A model generated the notes under the pieces. That model was given only the letters and a program-made list of their open reading frames with translations. It searched no databases and was not told the origin of the DNA. Made by a program: the position numbers and the translations under genes. DNA of 64,000 nucleotides from Hymenopellis radicata (taxonomy: Eukaryota > Basidiomycota > Agaricomycetes > Agaricales > Physalacriaceae): the NCBI GenBank assembly GCA_015501595.1, contig JADNRX010000036.1, positions 124,001-188,000 of the forward strand. Direction: 5' to 3'. This document shows, one piece after another, positions 1 through 64,000 of this stretch; the stretch's first letter is position 1, and each line of letters opens with the position of its first letter.

Positions 1-110
1 CATTTGACACTTCGTTCTCGACGGTAGATACAGCCTGTAATCCAGGCCGCGTTCAAGGAAGGGAATGTACATTGTACGGATGGTACAGTCACTGTGTGTT
101 ATAATTGGAT
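1..110. repeat. Direct repeat, left copy (partner 2197-2294)
   Basis: A stretch of about 100 bp recurs at 2197-2294 in the same orientation with small indels. Shared blocks include ACACTTCGTTCTC, ATACAGCCTGTAATCCAGG and TGTGTTATAATTGGATGC. The two copies bracket the mitochondrial-type gene at 281-1280. No terminal TG/CA signature or reading frame identifies a mobile element class. The left copy starts at or before the window edge. Confidence 0.75.
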
Positions 111-186
111 GCCGAAAATTGGCAATCACCGGTGTTTATCACGGGATCGGTGCTTTTAATAGTCGAGTACACTCCTTCTCACCGAC

Positions 187-211
187 TTTTTTTTTTTTTT
201 TTTTTTTTTTT
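187..211. repeat. 25-nt homopolymeric T tract
   Basis: An uninterrupted run of 25 T lies about 70 bp upstream of the ATG at 281. It could be a poly(dA:dT) nucleosome-excluding promoter element. It could also be the scar of a retroposed poly(A) tail in antisense. The sequence alone does not decide. Confidence 0.6.
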
Positions 212-280
212 GTGGAAGCATAGGACTATGTGACGCCCACTTGGTGAGGACCACACAGGCCGCTTTAAGGTCGACTTACA

Positions 281-1280
281 ATGTTGCCACATCTGAGGCT
301 GGCTGCCGTCTGCTTTCAAATTTCTCGTCTCAAAAGCGGGTTCCATGTGCAGAACCGCATTCCATCCACACGCCCGCTCTCAACCGTGCCAGTCACCGCC
401 GCGGCGAGCCCGAGTCTGCAGCCAGTCGAGTGAGTTCACAGATCTGGATATCGCGCTGTGAATTAACCTCACCAGGAAATCCCGCAAGCGCAAACGTTCA
501 TCGGCCGAGATCGCTGCTGCCGACGCAGCCGCCACACAGCTCGAACTCGGAATGCAGTCACCAGAAGCCCTGCAGCGCGCGCTCGAATTGCTTACTCCGC
601 GCGTTCGTGAGGCATTCGAACTCGTCGTTTTCGCGAAGCTGAGTGCGTCACGCCGACCCCTCTCCGGACATTGATGATAACCGATGCCACCTCCAGGCCT
701 TGAGGAAATCTGCGAGAAGATGCGTCCAGGGAAGCCCATGAATGGGCGGACAATCGGCAATTACATCCTCAAAGCGTTCGACCAGCCTCACGACTTCGAT
801 GGCGCAGCAGCACTATTTCGCGCCATCGGCCGCGAGAAACTCACGGAATTTGTGCACGACGCCGACCCTTTTCGATGGCGCAAGGCAAACGGCTACAACG
901 CCTTCATGACAAATTCCAAGCGCGTCGCAAGCTTGTGTCAATCTGACACTGCGCGGAAGAAGTTGGTGAGGGATGTTCGGAACGGCACGGTTCTGGAGAG
1001 CGATATTGAAAGGGAGAAGCATCGAATCCTGTGGGGGTGGACAAAGGATGAGATACCGACCATACCAAGATCGGTTGCGGCGCAGCTAGTCTCTACTGAG
1101 CTGGCTCGGCGCCGGGGTTTAAGTCAAGAACAACGACTGATACTCCGGAAGACACTCGCGCGTATGCCCGCGCTTGACGGTAAATCGGTTTATGAAGGAT
1201 TGGACTCGAAAGTCATGGCGTTGGCAGAGGTCGTAGCAGATTTGGTTCTGAAAGAGGCCGTGGAAGAGGCACCAGATTGA
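281..1280 (+). CDS. Uncharacterised protein with mitochondrial-type N-terminus (3 exons)
   Basis: Proposed exons are 281-429, 476-642 and 697-1280 (900 nt, 299 aa). Intron 1 (430-475) starts GTGAGT and ends CACCAG. Intron 2 (643-696) starts GTGCGT and ends CTCCAG. Both joins keep one open frame, while reading through intron 2 meets stops. The first 45 residues (MLPHLRLAAVCFQISRLKSG onward) are rich in Arg, Ser and hydrophobic residues and almost lack acids, as in mitochondrial presequences. A basic KSRKRKR patch follows, then a mainly helical region with a KANGYNAFM segment near the middle that loosely recalls HMG-box domains. I do not recognise the family. A nucleoid DNA-binding role is only a guess. 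The exons are well supported by frame and splice signals; the function is not. Confidence 0.6.
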
Positions 1281-3286
1281 TGTCGTCTTGATTGTTGATC
1301 AACTCTCATCATAGCTGGATATCCCACGGAATGGTCTCGAACCGCATACATGCTTCCTTTCATGGTGTGTTTTCGCAGTGGCGGCTTCCAATTTTCTGTT
1401 CAGCCAAGTACGCGGCCGGCTGCCAATTGTGCTGTTTGGCTGCGGCGGAGAGAAAACAACTCTGTCTGCATGGTGTGCATGTCGTCGAGTGGTTCTGCTC
1501 TGAACAAATGAAGAGCAAGTTCAGACATTAAAACACGGCGTCCCACTATGGTCGCTGGCAACAATTTCCGTTGCGTTTTCTCTACGTCGTCAGACACATC
1601 TCTCGGCGAGCCCAGCCTATATCAGCTACTTTGAATATGGGACATACGATGGTGCGAGAGCTAGTTTTGAGGGAGATCCTAGACTGATTGCATTGTCGTC
1701 TGCCTAGGCGCTGTCGGAGAGCATACCTGGCTTGATACTCACGCACTTTCGCGCCTTCTCCCGGCGCCACTGGACGTACGGTGTTCACAGGCCTTCTCAG
1801 CCTTCAATCTCTTGCCGAAGCAGACATCTGCGGGGAGTCCTGTATACTGTTGGCGGAGGTGGTGACGCGTCATCCACTGATGTGAAGTCCTCACAGATTG
1901 ACGTCGTCTTGATTGGAAGTCATAATATTAATTGTAGGCATTCCTTGGGGGTACTAACCCATCAAGAAAAGCCAGCGGATGACGTGAGGTGCCAGAGAAG
2001 GTGGGGGGTATAGGAACGCGTGTTGATTCCTATCATGTATTGGCAAAGTTGATATTTCTTCAGACTGGAGGAGATCATTTTTACCGTGCACGACTTTGCC
2101 CGCCGTTCTCCAAGACCGAGAGACCGTGATCCACCGATGCGTTCAAAGGCATCGTCTTCCTAGAATCGGATATTGGAGTTTGGAACTCCCGCCATTTTAC
2201 ACTTCGTTCTCAACGGTATTACGGATACAGCCTGTAATCCAGGCTGCGTTCAAGCAAGGGAATGTACGGATGGTACGGTGTGTTATAATTGGATGCTATG
2301 ATGTTGTCCAGAGACTGGCTTCGAGGCCTTTCAACGGCTACTGGCCTAATCGAGGTAAGATCTCTTACTGTAACAGTGACGCGTCTTGAGAATGGTCAAT
2401 TACTCATTAGATTCCTTAGCTCCGTCTTGTTGTGGGAACATTACTTCAAAGTGTGTCTGCGGGGTTCTGAAAAAACGTTCGCTTACAGGCTGTTGAGAAA
2501 GCTTTAGGTTATGGCATTGCAGAGCAGACGCAGAAGAACAGACAGCGGAAGCGTTGATATATTTGTCTTCTGCCGGAGAGGCGAGTATATTGGAGTGGTA
2601 GCTCATTCGTCAATACTTGTCGTTTCTCATTGGGATCCATAACGGGTTTCTACCTACCTCTCTAGGAAGGGCCTCGACTTGCGAGATTGCTCCCCCCGAA
2701 GCTTGTATGGGGATATCCAGGGCGGAATACCTGTTACTTTAGAGTGTACGGTCCTTTGAAGGTCTTCCTTTCCCATGAACCTCATGCTACATGCTTCATA
2801 CTTGCAGTGTTCTTTCGGCTGCGAAATCATCGTCCCGCCGACTCTAATAAACGGCGGGTCATGTACGATGCTTCAGCATCTGAGTCTTTTCTGGCACCGG
2901 GGATGCCATGGTCTGGCAGAGGGTGGACCGCATTCGAGCCACCGTGTCGAATCATTGCTCTCGCTTTGGTCGAAGAAGAAGATCCTCGAGGACACCTTCT
3001 TCGGTTATTTCCCGGTACCGCCAAGGTTTATAGAGGCAATCGCGTGGTCCAATTCGTAAAACCGGGTCCTGTGCAGATGTCGCATTTTCTCATGGACATC
3101 TATCATGGAATGCAGAGCTCCATTTCGACCTCTGGCTGTCGTTGAGAAAACGGCATTCACGGTGACAGGACGACTCGGATGACTCATGATGACAGGCCTG
3201 CCGAACAAGCTATTGGCGTCGACGTCGACGTATTCGGCGATCTAATATAACTTGGACGCGTCTTTGATGGGCCCGGGAGCTCACCC
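1281..3286. other. Gene-poor interval with repeat copy 2197-2294
   Basis: About 2 kb without a convincing gene. It contains the second copy of the 1-110 repeat and the weak duplication at 1840-1920. The longest open frames (2687-3145, 2775-3059) overlap each other in different frames, have no recognisable motifs and lack supporting splice structure. Confidence 0.5.
1840..1920 (+). pseudogene. Possible degenerate copy of the 3' end of the 281-1280 gene
   Basis: The stop-codon region of the gene at 281-1280 (about 1260-1295) recurs here as CAGATTGACGTCGTCTTGAT, one base different. It is preceded by GTTGGCGGAGGT, which resembles GTTGGCAGAGGT near 1220. The match is short and the intervening bases are scrambled. 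It looks like a decayed duplication rather than a gene. Confidence 0.3.
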
Positions 3287-4054
3287 ATGTCGACGTCTAC
3301 TCCACTCTCATTTCTGCATTCGCTGCCGGACGCTGCAGATATAGACGTCTCAGAGATCAAAGGCAACGTGTCCGACAACGAAAAGCGGCTCGGCGCCAAC
3401 ATTTTCGCCTATTTCGTCAACGGGCGCGAGGAGTCGTATGGCGCGCAAGTCGGTCGTCGTCTGAGGCTCGTCGAGATGAATATCTGGGGCAAGGACGCAA
3501 AGGGCGCTGCAGCCCAAGGACAGACGGTCTTCGAGATCGATGTGCTGCCAGGTGAGCGACGTGCAATGGTTCGCTCGGAATGAAGCTGACAATGCGTGTA
3601 GACATGTGTAACGTCTACGGAACGCTCCATGGCGCGTGCGCTGCCTATATCGTCGACCCGTAAGCCCACTTGCCATTTACTGTTTCGTAGCTTGACGGAT
3701 TCTGGTAGATGTTCTGTATCATCTCTCGTTGTGCTCGGCGCTGCTATCGGTGCAGACGGCACCGGCATATCCCAATCGCTCAATATGATATGGCACCAAC
3801 CTGCCAAGATGTACGCGTTCACTACCATTTCAATCACGCATCTTACCATTCATACAGGGGAACGAAACTTCGTGTCTTGTCCAACTCTGTTTACATTCAT
3901 GGTCGCATTCGGACTGCCCGCTGCGAGGCCAGTTACTTGTTTACTTTTCGTCTTCTTTATCTCATAACCCCCGTAGATCTGGGACCGAGAAAAGGACAAG
4001 CTTTACGTCTCTGCCGTCCATAGTACAGTCAATAATACCCGCCCCAAGCTCTGA
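3287..4054 (+). CDS. Hotdog-fold thioesterase (ACOT13/PaaI-like), 5 exons
   Basis: Proposed exons are 3287-3551, 3602-3659, 3709-3810, 3858-3927 and 3977-4054 (573 nt, 190 aa). The spliced product carries the family hallmark around residues 90-115: NVYGTLHGACAAYIVD, the 'hot dog' helix with the HGG-like active-site loop (here HGA). This is followed by SQSLNMIWHQPAK, GTKLRV and a C-terminal strand IWDREKDKLYVSAVHS. The family hydrolyses acyl-CoA thioesters. Length and order match fungal thioesterase-superfamily proteins. Introns 1-3 are ordinary GT-AG. Intron 4 (3928-3976) must use a GC donor (GAG|GCCAGT) to keep the conserved C-terminus in frame, because no GT fits. That is either a GC-AG intron or a donor mutation that damages the gene. 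Confidence 0.8.
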
Positions 4055-4344
4055 TTTCGTCCTTCTCTTCAATTGTATAGTGTTTTCCGTGGAATCTCTC
4101 ACTCTACTCTCGTGTACTTCAAGGTGTATTACTACTACTTAGTCAATTTGTCGTTCTGAAAAATCAATGTCCAGCCAAACTTATGTGATGTGTTCATGGC
4201 GCCACAACGCCACATTCGTTCCATCTCAGCCAGTCTTTAAGCTTCGCCGCCCCGCGCTGGCCCGAGAGTCTGATCCTCAGGAACCACTATCTAATACAAG
4301 ATCTGACTTTGGACCAATGCTGGGAAGCAAATGTTTAATTCGAC

Positions 4345-5687
4345 TCGGACTGAGATGACGATTGAAAATCAATTTTATTCAAAGCGACGGAACATTAGGG
4401 GCGGTCGAATTCTAGCCCTAGCGCCCCCCGCAGAATCGCACCCTCATAAAGAATGCCCTCTTCGACATAAGCCCCACCACACACCATAGGAGAATGCCTA
4501 GGCAGCATACGAGCCACATTCCGTATATATATCCTCTCCAACGACTTCGGAAACTTCCACCCATTCAGCCCCGACTCCATTTCACGCATCCCCATCGCAA
4601 ATTCGAGGTTCTGCAAACGCAATAAACCCGATAAATCAAACGCTAAACACACAAAACGTGAGCACATTACACAAGAAGTAGACAAAAGAAACACTAACCA
4701 TCGCGTTTCACAAAACACAGCCTAACATCCCTCAACGTCTCCATATTGCCTTGAATCAGCGACGTCGCCTCTCCCAGATGACATGTCGACCACACGCTGG
4801 CGGTCTCCATCTCCAGGCGCTCCAGTGTCCCGCAGACATTACTCCCCAACCAGCGCATGAGATCGTTGTTCCACCCGACCACATGCAGACTGCGTAAGCA
4901 TGGCGCTCCCAATCTGAGATCACGCAGCCCAGAGAGCGATGCGTCCGGCAAATCCAGTCCACCAAGCTCGATACTGAGCCCGGAGAGCCGCGGGAAAGAG
5001 CCGGCAAGCGCGCGCATGAAGCTCGTAATATCTTGATACGAGGCGCAAGTCACTTTGAGGTCGGTGAGCTCCGGGAAATACTGGGCGAACATGCCGACGA
5101 GTGATGGGTAGTTCTCTACCGCACCCATGCTAAGCATGGTTCCCTTGACTTTCAGGGCATGCAGCAATTTGCGGTAGGAGCTTGCATGGCGCGTCGTGGA
5201 GATATCGTCGAATGGGACGTCACCGACAAGGTTTATACCGATAATGGACGAGGAAAGCGTCTCACGCGATGAGCGTAAGAGCTTCGTGAGCTCCTTGGCA
5301 CGGGATGGAGAGGACACGACAAGAGTAAGAGCCGGGAGATGGTACCGGCTGATGCTAGTCCAAGTGGGGTGGACAAGTGCACATGACAAAAGGGTGGCTT
5401 TGTCGTCGACGAGGTAGGAAAGGACGAGGTCGAGAAGCTCTTGCGGTAGAAGCCCGAATGGGCCAGTACTCGCAGAGGAGCGGTGGGTGGGGTGAGTTTG
5501 CTGAAGAATTTGCGGATGGTGTTGAAAGCCATGATAGTAGTGATGAACGAAAGAGAGCGGATGAAATCGTTCTTTATAAACAAAACTTGCTATAGGGGTC
5601 ATGTGCGCACCGCCACGAGATCGAAGCCTACTGCGACAGAGACGCGGTCGTCAACAATCGAGACTGATTCAACGATCGAGACATAGA
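4345..5687. repeat. Segmental duplication copy 1 (partner 9947-11286)
   Basis: About 1.34 kb, including the F-box gene and both flanks, recurs at 9947-11286 in the same orientation. Similarity starts at GACTGAGATGACGATTG and stops shortly after AACGATCGAGACA. The two copies differ by scattered substitutions and a few indels. Copy 2 abuts an SDR gene fragment, so copy 2 is probably the inserted one. Confidence 0.9.
4395..5532 (-). CDS. F-box protein copy 1, N-terminal frame disturbed
   Basis: Exon 1 runs on the minus strand down to 4699. A 56-nt intron (4698-4643, GTTAGT...TTTAG) follows, and exon 2 ends with the stop at 4395. The N-terminal F-box is recognisable: GLLPQELLDLVLSYLVDDK, then ALVHPTWTSISRYHLPAL. 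The rest is LRR-like. Fungal F-box proteins link substrates to SCF ubiquitin ligases through Skp1. The paralogue at 9997-11141 starts MAFNTVRKLISKLTHTHRSS. Here the equivalent ATG at 5532 leads into another frame, because one base is missing near 'CTCACCCCACCCACC' about 14 codons in. Only an upstream ATG at 5602 reaches the F-box frame, giving a His-rich unrelated N-terminus. The copy is therefore either frameshifted or re-started. C-terminal exon and splice signals are intact. Confidence 0.75.
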
Positions 5688-5689
5688 AG

Positions 5690-7897
5690 CTAGAATACGA
5701 AGACTGTACACCCTCGGGGAATAGGAGTAGACTTACCAGCAGACAGTCTGCCTTTACGTTTTGTTTCGGGCTCAACCAGTTGGCGATGGAACTCGGGAGC
5801 ACGAAGAGATGATGATGGAAATAGCTTGAAGGCAAGCATAGCAGCGAGGCTCTAGAAGACACTTTAGAGGTGTGGAAACGAGGTATACACATGATATGTC
5901 CAGCGTGCTGAGGATAATACTCAGTGTATAATAATCGAGGAAAGAAATTTGGACCTACCAATATCGATCACCGGCGATCGCAGCTCCCTGGATGCTTTCT
6001 CATTAACTCCGGTGCAGTGCAAGCTTAGACACCGAGGAGAGGATCTCCAAATACCCGAGCTTCGTTCTGTTTCAACGCCACGCAAGTCTAAGCTCAACGT
6101 CAGGATGCAGAAACCAACAACAGAAGTTCAACGTACGTGTCTTGAGAAGCGACGCATCGTCATAATCTAAAGCGGCCTCCTCGGTAAATTGGTTAGAGGC
6201 AAAATACATCTGTACAGTCCGGAGCCCGATCAGCTATATTTGTTACAGTAACAACCAACGCGCCTACATCGTTGCCTTCTCTAGACGAAGTCGTGATGTA
6301 TCTATGAGCCTGAGAATCAGCAACAAAGCTGAAAACATTTGCGCACGTAACAAGCATGAGTACTACCAGACCGCCGTAAGGCATTCCGCCATTTGAATGA
6401 CATACACACTGTGCGCGAGATTGGGCAACGAGGCATGGTCCGACGCGTACACACGATTCAGAGCGAATTAATGCCAATTGAGCGAAGTAGCTGGCGCAGA
6501 AGTAGCGCATTTTCCCCGACCGACTAGCACATCAAAAACACCATAAAGATTTAGCTGAAAGTGAGGGAGGGAAAGCAAAGTCATTGACATGTTCACGATA
6601 CTGTGCAGGCACTGGTCCTCGCTCGTGATCTCCCGGCGAGGTAGGTCGTCATTGAACGCCATGACAGTTATGTAGGACTGAGTACGCGCGCCTGCAGCAT
6701 CACTGAGGTCATTCCACAAGCTGTCGCCTGCAGGTCGCGTCAGCATGACATAGCCTAATGTCGGAAAATGTAAACCTTGCATATGAACTCTTCGACAGTT
6801 ACCTGGGATTCGCGACCTTGATAGTGGACGCGGCCGGGTTGATGGTGAACAGGTCATTGAAGAGACCGCTTTCGGGGGTGCCAGGGGAGCGCATTCAACC
6901 AAGGGCATGTTGGACATCCCGGTCTGTAATACCATGTAAGTGAAAAAAATAGGCCGGGGAGGTGGGTAACTCACCAGACAAAGGCAGTAGACTTGTGCGG
7001 TTCACAATGCAGAAGCGGACGCAAGGCTGATGCCGCGTTTACTCGCACGGTTGATTAAACTTGCCATCGAGCACAGTCTACAAGAATATCCGTAGAGACG
7101 GCATGCAGTAGTCAGATGATTTCTCGGGATGATTTTAGACGTGTAGTCAAGTGGTCATGGAGGTAGGAAGATCAAAGCAAAGAAATGCCTGCCGCTCTTT
7201 CCGTCCCACGGACCGCGTTTGCCGCATCACTCGCCTTTCAACTTGAACTTCAACGGTAAAGCCTCTCTCAGTAGGCACTCCACGGTGGTCTCTGATCTCA
7301 TTCCAAGTTCCCGCCAGCTTCCTTCCGTCGTTCTCCGAATGGACGGTCAACTTCTTTCAAGTTCCAGGCAGCAGATCGACCATTTTTAAACGGTGCCCAA
7401 TTAACACCCATCCAACAACATCCCGGGTGAGGAAGCCATCATTTGCCACACGATATGGGATCTCCGGCGGCGCCCCAGCACCTCTGAATCTTCTTCGGAA
7501 GAGCTCTCAATCCGTGCTCAGACGACATAACCAACGCTTCTAAGACTATTTGTCTCTGGAATGGAAATGTCATCTTTTTCCAGTTCACCGTCGACTACCA
7601 CCTGAGATCCACTTCGGTAAAGCTCTTACCAGGAACATAAGATGTTGTCTTACCCCGCAGTGTCCGTTTCCAATTGAGACGCACAGGATTCTTGTCTTGT
7701 CTATCACCTCTTCTGAACCTCAACGATCGAAGTCGAACACATCTCCTCCTATGACGAATAGACCAACAATCTTCCTCCTATGATGCCGAGGATTGCTTGG
7801 GTATATAAGCCTAGTCGCCCAACTACGCTAAAACTCTATCCACACATATCCACAACCATCAACACTGATCACCTCCGCTCCTACTCACTCATCCACA
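5690..7897. other. Interval with unassigned minus-strand reading frames (6193-6974)
   Basis: No gene is secure here. On the minus strand, short open stretches around 6974-6193 can be linked by plausible introns; for example 6821-6735 starts GTAACT and ends CTGCAG. The product would contain SGLFNDLFTINPAASTIKV and ITVMAFNDDLPRREITSED, then a hydrophobic GGLVVLMLVTCANVFSFVAD segment. This could be a lineage-specific membrane protein or a relic. I do not recognise a family. The last 100 bp form the promoter of the gene at 7898. Confidence 0.3.
7802..7808 (+). promoter_or_regulatory. TATA box for the gene at 7898
   Basis: TATATAA lies 90 bp upstream of the ATG at 7898, a typical spacing. It is followed by a C/A-rich, G-poor leader (CACACATATCCACAACCATC), as in strongly expressed basidiomycete genes. 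Confidence 0.6.
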
Positions 7898-8752
7898 ATG
7901 GTTTTCATAATCAACGGTGTCGACGTTGAAGATTATTCCTGGCCCTACCTCGGCCCCATCCCCAGAGACTACGTCTCCAAATATCGTGCTACTCCCAACA
8001 CGGAACCGCGCAAGCCTTATTCACCTGTGCAGCGCGTTATTTTCGGGAATGATCCCTTCGAATTCCGGTCTATCGATCCCTCCACCGTCGATCAGCCTTG
8101 TGGGCCTTTAGAGACTGCGCCCGGCGTACTGGCCCCCACTGCTGCAGGTCGACCGGCCGCCAAGCCTTCGCCACACGGCCCGGCAGAACCCTGGGAACAC
8201 TTTCTTTACCGTCTTTTAACGAGCAAGGGGCCATTATTGAAGCCCACCCACGTCGATGATTTCCCTCCCGATTACCCGCCACGGTCCGTTGAGGTTGTGC
8301 TTCCGCGGCTCAGGACTGCGCCGTCGGAAGTCTCAGTGGCCACAGTAAACCCAGCCACTCCTTCCAACGAATCTGTGGCGGGGTTACACTCGGATGTGTC
8401 AACTGTTGCGCCTTCGACGGTAGAAGAGCTTTCCTTCTCTGCTATCCCAATCGTCCCATCACCTCGCTCCCAAAGACGGTCTTCGACGGCTGTAGCGGTT
8501 CGCTCTGCACGGACTGCGGCGCACTCGTCCGCGAAGATAGCGCAAGCAACGAAAGCAGCGCGGCTTTTGGGCAGTATAAGCGGGCCAATACGCTCTAAAC
8601 GAACCGTTCGTAGCAAGTATGTGTTCATCCCCACTGTATTCCCTTCGTGTTCACTTACAATGAGCTTCAGGTTCACAAACACACTGGGAAGACTGAAGGG
8701 TTTCGCCACTGGGAAATATCCTTCGGAGCGTCTTTCCATTTCACATTTTTGA
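7898..8752 (+). CDS. Uncharacterised disordered protein with basic C-terminus (2 exons)
   Basis: Exons are 7898-8616 and 8671-8752, with a 54-nt intron (GTATGT...CTTCAG) that preserves frame (266 aa). The N-terminal 80 residues are aromatic and proline-rich (DYSWPYLGPIPRDYVSKY). The middle is rich in Ser, Thr, Pro and Val and looks disordered. The C-terminal 70 residues contain several Arg/Lys clusters and an Ala-rich helix. There is no signal peptide or known domain. It has its own TATA box and C/A-rich leader, so it is probably a real lineage-specific gene. I cannot assign a function. Confidence 0.6.
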   Translation: MVFIINGVDVEDYSWPYLGPIPRDYVSKYRATPNTEPRKPYSPVQRVIFGNDPFEFRSIDPSTVDQPCGPLETAPGVLAPTAAGRPAAKPSPHGPAEPWEHFLYRLLTSKGPLLKPTHVDDFPPDYPPRSVEVVLPRLRTAPSEVSVATVNPATPSNESVAGLHSDVSTVAPSTVEELSFSAIPIVPSPRSQRRSSTAVAVRSARTAAHSSAKIAQATKAARLLGSISGPIRSKRTVRSKYVFIPTVFPSCSLTMSFRFTNTLGRLKGFATGKYPSERLSISHF

Positions 8753-9205
8753 CATGGGAACCTATGTACTAGAATATGGACGCAGGTGTAATAGTAATAT
8801 AATAAGTTGCACAAATCGCAGTTCAAAAGTACACACCTTCGTTTGAAGAACGGTTCTTGACATGTCGATTCAACCGAAGATTGATGTTATTCATTTGACA
8901 TCTCAGCGAAGTTGCGCTGTACAAATCAAAATTCGTCATGTCGTAACTGTTGTAACCGCAGGAAATGAATCGAATAACAGTGAAATCTCCGAGTCCTTTC
9001 AAGATTGAATGTTCACATGAGGGTAGTATCAACAGTCCGCCGTAGTATTTCCTTCCATCGACAGTCCAATGACCCAGCCGCCACTAACGCGCCCAAAGCT
9101 GAACCCTGCACTGGGCCAGTGAACGCCGCCGCACCTCCATCCTTCGCCTCCCATACATTCCCTTCTCATCGGGGCTAGCCGCATTCTCGAGGACTTTGTC
9201 CGTAT
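8753..9205. other. Intergenic, nothing recognised
   Basis: AT-rich sequence after the 7898 gene. No open frame with conserved motifs, no RNA gene and no repeat that I can recognise. Confidence 0.5.
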
Positions 9206-9510
9206 GGGAAACGAGGGAGGACTTCGTGTATGCCCGTCTAGGGAGCTAAGTGGGGGCTACGGTTTTGTGCGATCGCGAGCGAGGCCATGGCAGTCGTAGC
9301 GACGTCAACTCGAGTCTGAAAGGTGAGCAGGCACCTTTCAGACTAAAGGAGAGGGATTGACAGAACCTAACACACCAAACGCGAGAAATGAGCCAATAGA
9401 GAGGGAGTTTGTTGGGACCCAAAAGTTCTGAGGCTCCAGTCAAGAATCGAGGGACAAGAGAGAAAGCGCAGATGTCGAGGACGCGGCAAGAGGCAAAAAA
9501 TTTGACGCGC
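9206..9510. repeat. Direct repeat flanking the SDR-fragment/F-box block, left copy
   Basis: About 300 bp recurs at 12068-12370 in the same orientation. Shared blocks include ACGAGGGAGGACTTCGTGT, AACCTAACACACCAAACGCG and GACGCGGCAAGAGGCAAAAA. The pair encloses the SDR fragment (9604-9950) and F-box copy 2. There is a 13-bp internal inverted repeat (TGAAAGGTGAGCA / CACCTTTCAGACT region) only in this copy. Confidence 0.8.
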
Positions 9511-9603
9511 CGCGAGACGTCTGACACCAATACTGACGAGAACGTCTGGTGTCAATCTCAGGTCGGCATACTTGCTAGATACAGGAAGGACTGCAAACAT
9601 TCT

Positions 9604-9950
9604 TCACCAGGTAATCCTTGCTCCATCGAGATTCACAAATTGTCCCCCATCCTTTTCACGCGTGGCGTGTTCAACGACATCTATCAACTTTGTGGCCGCC
9701 ACTTCCGTAGTATTTGCGTGGGCCTCTAGTAGTGCGCCTAAGGGGCCGCTCTTGTCCAGCGTGCGAATGAGTCTCGCTGGGGTCATACATGCGTTCAAGA
9801 GGTGAAGTACTAACACAGACATAACACATGTCCGTGTCGACCGGGCCAAGCTCCAAGGGGAAGCAAATTGCCATAATGATAAGTCCCACCGAATTGAAAG
9901 AACGTTGGACGCACCGAGCCAGTCGTTCTCGAAATGGATCCTGCGAGCGG
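9604..9950 (-). pseudogene. 3' fragment of a short-chain dehydrogenase gene
   Basis: On the minus strand this holds the end of SDR exon 3 (RRIHFENDWL), exon 4 (VDTDM) and exon 5 (ending DGGQFVNLDGARITW then stop at 9604), with introns in the same positions as the complete genes at 26942-27914 and 29994-30968. The catalytic and cofactor-binding exons 1-2 and most of exon 3 are missing. Homology ends where the F-box duplication begins (9947). It is closest to the other fragment at 24976-25222, which shares the C-terminus GARITW. Confidence 0.85.
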
Positions 9951-11286
9951 ACTGAGATGACGATTGAAAATCAATTTTATTCAAAGCGACGGAACATTAG
10001 GGGCGGTCGAATTCTAGCCCTAGCGCCCCCCGCAGAATCGCACCCTCATAAAGAATTCCCTCTTCGATATAGGCCCCAGCCCCACACACCATAGGAGAAT
10101 GCCTAGGCAGCATACGAGCCACATTCCGTATATATACCCTCTCCAACGACCTCGGAAACTTCCACCCATTCAGCCCCGACTCCATTTCACGCATCCCCAT
10201 CGCAAATTCGAGGTTCTGCAAATGCAATAAACCCGATAAATCAAACACCGCTAAACACACAAAACGTGAGCACATTGCACAAGAAGTAAACAAAAGGAGC
10301 ACTAACCATCGCGCTTCACAAAACACAGCCTAACATCCCTCAACGTCCCCATATTGCGTTGAATCAGCGACGTTGCCTCTCCCAGATGACATGTCGACCA
10401 CACGCTGGCGGTCTCCATCTCCAGGCGCTCCAGTGTCCCGACGACGTTGCTCCCCAACCAGCGAACGAGGTCGTTGTTCCACCCAACCACACGCAGACTG
10501 CGGAAGCATGGCGCGCCCAATCTGAGATCGTGCAGCCCAGAGAGCGATGCGTCCGGTAAATCCAGTCCACCAAGCTCGATACTGAGCCCGGAGAGCCGCG
10601 GGAAAGAGCCGGCAAGCGCGCGCATGAAACTCGTAATATCTTGATACGCGGCGCAAAGCACTTTGAGTTCGGTGAGATCCGGGAAATACTGGGCGAACAT
10701 CCCGACGAGCGATGGGTCGTTCTCTACCGCGCCCATGCTAAGCACGGTTCCCTTCACTTTGAGAGCGTGCAGCAATTTGCGGTAGGAGCTCGCATGGCGC
10801 GACGTGGAGATATCGTCGAATGGGACGTCACCGACAAGGTTTATACCGATAATGGACGAGGAAAGCGTCTCACGCGATGAGCGTAAGAGCTTCGTGAGCT
10901 CCTTGGCACGGGATGGAGAGGACACGACAAGAGTAAGAGCCGGGAGATGGTACCGGCTGATGCTAGTCCAAGTGGGGTGGACAAGTGCACATGACAAAAG
11001 GGTGGCTTTGTCGTCGACGAGATAGGAAAGGACGAGGTCGAGAAGCTCTTGCGGTAGAAGCCCGAATGGGCCAGTACTAGCAGATGAGCGGTGGGTGTGG
11101 GTGAGTTTGCTGATGAGTTTGCGAACGGTGTTAAAAGCCATGATAGAAGTGATGAATGAAATAAGAGCGGTCGAAATCGTTCTTTATAAACAAAACTTGG
11201 TATACATAGGGGTCATGTGCGCACCGCCACGAGATCGAAGCCTATGACATGAACCAACAATCGAGACTGATTCAACGATCGAGACA
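9947..11286. repeat. Segmental duplication copy 2 (partner 4345-5687)
   Basis: Partner of the block at 4345-5687, same orientation. The left breakpoint truncates an SDR gene after RRIHFENDWL. The right edge ends near AACGATCGAGACA, after which the two loci share nothing. Confidence 0.9.
9997..11141 (-). CDS. F-box protein copy 2 (intact)
   Basis: The start is ATG 11141 (MAFNTVRKLISKLTH). The exons are joined by an intron of about 56 nt just below 10307 (GTTAGT...GTTTAG). The stop is at 9997. The N-terminal F-box GLLPQELLDLVLSYLVDDK is followed by LVHPTWTSISRYHLPALTLVV and LRR-like repeats. The C-terminal exon reads AVFDLSGLLHLQNLEFAMGM, then ends LGLEFDRP. The product is expected to be an SCF substrate receptor; the substrate is unknown. 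Compared with copy 1, this copy keeps the N-terminal frame and has one extra Val after the intron, so it is the better candidate for a working gene. A relict SDR gene lies directly 3' of it. Confidence 0.85.
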
Positions 11287-11289
11287 CCC

Positions 11290-12010
11290 GGCTTCTAAAG
11301 GGAGAAGTCATTCAGAAACAAAGCATCACAGACGAAGAGGAGGACATACCATCAGCAGCAAGCAAGATCCGAGATCTAGGCGTGTGGCGCGGTCACCTTT
11401 TCTGCTCTTCGATTTTGTTTCTGTGTCGTAGACCTCGTCGCCCTTTGAACATGGTGTATGACAACCTCCATCACCAGCGCGCGGTCGCATTGTACACTGG
11501 ACTTGTCCTCGTCCATTGGAATTCGTTGTCGGCCGGTAGTTAATCTATCCCATATATGGTCCACACGACTCTAGGCGTAGGTCTGGGTGGTGACGCCGTC
11601 CGTTCATCAAGCGTAGCAAGTTGAAAGGAGCGACATTGAGAGACTTGAAAAAGTCTCAGTGGTCCTCTTTGACGATCCGTGTCTCCGAGATGTCCGGCCT
11701 CTAAACCAACACCAAAGAAGGCATTCAGAAACAGCACAGCACAGGCGAAAAGGAGCGTATACCATCGGTAACACCAAAGGTCCGAGACGTCTAAGAACGT
11801 CGACAGCTTTTTCTCGACCACGATATCGCGATCGAGGGCCTATGGTGATGACTGCATCGCCGACACCAGTGCGCGGTTGCATTGCAGAGCGGACCTGCAC
11901 GTCGCTCCTCGTCCTAGGCAATTGGAATTTGCATCGACTGCAGCAGATAAAACCACACCAGCATTCAATTTATCGCGTGGATGGAACTTTGTCAAGATCT
12001 GGTCCAGCTG
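11290..12010. repeat. Divergent tandem duplication (about 11290-11620 and 11690-12010)
   Basis: Two adjacent blocks share ordered similarities: CATTCAGAAACA, AGGACATACCATC versus AGCGTATACCATC, GATCCGAGATCTAG versus GGTCCGAGACGTCT, CACCAGCGCGCGGTCGCATT versus CACCAGTGCGCGGTTGCATT, CTCGTCC...CAATTGGAATT, and a TGACGCCGTCC/TGACACCGTCC end. Identity is low, so the duplication is old. I see no convincing gene in either unit. Confidence 0.65.
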
Positions 12011-12067
12011 TGACACCGTCCAAAGATGTGCCCCATGTCCAAAGCAACTAAGCAAGGTGCTCCGCTA

Positions 12068-12370
12068 CGGGGAACGAGGGAGGACTTCGTGTCTTCCCGT
12101 CTAGGAGCTGGGGCGCTACGGTTTGGGCGAGCGCGAGCGAGGCTATGGCAGTCGTAGCGACGTTAAGTCTAGTCTGAAAGGTGAGCAGGTTCAAGGAGAG
12201 GGAGTGAGAGAACCTAACACACCAAACGCGAGAAACGAGCCAATAGAGAGGGACATTGTTTGGAACCCAAAAGTTCCGAGGCTCCAGTCAAGAATCAGGG
12301 ACAAGAGAGCAAAGCGCGGATGTCCACTGTCCAGGACGCGGCAAGAGGCAAAAAATTGATTGACACGCGC
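12068..12370. repeat. Direct repeat flanking the SDR-fragment/F-box block, right copy
   Basis: Partner of 9206-9510. It is slightly shorter and lacks the internal inverted repeat. Beyond 12370 the two loci diverge. Confidence 0.8.
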
Positions 12371-12973
12371 ACGGCTAACTCAGCCGATCACGTGGAGTCG
12401 ACGCGTTCTCCTTTTTACTTACATGGTGTCGCTCGCGCGGCCTCCCGCTGCCATATGAAACCTGTATATGGATTCCGAAACCTCTCATTATCCACGGTCA
12501 TGACGAGGTCCCAGCCACCAAGCCTCAAGTTCCTCAAAATCGGCCTCGGTCGAGCTTGGTCAAGCAGGACTCCACGTATCCGCTACTCCCCGCCATTTCT
12601 GATGATGAGCAAACAGTTTCGGCTTGCTTTGGAATAGCGCTGAATTGTTTTCTCACGTGGATTGCGAAATGGTCCATCAATTGCTAATGCTTTGATATCA
12701 AGCCCGATGAGCGACGTCCTGTGCCCACCTTTCTGTTCTTTCAGGAGCCAATCGACGCCATAGCTTTGATCATTTCCTCTGGTCCTAGAGCGCTGACTCG
12801 TCGCTTCACCAAGCGTTACTTCTTGGCACCGTTCGGTGATGGAAGGCTGTCATTCGTCTCCGGGCAAGCTGCTCACTGACATGTAGCATCGGTTTATTTC
12901 TGGACTAGACCTTCGTGGCGACTTATAAGACTGACGGTGCCTAGTATGATCACTCCCAGATTCGACACGTACA

Positions 12974-14389
<1,416 letters not shown>

Positions 14390-14660
14390 ATACGGTACTG
14401 AGTCCGACTATTGCTTCATGGTTTTCTTGTCAACTTATATACAAGTAAAAATCTGGAATGGCTGCCATGCCGACGTGAACACCAAGACTGTAACAGCAGG
14501 AGGTATGAGGGAGTTCTCGCCTTATCGAGCTTGAACGATGCAGGAAACAAAGCAAGAATATGGATTAACATGGCAGACTTCAAAAGTAAGTGAGGACTGG
14601 CTACAGGTCTCGTAAGTGCTACCAAAGACAACGTTCCAATCCTCCAAGCGTAACGGACAT

Positions 14661-15187
14661 CTACTTGTTGTAGTAGCAGATGTAGTGGTCGCCGCAGGGG
14701 CCATCACCCGAGTTGGGGTAGTTGAAGCGCCAGCGGTCGCTATTGAAATGTACTCAGTGTCGCATTCAGCGCAGAGACGACAAGATAGCCTACCCTTCGT
14801 CGACCATGTCGTCTGGGTTGCCCCAGCTTTCATCACCATGCCTGCTACCGCCCTTGCCGATGTAGCAGATGTCTAGTATGAATGAGGCGAGTTTAATATG
14901 TGCGACAAGGCAGAAGAGCGACTTACAGTGTCCCGGGCAGGCATTGGGGTGTCCGTCGGTGGAGCCAAAGTTCAGCTTCCAGCGGTCGCCCTGGTCTACA
15001 ACGAGGTCGGGGTTGCCATAAGAGGTCTCCCGCTTCGTGACCATGCCCTGTACATAAGAAAACGAAGGTAAGTGTTGGTTGCTTTGTATGGTCGACGTTC
15101 ACATACGGTATCGACGTTGGGGCTAGGAAGAGCGACGACGCCCAAAGCAAGAGTCATCAATGCAGCGAAAGAGGTAGTGAAATGCAT
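14661..15187 (-). CDS. Small secreted two-repeat protein, minus copy
   Basis: Mirror copy of the gene at 16597-17123: same length (527 bp), same four exons and three introns, nearly identical sequence (about 119 aa). The N-terminus MHFTTSFAALMTLALGVVAL is a signal peptide, followed by a short pro-region ending in the dibasic MVTKR, a Kex2-type cleavage site. The mature part is two tandem repeats of about 38 residues, GNPDLVVDQGDRWKLNFGS and GNPDDMVDEGDRWRFNYPN. Each repeat ends with a Cys-His-Tyr-Ile-Cys-Tyr segment. Four cysteines suggest one or two disulfides. The product is expected to be an extracellular small protein or effector-like peptide. I do not recognise the family. A TATA box lies 89 bp upstream at 15276-15281. 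Confidence 0.8.
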
Positions 15188-15275
15188 TGTGTTAAAGAGG
15201 TTGAGAGTGAAGTGGAATGAGAAAGACTGCAAATGAAGAAGCAGAATGAAGAAAACACTCACAGACCGTCTAGGC

Positions 15276-15281
15276 TTTATA
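15276..15281 (-). promoter_or_regulatory. TATA box of the minus secreted-protein copy
   Basis: TATAAA on the minus strand, 89 bp before the ATG at 15187. The identical element precedes the plus copy at 16503-16508. It lies at the very edge of the duplicated segment, so both copies kept a core promoter but have different upstream sequences. Confidence 0.6.
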
Positions 15282-15866
15282 CCATACCGGGAGCACCCTC
15301 AAACACGAAAAGTGGAGAGCCGAAATGAACTACTAGTCTACGAAACATCCTCAAGTCCCAAGCCAGTGCCACAGATGCCGTTAAAACATTCAAAATAGGC
15401 GCCAGACTTGCGCATGATCAATAGAGCTCCAACAACGCCACGCCGTTCCCCTTCAAGACGCATCACGTTAGCGTATTTGACCAGTGGCGGATGCGCGGGG
15501 AGCATTGTGTGTGAGCAGGATGGGGTAGTACCATTGCGGTTTACGCTAGTAAACTCAGGAAGGATGAAACGTACGAGAGAACCTGCTGACAGGGCTATAC
15601 GAAGTCGCGGCGCATGTGCAAAATTGCAATGTGAACGGCAGGATTGATGAGCATGAAAATTTCGGTGATCTCACAAGCCAAGAGGGTATGGCGGAGTCAT
15701 CTACCGAATGTTTTGGTAGGCCTGGCATAACAGGATGTAAGAGAGAATGAGTGCTTCGGGTGAGATGACTGTACGAGAAAGAGTTATGCGTCCCGGACCG
15801 CCGCCCGGACGGCAATTTCCGGGTTTGAACGTAGCACCGCCACCGTTCTGACCAAAGCTTCAAGAG

Positions 15867-16200
15867 TCAAGACAACCACATCCTCTCATATCCTCTTCGG
15901 ACAACGCGCTTCTCTTCGAAAACCACCAGTACTTCCTCTTCGATCTCTTCGTTGTTTAACGGTGGACTCGACTTTAGGATTGAATATTTCCAGCGCCGTG
16001 CTTGAACGTCAACTTTCAAATTGATTCCAAACACAGAACAGACTCGCGCAGCCTCCATCAGTAGCGCAAGCGTAAAATCGACGGCAATCTTACCTTTTGT
16101 GCCAGTGGAACCCGAGATGTCTATCAGTGGTGCATCTTTGATGTGAAGATTTTCACTCTGTCGAGCTCTGTCCGGGTCTGTCGGCTGGAACTCTCCATTC
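15867..16200 (-). other. Unassigned open stretch between the inverted arms
   Basis: On the minus strand, an open frame of about 110 codons reads roughly from NGEFQPTDPDRARQSE through IDISGSTGTKG and FTLALLMEAARVCSVFG to VRRGYERMWLS, then stops at 15867. Composition is protein-like, but I see no start codon near its beginning and no known motif. It may be an exon of a decayed gene trapped in the spacer. Confidence 0.25.
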
Positions 16201-16502
16201 CATTCACTCTGCGTCGGTCATTGGAGCGCCAAGTCCTTGCGCTAAGCTTTCCATCGGACGATTATGCGGTACAATGACGAGAACGGCTTGAATGTGATGT
16301 TTGGATTTTGATACTTTCTTGTTTGAGCGTTCGTCTATCCGCCATGGTCGGATATTGGAGCTGCAGGGACGTTGGACACTCTGCACGTTTACGCGTATCG
16401 CGTTTCACGAGGCTGTTTCTGATTCTCTTTAGGTCGTTTTTGGAAGATACTTTCACCCGTTCTCGTGTCATAAGTTCGTTTGAGGACTCCACAGTGCTCT
16501 GG

Positions 16503-16508
16503 TATAAA
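16503..16508 (+). promoter_or_regulatory. TATA box of the plus secreted-protein copy
   Basis: TATAAA, 94 bp upstream of the ATG at 16597, followed by a C/T-rich leader (TCTCATTCCACTTCACTCTC) typical of highly expressed fungal genes. Confidence 0.65.
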
Positions 16509-16596
16509 GCCTAGACGGTCTGTGAGTGTTTTCTTCATTCTGCTTCTTCATTTGCAGTCTTTCTCATTCCACTTCACTCTCAACCTCTTTAACACA

Positions 16597-17123
16597 ATGC
16601 ATTTCACTACCTCTTTCGCTGCATTGATGACTCTTGCTTTGGGTGTCGTCGCTCTTCCTAGCCCCAATGTCGATACCGTATGTGAACGTCGATCATACAA
16701 AGCAACCAACACTTACCTTCGTTTTCTTATGTACAGGGCATGGTCACGAAGCGGGAGACCTCTTATGGCAACCCCGACCTCGTCGTAGACCAGGGCGACC
16801 GCTGGAAGCTGAACTTTGGCTCCACCGACGGACACCCCAATGCCTGCCCGGGACACTGTAAGTCGCTCTTCTGCCTTGTCGCACATATCAAATTCACCTC
16901 ATTCATACTAGACATCTGCTACATCGGCAAGGGCGGTAGCAGGCATGGTGACGAAAGCTGGGGCAACCCAGACGACATGGTTGACGAAGGGTAGGCTCTC
17001 TTGTCCCCTCTACGCTGAATGCGACACTGATTATATTTCGATAGCGACCGGTGGCGCTTCAACTACCCCAACTCGGGCGATGGCCCCTGCGGCGACCACT
17101 ACATCTGCTACTACAACAAGTAG
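16597..17123 (+). CDS. Small secreted two-repeat protein, plus copy
   Basis: Exons are 16597-16677, 16737-16857, 16912-16990 and 17045-17123 (360 nt, 119 aa). The introns are GT-AG, 54-59 nt long. The signal peptide (residues 1-20) is followed by PSPNVDTGMVTKR. The KR pair immediately precedes the first repeat and fits Kex2 processing in the Golgi. The two repeats share GNPDxxVDxGDRWxxN, then Cys, then HYICY. The intron at 16858-16911 interrupts repeat 1 just before its ICY, and the one at 16991-17044 interrupts repeat 2 just before GDRW. Repeat boundaries and exon boundaries are therefore offset, suggesting an old internal duplication. It differs from the minus copy by a handful of bases, mostly in introns. 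Confidence 0.85.
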
Positions 17124-17651
17124 TAGAATGTTCACGCGGCTGTTCTTTTAAGTTTTTCAACCTACTTGATTTTTCATAAATGTTTGGACCGTGATAATTT
17201 TACTTTTTCATGCACATCTTCGTTTTCGACTCGTGCGAACGACTCATACGCAGCGGGTAAGCGTCCTACCAATGGGCAGGTAAGCTTACTTATGTTCGGC
17301 ACGATTCTGTTGTATTCCTTTCGAAATCCACGTCGATATATCCTGACGCGTCAGTCTGCTGCTTCTGTCACGACTGCCCGAGCAACGTCATGGTCGCTTA
17401 AATGGAGGCATCTGGTTTGAAGCTCTTCATGCTCAAAAATACGCGTCTTGTAGTAGCGGTGTGCACAGGATATGCCCTGAGGCCAGAGTCGACGAACGTC
17501 TTCAGGCAGGCGAGCTTGAAGGCAGAGATGACACAGGGCCATTACAGAAGGTCTATTGTTTTGAATACTTACAAGTTGGCCCTTGGGAATCCATCACCAC
17601 AAACTCTACGCCTTACACCCACATCCCCTCCGATGCCTGCCACCACCACGT
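17124..17651. other. Intergenic, nothing recognised
   Basis: Short open frames on both strands without motifs. The downstream flank of the plus secreted-protein gene differs from that of the minus copy. Confidence 0.45.
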
Positions 17652-19363
17652 CTAGAACATACACCGAAAGCAAGTACCCGAAGTACCCCAGTGATAGCTA
17701 ATATCCAAGGACATCCCATCCTCAGTTAAACCACGAAGAACAGAAATTTCATAATCATTGAATATAGGAAAGTCGTTCTCGGAGCGCCCAGTCATGACGT
17801 GCAATTCTGCACATAGACTAAAGCGAAACTCCTCGAGTTTTGATAGCCCGTCCTCGTCGCCTGCATGCCGGGCTTTGAGCATAGCCACAAAGTCGTTGTG
17901 AGGTTCAAGGTAAGGAATACAGTCTGCGTCGTGATCAGCCTTCCTGATGTCGAGTGACGCTAGTCGGGGAAGGAAAGCGACGCAGTGCCCTGGGACGACC
18001 GCCAGAGCTTTCATGACTTCTATGATTTGTGTCTTACTCCACTCGTCTGGTAAGTGTTGGGAATCCAGCCCTGATGTGCACAGGTGCAGTGTAGCAAGTT
18101 CCGTGGTCTGAGAGAGAACGGAGAGGAGAAGATGGGGTTCAGAGCGATGTAGAGTCAACGGCACCTGGATAATCCGGAGCTCGGTGAGATTGCTTGCGCA
18201 ATCGGATCGTCGGATGAGGCAATAGAAGGAGTAGAGTGTATCAGGATGGGGCAAACTACAGCTCGCGTCAAGAGCAGCTACTTCCAGTCGGGGCAGAGTG
18301 AGAGAATCGAGGAGATAGGGATAGAGCGCGTTCAGGTCGCGCAGGCATGGGAGAGTGAGGGATTGCAGGAGTGGGTCTCGCGCGAGCTCGCTCGCTGAAT
18401 CCACGCGAAGGCTTTCAAGCAACGGACACTGCCCAATCAAGTCCACATAGGCTCCGAAATAATCAGCACCCTGACGGCGATGGTAGGACAAATGCAAACA
18501 TGTAATCTGTTTCATTGGAAGCTCGACTATACGAGGATCCACTCCGGTGAGGCCTACCGTCACCAGACGTGGACAATCCTTGAAAGCCGATATAATGTCA
18601 GAGTCCATAGTGCCTACGGAATCGAACTCCAAGAGTTCAAGCTGAGGCAGCCGCCCGCGAAGAGGTGCATACAGTAAATCGGGCCTGACTTTGTGGTAAT
18701 CAATCACACGCGCCGTCCGCCATCGATGGGATTCTGCAAACACCTTCTCTCGCATACGGCGTAGGAAAGGAAGATCCTCAACGCTGTTTCGGATAAAGAT
18801 GATATCCAGCGCATGCTGGTGGGAGCGCTCAAGGACAAAGGCTAGGAGTTCTACATCCCTCTCAGACGCTGACCGGAGTAATGGGAATTTAAGCGCAATA
18901 GACGACCAGCACGAATGGAGGGAGAAAGCAAGATTGCGCCAGGTCTGGCACACCTGGCTGAGTTGCCAAATGGTGCGGGAGGGCCAATCAAACACTTCGT
19001 CCCGGTCCACGGAGTCCAAGAAATGTCCGTACAGGAAGATCTCAGACCAGATCTCTGGGGGATACGACGTCGCGTGGAAATGATATTTTCATAATTCTGT
19101 TTCATATTTTTCAGCGCGTCTCGCTCTTGCTCAAGGGACTCGAGAGCGAGAGGCGCTGTGGTGACGGCGGCATCCGAGTCGACAGCCAAGATATCCTGGT
19201 CAAGAGCAGGGAGGATGGTGGTCTGGATATCGGACAGTTCCCGGTCTGTCGGAGGAAGATTGGACACGGAAAGGTGATGAAAAGGAATAGCGGTTTGGTC
19301 TTGGCGTTCAAGACGAGCGCTACGACGGGGGAGAGCCCCGCATGGCGAACAGTTGGATTCCAT
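17652..19363 (-). pseudogene. F-box/LRR protein with a frameshift inside the F-box
   Basis: The 5' part (ATG at 19363) encodes an N-terminal region and a coiled coil LEQERDALKNMKQNYENI, then IISTRRRIP. The long 3' frame (17652-19019) continues DSVDRDEVFDWPSRTIWQLS and VCQTWRNLAF, plus about 350 residues of LRR-like repeats. The two parts are in different frames. The core F-box PPEIWSEIFLYGHFLDS is obtained only if the run of five C (plus-strand G at 19057-19061) has one more base. As written, the frame becomes PQRSGLRSS and later stops. Either the gene is a recent pseudogene or the homopolymer was mis-sequenced. It resembles the gene at 62979-64000 in organisation. Confidence 0.8.
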
Positions 19364-19978
19364 AGGAGTGTCTCGCAATCTGTGATAGCGGGTGAGATGC
19401 TAGCATACGCGCCCCAAAGTATGTACAAACGAACCAGGTGTCCGTATCAGAGACTCGAGGTAAGAAGGACGCTCGTAAATCGGTGATGAAGGATGTGGGA
19501 AGAAATAAGCGCCGTTAAACAGACGCGTCGTGGACAAATGCCCCTGTCAGATGTGTAAACACGTATGACGACCGTGAAGACGAGCACGCACTTGGTTGCT
19601 GCTGGACGAGCTGCTAGTCAACGAGGTGGGGGAAAGCTAACGTGGTATCGATGATGATGGTTAGAAGGGAGAACCGTGGCCAGGTGATCGATGATCTTAA
19701 GAACAACACAGTGGAACCTGAGTCTACGATCTACTTTACTTCTCTGTCGCTGTCGAAATCCCGCTCTCTTCTCCCGCCTCTTTCCCTTGGTCCTCATCTC
19801 CTCCCCGCCTGGGCTACCTAGCCCAACAGCGCAAGGCGTGATAAAAACAAGGTCGGGTGTGAGAGAGAGCTGATTGCACCACGTTCCGCGATGGCACGAC
19901 ATTCGAAAAGCCACTTTTACAATACTGGTGTATGCTAAGTAGCATACACATTCCTCCTTCCGACATTAATAAATCATT
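19364..19978. other. Intergenic, nothing recognised
   Basis: Convergent/tandem gap between the F-box gene and the sugar-transporter relic. No motif-bearing frame. A short TAGCATACAC direct echo near 19930-19950 (TATGCTAAGTAGCATA) is a 16-bp palindrome. Confidence 0.45.
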
Positions 19979-22160
19979 TCATGCAGACTTCGTCCCAGCT
20001 TCGTCATCATCTCGCTTCTCTACCTGATCTCCCAAGTCCTCTTCGACTCGCTTAACCTGCTCCTTTTGAATGTCCGTTTCGTACACTGTGCGGAACGGTC
20101 AAATTGAATCGCAGTCGATTGAAAGGAAATGACGTACAGAAAGACAATTCTTCCAGCGTCTTGTGCGCAGTTTCCGGGAACAAGAAGTAGATGAGCAGGA
20201 ATTCGACGGCGATCCATACGCAGTAGCTCTGCGCATGGGATGTAAGTCAACCGCGTGAATAATATCGTTAACGATCTCACCTGATATAGTACTTCCAACC
20301 TTGGAGATAACCAGTGTAAGGTTCGTACTGGGATGTTGGGGGACACAGAAACATACCAGCATTCGCAAGCCCGATAGGATTGACGAACTGGTTGAAGAAC
20401 GCAGCCATTCGGCCGAACCACTGGAAGACTGCAATGCCTTTGGCGCGGACATGATAAGGGAAGACTTCGACCAGATACGCTGCACAGGATGTCAGTAGCA
20501 GTTAACGAGGTCGAGTCCTCATACGCACGGTAGGTGAGCGCATTGAAACAGACGTTGTACGCGGGGCTGTAGAGGAATATGAATCTACAAAACGTCAATC
20601 AGTCGATCTCGTATTAAGAAAAAAGGCGGGCGCTCACGCAATGACCGCGCACGAGGAGGCGTCACTTGATATCATGGCATAGTTGGAGCTCGCAACTGTC
20701 CATCCAGTGAATATAAGGAGGATGGTGAGGGTGCCGATCTAAGGCACTTGCTCGTCAACACGCGTTCCGCCTTCCGTCATGATAACATACCAAATATACG
20801 GTCCTGCGGTTCAAGCGCGATGCGGTCAAAGCAAAGAAAGTCGCATTAACAAAACCCCAGCACGTCAGAGCCAAGTTTATCAAGTTCTTTGTATGATTGT
20901 CAGTTACGCAGACGTTATCCAAAATCCGCGCGAGATAGTATCTGTGCATGCGCTGAATGTAAACTTAAATAGACGACTAAGATGACAAACACACGAGGTT
21001 AGCCCGTTGCCGCTCCACTGCGTCAACAAACCGAGCAGAGAGCCGACTAGTCACAAGGCGCGTCCTCATGCCTGACGTGGCGACCAACTGGTCTTCGCGA
21101 CCTCCTTCTACAAATCCAACGTCCTTTCGATTCATATCCGCTTTAACAAACTATGAATCCATGTCGCCTTCTGCGTGATACTGGGCGAGGATTCCGTATG
21201 CCTCTTCGCCACGCCCGTGGACGATAAGCCATCGAGGAGATTCCGGGAGGAAGAAGATGAATCCGATTTGGAGGAAGCTGGGTACGATCTGGACAAGCGA
21301 TGGGATGCACCAACCCCAGTTGCTGTCCATCTTGAAAGTGCCGAGGGTTATGCTGGCGGCGACGATGGAACCTAGAGGCCATTATGAAAAAGGAGGATGG
21401 TTGGGAAAGTAGAACGCACTGAACGATGAACTAACACGAATTAAACAGAGAACCCAAAATCGCTCGTTCCTTCGGATGAGAAAGCTCTGTTTAAAATTAT
21501 TGAGAGCTTTGCCAAACAAGGACAGAAGAGTTGACTTGCCCGATGAGAGAAGACGCTCCTACGATGGCGAACGGAATTCCGAAACCAAGGACCAGACGAG
21601 AGCAGACAAACATCGCAACTATGTCCGTTTAGTTCACATTCAATATGAATGGGCGCTACTTACAATTTTGCGAAGCTGTCTGTAGAGCCGCACCGATGAT
21701 CATGAGCACGCTTCCAAATACGATGGCCATTCGTCGACCAAGGTGATCTGATATCCAAGGCACCAAGGGAAGGACCACGATAGCGCCCAAGGAGTATATC
21801 GCGGACATCAACCCAAGGAGCGTTGATCTAGGCGAGTTGAAGACTTGGACCAGCGTCAATATGTATAAAAAATGTGCAAAAGAATTCGTACATGTGTCCC
21901 ATGAATCTACTGCTTGTAGTCCGTTCATCATCGATGAGTCAAATCTGCAGAAAGACCGTTTATCATCATCAATTAACGAGCAAGAAGCCGACACACCCGC
22001 TGGTCATCTCCACCCCGATACATGTTGGCATAAGTACCAGGTATAGGATGCGCAGGTTGGGCTTCTTATACCATGGCGTCTTGTCCTGCGCGGCGAGGCG
22101 AGAGACCAAGTCGGCGGCAGCATCGTTCGCTGTAGGGGCGACCATCTCAATAGAAAGCAC
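19979..22160 (-). pseudogene. MFS sugar/H+ symporter (lactose-permease/hexose type), disrupted
   Basis: On the minus strand, exons separated by short introns spell a 12-TM sugar transporter. The N-terminus carries TPWYKKPNLRILYLVLMPTC and IGVEMTSG, then FDSSMMNGLQAV, the loop PWISDHLGRRMAIVFGS with the family DRxGRR-like motif, and GAALQTASQN. Later parts are FFLPESPRWLIVHGRG, the GNGLTS region, YYLARIL, LALTCWGFVNATFFAL and FIFLYSPAYNV. The tail is KEQVKRVEEDLGDQVEKR with the stop at 19979-19981. Two lesions are visible. The codon after EGDMDS is TAG (21151-21153) where related proteins have an acidic residue. The following cytoplasmic-loop exon (about 21000-21140) can be read only by changing frame before GSLLGLLTQWSGNGLTS. 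It is divergent to the broken alpha-glucosidase at 22850. Confidence 0.8.
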
Positions 22161-24874
<2,714 letters not shown>

Positions 24875-24975
24875 ATTTAAATAGACTAACTACCTACTTA
24901 GTAGACGTCCCAATACTGACGAGAGTTTCAATCTCAGGTCGGCACACTAGATACAGGAAGGACTGCAAACATTCT

Positions 24976-25222
24976 TCACCAGGTAATCCTCGCTCCATCG
25001 AGATTCACAAATTCTCCCCCATCCTTTTCCCGCGTGGCTTGTTCAACAACATCTATCAACTTTGTGGCCGCCGCTTCCGTAGTGTTTGCGTGGGCATCCA
25101 GTATTGCTCCTACGGAGCCGCTCTTGTCCAGCGCGCGGATGAGTCTCGCTGGGGTCATACATGAGTTGGACAGGTGAAGTACTAACACAGGCAGACATAC
25201 ACATGTCCGTGTCGACCGGGCT
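24976..25222 (-). pseudogene. 3' fragment of a short-chain dehydrogenase gene
   Basis: This contains the end of exon 4 (SPVDTDM), an intron and exon 5 (RLIRALDKSGS to DGGEFVNLDGARITW, stop at 24976). No catalytic or cofactor-binding part is present. It is most similar to the fragment at 9604-9950, including the intron sequence GTACTTCACCT. The sequence just upstream (25223-25315) reads AYKTQRMNAKFAGDDTVKIE in the plus direction and ends with TGA; it is a fragment of another gene that I cannot name. Confidence 0.8.
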
Positions 25223-25342
25223 GGCGTATAAGACTCAGAGGATGAATGCCAAATTTGCAGGTGATGATACTGTGAAGATTGAGATCAAAGATGGCAAGGA
25301 GCAGGATACATTGTGAAATACATTGTGAAATGGGTCATTTAG

Positions 25343-25434
25343 GCATTGATGGGGTAGTGGTGACCTGGGTCGTTGCCATTGTGTTTAATTTGTTAAGTGT
25401 CGACCCGCCGGGGATTCGATTCCCCCTTAATGCA
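25343..25434 (+). tRNA. tRNA-Gly (GCC) with intron
   Basis: The acceptor GCATTGA pairs with TTAATGC (one G-T). The D-arm is GGGTAGTGGTGACCT. The anticodon arm GGTCG-TTGCCAT...CGACC carries anticodon GCC at 25375-25377, and an intron of about 20 nt starts one base after the anticodon. The T-arm GGGGATTCGATTCCCCC has one A-C mismatch, absent from the copy at 37201. The B-box is therefore GATTCGATTCC rather than GGTTCGATTCC. It may be a weaker gene. A T-run and the shared CGCGCCAC box follow at about 50 nt. Confidence 0.85.
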
Positions 25435-25643
25435 CTGTAAGTTGGAGATATCTGTTTTTGCCCTGGGAGCAGTATACTTAAATCGCGCCACAATTCAAAT
25501 TTCATAAATTCACTTGATCATTGATATCATTCATCAAGATTCAAGAATCAATGATCATGGGCGAACATAATACTTACTCTGGTTGTGATAGCTGAGGAGT
25601 GCTTTCCTTATTTTATTGACATGAAAATGTACCAAGGAACTAA

Positions 25644-25790
25644 GTTGGATCCATCTCACGGGTAGCGCCTTCGGCGACAATGTCAACCAACATCCTCGGG
25701 GCGGAGTCTCCCCCGGAATAGCGAACTCGTATATCGCGCCCATCGAGCCGGTCGCGCGACGCGGTTGAGTCTCATTGTAATCATATATGA
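25644..25790 (-). pseudogene. SDR remnant next to tRNA-Gly
   Basis: The minus-strand sequence matches the remnant at 36805-36950: AAGCTCAACCGCG versus GACTCAACCGCG, GGATGTTGGTTG, GAAGGCGCTACSCRTGAG and GTTCCTTGGTA are shared in order. In the partner it translates as KLNRDLDMTGS, then VRMLVAIVEGATHEKEG, typical of SDR C-termini. Frameshifts and a TAG destroy the frame here. The remnant lies 210 bp from the tRNA-Gly gene in the same relative arrangement as at 36600-37291. Confidence 0.7.
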
Positions 25791-25849
25791 ATGACAGGCA
25801 CAAGACTGGTCCTTACATTGCTTGATGGTCCCTCTTGAACGTTCGGCCC

Positions 25850-26580
25850 TTGCCACCTGCGGCCGTACCCCCCACTAGTTATTCATACTTCAGTTCCTTT
25901 GCGCGCAGGGCAAGAGACGAGAACGTTCGTTACATAGATCCCGGATAGCACGATGCGTACGAACTTGGATCGTGTAAAACCCATCGGTCGAATTGGCATC
26001 TCAATCGGCGTCTCGCCATACCGGAGGTCAGGCAGAGCCTGAGTCAACGCGAAGAAATGGATAGGCTTTCCAACTTGGCAGAGAGAATGTGAGAGCATGT
26101 TTTGAGCATGTTCGAATGTTGCGTCACGGTCAATCGACATGTTACGGGCGGTATGGTTGTACAACGCAGGAGAAATTGGCATGCACGCGGCATCCAAAGA
26201 AAGCGTGGTCTCGGGGATGATTCCGATAGCAGGCGTCAGGTAATAAGATGACCTCAGGCCACTGATTAAGTGTGGCGTCCACGAAGGAGCAACGGACAGC
26301 GGAAGAAGGAATCGCAAACATTCAGAAGTAGTATAGAGGTAGTATATTTGCCGTAGTCCCGAGGTTGGCAAAGAGCAAACCCCAGATAACCGCGCACAAA
26401 AAGGAATCCATCAGACATACACTCGCCTCGCCGGCAAGACTTCTGAGCGACTCGTACGAGCGCGCCACAGCTGAATCGCCAAACGTCCTCGAGACCTCTC
26501 CCCAAAGGGAAAAAGCCAAATTCTCTGTAGAGCGAGGGAGTGGGAAAATCATCGACTGGACTTGAGAGATGCGGCATTTA
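25850..26580 (-). other. Unassigned minus-strand open stretches
   Basis: Overlapping open frames at 25883-26371 and 26266-26577 could be exons of one gene (for example SLCQVGKPIHFFALTQALPD, and a hydrophobic FLCAVIWGLLFANLG). No splice model links them convincingly and I recognise no domain. Possibly a relic. Confidence 0.25.
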
Positions 26581-26941
26581 TAAAAATGCGAGACTCGGTC
26601 AGTTTCTATAGAATAGATCCTGTTCGAGTATGTATCTGAGGGAAAAGAAAAAGCTCGGGCGAGGTCTTTATACTGCCGACGCAGGGTCTGTGCGTGGGAG
26701 ACCGACCTGCTATATTGGGTTGTGAGGTGGCTCTCGCTCGAAGCAGCTCGAGAATGGACTCAGTCTCCACCATGTGGTGTTATAGATATAGGGAATTACC
26801 AGATGAGAAGGTTCGTAAGATAAAAATGAGAGTGGCTTGACGCACAACAGATGGTCGAGACCGAGATTACTAGGGTACACACTGTTTTGACATTACAGTA
26901 TTTCGAATTCTCATCTTACTTACAAGAAATGCACGTATTCT

Positions 26942-27914
26942 TTACCACATAAGCCTTGATCCATCGACGTCGACGAATTCACCTCCATCCTTTTCTCGTG
27001 TGGCGTTTTCGACAACATCCATCAACATAGTCGCCGCGGTTTCCGCACTGCGTCCTAGGGTATCCATCGAGTGTGCAATGGACCCGGTCTTGTCCAGGTC
27101 TCGGTTGGTCCTCGCTGCAGCCATACATGAGTCCAACGCTTCAAATAAAATAGAAAGGACGCACTCATGTCGGTATGGACGGCACCGGGAGACAAAGGGA
27201 AACATACTGTCACAACTATTAGCTCCGAGTTAAAAGGCAAAGGAAACCATACGCACTGAGCCAATCGTTCTCGAAATGGATCCTGCGGGCAATGAGATTG
27301 AGGGCGGCTTTGGAAGCACAGTAGGGGTTGATTGTTGCAGGCATAAAGATGGAGAGGGTGAGACTTCCTCCTCCGCTGGTCATGGGGATAAACTTCGGCT
27401 CTGTGCTGGACTTTAGGAGTTTGTACAACGCTTGGAAGAGCACAACAATTCCGATTGTGTTGACTTCAAAGTGGGTCCGGAATTCTTCTGGGGGCGTTTC
27501 CTGTACGGGTGCCACGGAGCTGCAAATACCTGTAAGGATTTTAACGAGATGTTCAAATGTAAGAAGGAAAAGAAGACTGACCAGCGCAGGAGATGACGGT
27601 ATCGACGTGGCCGAATTTCGTTTCAATGTCTTTCGCGAGAGCTTGATTGCTCTCGACGTCACCAGCAATAAACTTCATCGCATGAATCTTGCCGGGATAT
27701 TTGGCGGAAAGATGGGCAATCGCCTGGGAAGAGATGTCCCGCACGGCAGCGATGACTGCAACGTCTTTATTGACGTTCTTCGACGCGATTTCGTTCACCA
27801 AAGCGAGACCTAGTAAAAGGGAGATATGTAAGTCAGAGTTGGGTCGCGTATGTGGGGCGTACCGATTCCACGGTTGGCACCAGTGATGAGGTAGACCTTG
27901 GATGAGGAAGACAT
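26942..27914 (-). CDS. Short-chain dehydrogenase/reductase A (5 exons)
   Basis: Exons on the minus strand are 27914-27863, 27809-27582, 27529-27257, 27215-27165 and 27114-26942 (777 nt, 258 aa). The introns are 41-53 nt, GT-AG. The Rossmann fingerprint is TGANRGIG at residues 11-18. An acidic DVES follows the third strand. The NNAG-like motif is SCAG, the active-site Ser lies in PMTSGGGS, and the catalytic YCASK has its Tyr near residue 162. SPGAVHTDM is the usual P-G segment after the active site. The C-terminus is DGGEFVDVDGSRLMW. The intron at 27256-27216 is only 41 nt. It probably reduces a carbonyl with NAD(P)H in the cytosol; the substrate is unknown. All catalytic residues are present, so it looks functional. 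Tandem paralogue at 29994-30968. Confidence 0.9.
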
Positions 27915-27989
27915 GTCTGAATGTCAACCCCCACTACAAGCCGTACCTGTTTATATTCCACTGGTCGGACCCCCAAGATACGATGACCA

Positions 27990-29990
27990 TGATTGAATGA
28001 GTACACTCGGACGCGCGCCCCAACGGCGTATGTCAATGTGATAACGTTTATTTCCCAGCTAGTCCCCGTAGGCATACTCCACACCTCACGGTAGTCAGGG
28101 GAGACTACATCCGTCTTATTCGATCCCGCCAAATTGAAATATTCATGCTTCTTCTTCTTCTTTCGCGATGATGCGAGCGAGCGAGCGAGGGGTTTGGGGA
28201 GGCACGGGAAACCGTGCACTGCACGGACGCGGGACAGGATCGACCGCTGGACGGGTGGGACTGTCGCGCGGTTACTTGCTCACACGCCGTGGAAGAGAAA
28301 CCTGTAGATTCACTACCGTATACGATAAATGCGAGATAAAAAGGGCGCGTGGGTGGGAAATAAAATAAGGAATAACGAGAGGATGTCTAAGGAATCCGGA
28401 CGAGTCGCGAGTCGCCATGGTAGTAAGAAGCAAAAAGTTGACCGTGGGAACAGGCATGACTGGACGCTGCGGCAGTTTCAGCCCGGCTTCCCCTGGGTTC
28501 AACGTTCAACGTTCAAACGTTCAACTGTCGCTGAACATTGGGTGAGGCGAAGCCGCCTTGACACCAGAAACAAACGGGATACGGCGCCAGCTGGGAGACG
28601 ACGTGCGGTGCATTGTCCTAACGACGTTCTTGTTGGCTTACTGCTTTGCTCTTTGTTACTATTAGCATTGAACATCTGATGTGTTACCCCCTCAAGCAAG
28701 GACACCGACGCCGACGACTTATTCCCACAGGGTGGTGTCGACGGATCCTGGAATGAAGGTACTGTATTATCCTACCGCTGGACTAACCGTTGACTGATCA
28801 TTTCTCGTCTTTAGAAGACCAGTCTTCTTCCACGCGCTCACGGCATCTGAACTTGAGCACACGTCGTTCAGCCAAAGACCCGACGTTCGCTGCCTCGGCC
28901 CTCAATGTACACCAACGCAAGAGGTTGGACGTCGGTCATTTACTGCCTAGTCTTTCGATTGGCTGTTGCCTGGTTTTCTACGGGCAAGTACTCGCTACTC
29001 TTTTCCTTGACTGATGTTCATGGTGTTTCTCCTTGTCGTAGGCTTGACTTGTCCTCCCGGTGTTGACTTTCTTGGCCTTGTCTATCTTGTAAGTCTTCCT
29101 TTGATCCTAAACAACTACCACTTATCTCTTGAACTCGTCTAACAGTCAACATCGACGACGACGCTTTGTATGGCATAATTCACTTGGCTACATGCCGGTG
29201 AATGACGGTTTGGTTGCACGCCGGCTGTACGCGACGCCATGGTATTGGATGATATCAGTACGTTCTCCAGAACTTCTTCAATCTTCTGCGGACTCATCGA
29301 TTCTTGTAGATATCATTGACGACTGGCTACTTGACTCTGTGATGTAGGATATTTGCCCAAAGGATCATTGACCGGTAAGTCAACTGTGTGTTGTAGTTAT
29401 CGCTGCTCATGCAGATACTTCCAGTCATAGCTTCACTCCGCCCAAGGTATGCTTTGGATTTCTTTCAGCAATAAGAGACAGACAAGCTAACACCTCGGTC
29501 GATCAGCGATGATGCTCAACACTATACCTGGTTATGTGCCGGATACTCGCCGCACTATTGCGACGGATGTCGTCTTGCCCCGGCTTTGTGCCGGGATATC
29601 AAACGGATGGAAATATGTGGTCGACCGACGACGACAAGGGTTGTATTTGGGAGGTACACATAGCGAAGTGTTGTAGGTAGGTCTCGGTTACAATGTGAAC
29701 ATGAACTAACCATTATTGACAGTCTTCAAGTCGTCTTACACGAGCGCCGTGTCTTGACGTGCGCTAGGGTGTCACGACACAACCCTCAACTTTCCAGGTC
29801 TTAACCCGTAAATCCCTCTTTCTACCAGAACGTGAGTTTCCTATCCTTACCCGTCAATTACTCGTGTGATGAGCACTTTCCTACAGGTATACGACCCATA
29901 CACGCATCCCGAAGGAAGGGTTGACAGAGTGGGGACGTCACTCCACCTCCCATCATGTACACATTGTTGCGAATTATCATAGAATAATAT
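27990..29990. other. Interval between SDR paralogues, possible spliced gene on plus strand
   Basis: Between about 28750 and 29900 the plus strand shows many intron-like units with good signals, for example GTAAGT...TAACAG at 29091-29146 and GTAAGT near 29375. Exon-like pieces include HYTWLCAGYSPHYCDGC. I could not assemble one continuous frame or name a family, so this may be a cysteine-rich lineage-specific gene or a relic. A short repeat TTCAACG/GTTCAA occurs at 28500-28525. Confidence 0.25.
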
Positions 29991-29993
29991 TCT

Positions 29994-30968
29994 TTACCAC
30001 GTAATCCTTGACCCATCGACGTCGACGAATTCACCTCCATCCTTTTCTCGTGTGGCCTTTTCGACAACATCCATCAACATAGTCGCCGCGGTTTCCGCAC
30101 TGCGTCCAATGGCATCCAGCATTTGTGCTATGGATCCGGTCTTGTCCAGGTCTCGGTTGATCCTCGCTGCAGCCATACATGAGGCCAACGCTTCAAATAA
30201 AATAGACTGAACACACCCATGTCGGTATCGACGGCACCGGGAGCCAAAGGGAAACAAACTAGCATGACTATGAGCTCCGAGTTGAAAGGTAAAGGAAACC
30301 ATACGCACTGAGCCAATCGTTCTCGAAATGAATCCTGCGGGCAATGAGATTGAGGGCGGCTTTGGATGCACAGTAGGGATTGATTGTTGCAAGCATAGAG
30401 ATGGAGGAAGTGAGACTTCCTCCTGCGCTGGTCATGGGGATAAACTTCGGCTCTGTGCTGGACTTTAGGAGTTTGTACAACGCTTGGAAGAGTACAACAA
30501 TTCCGATTGTGTTGACTTCATAGTGGGTCCGGAATTCTTCTGGGGGAGTTTCCTGTACGGGTGCCACGTAGTTGCAAATAGCTGTAATGATTTCAACGAG
30601 ATGTTCAAATGTAAGCAGGAAAAGAAGACTCACCAGCGCAGGAGACGACGGTATCGACGTGGCCGAACTTGGTTTCAATGTCTTTCGCGAGAGCTTGATT
30701 GCTCTCGACGTCACCAGCAATAAACTTCATCGCATGAATCTTGCCGGGATATTTGGCGGAAAGATGGGCAATCGCCTGGGAAGAGATATCCCGCACGGCA
30801 GCGATGACTGCAACGTCTTTATTGACGTTCTTTGACGCGATTTCGTTCACCAAAGCGAGACCTAAAAGGGAGGTAGCCTATGTAAGTCTGGGTTGGGTCG
30901 CGTATGTGGGGCGTACCAATTCCACGGTTGGCACCAGTGATGAGGTAGACCTTGGATGAGGAAGACAT
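29994..30968 (-). CDS. Short-chain dehydrogenase/reductase B (5 exons)
   Basis: Exons are 30968-30917, 30861-30634, 30581-30309, 30267-30217 and 30166-29994, with exon lengths identical to SDR A (52, 228, 273, 51, 173 nt). It keeps TGANRGIG, SCAG, PMTSAGGS, YCASK and APGAVDTDM, and ends DVDGSRITW. Differences from SDR A cluster after the active site (INRDLDKTGSIAQMLDAIG) and at ICNYVAPVQETPP, so substrate preference may differ. The similarity includes introns and about 100 bp upstream of the ATG, showing a recent tandem duplication with roughly 2 kb of unrelated sequence between copies. Confidence 0.9.
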
Positions 30969-31100
30969 GTCTGAATCTCAACCCACACTACAAGTCATTC
31001 CTGTTTATATTCCAGTCGGACCCTAGATAAGATGACCATGATTGGATGAGTACACGACGCGCGTCCCAACGGCGTATGCCAATATGACAGTGAATAACGT

Positions 31101-31370
31101 TTATTTCTCAGCGCTGAACCAAGATTTATAAGTGTCGGTGATTTGAAAACCACGAATGTCAATATCGAGTGGGCAGATATCTTCTTTTACGCCGAAACTG
31201 GAAGCCGAAAGAGTCCAGAACAGATCCATAGCGCTGGCGTCGATTCTTTGCGTGTCAAGTGGGCAAGTAGATTCCAGGTGGGTCTGTAGCTGGGCCGAAA
31301 GCAACGAAAGGCCGCCCGAAGCCGCACAGGGAGTTTGGAAATAGCTAGATTCAACAGGGCTACCGGTCAT
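31101..31370 (-). CDS. Possible small unknown protein
   Basis: An open frame of 89 codons (MTGSPVESSYFQTPCAASGG to TYKSWFSAEK) on the minus strand, divergent to the gene at 31520. Upstream in-frame codons extend to 31487. No homologous family is recognised. It could equally be the last exon of a larger gene. Support is composition only. Confidence 0.3.
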   Translation of the reverse strand: MTGSPVESSYFQTPCAASGGLSLLSAQLQTHLESTCPLDTQRIDASAMDLFWTLSASSFGVKEDICPLDIDIRGFQITDTYKSWFSAEK

Positions 31371-31519
31371 CTCTGGACAGGAGGGTGAAGAAGTCGCCGA
31401 GATGCGCGTATGGCTGATATGGACGTTCAGACCAAGGCAGGAGTGGCAGTGCTCTTCGGTGATGTGATCCGACAAGGGTCGCAGCATGTCTCTTTTCCAC
31501 CTCCTTTCGTCTGGGCGAA

Positions 31520-32070
31520 ATGGCAGACATGGACGCCTCCGAGTCTGCCGCTGACGACTTCATACCGTGGTATAAGCAATCCTCCGGAACGCCATCGTGC
31601 TCGCTCTCCGACACTGGTAGCGATGTGGGCAGCGACATCTTCAGAAGCTTGTGGGCCCTGCGCCAAATTAAAGAAACGCTCCCGAACGCGAAATACACGC
31701 CCGCAACCTGGGAAGAGGCGCATAGTATATTCACCTGGGCGAACGACGCCGCGGTGATGGACGCTCATTTCAGTGCAGTGGGTCTATTGATGGTCACGAA
31801 GATTGAGGGGACGGGGCGCGTATGCGTAGTTTTGAGACAGACGAAGCAGGCTCTCCCACTAAATCCAGAGGACACGAATTTGCGCCCTTGTGAGTCCATC
31901 TCCATTCCCTTTACCTTTCGATTGACCTGTTTATTGCAGACTCTTTGATATTCGCTGCACGGATGTGTCCGCCTACAGAATTGTTATACAAAGGCCAGCA
32001 GGATATCGGAATTCTTATCGATCCGGGAGTCAAGGTTGACTACCGGGTGTCGTATTGGAAAAAACACTGA
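31520..32070 (+). CDS. Unknown small protein, tandem paralogue 1
   Basis: Exons are 31520-31889 and 31940-32070, with a 50-nt intron (GTGAGT...TTGCAG); 166 aa. The first exon has FIPWYKQSSGTPS, a Ser-rich linker, LRQIKETLPNAKYTPATWEE, then DAHFSAVGLLMVTKIEGTGR. The second begins YSLIFAARMCPPTE and ends DYRVSYWKKH. The paralogue at 32743-33290 shares the same exon structure and all these blocks. Conservation between the two despite clear divergence indicates a genuine coding pair. I do not recognise a domain and there is no signal peptide. Confidence 0.75.
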
Positions 32071-32742
32071 ACAGAGCGCGTCAGGTGCGTCGTTACCCAA
32101 GCCAGACCTGTTCGCCGACTTAAACTACGTTTAGACTGAAATATCTGTGTGGATTGGGACGCCGTGGTCTGGAGATGCTCAGGACATCACCCTCTCCCGT
32201 CGTACTTGCAAGGAAAGCAGAGCCGCGCGCGAATATATATGAGCATGTACGCCTTTACCTTCGGCTCCAATCAGAAGACTAGATTGGCGGTATACCTGCA
32301 CGCCAGGGATCGCACGAGATGCGACTTTGAGGAACAACGAATGCGCTGTTTGGAGAAGTTGGAAAGAAGCGGCAGTGATGCAGGATAATGGATCGTAATA
32401 GGCTGTAACCTTTATGTCTTCGTTATTTTTCTCAAGACGCTCATGTATCATATATCTTCCTGTCGTAGCGTGTGGTCTTCAAAAAACGGTTCCATGCACA
32501 CTCGATCTCGGGCCCGAGAAGTCCTTTTTTAGACGATCATATCAAAACGCTTTTGAAGATTTGACTCGACTTGAACTTCGGACCTGGCTGCATTGCGTGT
32601 CCTCGCGGCACGTCGGGCACGAACGTTCGAATAGAATGGAAACCTTGCGCTGGTGGCAGTGCTTTTTAATTTATCAAGTCGCGTAAAAAGCTCCTTTGAC
32701 TCACGCGTGTTCGGAACCGCACTTTCATCCATTCCGCACACC

Positions 32743-33290
32743 ATGCCAGCCAGCACAGAAGACGCCTCTGCTGTCCACGATCTCATCCCATGGTACAGAC
32801 AATCTTCGGGCGTGCCCTCTCTCACGCTGTCTACGAGCAATGAGATGCGCATCAGCGTCTTCGCCATGCTGCAGCTCAAAGAAATGCTCCCCGACGCCAA
32901 ATACACGCCCGTCACCTGGGAGGAGGCCCGATCGATCTTCAGCTTTGCCAACGACGACGCGGTGACGGACGCGCACTTTAGCGCAGTGTGCCTCTTGATG
33001 GTGACCAAGATCGAAGGGCGCGGGCGCGCCTTCGTGGTCGTCAGAAGGACGAACCAGATATTTGCGCTGGATCCAGTAAAGCCCAAGCTGCCTTGTGTGT
33101 AGTGCCCATCTGAAGTTTTTGCAGCGTTTATTCTTAATGTGATTTCTGTGCAGACTCGTTCATGTTCGCGGCGCGTATGTGCCCCCCGACGGGGCTGAGG
33201 CCGAACGGGCGCGCGCAACAGGACATTGGGATCTTCACGGATCCTGGGATCGTCATCCATTACCAGGTGTCGTATTGGAAGAAGCATTGA
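32743..33290 (+). CDS. Unknown small protein, tandem paralogue 2
   Basis: Exons are 32743-33094 and 33154-33290, with a 59-nt intron (GTGTGT...GTGCAG); 162 aa. It shares LIPWYRQSSGVPS, LKEMLPDAKYTPVTWEEAR, DAHFSAVCLLMVTKIEGRGR and the C-terminus YQVSYWKKH with paralogue 1. It lacks part of the Ser-rich linker. The intron occupies the same phase as in paralogue 1. The first paralogue was probably duplicated in tandem with about 670 bp between the copies. Function unknown. Confidence 0.75.
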
Positions 33291-33686
33291 CGCGTAAGTC
33301 AATTTGGTTCTGGAGCATGATACAGATTCATATACATCGTCCAGTTAGATTATGGCAGAGCAAGACTGCCTCCGTGAGCTGATAAGTTATAGAGGTTGAT
33401 GTTACACTCATAAGCTTGCTCTGATCTTGGGGTGGTTACTGACTTGTTTTTGATACAGATGAGACTTGTTCAAGTCGAACAAACGGGAATCGACTACGTG
33501 GGAAGAAGCTTCCGGTGGGGCCAATCGCCTATACTCAGCGTACGGGGTTCACAAATAACGACGCGGCAGAGTCGGAGAAGAGCCTTTGCGGATTGAACTT
33601 TGTCTGTCATGGTCATTCCAGTGTTTTTTTTTTTTTTAAAAAAAGATGTGATTACACATGAACTTGTAGTCTATACTCATCGAGAT
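33291..33686. other. Intergenic with T14/A7 run
   Basis: No gene seen. A T-run followed directly by an A-run (TTTTTTTTTTTTTTAAAAAAA) near 33626-33646 lies 3' of the convergent F-box gene. Confidence 0.5.
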
Positions 33687-34947
33687 TTACCTCTGACTAT
33701 TGGTTCCCACCCATTGTAGATCCACACGCTCAGCAAGTCGGGGGCAATCACGCAAGATATCTGCTTTCAGATTGATACGGTAAACTTCGATCCGCACAGT
33801 CGTCAACACCTTCAGATGCGTAGCGACGAGGCTATCGAACTGCTGCCACAAGTCGTTCCTGTGCGAAGCCGCATTACGCCGATACACAGATCGGACGACG
33901 ATCGTTTTGAGCTGAGAGCTGCCCGGGGGTGCAATGGGAATCGAGTTAACCAGCCAGTCGAGGTATTGGAAAGGGATCGTCAGCTTTTCCAGCCTATGCA
34001 ATGTACAAGGGAGGAGGACTACAAAGCATCAATTAGGCGACACCACGTCTAATATTGGGAATGTACATACCACCGGCCCATACCACCATGTGCAGGTGTG
34101 CGACGGGCGAGCTCTCGAGCAGCGCGCGGATAGCTGGATTGTTGATGGTCGAATGGTGCCAAATCACATCCTCCAGGTGCGCCAATTCACCGATGTACCC
34201 CGCGGCAATCGCCTGGCAGATCTTGGGAGTGGCGGATTCGATGAAGAGGATCTCCTTCAACGAAGAGGGGCGAGGCGGCGTCCAGCCTTCTGGTGGAGAG
34301 TACTCTTCCTGTATCGACCGGAAATCGACTAGCGTGTTCTCCCTGACCCCGTTCAAGTGGAGATGCTCCATGCCGGGGAAGCATTCCACGCACATCCAGA
34401 TAAAGTCGTCAACGCGCGGAAAGTCAACGTGCTCAAATAAAACGCGTGTTATAGGTACGGAAGCGAGTAACGTTCTGAGGGAGTGCAGCCATTCCCAGGG
34501 CGATCTCCTGAGGGCCTTTTCCACCCTGCCGAATGCTGTGGTCGTGATTTCTTCCTGGATCACTTCAATCGACCTGACATTGACTAGGAAAGGAAGCATT
34601 CGCGCAATGTTGTCCGCGCGCAGGGAACGGCGGGGTGGGAACTCGATGATAAGGCGCAGAGTTTGGAAGCTCTGCGCGATGTGGGGAGAGTTGGCAAGAA
34701 GCTGGAGGGTCCGCGTGAGGTCATCGCATGTGCGGAGCTTTTTCGCAGGATTGAACACGGAGAAGAGGTGTCGGATAGTGCTGGCGCGGAATGACGGCGA
34801 GACGAGGGAGCATGAGAGGAGGTCATAATAGGACGACGGAAAAACTTCTCCGCGACCATACTCTTCTCTGTGCCCCTTCTCGACCAGTTGGTCGACAATA
34901 TCATCGATTAATTCTTGGGGGAGCGAAGTTCCTGAAGAGTTGAACAT
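33687..34947 (-). CDS. F-box-type protein (2 exons)
   Basis: Exon 1 is 34947-34071 and exon 2 is 34018-33687, with a 52-nt intron (GTATGT...TTGTAG); 402 aa. The N-terminus SSGTSLPQELIDDIVDQLVE then YDLLSCSLVSPSFRASTIRH is the F-box pattern common in Agaricomycetes (LPxELxDxIIDxL...LxxCSLVxxxF). The remainder is a loose LRR-type region (for example FRSIQEEYSPP, HLEDVIWHHSTI). The C-terminal exon contains LEKLTIPFQYLDWLVNSIP. The expected role is SCF substrate recognition; the target is unknown. An alternative donor/acceptor pair exists at the junction, but the chosen one uses the consensus GTATGT donor and gives a continuous product. Confidence 0.8.
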
Positions 34948-36599
34948 TACTGTATGAGCGCAGGAGTCCTAAATTGTCACCGTTAGGATAAGTAGCTGTG
35001 AAGTGAGGAGATCAGGCGAGTACCTTGTCATAGACGAGATTTTGGCGACTCCGGATTGCAATAGTGGGTTGGTTGAATTCCTGCTCTCACGCAGTGAGCG
35101 AGCAGATGATGGCTGGAGTTCGAAGAGTGTCAAACCCAGCGAGGACATTTATTGACCCACGCTTTTACTGGACCTGGGTTGACTTGATGAACAGAGCGTT
35201 TCTTCTTCTCCTTGTGACCGCGAACACGCCGTAAGTATGTATACTTTATGACACGCTGCCATTCGCATCGGCCTCGTGGACTCCGGATTCGTCTCCCGAA
35301 AATCAGCCGGGCGCATCTCGAAAGGACTGTCGAAGATCCTACTGGACAGCCTGCTGAAAGACATCATTTTTCGGGACAGCGGTATCATTCCACGCTTCTT
35401 TTCATCTCGAGGCATCACTTCTTTCGACGAGATGGAGACCCCGAGCGATTCAGAACAACGGGGAAATCCGAAAGCTTTGAATTCTCAGGTTATCGATGAT
35501 CAAGGTTTTAACCTACCTGAGAGAACATTAAGCCTAGATGTCCAAATACGCGTTAGTCCAGCACGAAAATGACGGGGAACTACTGACGTTTTGAGTTCTC
35601 ACAACATCCTTCCTGTCAGGAATGCCGACATTATGAACGAGAACGCATCAATGAAATTACAACGGGCCGGATGAGCTGGCGTTCGAAATTGCCTGCCTCC
35701 CCAATAGTCGAGCCTCAGAATCGGCATCGACCTGGAAAAGCAGTGCGGACATAGATAGGCTACGACACGCGCAGCAGATTTTGCCATCCCGGTCTCCGCC
35801 AGTGTAAGCGAGTCGTAGTGCACAGTGCAGTGATTGATGGAGTCGGCCCGGGCGCAGATGAAACTTTGGTCGAGTCGTTTCTGGGTTCTCGAACAAGACG
35901 CTGTCAGAAGCGAAGAAAGAAATCGTGCGCATTCCAGATTAATGTCCTCGTGTCTGAAGCTGCCATAGTCGTGCAGTTGCGCTTTTGAGTACAAGCCTCA
36001 AAAGGGCTGGTATGTGAGGTGCAACGGCAGCGGTCACTGAGGACTTTCGCGAGGCGTCCTAGCTTGTTCGAAGTGGCTTGTACGTTCAAAGTAACAACAG
36101 TGTTTCATGGAAGGCTCTTCCCACAGATGTGCAGGCGTTGATAAAGCCAGCCATGTCGGAATACGCCTCGTGATCATGATGGTCGGTGGTCAAGCGCGTA
36201 TTTCCTTTTTTAGGGTTGCTCTCTCACCACCACGCGCCTCGTCGACATAATGATAATCTATCACCTACTCACGCGGACGATTACGGAGCTTACGGGCTTC
36301 AGCGCCCAGCTTTACCTGGCTGCCCGCTGCGATGTCATGTCTTCTGGCCTTGGGGTTGGTACAAACTAGGGCCCTTTAAATTCTTCTTCCGACGAGCCGG
36401 AGAAATAATGTACCGCGCGGGCGGGGCGCGTCTTGCTTTATATCAGCCTGCCGCCTTCTGGGAGACGTATACTACAGACGGGAATCTTGCGGTGAGAATG
36501 GTTGTCACTAGTACCAAGTTATATCAGTCATGAATGGGTGCGTTTCATCCGAGTCATATACACGCCCAACTTACTCTCGCTCCATTGACCGAGGGCGCA
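34948..36599. other. Interval without a secure gene
   Basis: Several opposed open frames (35276-35572 plus; 35599-35994 minus; 36186-36533 plus) lack recognisable motifs and supporting introns. I see no RNA gene or repeat here. Confidence 0.45.
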
Positions 36600-36955
36600 T
36601 CGCAGAACGCTGATAAGGATATCGCCATCATCTCATCCTAAGCACATCCTGGCAAGGTGCACGCGATCAAGTTCATCTCTGGTGTTGTCGAGAACACCTG
36701 GCAAGCTCTCGCGACGGAGATCAAAGCCAAGCTCGGCCAGTCGTATTCTGCGCTGGTTAATTCGTATGTCATTGTCACTGCCTGTGTTATTGTTCCCGTC
36801 ATCCATGTATGATTACAGCGAAGCTCAACCGCGATCTGGACATGACCGGCTCGTGGGAGCCCAGACTGCCGTGCGGATGTTGGTTGCGATTGTCGAAGGC
36901 GCTACGCATGAGAAGGAAGGACATGAATATTAGTGGATTCAAGGTTCCTTGGTAA
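36600..36955 (+). pseudogene. SDR remnant next to tRNA-Gly
   Basis: The plus strand reads DKDIAIISS, stop, then HPGKVHAIKFISGVVENTW and QALATEIKAKLGQSYSALVN. After an intron-like gap it reads AKLNRDLDMTGS and VRMLVAIVEGATHEKEG. These match the middle and C-terminus of the SDR family in this window, but with an early stop, missing catalytic exon and frameshift. The 147-bp 3' part is shared with 25644-25790. It is 250 bp from tRNA-Gly at 37201. Confidence 0.7.
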
Positions 36956-37200
36956 ACAATGTGCACACTTTCCATTCAATGAAATATGGAATATAATCAT
37001 CTATTACAATACCTCTGGAGTCTGGACAGAATGATATCCAAGTTCTTGCTAATGTGGGGTGACGGCGTAGGCATCCTGATGTGTAGAGTATTATGTTCAC
37101 CGATCGGCGTGCAATCAGGAATCAGGATCTGAGGATCAAGTGAAATGTGGCGCAATTTGTACTGCTCTTTGCAAAAAAGAGCGTTCCTGTTCCAAGTAAT

Positions 37201-37291
37201 TGCATTAAGGGGGAATCGAACCCCCGGCGGGTCGAGCATGGAATAGGATTTCTTATGGCAACGACCCAGGTTACCACTACCCCATTAATGC
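37201..37291 (-). tRNA. tRNA-Gly (GCC) with intron, intact
   Basis: Minus strand. The acceptor GCATTAA/TTAATGC is perfectly paired. The D-arm is GGGTAGTGGTAACCT. The anticodon stem GGTCG/CGACC has loop TTGCCAT (GCC at 37259-37257) and a 19-nt intron. The T-arm GGGGGTTCGATTCCCCC is perfect. This is the best copy in the window and the reference for the interrupted copies at 41293-47041 and 52199-57966. A T-run and the AAATTGCGCCAC box follow downstream (about 37140-37165). Confidence 0.95.
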
Positions 37292-37489
37292 CCGAATGTT
37301 GTGTGCCGTGCCGCCCAGTGTGAGTCGTAATCGTTTCCTAATGCTGCAAATGTTGCGCCTTACCATCTTTCATCTCACCGAACAACACCTGCGATTTTGA
37401 CATCCATCCTCTTATACACTAACACCGTGATCTGGGAGGCTCTATACCGACCCGGGATTGATGCACCAGCGTTCTCGGCCTGAGGTAGA

Positions 37490-39290
37490 ACAGGCGTCAG
37501 TCTAAGCACGTAAAAAATGACGGTGTAAGTTAGGACCGTCAGTCAAGCATCCACAGTGTCAATATTGGACCAGCATCTATACCAAAAACTAACGCTGTTC
37601 CGCCGTGTCTAGAAGGACGCGTTGCCACTAAGCCACACGTCTTGACCAAGGCGAATTGATGTCTCACTTGAAGACACAGGGCCCGCGAATCCTCGCTAGC
37701 CTTTCTGTAACATAGAAGACAGCAAGCAAAACGATTACACGATGATGCGGCCCAATCATAAAATGTTTCATTCTCTCTTCCACAAGGCCGATGCATCTGC
37801 TAGGATACACCGGCATGCGAAGATTAGCATGTAGAGAAAGACAAGAAACTTGAAGAGAAGAGCCAGGCCATCGGGAGGAGGAGGTGGACGGTGCGAGACC
37901 TCGTCAAATGCAGGGATGACACTGAAAACAGAATCCATGCCACTACTAAGCGATACGCCTCAAGTGTACATCCTGAGGGAGCTGAGATAATCCCACGTCA
38001 TGGAATCAATTCAAAAAAATACTGAGAACAGAGGAGTGTATGTATCCTACAGCACGCGAAACCGCACATCGAGTGGAACCACTTAGATTTGTTGGAATGG
38101 AGATTTGTACACCTCATACGACAGCAGACAAATCGGCGACCTAGGAAACAGAAAAAGCAAAGCCTGGAACATGTCACTTGCAGGCAGACCGATGAGTCAT
38201 ACGCCTGTGACTGGCGATGAGTTAATTGCCAAGGTTCCAGGACAGATCCACGTTGGAGAGAAAACCTAGAAAGCAAGATATCATCCATGCGAAAACATTT
38301 AGTCACACGGTACACTATACAGAAAGCGAAAGCCGCGTCAAGTCCTAAAAACTTACAGCTCTACCCTATACACCACACCGAATGGAACCACTGAGCCACA
38401 TCGGCGCGGCAGGCTACACTCCAGAGCAGGTTTACGGTGGACGTTGCGGGAAAAGGGCCGACGGGTATTTCCGAGCACTCGCCGCTATTTCAACAACAAG
38501 TCTCAGCACGTAAAAAATGAAGGCGTTGAAGGAAGAATGGCATCCCAGCGATTGTCACTTCAACCGCTGAGTTCTGCATCACGTGTGTGTCCGGTCACAC
38601 GTTGCGTTGACGTTCATGCCAGGCTGCTTCGGTGAGACTGTCCACTGTGTCAGACTTCAGTATTAGACCAGAATGAATACAAAAAACATCATCACCAACT
38701 TGAAGAGCAAAAGAACGCGCTACTACTAAGCCACACGTCTTGACCAAGGCAAACTGATGTCCCGCTTGAAGGAGGGATGCGCGAATCCCAATTTAAGCAA
38801 CTGACAAAGTCTCGCTAGCCTTGGACCATAAAGATCAGAGCAACATAGAAATCAGAAAGCAAAACGATTACATGACGCGGCCGCTGAGCGACAAGCGTAA
38901 AACGCATCCATCGCCAACTGGCGCACCAGGGCCAATGCATCCGCTAGGATACACCGGCATGCGTAGACTACCACCTAGTCATCATTGGAGAAAGTACAAG
39001 AAACAAGGGAAGAGCGAGCAGGTCTAGTGAATTCCCGAGCCGTGGAGAACATAAGGTGTATCAGGAACCGCACTGTGATCAGTTCTTCGACTGAAAATAC
39101 AAGCCAAAACAATTCGTGACCTACTATAGAGACGCGCTGCCGCTAAGCGATGCGCCTCGAGTGTACAGCCTGAGGGAGAGATAGCGGTGGACGCTGTCGG
39201 AGGCATGGAATCAAAAAACGAGAGACAGAGCAGGTCATAGGACGCGGAACCGCTAAGCAACGCGCCTCGGGTAGAAAAGGTCGCAGTCTG
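37490..39290 (-). repeat. Array of tRNA 5'-half-like sequences with A-box but no B-box
   Basis: Seven minus-strand segments look like tRNA 5' halves: 37615-37641, 37935-37959, 38380-38405, 38714-38740, 38874-38897, 39131-39156 and 39240-39266. Their cores are TGGCTTAGTGG, TCGCTTAGTAG, TGGCTCAGTGG, TGGCTTAGTAG, TCGCTCAGCGG, TCGCTTAGCGG and TTGCTTAGCGG, all fitting the Pol III A-box. Most begin GxCGxxT and continue to CGCGTC. No GGTTCGA-type B-box accompanies them. Longer duplication units also exist: 37490-37840 resembles 38490-38980 (GCACGTAAAAAATGA, GCCACACGTCTTGACCAAGG, GCTAGGATACACCGGCATGC), and 37945-38000 resembles 39136-39210. Confidence 0.6.
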
Positions 39291-39621
39291 CACTCAGCTT
39301 GAAGAATGTTGGCGCCCGGGCTCGCTATTTGCTATGAGTCGCAGTGGACTGGCCTCCAAGTAGGGGGGCGGTTAAAGGCAATGAGCACCGAGACATTATT
39401 GGGTACTTGAAGATCAGATTTTGAAGCAGACTTAGGAAAGGGAGTTCGTATGAGGGACAGCGACGATGCGCCAACAGAGCACAGAGTGGTCAGAGTGGTG
39501 GCAGTGAACGAAGATGCCGCGAGTTTGCCGTCGGCAAGGACCAGCATCACGTGGCTCGGCCATTGTTGATGTCCGATCCGCTAAAATTAAATCTGTGACC
39601 ACCACCACCATCAGCATTATC

Positions 39622-40670
39622 ATGACCGTGCTCGTTGTCGCTCCCAGCGAGCAGCCACCAGAGCCGAAAACGATTTCTCAGACGCAGACACAGGCACCTT
39701 CTCCGACAAAGAAGCTTGTGAGCCTGCCACTGCCCACATCACCCTCTCTCGTGCACGGCGACTTTCCCCTCGTCCAGCTCCAAGGCGACTCTATCCCCGA
39801 CACTATCGCCGCCAGCCTCGCGTCTAGCCTCCTCGGACACGTTCTCTTCCTCAAGAACCAGGTTCCTCTGTACGCCCTCCCTTCAATTCCGCTCCTTTCT
39901 CTCTCTCTCAATTATGATCATGCAGCCCCATCCCCCAACTGAACCGCCTGAAGCCGACGAGCGCCAAGTCCGCCAAGCTCAAGGACCAGCTGCTCGACGC
40001 GTTTGACACGCTCACGTCGCATTTGGATACGACGTTCACTGCGCTGTCGACGGCGTTTGCGAAGAGACGGGGCAGGGGGACAAGCAGCAGCAGGGTGTAT
40101 CTGGCGATTATGCTGGGCCCGAGCGTGGGCACGGCCAAGGCGCGGGTGTTGCTGGCGGTGGATGGGCTGGAGACGAAGGTGTGGGGTGAGAGGGATGATT
40201 TGCCTGAGGAGGAGGAGGAGGAGGAGGAGGAGGAAGAGGATAGTGATGAAGAGGACGAGGACGACGAGCATCCACCAGACAGCGACTCCGACTCTGACTC
40301 CGAACCCGAACCCACACACGCCGACCACCAACTCGCACTGCGCACCGCGGACAGGCTCCTCTCGCGCGCGCTCGTCGGCGCGGACGCTGACCTCGCGGCG
40401 GAGATGAACCCCACGCAGACACACGTGCTGATACGCGCGCCAAGGCGGTTCGTGCATCCGGCGTGGGTGCCGCGGCAGAACGTGACCGCGTCGCTGGACC
40501 GGACGTTCTTGGGCGGGAAGGGGACGGGGAAGAGCAAGGTCGAGGGCGTGTGGGTGGGGTGTCGGAGGCCTGCGCCAGAGGAAGAGGACGACGGGAAAGA
40601 TGAGGATGAGGAGGACGAGATGATTTGGTGGAGCTGGGATGGGAAGATTGTGGGGTTTGCGGGGTGGTGA
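39622..40670 (+). CDS. Uncharacterised acidic protein (2 exons)
   Basis: Exon 1 is 39622-39869 and exon 2 is 39926-40670, with a 56-nt intron (GTACGC...ATGCAG); 330 aa. The first exon ends HVLFLKNQVPL and joins PIPQLNRLKPTSAK, which reads as one continuous conserved-looking block. The middle contains SRVYLAIMLGPSVGTAKARV. A long run of Glu/Asp (about residues 175-205) and an (SD)n stretch follow, then ALVGADADLAAEMNPTQTHV and RFVHPAWVPRQNV, ending DDEMIWWSWDGKIVGFAGW. The acidic run suggests a nuclear or chaperone-type protein. The family is not recognised. Antisense frames over this gene are low-complexity shadows. Confidence 0.75.
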
Positions 40671-40815
40671 AGGTTGCATAGTCACAGTGTACATATCTCA
40701 TCTCATCGTTGCATGTTTTGTTTTCGTAGTTATAGGTTGTGTTCTGTAGCATTTGTTTTGTGTAACTTTGGACTGACGAGGTGGTACGAGAGGGGCGCGC
40801 GGAACGTAAAGTCAA

Positions 40816-40901
40816 CCGACCTTAGCTCAGTTGGAAGAGCGCAAGACTGTAATGGATATCCTACCATCTTGATGTCGCCTGTTCGAACCAGGCAGGTCGG
40901 A
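40816..40901 (+). tRNA. tRNA-Tyr (GTA) with 13-nt intron
   Basis: The acceptor CCGACCT/AGGTCGG is fully paired. The A-box is TAGCTCAGTTGG. The anticodon stem CAAGA/TCTTG carries GTA at 40849-40851. The intron is about 40853-40865. The B-box is GTTCGAACC. Intron-bearing nuclear tRNA-Tyr is usual for fungi. Confidence 0.95.
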
Positions 40902-41109
40902 TCTGCATGCGATAATGTTCCATTTTTGGTGCTTTTCAAGACTCAAGCCGGGCTCGGGAGTCCGAGGCCCGAGGGCTCAGGGAATCTGGTTCTTTGAACT
41001 TGTTCACTGAGCTCTTTCCAAAGCCTTGTGCAATTTTGTCAACCCTTGGTCCCTGTTTCTTCAGCATGGGGTGGCGGAAGATAGGGGCACCGATCATGCA
41101 AGGAGGTGT

Positions 41110-41204
41110 GCCCCATGGCTGAGTTGGTTACAGCGTCCGACTGTTATGTAAGGTGCAACAGAAAGTTCAATCGGAAGGTCGTGAGTTCGAGCCTCACTGG
41201 GGCA
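41110..41204 (+). tRNA. tRNA-Asn (GTT) with intron
   Basis: The acceptor GCCCCAT pairs with CTGGGGC (last pair mismatched). The D-arm is GGCTGAGTTGGTTA, missing one base versus the usual GGCTCAGTTGGTTA. The anticodon stem TCCGA/TCGGA has GTT at 41143-41145. The intron is roughly 41147-41168. The T-arm GTGAGTTCGAGCCTCAC is perfect. Slight defects in the acceptor and D-arm leave it possibly weak but recognisable. Confidence 0.85.
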
Positions 41205-41292
41205 GCTAGTACATAGTACCCAGTGTGTTTTTTCTTCTCGCCACTACACTTCCATTGTTGATTGGTTGTTCACAAATTCTGCCTGGGGATGT

Positions 41293-41329
41293 GCATTAAT
41301 GGGGTAGTGGTAACCTGGGTCGTTGCCAT
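41293..41329 (+). pseudogene. 5' half of a tRNA-Gly (GCC) interrupted by Ngaro element 1
   Basis: Identical to nucleotides 1-37 of the intact tRNA-Gly at 37201-37291, through acceptor, D-arm, 5' anticodon stem and loop TTGCCAT (GCC at 41325-41327). Eight intron-like bases (GATCTTGC) separate it from the retrotransposon end CCAATCTG at 41338. The other half is at 47007-47041. Confidence 0.95.
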
Positions 41330-41337
41330 GATCTTGC

Positions 41338-41950
41338 CCAATCTGATGAACCTGTCGGGGGACACGGTAGCCAAAAAGCCGACCGCCACCGCGGCGGCCG
41401 CGAGTATGATTGATGTTCGTAGGGTAAGTGGTACAAGTATGAGGATACGAATACAAACGGGCGGGCGACGAGAATACAATACTGGCGTGAAACAGTAAGA
41501 GACTGAGCCTAAGAGAAAAAATACAAGAACGCACCTGGCGGGGCACAGTAAGAGCTGAGGGATGCGAGACATCCTCGGCTGCATACCTAAGCTGCCCGCC
41601 AGGTATGGAAATCAACGATCGACCTAAGAGAAAGATGTGGCGCTGAGAGCTGACCACGTCAAAGTCTCGCTGTAAGCGAGGATAACGTCCCGAAGGCAGA
41701 AGAGTCTCACCTGGTTCATTTTGCGACCCGGTGGGTAACGAACCATAAGTACAGCATTTTAGATCCGAAGGATCTGTAATGAGTACTGTTGGTGAGGATG
41801 CTGTGAGCATGGAAAGCGAAATGGCATACCTCATATTGGCCTTGAGTAATCAAAAGATTAATCTCGACCAATCTGATGAACCTGTCGGGGGACACGGTAG
41901 CCAAAAAGCCGACCGCCACCGCGGCGGCCGCGAGTATGATTGATGTTCGT
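41338..41950. repeat. 3' split-repeat block of element 1 (Y-X-Y)
   Basis: Y copies are 41338-41420 and 41868-41950 (83 bp, CCAATCTGATGAACCTGTCG to TGATGTTCGT). The X copy is 41466-41867 (402 bp). X matches 46590-46991 almost perfectly. X contains an inverted repeat CACCTGGCGGG...CCCGCCAGGT (about 41533-41605) that could fold the RNA. Y contains the GC-rich palindrome-like CCACCGCGGCGGCCGCG. Confidence 0.9.
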
Positions 41951-41987
41951 AAAAATGGCTAATAAATGAGTGGGAAGATGATATCAA

Positions 41988-42977
41988 TCATTGTTGGGTT
42001 CGGTTGAAGAGTAGTGCCTGTAGGAGAACGGGGTTCTTCCTGATATAAATCTGGAAGGTGTTTGAAGCCCAGCGTCCCGCAGCCTGAATGAGGTGGGGGG
42101 CGCATCCGTCCTCGGCCATCGCTGTCGCTCCTCCAGCTCGCATCGATTGGCCAGCAAATTGTTCGTCTGGCTCAAGGCGTCGAAGACGCTTCATGAACCA
42201 AGTTCGCGTCGGGATCTCGTTCTTTGCCGTCACCCAAAGGAAAGGATTCAGGCGCGAAATCTTGTCACGCGAGACGATGTAGCGGCGAAAGACGGGAGCG
42301 GGATTGAAATCGCCACGACGGATGATCCGTATCTTGTTGCCCTCGAAGAACCGGTCTGCCTTGTGATATGGTAGGTCGAAGCCATACCCGTCATCGAACC
42401 ACGTCACTGTGGACCGGCGCGAACACTTGCGCAGGTCACGGATCGCGACGTTGTCCGGGAGCGACATTTCGCCAAGACGGAGTAAAGCCATGAAACCCGT
42501 TGTCAGCATCGCGGCGAAGAGCAAACTGTCGTGGGAAGCGTTCGGCGGAAGGTCATTGATGGTGGAAAGAATGTGCTGTCGGGCTAGAGGGAGTTTCCTC
42601 TGGATTGGAGTTCCGTACCTCTTCATGCAACCTGATAAAGATCGCGCCACTAAGATTGATTTTCGGTTCGCGCTGACACCGGGGAAATATGGTTCGAGTT
42701 TATTGCAAATCCCGGTTAAGTAGGATGCGACGGAGCGTGGCTTGATGTTCGCGCACATGTAGACAACGTAGAATGATAGAGTGTCGGGTGTTGGTTCGAC
42801 GGGGAAGTGATGCAGAGTGCAGAAGTTGAGATAAGAGTTCAAGTGGGAGTCGTAAGTCGCACTGGTGGAGATGTCGATGGCAAGTCCTAGTGCAATGGCT
42901 CTCTCATGGAGAAGCCGTTCGCGGGACCAAGGTTCCCTACGCGGTTGCCTCGGCGTCCGCAATTGGACGATCTTCAT
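41988..42977 (-). CDS. Tyrosine recombinase, Ngaro element 1
   Basis: 329 aa, single exon. Catalytic positions visible are Arg167 in GFMALLRLGE, Arg280 in GQSMRAGGATAMAEDG, Trp303 in GRWAS (at the His/Trp position) and the nucleophile Tyr311 in FQIYIRKNP. The N-terminal half (residues 30-130) has the SAM-like core-binding fold pattern TYDSHLNSYLNFC. It is expected to integrate the circular cDNA by strand exchange without duplicating the target. The start ATG overlaps the pol stop as ATGA (42977-42974), suggesting translational coupling. All catalytic residues are intact, so the enzyme may be active. Confidence 0.92.
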   Translation of the reverse strand: MKIVQLRTPRQPRREPWSRERLLHERAIALGLAIDISTSATYDSHLNSYLNFCTLHHFPVEPTPDTLSFYVVYMCANIKPRSVASYLTGICNKLEPYFPGVSANRKSILVARSLSGCMKRYGTPIQRKLPLARQHILSTINDLPPNASHDSLLFAAMLTTGFMALLRLGEMSLPDNVAIRDLRKCSRRSTVTWFDDGYGFDLPYHKADRFFEGNKIRIIRRGDFNPAPVFRRYIVSRDKISRLNPFLWVTAKNEIPTRTWFMKRLRRLEPDEQFAGQSMRAGGATAMAEDGCAPHLIQAAGRWASNTFQIYIRKNPVLLQALLFNRTQQ

Positions 42978-45040
42978 TTTTGTGTTGCCCCCAGCGTAAG
43001 TCGAGGGGGTTTAAATGTGTCGATGTATAAGTTCGGCACAAGAGACTGCGCAACGTCAAGGTAGTCGCGAGAGAGGGCGTCCGCTACGGTGTTCAGTTCG
43101 CCAGAGATGTGCACGACGCGTAGGTCAATATTTGACCGAATACGAATATCGACCGCTGCTTTGAGGATAGGGTTGTAATCCGGTAGCGCGCGGAGGGTGT
43201 CAAAGATGTTGACTGTATTCGTGTTATCAGTAAAAATAGTTAAGCGAGCTGGGCACTCAGGTGTGGCAAAGAAGGCGAGGTTCGACTGCTCGTACCAGAC
43301 GAGCGCGCCGAGAACACAGAGCGCCTCCCAAAAGAAGATCTTGTCTCGCATCAAGTCACCCGCAACAGCGCACGTGAAACCGAGGTCCATCTCCGGTACC
43401 CAAAAACCCATGCCTGTCAGAGACGCGTCGCAGAAGATCACCATGTTCGCCTCTGTGAAGGGATTCCAGTCAAGATTAGCGAAGAAGAACATGCCAGACG
43501 AAGCCTCAACATGCTCTTCAAACCATGCCAAATCTTGAACGATCGCCTTGTTAAGGTAAATTGGTGCATGCGAGCGTTCTTTTCCAGACATTTTGGCGTA
43601 TATGTTCGATAACGCGGGCTTGAGTAGAGGATAGACGTTCAGCGACCAGTTTATCCAACCGGTCAACTGCTCGAAGTCGTGGAGCGTCTGGCGTCGACGG
43701 GCAACATGTGCGAATTGGTGTACGTGACGGATGAGGTCAGACTTTGAATCGTCCGGAAGAGTCGCTGTCATAGCGTTCGGATCAACGAGGAAGCCGATGA
43801 TGACGAGAACTTCTCCCCAAACTTGCTTCTTCGCTTTGTGGGGAATGCCGAGCCAATCCCACAGTCGAAGAAGTCGGACTTGATCCGTCAGATAGAATTG
43901 CTCGTACGGATCGTACCATGTCATGTCGTCGACTAAGCCTACGCTGTAGCAGTCGTCAACATAACAGCAAAGGAAGACCATGTTCAGAAGACATATCGCT
44001 ATCCACACGACAAGACCCATCACCGATGCCCATGCTCTCGGAGAAGCGCGACTTCCGAAACAGGCACGCCAGTCCACGTAACGTAACCATGCGGTCTTGT
44101 CTGTCTTGCTTTCTCCCACCATGGACGTTACAACCTGCTTCAACTGCCACAACGGATGAACAGGTATCGTTCGAAACGCGCCCATCACGTCGGCCTTCCA
44201 GAGGAGTAATCTCTTGCCAGGATGCAAGCTGGAGAACATCAAAAGTAACGGGATGAAAATGAGGAGAGAGTCCAAACGTGCGCCCTTCGTTTGAGACTTG
44301 TCCACCATGTTGTTTTGACAATATTCTCCCGCAGATTGATTCGCGACGAGGCGGAGATCGTCTGAGTGAGGTTTGGGAACAGCAATATTGGGCGTGCTGT
44401 ACATGCCTGGGAGTAGGTGTGGGCCGAACGCTGGTGAGTGTTGACCCTTGTCTACTTCTTCTATGCATTGCGCCGCAATAAACTGACTCTCCTCAGTTGA
44501 CGGGATCTTTGCCCACGCGTTGTCCCACGTTTCTGGAAAATCACTCGATGGATTCGTGTCGGCCCATGGCCATAACCCGATTTTCAATGTTCGAACGACG
44601 GAGGCGACGAACGCTCGATTCGGATGTATGGCTAGAGCGCTCGCGAAACGATCTATATTGATTGGAGTGGAAACGTGGAAAAGGTGAGGATTTTCATGGA
44701 TAGTTTTCATAGCTACATGATGGTACTCTTTTTCAGGTGGGTGCAGAAGAGGTTCGTCTACTTCCGTGAACCACGCCGTTCGACTGCCTTGCGGGGCCGC
44801 GTTCCTCCATCCGAAACCCCTCAGGTAGCGTGGCAGGAAGGATCCGAAGCCACTCTCTTTTTCATCCTCCACACGACTCTCTTCAATGTCTTCTATTTCC
44901 TCATCTTCCCCTCCTCCACCTGCGAAATGACGCGCCGCGTGCCACAGGCTTGCCACGAAGGAAGAGCTAGTCGAGGACTCAGCTGCTTTTCGGTTTACAC
45001 AAGGTGACGACGTGCGGTCCTTCGCAGGAGCTGCAGACAT
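42974..45040 (-). CDS. Pol (reverse transcriptase-RNase H), Ngaro element 1
   Basis: From the ATG at 45040 (MSAAPAKDRTSS), which lies inside the gag 3' end, to the TGA at 42974; 688 aa. The frame is actually open back to 45580, through the gag region. RT motifs are STPNIAVPKPHSDDLRLVAN, KADVMGAFRTIPVHP, FGSRASPRAWASVMG and the catalytic CCYVDDCYS. The RNase H domain has FCDASLTGMGFW, WEALCVLGALVW, TDNTNTVNIFD and VADALSRDY, as in DIRS/Ngaro elements. There is no integrase or protease. The C-terminus continues LDVAQSLVPN to GATQK, which the second copy has lost to a MITE. The protein appears intact here. Confidence 0.92.
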   Translation of the reverse strand: MSAAPAKDRTSSPCVNRKAAESSTSSSFVASLWHAARHFAGGGGEDEEIEDIEESRVEDEKESGFGSFLPRYLRGFGWRNAAPQGSRTAWFTEVDEPLLHPPEKEYHHVAMKTIHENPHLFHVSTPINIDRFASALAIHPNRAFVASVVRTLKIGLWPWADTNPSSDFPETWDNAWAKIPSTEESQFIAAQCIEEVDKGQHSPAFGPHLLPGMYSTPNIAVPKPHSDDLRLVANQSAGEYCQNNMVDKSQTKGARLDSLLIFIPLLLMFSSLHPGKRLLLWKADVMGAFRTIPVHPLWQLKQVVTSMVGESKTDKTAWLRYVDWRACFGSRASPRAWASVMGLVVWIAICLLNMVFLCCYVDDCYSVGLVDDMTWYDPYEQFYLTDQVRLLRLWDWLGIPHKAKKQVWGEVLVIIGFLVDPNAMTATLPDDSKSDLIRHVHQFAHVARRRQTLHDFEQLTGWINWSLNVYPLLKPALSNIYAKMSGKERSHAPIYLNKAIVQDLAWFEEHVEASSGMFFFANLDWNPFTEANMVIFCDASLTGMGFWVPEMDLGFTCAVAGDLMRDKIFFWEALCVLGALVWYEQSNLAFFATPECPARLTIFTDNTNTVNIFDTLRALPDYNPILKAAVDIRIRSNIDLRVVHISGELNTVADALSRDYLDVAQSLVPNLYIDTFKPPRLTLGATQK

Positions 45041-46551
45041 GGCGTCTGGAACAAGCGCTACGGAAGCACTTCCCCTCGTTCCAGTTGTTGCAGATCTCTC
45101 GCTCTCGCTTCTTTGCCAATTTTGTTCTCGCAGATTTTGCGCTCCCACCTGTGCCTCCAATATCATTGTACCGAACGCCGTCTCTGTCGAGGAAAGCTCG
45201 CTGGAGTTTCGTGATCTCGGGGGCGTTGTACTGATTGAAGAGGATGGCTGGGTTCGACCCGATAACTTTGCGAGCGGCGATGTCATACGCAATGACTCGG
45301 GCATGGGAATCTTCGACCTTGGACGTGAAGAGGTCGTCGATGTGCTCTCGCCAGGCTCGGAGTTCGTTCGTCCGGTAAGGGAATATTGTCTCGACTGCCT
45401 TGACATACTTATCAAAGCATCTAAACCAGACGACTGACGAACTAACAGTCTTCTTCTCCGCGCTTCGTCCCAAGGCTTTGTGAAGTGCCGATTCGACCGT
45501 ACTGACTGGAGTGGGGTCGAGGTCGAGTTTGGTGGAGAAGAAGAAAGCGTTGATCTCGTCGAAGTCGACGACTTGATCAAGGAGGATTTTCTTCCAGAGA
45601 GCTTCAGGGAAGACGGGGGCGAGTCCTATGCGCAAAAGGTTGTGCAAGGTGTACTTGACGTCGCGTCTGTGATTTTCGACGGCGTCGCGGATTTTCTTGT
45701 GCTCAGCTGAGAGAACGACTTCTTGGACGACGGCGGCGGCGGCCCATCCGAAGAGATTGTCGTCTGGTACATCGCCATCGTTGGACTCGCGAGCGTGGTG
45801 GTGTTTGCGAGGAGGTTTGGACTTGGGTTTGTCGTCTCCTCCACTCTCATATTCTGAGAGCGAACTATTGGAATTGGGTGTCTCTGCCCGTTTGCGTTTA
45901 ACTCCGGGTTTGACACTCTCTTCGTGGTCATCACCGTCCTCTTCCTCGTCGACGGTCTCTTCTCCTCCGGATACGTCGTCGTCATCTTTTCGCGACTTTC
46001 CCAACTCTTTCCCTCGTTGCTTGGCTCGCTCGAGACGTCTAGCGTCGCTCTCGAGTTGCTCGAACCACGGCTTGAGCTCGTTACGTCCGCTGAAGTCGTA
46101 CAGTCCGGCTTCGGAAACACCGCCGATGTAGGCAACGACCGTGGTTTGAACGTCAACTTTGGACGCTCGTCCCTCACGGTACTGTAGACTTTAATTCAAT
46201 TCGTCGGTCACGGGTCACAGGCGATCCGAAATTGACGAAAAGTCACAGCGGTCACAGCGAAAATCCCAAAAAAATCGTCGGCGGGGCCCCCGCCAGCCTC
46301 CCGACGGAGCTCCGCCGCGGCGGGAATTACCATATATGGTAATTCATCGAAACCATAATTTCGTCGGACCGGTCACAGGTCACATGGCCCGACGAATTGA
46401 ATGAAAGTGTACAGTATCGACTGACGATCTCTTCGAGGGTTTTCCGTACAGCTTCGCAATACTGCTCCTCCGTGAGTTCTGAGTCAGGGATGTCAGGGAT
46501 AGAACAGTCTCCGGCTTTTCGCTTTTTGCTGCCTTCGGCATGTCCGGGCAT
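44979..46551 (-). pseudogene. Gag-like ORF of element 1, split by a MITE
   Basis: It starts MPGHAEGSKKRKAGD at 46551 and is open to the MITE boundary (46415). It resumes at 46181 (GRASKVDVQTTVVAYIGG) and ends at 44979. The intact homologue is 52684-54021. The C-terminus carries a Cys/His cluster (CNNWNEGKCF, CSRRHVCSSC), probably a zinc knuckle for nucleic-acid binding. An acidic/Lys-rich low-complexity middle precedes it. Translation through the MITE ends at a stop within it (NYHIW, stop), so full-length Gag cannot be made from this copy unless the MITE is removed. Confidence 0.85.
46182..46414. mobile_element. TA-flanked MITE inside gag of element 1
   Basis: 233 bp. The termini are CTGTAGACTTTAATTCAATT... 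and the inverse of CTGTACACTTTCATTCAATT..., about 26 bp with few mismatches. They are flanked by a TA duplication (46180-46181 and 46415-46416). Comparison with the uninterrupted gag at 52800-52825 confirms the exact insertion. The interior contains CGGCGGGGCCCCCGCC and the palindrome GAATTACCATATATGGTAATTC. It has no coding capacity; Tc1/mariner-like (TA) origin is likely. Confidence 0.92.
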
Positions 46552-46589
46552 AATCGTATGAGTCGTTAGATGGAAATTTATTTCGCAAT

Positions 46590-46991
46590 CGACGAGAATA
46601 CAATACTGGCGTGAAACAGTAAGAGACTGAGCCTAAGAGAAAAAATACAAGAACGCACCTGGCGGGGCACAGTAAGAGCTGAGGGATGCGAGACATCCTC
46701 GGCTGCATACCTAAGCTGCCCGCCAGGTATGGAAATCAACGATCGACCTAAGAGAAAGATGTGGCGCTGAGAGCTGACCACGTCAAAGTCTCGCTGTAAG
46801 CGAGGATAACGTCCCGAAGGCAGAAGAGTCTCACCTGGTTCATTTTGCGACCCGGTGGGTAACGAACCATAAGTACAGCATTTTAGATCCGAAGGATCTG
46901 TAATGAGTACTGTTGGTGAGGATGCTGTGAGCATGGAAAGCGAAATGGCATACCTCATATTGGCCTTGAGTAATCAAAAGATTAATCTCGA
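46590..46991. repeat. 5' X repeat of Ngaro element 1
   Basis: 402 bp, nearly identical to 41466-41867. In the tRNA-sense direction it ends TTAATCTCGA at the integration junction. Confidence 0.9.
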
Positions 46992-47006
46992 TGAAGAAGG
47001 CACTCT

Positions 47007-47041
47007 TCGACCCGCCGGGGGTTCGATTCCCCCTTAATGCA
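47007..47041 (+). pseudogene. 3' half of the interrupted tRNA-Gly (element 1)
   Basis: It begins at the 3' anticodon stem (TCGACCC), then has variable loop CGCC, T-arm GGGGGTTCGATTCCCCC, acceptor TTAATGC and discriminator A. It is identical to the intact gene's 3' exon. Fifteen intron-like bases (TGAAGAAGGCACTCT) separate it from the element end at 46991. A box TTTTGGCGCCACA follows about 30 nt downstream. Confidence 0.95.
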
Positions 47042-47760
47042 GTGCATGCCTATTGATACGTCCATTTTGGCGCCACATATTGAGAATCGGATTTTTGGCG
47101 GGTACAAGATGTGATTACTGTTTTGTTTCGTGCTATCTGAGCTCATGGAAGGATCGAGTGTTGTTTTTATTTGGAGAGGAAGTACGATGAATCTGTGGCA
47201 CGAGGTGCACTGGGTAATGGTGCATCAAATAAGTCCTGCAAGGACTGGGCATGTTTTTGGGAAAGCGTTCATGAGCCAACGCGTCAAATACTACTATTGA
47301 ACATATATTAAAGAAACTACACCGATTAGTTGTCTCCTGCTTGCCTACCTCATTGACGGCCCCGAATCCCCAAAACGCTCTACATCCTTCCTTTCACCGC
47401 TCGAAATGGCCCGTGGCTCCTCCCTCAACCACTGCAACTGTGTTGTCCACAACCCGCCGTCTTTCACGCGCAGTACGAAGCTGCCTGAATCCCGTCACGT
47501 TGACTGTTACCTCTTTCGACCTGAGTTGATGTTTCGCCGACCCGACATGTCTCACATCCCCATTCGTTCTGCTAATGTTAGAGTGCGCTGCAACGAGCAT
47601 CATGGGTCAACGCGCGCTCGGGAACTGCCCGCCTACTTAAGGAAGCCATTGAGACTACTTCAATGAAGTACTTGGTCTGCATCAGGAAAACAGCCAATGT
47701 GTCTTGTCGGTCTTGGTCTTGCGCGGCCCGTCTTTCTGAGTCTTGCTCTTGCCGCGCGAA

Positions 47761-47850
47761 TCTTTTCGGTCTTGCTCTTGCAGACCAATGTCTTTCCGGT
47801 CTTGCTCTTGCAGACCGATGTCTTTCCGGTCTTTCTCTTGCCGTCTTGTG
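47761..47850. repeat. 30-bp tandem repeat, 3 units
   Basis: Units begin TCTTTTCGGTCTTGCTCTTG, TCTTTCCGGTCTTGCTCTTG and TCTTTCCGGTCTTTCTCTTG, the first two continuing CAGACCAATG / CAGACCGATG. They are subterminal to the left end of the candidate TIR element. Confidence 0.85.
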
Positions 47851-48001
47851 GCTTCCCAGCCATTCTTTTTCTTGCCATCTTATTTTAGTCTTGCCAAAGG
47901 TTCACAAATGAGGAAAAACATAACTATATTCACAACGTCACATCAGCGTACATAAAGCCAACCATCGCGTAAGACTCTCGTCTATCCCGCTAGGTCGACA
48001 G

Positions 48002-48660
48002 TCATGGAAATGGTCCATGTTGTGTTACAGGACTTGTATGTGGCTGCCAGGCTTCACTGGAGTCCGCGTTATGCATAGGTGTCAGTATGGAGAAGACGCG
48101 GCGCAGATACACGTTGATGGACTTGAGACGCTGCGCGTGCGGGTGGAGGCTCTCGGTGAAGAGATGGCAGGGGGAGATGCAGATGATGGAGAGCGGGACG
48201 CGTCTGGAGTGTGCGAGGAACGGGCGTAGTTGGCGTCGCAGAGATCGATGTACCGCCACAACCGGAGCGTGTCTAGAGCGATTGTTCGCAGACTTGGGTC
48301 CAGGCGAGGCGATGCCGGGGCTTGGGGTTGTCGTATACGAATGATAGCCTGTGTTCTAGATGCCGGACAGATGTCTGGGAGTCGTATACACAGTGGGAAT
48401 GCCAATAAAGTAGCCTCGCTGCGCGTATGGAACGTGGCACCTGTTGAGAAGGCGTGTCGTCCGCGGTGCGAGTAATGTCGAGTAATGTCATCGTCCACGT
48501 CGACGAAAATGGTGTCGAGCTCATCAAGAGCATGGTGGTCCAAGGTGAAGCAAAGATCGTGGACTTGTAGAGGAAAATGGAACCCGATCGGGTGGTCCGT
48601 GCGCACAAAGCACGCAATCGGACCACGTGCCTGTTCGGTTTCCTTTTTTTTCGCCAAGTC
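48002..48660 (-). pseudogene. F-box gene fragment inside the candidate TIR element
   Basis: Minus-strand pieces in two frames read FPLQVHDLCFTLDHHALDEL, then TIALDTLRLWRYIDLCDANY in one frame and SRRVPLSIICISPCHLFTES, LHPHAQRLKSINVYLRRVFS in another. The IALDTxxLWxxIDLC signature directly follows the F-box in many Agaricomycete F-box proteins. No F-box core is readable and at least one frameshift separates the parts. It is a relic, possibly captured by the surrounding element. Confidence 0.55.
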
Positions 48661-48899
48661 CGTCGCTCGCCTCCGTCTTCCCTAGTCTTCTTGCCTCCAT
48701 CGCTAGCGTCCACTCTGAAGGGATCCGTGCTAGCACCACACGCCAATCTTCGCCACGGGACACAGGCTTGGACGACGCTAGACGACAAGGTACAACTCAT
48801 CGCGGCTTCACCATGGAGGACAACCATGGCAAGCAACTTCGGCCAGCAAGAATAGCCAGAACGGCGGCACCATTCAGCGAGGACCATATCAACGACAGC

Positions 48900-49640
48900 A
48901 GTACCGGCCAGTGATAACGACAATGAGGCTGACGACGACATCAGCCAGCGAGGACAATCTTGCGCGAAGACAGGGTGGTATGCCTGGCGACTCTGTTGCG
49001 CAAGAGGAGGACGAGGGGGATGGGCCTGGATGTGGGATGGGGTCTGGCTATGTCGCTATGGTGCGTAATAGTCTTGTCTGGAGGCTATTCCATCTCATGC
49101 CACTATGACTCTCCGATACTAACGTCCATCGTAGCTCGTACAATCCTTCATTCCGAGTATAGCGCGGACACCCTTCGTGGAGCGTTTCAAATACAACATA
49201 TCCTCCAACCTTCTGTCGACGGCGCTTTCTGCTCATACGCCGTACCTCAAACCGCCGACCTTCCCTGGGACGATAGCTACGCCAAGCGAGACTTGTACCT
49301 CTCCTAGTGTGTTCTCTTATTTTTTCTTGCTTGCAGCTACTGACTTTCCGTTTGCAGACACTGTCTCCGACGGCTTATTTAATGTCGCAGTGTATGGTAT
49401 GTATCCATTGATTGTTGCTGAGTCGTGTATTTACAGTCTTTACAGTGCTTGGAACTCTATGGCTCCTTGGTGACTCGGACCGCGCGGGCAATCCTTCAAC
49501 GCGTCTCGTTTACAGTAGGTTGTTCTCATTAAAGCATGGGTGTTCTAAGTCTCCGTCATATAGTTGTGTGGCTCAGGCTGCAAGAAGGAAGCCACGGTAT
49601 CCGAGTCCCGACTGTACTGCACAGTAACAGGCATAGCGGG
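48900..49640 (+). other. Unassigned intron-like reading frames
   Basis: Short plus-strand exon-like segments with plausible introns (GTGCGT at 49059 to TAG at 49133; GTATGT at 49395) but no family signature. It may be captured host sequence within the candidate element or a relic. Confidence 0.2.
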
Positions 49641-49878
49641 TGTATCTAGCCATGGCCTAGTGTAGTACTTGTCCTTTACTTTTCGTATCCACTGAATACA
49701 AAGATTTATACAAATTCATCGCATGAGTATATCCCCAGTAGAGCCTTGAGAGATCTGGCAAGACGGTAAAAAGACGCGGTGAAGTGGTCTTGTCGAAGAC
49801 TCAGACTGTCTTGCAAAAGATGAGAAAAGTCCTGACAAGAATCCTGACCTGGCTTCGGCAAGACTTTGAGTCTTTTGA

Positions 49879-49929
49879 GTCTTTTGGGTCTTTTTGGTCT
49901 TGCAGCAAGACCAAAAAGACCCAAAAGAC
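49879..49929. repeat. Perfect 25-bp hairpin
   Basis: Two perfectly complementary 25-nt arms (49879-49903 and 49905-49929) are separated by a single A. The left arm starts GTCTTTTGGG and ends GGTCTTGC. It lies 7 bp inside the right terminal repeat of the candidate TIR element. Confidence 0.95.
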
Positions 49930-50416
49930 GTACTTGCTGTTTTCCTGATGTGAATATCAATAATGAACATCATAAAAACTCAGTGTACGTGGTCTGATAT
50001 TGGGTGCAGGTCCCCGTCGCTGCGATGCGACATATCTGAGATTCCATTCTCCCGACTGCCTCATTCCTTGCTCCGTCTGAGTGGGTTGCAAGGAGCATCA
50101 CACGTCCGCCGCGCACCCTCAGCGCAGTTAGTCGTAGGCCGCCTGTCGTTGGGCTTCAGTATCTTACACATTGCTTATGATGTCTTTTGAATTTAATTGA
50201 TCCTCGCGTACTCTCTAAAGACAATGCTCCTGGTGCCGGTAAATCATGGCGGAGCGAAGCGAAGCCAGTTCTTGTTTCAAATAGTATTTCAAATAGCGAG
50301 GCGTTCAGTATGCACGTGTTTGGTTGTAGCTTCGATCGATCGTGTTGGACTTTCGTCTTGGACGCTGACCATTGCTATCACTTTACTATCCAACTAACGC
50401 TATTACTAACGGAGCG

Positions 50417-51849
50417 ATGGCATGCGCTGCAACATCGCAGGCCTCCTCCTCGTCCACATCCATCCCCGTCGAGATGCTCTCCCCTAAAGCATACATACGC
50501 ACGCTCCACGAACGGCGGGACTTGCTGCGGCAATGCGCCTTGGATATGGATGGCGCTGGGAAGGGCAAGGGCAAGGCACGGGACAGCGGCGACCGCCTGC
50601 GTGCGGGCGTGCACGAGGCTCTGCGGGAGAAGGATCCGTGGAGCGCGCTAGGGCACGTCTTGAAATTACAGAGTACCCGTGGTGGGAAGAGGTGTGTCTG
50701 TCCGTTATCCTTCCACGGCTAAACTCACTCCTCGGCAGGTACATCGGAACGTCACTGACGCCTGCGGAGGCTATTCCGCTGCCGCCGCCGTATAGAGACA
50801 AGTTCCCGGAGACCGACGAGGAGTGGGAGGAGCTGCGGGAGAAGATGCATATGGTGGAGAAGGTGAGCGGGTGGGTGAGGAGCGTGGAGGTTAGTGTGGA
50901 GGTGAGAGGGAAGAGGAAGAGGGATAGTGCTACGGCGAGTCCTGCGAGGAAGAAGCGCAAAAGCGAATACGATCTCAAGGATCCGTCGCCGTTGGGATTT
51001 GTCGCGGCGAAGCGGGTGCCGTCTCAGACGAAGAGTGTTCCGCGAGGGTCGCCTAAAGTTCTCGTGCCATCGTCGTCCCGGGGCTCCTCTCCCCCTCACG
51101 AGGAGATACCCGACACACGCCCATCCATATCGTCCATCCCCGAAGACACGTTCTTCCCTCCGTCGTTCCCCTCCCACCTCGCTACGTCGACTCCGCCGAA
51201 GATGCGCACACGTGCGCGGCCTGTAGAGATTGGCAATGAGCCGTCCTCGGAGGGTAAAGAGGACGAGACTCGGGGCGAGATGAAGGATCTGCGCAAGCTG
51301 TTGATTGCCGCGCGCACTCCGAGTCCGAAAAAGAGGAAGAAGCAGTCTGCGACCACTTTGGCCTTCAAGCCCCTTTCCTCCGCGAATCTTCTCCGAGCGT
51401 CTTCGTCCAAGCTGGCGCCGACACAGTCAATTTCGTCTATCGCAGGAGACGACCTACCACCAGACGAGAGTCTCAATTTTGGCATCAACGCCCTTGCTTC
51501 GGCCGGCTCAGCCATGCCTCCCACCGCTCATGACGATGACGACGACGACGCCCCGCTCTACGCTGCCACCCAACTTCGGGGCGCGTATGATTCCCAGTTT
51601 GATTTGGATGCAGGCCTCGGCGATCTCGAGGGCTTTTTGGAGAGAGATGTCCATGTCTTTGGGGAGGGGGAGGAGGAGGAGGAGCCCAAGAAGGATTTGG
51701 ACGATAGTGTGGAGAAGAGTCCGGAGGACGACGAGGTGCAGGATGAGGATGAGAGTGCGACGTTTGGTAGGTGGTTTAATCTCCCCCGGAGGAGTGCGAG
51801 TACGACTGGGAGCGGCGGCGGTGGACCAAATTGGTTTGGGAGGCGGTGA
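50417..51849 (+). CDS. Predicted nuclear Lys/Glu-rich protein, frame break or unusual intron near 50600-50675
   Basis: The first part starts MACAATSQASSSSTSIPVEM and contains SPKAYIRTLHERRDLLRQC and HEALREKDPWSALGHV. The long second frame continues EITEYPWWEEVCLSVILPRL, NSLLGRYIGTSLTPAEAIPL, then a disordered Ser/Pro/Lys-rich region with NLS-like GKRKRDS, PARKKRKS and PSPKKRKK, a DDDDDD run, an EEEEEE run and a C-terminus SGGGGPNWFGRR, stop at 51849. The two frames differ by one base. Either one nucleotide is missing near 50660 (GHVL/EITEY would then be continuous), or a 73-nt intron from GTGCGG to TTACAG removes the segment. Probably nuclear; family not recognised. Confidence 0.6.
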
Positions 51850-52198
51850 TACCGCGATGGGATGAGTCCGAGTACTTTGCGGTTGGTGCTATTAGTACCA
51901 CGTTTCATTAGGTTATTTTGTAGCGAACTTGTACTCTTTTTGCTTACCTTTACCAACATACTAAGTAAATGCATATCAACTCTAGTCATAGATCTTTCTT
52001 TGAAGATTCATAGGAGCCCGCCCGCCCAGTGAGCTCCGGGAGGGAGGTGGCCACTATTAGTATCGTCTCCGCCCCTCCTACAGGAATAAAAAATGACCAA
52101 GACACTCGGGTGCATGCTCATTGCTCAATGCTCAAATCAAATGTGGCGCAATTTACATTCCTTGAACCAGTAGGCAAAACGGATTGCTGAATAGTCAG
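51850..52198. other. Intergenic flank with the AAATTGCGCCAC box
   Basis: No gene. Near 52140-52160 the inverse of TGTAAATTGCGCCACATTTG lies about 50 bp from the tRNA-Gly 3' half, the same position as in the other tRNA-Gly loci. Confidence 0.6.
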
Positions 52199-52233
52199 TG
52201 CATTAAGGGGGAATCGAACCCCCGGCGGGTCGA
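52199..52233 (-). pseudogene. 3' half of a tRNA-Gly (GCC) interrupted by Ngaro element 2
   Basis: The minus strand reads TCGACCC, CGCC, T-arm GGGGGTTCGATTCCCCC and acceptor TTAATGCA, identical to the intact gene at 37201-37291. Ten intron-like bases (ACCATTAAAC in tRNA sense) separate it from the element end at 52244. The 5' half is at 57929-57966. Confidence 0.95.
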
Positions 52234-52243
52234 GTTTAATGGT

Positions 52244-52643
52244 TCGAGATTAATCTGTTGATTACTCAAGGCCAATATGAGGTACGCCTTTTCGCTTTCC
52301 ATGCTCACAGCATCCTCACCAACAGTACTCATTACAGATCCTTCGGGTCTAAAATGCTGTACTTCTGGTTCGTTACCCGCCGGGTCGCAAAATGAACCAG
52401 GTGAGACTCTTCTGCCTCCGGGACGTTATCCTCGCTCACTGCGAGACTTTGACGTGGTCAGCTCTCAGCGCCACATCTTTTTCTTAGGTCGATCGTTTAT
52501 TTCCATACCTGGCGGGCAGCTTAGGTATGCAGCCGAGGATGTCTCGCATCCCTCAGCTCTTACTGTGCCCCGCCAGGTGCGTTCTTGTATTTATTCTCTT
52601 AGACTCAGTCTCTTACTGTTTCACACCAGTGTTGTATTCTCGT
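52244..52643. repeat. 5' X repeat of Ngaro element 2
   Basis: It starts TCGAGATTAATCTGTTG and ends TATTCTCGTCG. It matches 57389-57790 with about one substitution plus length differences of a base or two. Confidence 0.9.
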
Positions 52644-52683
52644 CGTGTACGAAATAAATTTCCATCTGACGACTCATACGATT

Positions 52684-54021
52684 ATGCCCGGACATGCCGA
52701 AGGCAGCAAGAAGCGAAAAGCCGGAGACTGTACTATCCCTGACATCCCTGACTCAGAGCTCACGGAGGAGCAATATTGCGAAGCTGTACGCAAAACCCTC
52801 GAAGAGATCGTCGGTCGATACCGTGCGGGACGGGCGTCCAAAGTTGACGTTCAAACCACGGTCGTCGCCTACATCGGCGGTGTTTCCGAAGCCGGACTGT
52901 ACGACTTCAGCGGACGTAACGAGCTCAAACCGTGGTTCGAGCAACTGGAGAGCGACGCTAGACGTCTCGAGCGAGCCAAGCAACGAGGCAAAGAGTTGGG
53001 AAAGTCGCGAGCAGACGACGACGACGTATCCGGAGGAGAAGAGACCGTCGACGAAGAAGAAGACGGTGATGACCACAAAGAGAGTGTCAAACCCGGAATC
53101 AAACGCAAACGGGCTGAGACACCCAATTCCGACAGTTCGCTCTCAGAATATGAGAGCGGAGGAGACGACAAACCCAAGTCCAAGCCTCCTCGCAAACACC
53201 ACCACGCTCGCGAGTCCAACGATGGCGATGTACCAGACGACAATCTCTTCGGATGGGCCGCTGCTGCCGTCGTCCAAGAAGTCGTTCTCTCAGCTGAACA
53301 CAAGAAAATCCGCGACGCCGTCGAAAATCACAGACGCGACGTCAAGTACACCTTGCACAACCTCTTGCGCACAGGACTCGCCCCCGTCTTCCCTGAAGCT
53401 CTCTGGAAGAAAATCCTCCTCGATCAAGTCGTCGACTTCGACGAGATCAACGCTTTCTTCTTCTCCACCAAACTCGACCTCGACCCCACTCCAGTCAGTA
53501 CGGTCGAATCGGCACTTCACAAAGCCTTGGGACGAAGCACGGAGAAGAAGACTGTTAGTTCGTCAGTCGTCTGGTTTAGATGCTTTGATAAGTATGTCAA
53601 GGCAGTCAAGACAATCTTCCCTTACCGGACAAACGAACTCCGAGCTTGGCGAGAGCACATCGACGACCTCTTCACGTCCAAGGTCGAAGATTCCCATGCC
53701 CGAGTCATTGCGTACGACATCGCCGCTCGCAAAGTTATCGGGTCGAACCCAGCCATCCTCTTCAATCAGTACAACGCCCCCGAGATCACGAAACTCCAGC
53801 GAGCTTTCCTCGACAGAGACGGCGTTCGGTACAATGATATCGGAGGCACAGGTGGGAGCGCAAAATCTGCGAGAACAAAATTGGCAAAGAAGCGAGAGCG
53901 AGAGATCTGCAACAACTGGAACGAGGGGAAGTGCTTCCGTAGCGCTTGTTCCAGACGCCATGTCTGCAGCTCCTGCGAAGGACCGCACGTCGTCACCTTG
54001 TGTAAACCGAAAAGCAGCTGA
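52684..54021 (+). CDS. Gag-like protein, Ngaro element 2 (intact)
   Basis: 445 aa from MPGHAEGSKKRKAGD to HVVTLCKPKSS. An upstream in-frame ATG at 52645 exists, but 52684 matches the start in element 1. N-terminal 30-110: IPDIPDSELTEEQYCEAVRK and VAYIGGVSEAGLYDFSGRN. A long acidic/Lys-rich disordered middle follows (DDDDVSGGEETVDEEEDGDD). The C-terminal third (VLSAEHKKIRDAVENHRRD, DEINAFFFSTKLDLDPT) may be the capsid-like part. A terminal Cys/His cluster (CNNWNEGKCF, CSRRHVCSSC) suggests RNA binding. The pol frame overlaps the last 62 nt and remains open backwards through most of gag. Confidence 0.88.
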   Translation: MPGHAEGSKKRKAGDCTIPDIPDSELTEEQYCEAVRKTLEEIVGRYRAGRASKVDVQTTVVAYIGGVSEAGLYDFSGRNELKPWFEQLESDARRLERAKQRGKELGKSRADDDDVSGGEETVDEEEDGDDHKESVKPGIKRKRAETPNSDSSLSEYESGGDDKPKSKPPRKHHHARESNDGDVPDDNLFGWAAAAVVQEVVLSAEHKKIRDAVENHRRDVKYTLHNLLRTGLAPVFPEALWKKILLDQVVDFDEINAFFFSTKLDLDPTPVSTVESALHKALGRSTEKKTVSSSVVWFRCFDKYVKAVKTIFPYRTNELRAWREHIDDLFTSKVEDSHARVIAYDIAARKVIGSNPAILFNQYNAPEITKLQRAFLDRDGVRYNDIGGTGGSAKSARTKLAKKREREICNNWNEGKCFRSACSRRHVCSSCEGPHVVTLCKPKSS

Positions 54022-55975
54022 GTCCTCGACTAGCTCTTCCTTCGTGGCAAGCCTGTGGCACGCGGCGCGTCATTTCGCAGGTGGAGGAGGAGAAGATGAG
54101 GAAATAGAAGATATTGAAGAGAATCGTGTGGAGGACGAAAAAGAGACTAGCTTCGGATCCTTCCTGCCACGCTACCTGAGGGGTTTCGGATGGAGGAATG
54201 CGGCCCCGCAAGGCAGTCGAACGGCGTGGTTCACGGAAGTAGACGAACCTCTTCTGCACCCACCTGAAAAAGAGTACCATCATGTAGCTATGAAAACTAT
54301 CCATGAAAATCCTCACCTTTTCCACGTTTCCACTCCGATCAATATAGATCGTTTCGCGAGCGCTCTAGCCATACATCCGAATCGAGCGTTCGTCGCCTCC
54401 GTCGTTCGAACATTGAAAATCGGGTTATGGCCATGGGCCGACACGAACCCATCGAGCGATTTTCCAGAAACGTGGGACAACGCGTGGGCAAAGATCCCGT
54501 CAACTGAGGAGAGTCAGTTTATTGCGGCGCAATGCATAGAAGAAGTAGACAAGGGTCAACACTCACCAGCGTTCGGCCCACACCTACTTCCAGGCATGTA
54601 CAGCACGCCCAATATTGCTGTTCCCAAACCTCACTCAGACGATCTCCGCCTCGTCGCAAACCAATCTGCAGGAGAATATTGTCAAAACAACATGGTAGAC
54701 AAGTCTCAAACGAAGGGCGCACGTTTGGACTCTCTTCTCGTTTTCATCCCGTTACTGTTGATGTTCTCCAGCTTGCATCCTGGCAAGAGATTACTCCTTT
54801 GGAAGGCTGACGTGATGGGCGCGTTTCGAATGATACCCGTTCATCCGTTGTGGCAACTGAAGCAGGTTGTGACGTCCATGGTGGGAGAAAGCAAGACGGA
54901 CAAGACCGTGTGGTTACGTTACGTGGACTGGCGTGCCTGTTTCGGAAGTCGCGCTTCTCCGAGAGCATGGGCGTCAGTAATGGGACTTGTCGTGTGGATA
55001 GCGATATGTCTTCTGAACATGGTCTTCCTTTGCTGTTATGTTGACGACTGCTACAGCGTAGGCTTAGTCGGCGACATGACGTGGTACGATCCGTACGAGC
55101 AATTCTATCCGACGGATCAAGTCCGACTTCTTCGACTGTGGGATTGGCTCGGCATTCCCCACAAAGCGAAGAAGCAAGTTTGGGGAGAAGTTCTCGTCAT
55201 CATCGGCTTCCTCGTTGATCCGAACGCTATGACAGCGACTCTTCCGGACGATTCAAAGTCCGACCTCATCCGTCACGTACACCAATTCGCACACGTTACC
55301 CGTCGACGCCAGACGCTCCACGACTTCGAGCAGTTGACCGGTTGGATAAACTGGTCGCTGAACGTCTATCCTCTACTCAAGCCCGCGTTATCGAACATAT
55401 ACGCCAAAATGTCTGGAAAAGAACGCTCGCATGCACCAATTTACCTTAACAAGGCGATCGTTCAAGATTTGGCATGGTTTGAAGGGCATGTTGAGGCTTC
55501 GTCTGGCATGTTCTTCTTCGCCAATCTTGACTGGAATCCCTTTACAGAGGCGAACATGGTGATCTTCTGCGACGCGTCTCTGACAGGCATGGGTTTTTGG
55601 GTACCGGAGATGGACCTCGGTTTCACGTGCGCTGTTGCGGGTGACTTGATGCGAGACAAGATCTTCTTTTGGGAGGCGCTCTGTGTTCTCGGCGCGCTCG
55701 TCTGGTACGAGCAGTCGAACCTCGCCTTCTTTGCCACGCCTGAGTGCCCAGCTCGCTTAACTATTTTCACTGATAACACGAATACAGTCAACATTTTTGA
55801 CACCCTCCGCGCGCTACCAGATTACAACCCAATCCTCAAAGCAGCGGTCGATATTCGTATTCGTTCAAACATTGACCTACGTGTGGTGCACATCTCGGGC
55901 GAACTGAACACCGTAGCGGACGCCCTCTCTCGCGACTACTGTACCGTTTCGACCGCATGTTCGCATAACGCGTAA
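53960..55975 (+). CDS. Pol (RT-RNase H), Ngaro element 2, C-terminus replaced by MITE
   Basis: The ATG at 53960 (MSAAPAKDRTSS) lies inside the gag end in the +1 frame relative to gag. RT motifs PNIAVPKPHSDDLRLVAN, KADVMGAFRMIPVHP and CCYVDDCYS, and RNase H motifs FCDASLTGMGFW, WEALCVLG, TDNTNTVN and VADALSRDY, are intact. After SRDY the frame enters the MITE and ends CTVSTACSHNA at 55975, losing about 23 native residues (LDVAQSLVPN onward). All catalytic residues precede the insertion, so activity might persist, but the ATGA coupling with the recombinase is lost from this frame. Confidence 0.88.
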   Translation: MSAAPAKDRTSSPCVNRKAAESSTSSSFVASLWHAARHFAGGGGEDEEIEDIEENRVEDEKETSFGSFLPRYLRGFGWRNAAPQGSRTAWFTEVDEPLLHPPEKEYHHVAMKTIHENPHLFHVSTPINIDRFASALAIHPNRAFVASVVRTLKIGLWPWADTNPSSDFPETWDNAWAKIPSTEESQFIAAQCIEEVDKGQHSPAFGPHLLPGMYSTPNIAVPKPHSDDLRLVANQSAGEYCQNNMVDKSQTKGARLDSLLVFIPLLLMFSSLHPGKRLLLWKADVMGAFRMIPVHPLWQLKQVVTSMVGESKTDKTVWLRYVDWRACFGSRASPRAWASVMGLVVWIAICLLNMVFLCCYVDDCYSVGLVGDMTWYDPYEQFYPTDQVRLLRLWDWLGIPHKAKKQVWGEVLVIIGFLVDPNAMTATLPDDSKSDLIRHVHQFAHVTRRRQTLHDFEQLTGWINWSLNVYPLLKPALSNIYAKMSGKERSHAPIYLNKAIVQDLAWFEGHVEASSGMFFFANLDWNPFTEANMVIFCDASLTGMGFWVPEMDLGFTCAVAGDLMRDKIFFWEALCVLGALVWYEQSNLAFFATPECPARLTIFTDNTNTVNIFDTLRALPDYNPILKAAVDIRIRSNIDLRVVHISGELNTVADALSRDYCTVSTACSHNA

Positions 55976-56191
55976 CGTGCGGTCGAAAACCTAACTTGGG
56001 ATAAAGCATAACGCATCACGGACCTTATTTTCAGGGTCCATGAGGCTTAAAAAGGAAATTTTCGCTCCCGCCTACGGCGGGAGCATCCAAATATGGTAAT
56101 TCCGGGTGTTGTGCCTGGTTACGAACTTGTTTCCTGTAAGTTCGCGGCATAACGCGTCACATGCCGCGAACTTACGGTCGAAACGGTACAG
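55939..56191. mobile_element. TA-flanked MITE at the pol end of element 2
   Basis: 253 bp with terminal inverted repeats CTGTACCGTTTCGACCG...CGGTCGAAACGGTACAG, flanked by TA (55937-55938, 56192-56193). Comparison with element 1 (GACTACCTTGACG) shows a clean insertion. It contains GCTCCCGCCTACGGCGGGAGC and an ATATGGTAATTC block shared with the other MITE. A second inverted pair (TTCGCATAACGCGT...GCGGCATAACGCGTCA) lies inside. Both MITEs start CTGTA and end TACAG, so they probably depend on the same transposase group. Confidence 0.92.
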
Positions 56192-56277
56192 TACCTTGAC
56201 GTCGCGCAATCTCTCGTGCCGAACTTATACATCGACACATTTAAACCCCCTCGACTCACGCTGGGGGCAACGCAAAA

Positions 56278-57267
56278 ATGAAGATCGTCCAATTGCGGAC
56301 GCCGAGGCAACCGCGTAGGGAACCTTGGTCCCGCGAACGGCTTCTCCATGAGAGAGCCATTGCACTAGGACTTGCCATCGACATCTCCACCAGTGCGACC
56401 TACGACTCCCACTTGAACTCTTATCTCAACTTCTGCACTCTGCATCACTTCCCCGTCGAACCAACACCCGACACTCTATCATTCTACGTTGTCTACATGT
56501 GCGCGAACATCAAGCCACGCTCCGTCGCATCCTACTTAACCGGAATTTGCAACAAACTCGAACCATATTTTCCCAACGTCACCGCTAGCCGGAAATCTAT
56601 CTTGGTGGCACGATCTTTGTCAGGTTGCATGAAGAGGTACGGATCTCCAATCCTGAGGAAACTCCCTCTAGCCCGACAGCAGATCCTTTCCACCATCAAT
56701 GACCTTCCGCCAAACGCTTCCCACGACAGTTTGCTCTTCGCCGCTATGCTGATGACAGGTTTCATGGCTTTACTCCGTCTTGGTGAAATGTCGCTGCCGG
56801 ACAACGTCGCGATCCGTGACCTGCGCAAGTGTTCGCGCCGGTCCACGGTGACGTGGTTCGATGACGGGTATGGCTTCGACCTACCTTATCACAAAGCAGA
56901 CCGGTTCTTCGAGGGCAACAAGATACGGATCATCCGTCGTGGTGATTTCAATCCGGCTCCCGTCTTTCACCGCTACATTGTCTCGCGCGACAAGATCTCG
57001 CGCCTGAATCCTTTCCTTTGGGTAACGGCAAAGAACGAGATCCCGACACGAGCTTGGTTCATGAAGCGTTTCCGACGCCTTCAGCCTGACGAACAATTCG
57101 CAGGGCAATCGATGCGAGCCGGAGGAGCGACAGCGATGGCCGAGGACGGATGCGCGCCTCACCTCATTCAGGCTGCGGGACGCTGGGCTTCAAATACCTT
57201 CCAGATTTATATCAGGAAGAACCCCGTCCTCCTACAAGCACTACTCTTCAACCGAACCCATCAATGA
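56278..57267 (+). CDS. Tyrosine recombinase, Ngaro element 2
   Basis: 329 aa, colinear with 41988-42977. Arg167 (ALLRLGE), Arg280 (QSMRAGG), Trp303 (GRWAS) and Tyr311 (QIYIRK) are all retained. Differences are conservative or sit at non-catalytic positions (for example FPNVTASRKS for FPGVSANRKS, and KRFRRLQPDE for KRLRRLEPDE). The pattern suggests purifying selection on the enzyme. The ATGA context at the start is preserved, although the MITE upstream now separates it from the pol reading frame. Confidence 0.92.
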   Translation: MKIVQLRTPRQPRREPWSRERLLHERAIALGLAIDISTSATYDSHLNSYLNFCTLHHFPVEPTPDTLSFYVVYMCANIKPRSVASYLTGICNKLEPYFPNVTASRKSILVARSLSGCMKRYGSPILRKLPLARQQILSTINDLPPNASHDSLLFAAMLMTGFMALLRLGEMSLPDNVAIRDLRKCSRRSTVTWFDDGYGFDLPYHKADRFFEGNKIRIIRRGDFNPAPVFHRYIVSRDKISRLNPFLWVTAKNEIPTRAWFMKRFRRLQPDEQFAGQSMRAGGATAMAEDGCAPHLIQAAGRWASNTFQIYIRKNPVLLQALLFNRTHQ

Positions 57268-57304
57268 TTGATATCATCTTCCGACTCATTCATTAGCCAT
57301 TTTT

Positions 57305-57920
57305 ACGAACATCAATCATACTCGCGGCCGCCGCGTGTGGCGGTCGGCTTTTTGGCTACCTTGTCCCCCGACAGGATCATCAGATTGGTCGAGATTAATC
57401 TGTTGATTACTCAAGGCCAATATGAGGTACGCCTTTTCGCTTTCCATGCTCACAGCATCCTCACCAACAGTACTCATTACAGATCCTTCGGGTCTAAAAT
57501 GCTGTACTTCTGGTTCGTTACCCGCCGGGTCGCAAAATGAACCAGGTGAGACTCTTCTGCCTCCGGGACGTTATCCTCGCTCACCGCGAGACTTTGACGT
57601 GGTCAGCTCTCAGCGCCACATCTTTTTCTTAGGTCGATCGTTTATTTCCATACCTGGCGGGCAGCTTAGGTATGCAGCCGAGGATGTCTCGCATCCCTCA
57701 GCTCTTACTGTGCCCCGCCAGGTGCGTTCTTGTATTTATTCTCTTAGACTCAGTCTCTTACTGTTTCACACCAGTGTTGTATTCTCGTCGCCCGCCCGTT
57801 TGTATTTGTATCCTCATACTTGTACCACTTACCCTACGAACATCAATCATACTCGCGGCCGCCGCGTGTGGCGGTCGGCTTTTTGGCTACCTTGTCCCCC
57901 CGACAGGATCATCAGATTGG
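57305..57920. repeat. 3' split-repeat block of element 2 (Y-X-Y)
   Basis: Y 57305-57388, X 57389-57790, spacer 57791-57835, Y 57836-57920. Y runs from ACGAACATCAATCATACTCG to CATCAGATTGG. The second Y has six C where the first has five. Confidence 0.9.
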
Positions 57921-57928
57921 ATATGCCA

Positions 57929-57966
57929 TATGGCAACGACCCAGGTTACCACTACCCCATTAATGC
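57929..57966 (-). pseudogene. 5' half of the interrupted tRNA-Gly (element 2)
   Basis: The minus strand starts GCATTAATGGGG at 57966, then has the D-arm, GGGTCG and loop TTGCCAT (GCC at 57934-57932). It is identical to the intact gene's 5' exon. Nine intron-like bases separate it from the element end at 57920. The junction forms the palindrome TGCCATATGGCA. Confidence 0.95.
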
Positions 57967-58154
57967 TGGCGGCAGCCAAAGCAACACGTACCCTCTTCTC
58001 TTAACATCACTTTCAAACCAAACGAATGTCGAGCTTCAGTATAGTAAGGACATGATGGGAGGAGTGCAAAGGCCCCCAATGGTGATCATCGTTCTTCTGG
58101 GATGGCAGACGACTTGAAGTAAACGGTTGAGAATGTTCAGTGCCACCTCAGTAA

Positions 58155-58236
58155 GCATTAATAGGATAGCGGTAACCCGCCGGGAGTCATTCCCATCTGG
58201 GTCGACACCGCCGGGCGTTCGATTCCCCCCAAATGC
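58155..58236 (+). pseudogene. tRNA-Gly-like sequence 1
   Basis: It has a GCATTAATAGGATAGCGG 5' end with a Pol III A-box, a CGTTCGATTCC B-box and a 3' AAATGC pairing with GCATT. The central part CGGGAGTCATTCCCATCTGG does not fold into a normal anticodon arm, so I call it tRNA-like or pseudo. The intact tRNA-Gly differs in the D-arm (GGGTAGTGG). Confidence 0.65.
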
Positions 58237-58626
58237 GTGGAGCGGACCACCGGAAATTTTAACGAGCTCGATTGATGCAAATTGCGCCACTTCAAGTTGG
58301 TTTTCGTACTCACCATGATCCGTTAGGCAATACTAATGCATTTTCTCCTCTTACTTGTGCATCAACGAAATCTGCTAAAGAGAGACTGCTAGCCGACGTC
58401 CACCTCGGAATGCGAGAACGCGCTCCTCGTCGTTGAGCATATCGCGCTGGGCGCGGCTTCATCACAAAACCCTCGCATCCTACATTCTCAGAGGCCGAGA
58501 AATGTTGAACATTGTGGCATATCCGTTCTACTGCCAATGTTTACTAACGATATCACAGTGTGGTGTAGTAATTGACATTCAAATCGAGTTAAAAAATTAG
58601 CAGTTGTATGTCTATTTCTACTCCAT

Positions 58627-58684
58627 GCATTTGGGGGAATCTAACCCCTGGCGGTCGACCCAGATGGGCGGGTTTACCGCTATT
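58627..58684 (-). pseudogene. tRNA-Gly-like sequence 2, truncated
   Basis: The minus strand keeps the 3' part (GTCGACCGCCAGGGGTTAGA, CCCCCAAATGC) with a mutated B-box (GGTTAGATTCC) and AGCGGTAAACCCGCCCATCT. The 5' acceptor strand has decayed. Clearly non-functional. Confidence 0.65.
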
Positions 58685-58789
58685 GCAGCATATCCGATCT
58701 ACTGCCAATGTTTACTAACGATATCACAGTGCCGTGTGGCGTAGTAATTGACACCAATCGAGTTAAAAAATTGGTAGTTCGTGGGCAAT

Positions 58790-58865
58790 GCATTCGGGGG
58801 AATCGAACCCCCAGCGGTCGACCCAGATGGGAATGCCTTCCCGCTGGGTTACCGCTATCCTATGA
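58790..58865 (-). pseudogene. tRNA-Gly-like sequence 3
   Basis: Minus strand: ATAGGATAGCGGTAACCC, a hairpin CCCAGCGGGAAGGCATTCCC-ATCTGGG, then GTCGACCGCTGG, a perfect B-box GGTTCGATTCC and CCCGAATGC. The 5' acceptor reads GTTCAT instead of GCATT, so the acceptor stem is broken. The middle hairpin is peculiar for a tRNA. Confidence 0.65.
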
Positions 58866-59065
58866 ACACTTGGCTCCATGATGTGCACTGTACTTGATTA
58901 CCCTCTTCCATATCAACCTCCAAGGCATAGTGAAATTCAACAATACTACTTGATGCATGCTTCGTCCCCTTACCAATGGTGATCATCATCTTCTGGGATG
59001 GCAGACGACTTGAAGTAAACAGTTGAGAATGTTCAGTGCTGCGTCTCTGATCTCCACCTCAGTAA

Positions 59066-59141
59066 GCATTAATAGGACAGCGGTAACCCGGGAGCCATTC
59101 CCATCTGGGCCGACCGCCGGGGGTCCGATTCCCCCAAATGC
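59066..59141 (+). pseudogene. tRNA-Gly-like sequence 4
   Basis: GCATTAATAGGACAGCGG, then GGGAGCCATTCCCATCTGGG, CCGACCGCCGG, a B-box variant GGTCCGATTCC and CCCCCAAATGC. The TTCCCAT string would be a Gly(CCC) loop, but the flanking bases do not form an anticodon stem. Decayed or tRNA-like. Confidence 0.6.
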
Positions 59142-59519
59142 GTGGATAAGACCCGTACACTTCCATTTTTTAACTCGATTGATGTAAATTGCGCCACTTC
59201 AAGTTGGCTTTCAAATTCGTAGTACCCTTCCACGGCACCATGATCCGTTAGTCAATACTAATGCATGCTTCGTCCTGACTCCTCTTACTTATGCATGAAC
59301 GAAATCCGCCAACGAGAGACTGCTAGCCGACGTCCACCTCAGAATGCGAGAACACGCTCCTCGTCGTTCAGCTAGGCCAATCTACATGCGAAAAGTCGTT
59401 TTTCGGACCATTGAAAACATTTGAAGAAGCGACCTAGTACGTGCACATGTATCCGAATGATCAAATTTCCTGCATCGGCTTTCTCCTCAACGCTGGCCCT
59501 TTGTACGTCTCAGTGTGCC

Positions 59520-59735
59520 CTAGAGCATGGCACGTTCAGTCCTAAAGAGAGAGACACTGTCAGACTTGGACATCGTATTCATCGTCAGCTCCAGAGTCGC
59601 TGATCCCGAATCCGTACACGCCAGTCGTCCGCTTCCACCATTGCCAACAATGCATAAATGTGTCCTCCAACACACACCGAGGCCAGACGCCAACCCAATC
59701 TGGAAAACTCTTCGTAACAACAGCGGCTCGTCTTC
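59520..59735 (-). pseudogene. Duplicate fragment related to the P450 relic
   Basis: TAAATGTGTCCTCCAACACA, ACCGAGGCCAGACGCCAACC and AAAACTCTTCGTAACA match 61190-61255 in the same orientation. No readable domain survives here. The surrounding plus-strand ORF (59527-60162) lies over this fragment and continues into unique sequence without motifs. Confidence 0.5.
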
Positions 59736-59739
59736 AACA

Positions 59740-60999
59740 CGCTCTACCCCGGAGAGATGCTCCCTCCCGCGCGCACATCTTCAGCGTGCTCCTTCCGTGC
59801 GCTTCTTCAACATGCTCCCCGGACGGAGCGCAGCGGGGAGGAGATGGCAGTGGGCGGGTCATTCCAAAAATAGATCCTGCGCACGACGTAGGAGGAAGGA
59901 GCGCATGTGTTGGAGGTGGAGAGATATTAACAACGTTGAGATTTCGACGATAAAAGGGGTTAGCCGAGCTATAGTTGTACTAGTTGGAAACTTTGTATCA
60001 AGACTGACTTACTTGATGGGGATACATGGCCAAGCCCCACAATTACTAGGATACCTCGGTGTCATCCAGAAGCGTGTCAGGAAATCTGTTTCAGGTAACA
60101 CAAGTCGATACCTGCGAGATGGCAGTATGTTCATATCACAGCGATTCGTCCGAGGTTCGTAACTGTATCATCCAAGAGTGAAGAGATCTGAAAAAGAGGC
60201 AGTCAGTAAGGCTTTAGACGGCGAGGCGAGCCGACATACCAAACAGCACTACGACCGCACAAGTAGGTGAGATACAGAATTTTTGTAGGTGGAGTCAGTA
60301 TAGAACCGCCAGATTCCGGTACCGCCCACAGCTCAGACTCCAGTCAGACGGTCAGGCAGATACAATTCAACTCGGCGAACGGCAGCATACCGTCCTACTA
60401 CGCCTCTTAACCCGTCTCACTTCACGGGTAACATTGCGTAACAAGTTAGCAGACACACCGAGTCCAAGAGTGGACTTACTTCACGGCGGGTTCATTGGGA
60501 TCAGAGCAGCACAGTTATCGGATTTGTGTCACAGAGATCTATGAAGGGACATTGGCACTAAGACGACATCGAATCGCCGAGAAAAATGCTTACTACATGT
60601 TGGGTTCACGGTTTAATTACCTACACGCGAGAAGCGTCAACGAAACGACACGTTCAATCAGCGTATGGACAACATACCAGTAACACTTCAAACCCAAGCG
60701 AGAACCGTCCGAGGTCATCGAAATCTGGCGCAAAGACATCGGGAAATCCATTTTAGATCGGAGCAATGAACTCCGGCTCAGAGCCATATGTTGCTGGTGC
60801 CGCATCAGCGTAATGATATCCAACAAGGTTCGAAGTTCTCGTGGAACAGATAGCAGCCGGCGCGTAGTCAAACTGCATTCACCGGCGCGAAGCCATGTGT
60901 AAGATCCAAGTTGGTGTCGTGTACGATACGAGGCGCTCAAGGCCTAGAGACAAGAAGGGTCAAGTCAGAGGTACTACGTGGTGCTGGAAAAGAATACGT
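59740..60999. other. Interval without a recognised gene
   Basis: A few open frames on both strands but none with motifs or splice support. The minus strand from about 60940 may still contain P450 exon residue continuing from the relic at 61000-61731. Confidence 0.4.
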
Positions 61000-61731
61000 A
61001 CCTTTAAGCTATCCAAAGAAATATGTGCCTCTTTGCCGTGGGTAGAGTGATAGGTACACTGGGCCCAAATAGCACGCGTCTTCCAGATTGTAAACGGTCG
61101 CGCAGTTCCAATATAGTCGTTGCCGCTGCGTAAAAGTCTGAAGCAATGGGAGTCCAACAACACGTTCTCTCGCTCTCTTGAGCGTAAATGTGTCCTCCAA
61201 CACGCACCGAGGCCAGACAACAACCCAATGCGGGAAACTCTTTCGTAACAGGATTTCACGTCGCTGCTTGTGCTCTTGTACATCACGCATTCAGAAAGCC
61301 GCGGCATGCGTCGGGAAGTCTTGGTGAATCCGGAGCGGGGAGGGTATATCGCAAAGCACGCCTCTAGAGTACTGAAGTGGAGCTGTACCTTCGTCAGCAA
61401 AGAAAAAGATAAATGAAATGAACTACACCTACTTCGTTCGGCCGCACCCTAAGCACAGGCCCCCTAAGACAGGATTAATGAGTTTGCAGCAGATACAGGA
61501 GGTCTACGATGCACGTACCGTATATACGATGCAGTTCTTCGACATGCTTGACGAACATGCCATTCTTCCACGACGCATAATATCCCTTGTAGAAACTCGT
61601 AATTGCGGGGAGGTGGGGACCAGGAAAAGCTTCAATGGGTGAAAATACAATCGGTAGCAGACGAGATAGAAGACGCGAGACAAGACGACGAAGAAAAACG
61701 ACTTGATCGCGGCTGCTGCGAGATTGGACAT
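61000..61731 (-). pseudogene. Cytochrome P450 N-terminal relic
   Basis: The minus strand starts at ATG 61731 with a hydrophobic anchor (LAAAAIKSFFFVVLSRVFYL) and CYRLYFHPLK. Then the frame must shift by one to read AFPGPHLPAITSFYKGYYAS and KNGMFVKHVEELHRIYG, the classical Pro-rich hinge and N-terminal region of fungal P450s. Further down are FTK, then VQEHKQRREILLRKSF, which matches the helix-C segment. The helix-I, ExxR and heme-binding Cys regions are not found. With the frameshift at TTGAAGCTTTTCCTGG (near 61630) and missing domains, it is a pseudogene. Confidence 0.65.
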
Positions 61732-61899
61732 GGGCTCTCCTGGCGTCAATGTCGGTTCCCGCTCCTATGTGAGTAGTCAGACTGTGGTGCGGCGGCATGA
61801 GGACAGCCAAGTACGCGCGCCGCAGGTCAACAGACCTGAGATCTGATCCACTATCCGTTTCAACGACCATCGCGAACATCTGGTTTCGGAAGGAGGGAT

Positions 61900-62978
61900 C
61901 GAAGTCGGGGTGAGGGAGATTATAGATTTATGCCAAGTGTAGCGTGCTCAGAGCGCACTTCCAAGGCCCGCACGGTCCTCTCAGACTTTCCGTCTTTGGG
62001 GGGAAAATTCGAGACGGCACGAGTGGGCGAGGGCGCGCCAGGTTGGGCCGTGGAACAGGTTGGGTTGGAAACAGTGAACACCTCGTTGTCAATCCGCGAA
62101 CGTATGTACTAGTACATCGCGACACGCCGGGGAAATTAGACCAGATATGGACAGGACTCTTGGCCTGTCGCGGGGAAATTGGATGTGCGCCGAAGGTTGT
62201 GGATGTTCAAGTTTCGAGTTACTGAAGACTAGGTTTGCAAATAGTCCCACAGCGAATGGCGAAGAGCAGGCGACACGGTGTCTACGTACAACTGGGATTC
62301 CAAAGGTGTTTTAGTTGTTGAACGCGGAACGCGTTAGAAAGGGTTTGCCAACATGATGGTCGGAAGTAAGAAATAGTGATAGGCACGTGGCCCCGGCGAG
62401 CCAGCAAGTCAGATGGTTCCAACAAGTTATTCCGTCTTCCAAGTCGTGCTAGCTTATATGTTGAAAATAATATGTTCGAGAAAAAGGAGTATGAAACGTA
62501 GAAAATGGCGTACCGTCGTATCAGACCACCTTGGCATGAGGCTTGTTAGTACGTAGTCCCTGGACCGGAACTGTAAGCGTTGTCGCTTTGTAGCAACTAG
62601 GGTGAAAGAAAAGAAAATCTCAAGCTGCTGCATCTTCCAAAGCCGCGCCTGCTCACTTCTCTCGGAGAAAGTGCTTCGTTACGTTGTATCGCACAAAGCT
62701 CATGTAGATAATTCAAGCTGGAGACAACAATCTATGAAACGAACAGGCCTGGTATCCTTCATAATACGGCAAGACCGAAGCGCATTACATGAAGATGGTG
62801 TAAGTATGCGGAGAAGGAACAGGTTCACGTTGCCCGTGCATGCATGCCCCAATCACAGGACATCCAAAAGCCCCAAGATGTAGAAATACTGTTGTCATCA
62901 CAGAGTCAGTAAGATTCTTCGATACAAACAAAGATCTCTACCTTCAATGAACAGAGTTAAGTTCCCGAAATGCACAAT
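61900..62978. other. Intergenic, nothing recognised
   Basis: Short unassigned frames only (for example 61930-62225 and 62602-62883, plus strand). No RNA gene or repeat seen. Confidence 0.4.
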
Positions 62979-64000
62979 TCAACTGGGAACTGCGAAAACC
63001 ACCTTATCGTCTTCATGCAAGGTTTGAAACAAATCCGACGTCACCCGGATAGTGAGGTCCATCCCATCGTCAACCAGTGCATCGAATACAAGCCTTTCGG
63101 CCTCACTGAAGATAGGTGGGAAGAACCCCCCAACTCCCCGATATATGCTCGTCAGGTGGTGTGCCCGCACAGCAAAGTGGCATGTCCTAAGCCTTGCCAG
63201 GCCAACCGTATCGTCCCCTTTCCAGCGCGCCTTGATCATCGAGGCAAAACTGCCAACAGGCCCAAAATACAGTAGCCTCAATGAGTCGTGGTGATTAGCC
63301 ACCCGAATGATGAGAGACGACAGGAGGGGGAGGAAAGTGACAGTTTTCGTCGGTGTGACCTGGAGAGATTCCACGATCGCCACTATTTGTTCCCGGTCGC
63401 TATCATCCGTTCCAACCATTATTCCATCGTCGAAATCCTCTCCGGGTACGTCTAGGTCGAGGAAGGCGAGACTATGAGTCTGGGAAAGAATGGAATGTAG
63501 GCTATGTTCGGGTGAGGCAGCAAGTGGCACACCGGTAAGCGAAAGTCCGGTGAGGGCGCCGAAGCATTTGGAACGGATGAGTAGCTGTTTGAATGAACTC
63601 AAAATACCGTAGTAGTGGGGTTGGGGAGGGCTAGGACGGAGTGAGGCCTCCCGTAGAAGAGGAAGTGTGAGAGCATCAATGACAGGCACCGACGTGACAT
63701 CGAGCTTGCGCAGATTCGAGCAGGTGAGCCGCGTGTACACTGTGTCGTCGTCGTCCTCCGAATCCCAGTAAGGTGTAGAGAGGATCTCAAGTGATGGACA
63801 CCGTCCAATCAAACGCATACATTCTCTGCGTTCCTCCTCGTCTTCATGGGTGTCAATAGCAGAAAGGTCTAGCTCCGTAATTTGGTCCCACGGAAGTTCG
63901 ATGACCTGTGGACTTGCTCCATCAAGAGTCACTTTCGTAAGACAAGGACAATCTTTGAAAACCGATTGCTCCTTCGACTCAATGTGAGCGGCAAGGTACA
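62979..64000 (-). CDS. F-box/LRR-type protein, 5' end beyond the window
   Basis: One open minus-strand frame from the stop at 62979 to the window edge (about 340 codons visible). LRR-like segments include FKDCPCLTKVTLDGASPQVI, WDQITELDLSAIDTHEDEE, MRLIGRCPSLEILSTPYWDS, SNLRKLDVTSVPVIDALTLP and RSKCFGALTGLSLTGVPLAA. The arrangement (CPxL, LPWDQIT, LTLPxLR, LPLLSSL) parallels the F-box gene at 17652-19363, whose FKDCPRLVTVGLTGVDPRIV is the equivalent block. The F-box itself would lie upstream, outside the window. Its role is presumably SCF substrate recognition. Confidence 0.75.
   Translation of the reverse strand, partial: YLAAHIESKEQSVFKDCPCLTKVTLDGASPQVIELPWDQITELDLSAIDTHEDEEERRECMRLIGRCPSLEILSTPYWDSEDDDDTVYTRLTCSNLRKLDVTSVPVIDALTLPLLREASLRPSPPQPHYYGILSSFKQLLIRSKCFGALTGLSLTGVPLAASPEHSLHSILSQTHSLAFLDLDVPGEDFDDGIMVGTDDSDREQIVAIVESLQVTPTKTVTFLPLLSSLIIRVANHHDSLRLLYFGPVGSFASMIKARWKGDDTVGLARLRTCHFAVRAHHLTSIYRGVGGFFPPIFSEAERLVFDALVDDGMDLTIRVTSDLFQTLHEDDKVVFAVPS

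Follow-up and report, generated by a model that had tools for sequence, protein, structure and literature searches.

Ngaro-type tyrosine-recombinase retrotransposons of Hymenopellis radicata interrupt tRNA genes and probably prefer these genes and their surroundings

Within a 64,000-nt stretch of Hymenopellis radicata DNA (the window), two Ngaro-like elements each split the intron of a tRNA-Gly(GCC) gene and lie antisense to it, and the elements and exon halves were located as the preliminary description of this DNA had claimed (Table 1). Joining the host flanks yields a complete tRNA-Gly(gcc) by ARAGORN at both loci, with a leftover intron of 23 nt at locus 1 and 19 nt at locus 2 (24 and 20 nt according to ARAGORN). 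The two insertions had also been described as sharing one site and one orientation. They do share the intron and the antisense orientation, however, they lie 8 and 9 bases from the 5′ exon, respectively, and in a third genomic tRNA-Gly intron copy (L011) the insertion is 19 bases in. The view that these are independent events was upheld, as the introns and outer flanks differ, likeness extends over no more than about 100 bp at the tRNA, and the YR proteins, at 96% identity, are not the same. Since no flank homology was found beyond the tRNA in 300 bp on each side, a single duplicated insertion was rejected as the origin of the two loci. The proposed lack of a target duplication also holds at the sites that have a paralog for comparison. 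There the junctions are seamless, with uninterrupted sequence in the intact Asp paralogs, against which site F1-07 has lost no bases, and in tandem-repeat paralog L100.

Table 1. Features of the two interrupted tRNA-Gly(GCC) loci and their elements, in window coordinates.
Feature	Position	Strand	Remarks
Locus 1 tRNA-Gly(GCC) 5′ exon	41293–41329	+	exact motif; ARAGORN tRNA-Gly(gcc) on joined flanks
Locus 1 interrupted intron, 5′ part	41330–41337	+	8 nt
Ngaro-type YR retrotransposon 1	41338–46991	-	split direct repeats, ORFs, exact termini CCAATCTGAT / TTAATCTCGA
Element 1 repeat B2, outer end	41338–41421	-	
Element 1 repeat A2	41466–41867	-	inner edge approximate; B1/A2 junction between 41867 and 41868
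Element 1 repeat B1	41868–41951	-	
Element 1 YR ORF	41988–42977	-	329 aa; Cre match of relatives' profile; PF00589 in relatives
Element 1 RT/RNase H-type ORF	42974–45580	-	868 aa; RVT_thumb, RVT_1 sub-threshold
Element 1 gag-like ORF	44979–46004	-	C-rich zinc-finger-like end; weak zf-CCCH_3, E 0.0045, below cut-off
Element 1 internal MITE-like inverted repeat	46177–46419	.	arms 31 nt, 90% complementary
Element 1 repeat A1, outer end	46590–46991	-	
Locus 1 interrupted intron, 3′ part	46992–47006	+	15 nt
Locus 1 tRNA-Gly(GCC) 3′ exon	47007–47041	+	exact motif; ARAGORN on joined flanks
Locus 2 tRNA-Gly(GCC) 3′ exon	52200–52233	-	exact motif; ARAGORN on joined flanks
Locus 2 interrupted intron, 3′ part	52234–52243	-	10 nt
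Ngaro-type YR retrotransposon 2	52244–57920	+	split direct repeats, ORFs, termini
Element 2 gag-like ORF	52645–54021	+	458 aa
Element 2 RT/RNase H-type ORF	52694–55975	+	1093 aa open frame; no Pfam match at E 0.001
Element 2 internal MITE-like inverted repeat	55937–56193	.	arms 28 nt, 93% complementary
Element 2 YR ORF	56278–57267	+	329 aa; Cre match of relatives' profile; PF00589 in relatives
Element 2 repeat B1	57304–57388	+	
Element 2 repeat A2	57389–57791	+	inner edge approximate; circle-junction sequence ATTGG/TCGAG at 57388/57389
Element 2 repeat B2, outer end	57835–57920	+	
Locus 2 interrupted intron, 5′ part	57921–57929	-	9 nt
Locus 2 tRNA-Gly(GCC) 5′ exon	57930–57966	-	exact motif; ARAGORN on joined flanks
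Uninterrupted tRNA-Gly(GCC) (comparison)	25343–25435	+	21-nt intron
Uninterrupted tRNA-Gly(GCC) (comparison)	37201–37291	-	20-nt intron

Both window elements, as well as the relatives inspected, carry split direct repeats in the order A1...B1-A2-B2, the arrangement that defines Ngaro retrotransposons. A profile built from the YR relatives matches Cre (best E 1.1e-4), and PF00589 was found in 14 of the 21 relatives scanned (best E 3e-6), with the window protein itself reaching only E 0.05. Most proteins matching the YR have no functional name, and a few are named retroelement, integrase or Tyr recombinase. Among the Agaricales genera with YR relatives are Armillaria, Galerina, Mycena and Hypsizygus. 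Upstream of the YR in element 1, the RT/RNase H-type ORF, which we take to contain a YVDD motif, has matches to RVT_thumb (E 0.0059) and RVT_1 (E 0.065) that both fall short of the cut-off. No window ORF matched Pfam at a cut-off of E 0.001, and a PDB search with the RT/RNase H ORF gave no relevant match. Judged from their sequence, that is from repeats and ORFs, both are Ngaro-type tyrosine-recombinase (YR) retrotransposons, a type whose recombinase for insertion is akin to those of bacteriophages. They resemble the known fungal Ngaro elements in repeat structure, in the order gag-like, putative RT-RH, YR, and in having an Agaricomycete host (PMC3783388). The main text of that paper does not mention tRNA, target or insertion site, and the tRNA preference described below is the new part.

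In the surrounding Ngaro families of this one genome, 8 of 41 distinct insertion sites are inside tRNA genes. Six are in introns (Gly three times, Ile twice, Arg once) and two in the D-arm/A box (Asp and Glu). Another six sites lie 13–84 bp from a tRNA gene (four of them downstream, at 13, 23, 29 and 58 bp, and two upstream, at 83 and 84 bp), where chance would give tRNA association at about 0.1 of 41 sites. The remaining 27 have no tRNA within them or up to 84 bp away in the DNA seen, which for many is one flank only. The interior insertions run from about nt 11 to the end of the intron, with none in the 3′ half, and the two Ile insertions are at the same point, about 2 nt inside the intron. 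Orientation and position relative to the tRNA otherwise vary. Several F3 copies and one F2 copy sit in a single MITE-like repeat family.

When two flanks were joined, a tRNA was rebuilt across the junction in 7 of 22 cases (7/19 in a first set and 0/3 in a later one). Mock joins gave a tRNA in 11 of 342 cases, compared with 7/19 for real joins, and 8 of those 11 paired halves of the same isotype. The tRNA-Arg(TCG) insertion is a one-flank case backed by intact paralogs. For family 1, 6 of 11 two-flank sites are in tRNA genes (binomial p about 4e-17, assuming 504 genes of 100 bp) and five are outside. The gene number comes from a box-B pattern with 504 matches, as opposed to 151 for the reversed control; a whole-genome Rfam tRNA search scored 63 of 2877 candidates and was thus left out of this estimate. 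Of 36 sites, 13 have a box-B match with at most one mismatch no farther than 150 bp from the junction. None of the six distinct sites of F5, a YR family that is further removed (about 35% identity), has such a match. F5 also showed no tRNA at these six one-sided sites, where an interior half could escape detection.

Several decisions underlie these counts. Duplicates were removed before counting, namely C585:205k and C241 (as F1-08), C73 (as C464), C1294 (left flank the same as that of C47) and C733 (as C563), while C774 was retained despite a right flank nearly identical to that of C47. Also removed were C469:117k (L017, broken) and C369 (L033/L090, outer B end not found), whose outer ends are unreadable, as well as C557 and C709 (L066, L069), which are at contig ends. 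For F5, we removed C133 (a duplicate of C944:8k), L074/L076 (broken ends) and L077, L079 and L088 (no B end). IMG/VR loci considered as independent copies were two weak relatives (26% and 39% identity) and were left out. Two candidates were not counted as tRNA: the A-box-like 5′ half in the L030 flank (F1-16), which has no paralog within 2 mismatches, and the multi-copy L013 flank (F1-09), which has box-A-like and box-B-like motifs and no call from Rfam or default ARAGORN. F1-13 sits in a multi-copy, partly tandem sequence with no tRNA call whose paralog shows an empty site. Rfam at E up to 10 found no tRNA halves at nine loci, a setting so insensitive that it also missed the paralog-supported half at L024.

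The preliminary description had envisaged a YR lineage targeting tRNA introns. A preference for tRNA genes stands, carried by the two-flank joins and the one-flank case, and strict specificity for tRNA-Gly or for introns is rejected by the remaining sites. It had also reasoned that targeting would be refuted if the majority of further full-length copies lay elsewhere than in tRNA genes. This is partly what we see, since a tRNA is absent from the site and from the adjoining 84 bp at 8 of 17 sites in family 1 and at 12 of 16 in F3, which indicates a strong preference as opposed to strict specificity. Together with the varied orientations and positions, the 27 tRNA-less sites point to a general preference for tRNA genes.

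The junctions themselves hold a weak core. In family 1, all 13 of 13 left flanks have a T at -4 from the insertion point, a result that none of 20000 simulations reproduced. A/G and A usually stand before this T, and the core matches the GAT of the element's B end in the circle junction GATTGG/TCGA. In F3 the T is present in 6 of 12, and no base is conserved in the right flank. A hairpin test gave four of 19 junctions (F1-04, F1-06, F1-11 and F2-01) a stem score that no background position reached, which is above chance. The other 15, including 6 of the 7 tRNA-spanning junctions, were ordinary, with at least half of background positions reaching their score. Hairpins may thus contribute to site choice, but we do not take hairpin or cruciform targeting as the leading explanation.

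We consider it likely that this H. radicata Ngaro-type group prefers tRNA genes and their surroundings, through recruitment by the RNA polymerase III machinery combined with the weak recombinase core. We propose that the complex, Gag-like ORF1 or YR, would be brought to active tRNA genes by Pol III transcription factors or the polymerase, and that a circular cDNA with a B/A junction would then be recombined by the YR into a target sharing only the short core. Such recruitment would account for the many isotypes, for insertion in both orientations, for the scattered positions and for the additional sites close to the gene but not in it. The narrower proposal, that a YR-retrotransposon lineage evolved recruitment to the Pol III transcription complex and integrates from box A to the intron with a recombinase that requires no more than a 3–4-base core match, seems to us evenly balanced. 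Two points count against a Pol III tether: the hairpin-like junctions are not predicted by it, and a preference for open chromatin would give a similar pattern. With its box A and box B far apart, an interrupted tRNA gene has presumably lost its function, a loss that the many tRNA copies would buffer.

In a rather unlikely alternative there is no specific targeting, and the elements favor nucleosome-free DNA, of which tRNA genes are merely the most open short regions. It fits the occurrence of sites in tRNAs and up to 84 bp from them as well as the many tRNA-less sites, however, the tRNA-less F5 elements of the same genome argue against it, as a small and one-sided control. We find it quite unlikely that the recombinase itself recognizes tRNA-gene DNA through an inverted repeat of the anticodon stem or D-arm, as bacterial tRNA-directed integrases do. 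The confinement of the eight interior insertions, the shared Ile position and the four high-scoring junctions are in its favor, yet the position in the Gly intron varies, as do isotype, orientation and region, the sites outside the gene are left unexplained and most junctions are ordinary in the hairpin test. The related claim that the recombinase reads the tRNA-Gly gene, its intron or its anticodon stem is not supported, since further copies have entered genes for Ile, Arg, Asp and Glu, the D-arm as well as the intron, in either orientation, and some lie 13–84 bp outside.

Survival bias, in which insertion is random and copies persist only in redundant genes, draws on the multicopy nature of tRNA genes but is very improbable. 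These genes make up about 0.05–0.07% of the genome, far more DNA in which insertion does no harm is available between genes and in other repeats, and selection alone is unlikely to yield 8 of 41 interior sites. To the idea that a single insertion, copied by segmental duplication, gave rise to the window loci or to every tRNA locus we give almost no credence. True duplicates do exist (the C585 pair/C241, C464/C73, C563/C733 and C47/C1294) and were collapsed, however, the Gly loci resemble each other only at the tRNA, and introns and isotypes differ.

tRNA genes are known targets of LTR and non-LTR retrotransposons as well as of DDE DNA transposons. Ty1/Ty3 and TRE/DGLT-A insert outside the tRNA gene in a narrow window, and prokaryotic tRNA-directed YR elements bring an att identity block with which the tRNA is made whole again. 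The H. radicata sites follow neither scheme: eight of 41 are inside and six are outside at varied distances, and the gene is left split, so that its two host flanks have to be joined to give a complete tRNA. What is shared with the prokaryotic integrative elements located at tRNA genes (PMC8371274) is a tyrosine recombinase and a tRNA gene target. With yeast Ty1/Ty3 and Dictyostelium TRE/DGLT-A it is the attraction of a retrotransposon to Pol III genes, for which Pol III factors are probably responsible in those elements (PMC5911963, PMC5006619); the Dictyostelium YR element DIRS-1 targets existing DIRS-1 copies, not tRNAs (PMC5006619). Dada DDE transposons, also treated in PMC3706591, are reported to insert within tRNA genes, mainly in the A box (nt 8–13) and around the anticodon, the same two regions as here (PMC8869645). 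Dada elements use a DDE transposase, create target duplications and mostly keep to one isotype per family (PMC8869645), whereas the H. radicata elements are YR retrotransposons with seamless junctions and mixed isotypes, and their YR protein and lack of target duplication exclude them from Dada. Among Cafeteria Ngaro elements, lineages likewise differ in target choice, apparently decided by ORF1, and 91% of type 1 elements are in EMALE virophages; their target is endogenous virophage DNA, and the main text of that source does not mention tRNA (PMC8547959).

Our literature searches found no description of tRNA-gene targeting by YR retrotransposons. If true, tRNA targeting by a tyrosine-recombinase retrotransposon would be an independent convergence, and a Pol III-recruited YR lineage would converge on both tRNA regions used by Dada transposons. 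It would connect the use of tRNA genes by bacterial YR elements with a retroelement of eukaryotes and would offer a direct handle on site choice by YR retrotransposons, which is poorly understood.

Each of the two Ngaro-type elements in the window (C696:124001-188000 of assembly G000, 75.5 Mb) splits the intron of a tRNA-Gly(GCC) gene, as the preliminary description had proposed: gene halves lie on both sides, and the joined flanks form a tRNA-Gly(gcc) with an intron of 24 nt (locus 1) or 20 nt (locus 2), the introns of the intact tRNA-Gly(GCC) copies in the window being 21 and 20 nt. Since the sequence common to both loci is limited to ~100 bp at the tRNA, the further claim that these are independent insertion events also holds. 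The ORF order in both is gag-like, reverse transcriptase/RNase H (RT/RH)-type and tyrosine recombinase (YR, 329 aa), with split direct repeats arranged A1 ... B1-A2-B2 and ATTGG|TCGAG as the internal circle-junction sequence. We assign the 329-aa ORF as a YR because a profile built from 21 relatives matches Cre and PF00589 was found in 14 of these relatives; profile support for the RT identity of the RT/RH-type ORF is weak. Over 300 nt, A1 and A2 are 100% identical in element 1 and 99% in element 2, which suggests recent insertion. Both elements contain a MITE-like inverted repeat of their own (~240-260 bp), located near the gag-like ORF in one and at the RT/RH ORF end in the other.

Sites across the assembly were sought by DNA searches, whose counts are lower bounds, with the B end (32 matches), the A end (35 matches) and an A-start pattern (64 places vs 0 for the reversed control), and by a YR protein search (118 matches). 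Element termini were located in the fetched loci, duplicates were collapsed, and rows without a readable outer end were left out. The resulting census holds 41 distinct sites, 17 in Ngaro family F1, 2 in F2, 16 in F3 and 6 others (two on contig C556 and one each on C563/C733, C782, C674 and C518); 36 sites were tabulated, 15 of them seen from a single side.

Eight of the 41 sites are interior to tRNA genes, and six more lie outside but within 84 bp of one (see table). The Ile and Arg isotypes are our own readings. ARAGORN labels both Ile sites Asn(att), apparently from a shiftable intron boundary, and labels Ser(cga) the intact paralogs of the C347 gene, which we read as Arg with an intron; the C752 join, in Asp(GTC), is labeled Thr(tgt), and the C1395 join Lys(ctt), its exon motifs matching the Gly gene exactly. 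No tRNA was found inside or within 84 bp at 27 of 41 sites in the flanks seen, many of them single-sided; two-flank sites of this kind include F1-06, 08, 11, 12 and 13, F2-01, and F3-05, 10, 11, 12, 13 and 16. F3-06 (C963), ~400 bp from a tRNA-Cys, was left out of the tRNA-associated count, and one MITE-like repeat family hosts several sites (C47, C302, C774, C498). On C469, two different Ngaro elements are stacked beside a single tRNA-Ala, B2 of one abutting A1 of the other with no gap.

Coordinates of the elements, tRNA-associated insertions and other repeats (C, contig; L, fetched locus; unprefixed positions, window)
Feature	Location	Strand or orientation	Details
Ngaro-type element 1	41338-46991	minus	~5.7 kb
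Ngaro-type element 2	52244-57920	plus	~5.7 kb
MITE-like repeats	46177-46419; 55937-56193
Gly(GCC) intron	window loci 1 and 2; C1395 (L011)	element antisense
Ile(AAT) intron	C1384:137k (L009); C1384:120k (L025/L012)	element sense
Arg(TCG) intron	C347 (L024)		single flank; supported by intact paralogs
Asp(GTC), after nt 11	C752 (L027/L019)		zero bases lost relative to intact Asp paralogs
Glu(TTC), after nt 24	C1018:83k (L058/L059)		F3 element
Beside a tRNA	C722 (L015)		58 bp downstream
Beside tRNA-Asp	C1023 (L031)		83 bp upstream
Beside tRNA-Ala	C469 (L036)		29 bp downstream
Beside tRNA-Asp	C460 (L038)		23 bp downstream
Beside tRNA-Arg	C523 (L039)		13 bp downstream
Beside tRNA-Lys	C563/C733 (L051/L054)		84 bp upstream
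Stacked Ngaro elements	C469:86000-95000 (L036)
Second repeat	L009:3-182	minus	Ngaro-hit tRNA
Second repeat	L011:5823-5988; L059:378-543		Ngaro-hit tRNAs
Second repeat	C27:5483; C1040:122671; C666:44851		at 3 of 63 tRNAs listed by Rfam search
Extra repeat unit	C585:204.5-205.5k (L021)

The box B pattern has 504 matches in the assembly vs 151 for the reversed pattern, so tRNA genes should number a few hundred and cover about 0.05-0.07% of the genome. Assuming 504 genes of 100 bp, the 6 of 11 two-flank family 1 sites in tRNA genes give p ~4e-17, and the 7 of 19 for F1-F3 give p ~3e-18; none of three later joins rebuilt a tRNA across the junction (7/22 overall). Mock joins, made as a control on the procedure, produced a junction-spanning tRNA in 11 of 342 cases, 8 of them from same-isotype halves. 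Of the 36 tabulated sites, 13 have a box-B match no more than 150 bp away. For F5, a more distant YR family (best identity 35-36% in the YR protein search), neither tRNA (ARAGORN, Rfam) nor box B was found in six distinct right flanks of ~400 bp each, seen from a single side.

At the insertion point, T stands at -4 from the A end in all 13 family 1 left flanks (0 of 20000 draws from the same flanks), a count that includes two partly dependent Ile sites as well as F1-11, whose A end lacks its first T. Family 1 favors A/G at -6 and A at -5; in F3, T occupies -4 in 6 of 12 cases, and no base is prominent in the right flank. The element B end is GATTGG; target and circle thus have a GAT-like match in common, in family 1 only. 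Such a short core cannot alone account for the tRNA excess, and we therefore infer a recruitment step, in which ORF1 or the YR would bring the element machinery to Pol III genes; once recruited, the circular cDNA would be recombined by the YR at the weak core. ORF1 is a candidate because the choice of target by Ngaro elements in Cafeteria seems to be set by it (PMC8547959).

Other element forms and repeats were seen in this genome. One element on C585 terminates in B1-A2-B-A-B, and this extra tandem repeat unit suggests that the internal circle junction was a site of integration or recombination. Solo copies of ~500-560 bp with one A and one B repeat (L016, L022, L047, L051) correspond, among Ngaro elements, to solo LTRs. 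A sequence present in multiple copies (L043, L097, L098, L099, L013) has motifs resembling box A and box B; it received no tRNA call by Rfam or default ARAGORN and is perhaps a tRNA-derived repeat; the C21 Ngaro splits it between its boxes. A second repeat near Ngaro-hit tRNAs, with at least 44 matches (40 of 183 candidates scored), is located ~70-120 bp beyond the 3′ ends of tRNAs, with matching orientation, and is possibly another tRNA-associated transposon of H. radicata.

Dada transposons insert into the same two tRNA regions as these Ngaro elements but use a DDE enzyme rather than a YR (PMC8869645). By term search, the main text of a fungal Ngaro survey (PMC3783388) lacks the words tRNA, target and insertion site, and an article about how retrotransposons are targeted to Pol III genes (PMC5911963) lacks Ngaro and tyrosine recombinases. 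Among the titles and abstracts listed for open-licence papers on tRNA genes or introns together with Ngaro, YR or DIRS elements, fungal tyrosine recombinases or basidiomycete retrotransposons, none reported such a tRNA preference, and a search of open-licence papers for YR retrotransposon target specificity was empty. Because the literature searched comprised open-licence papers, we provisionally regard the tRNA preference of Ngaro elements as new.
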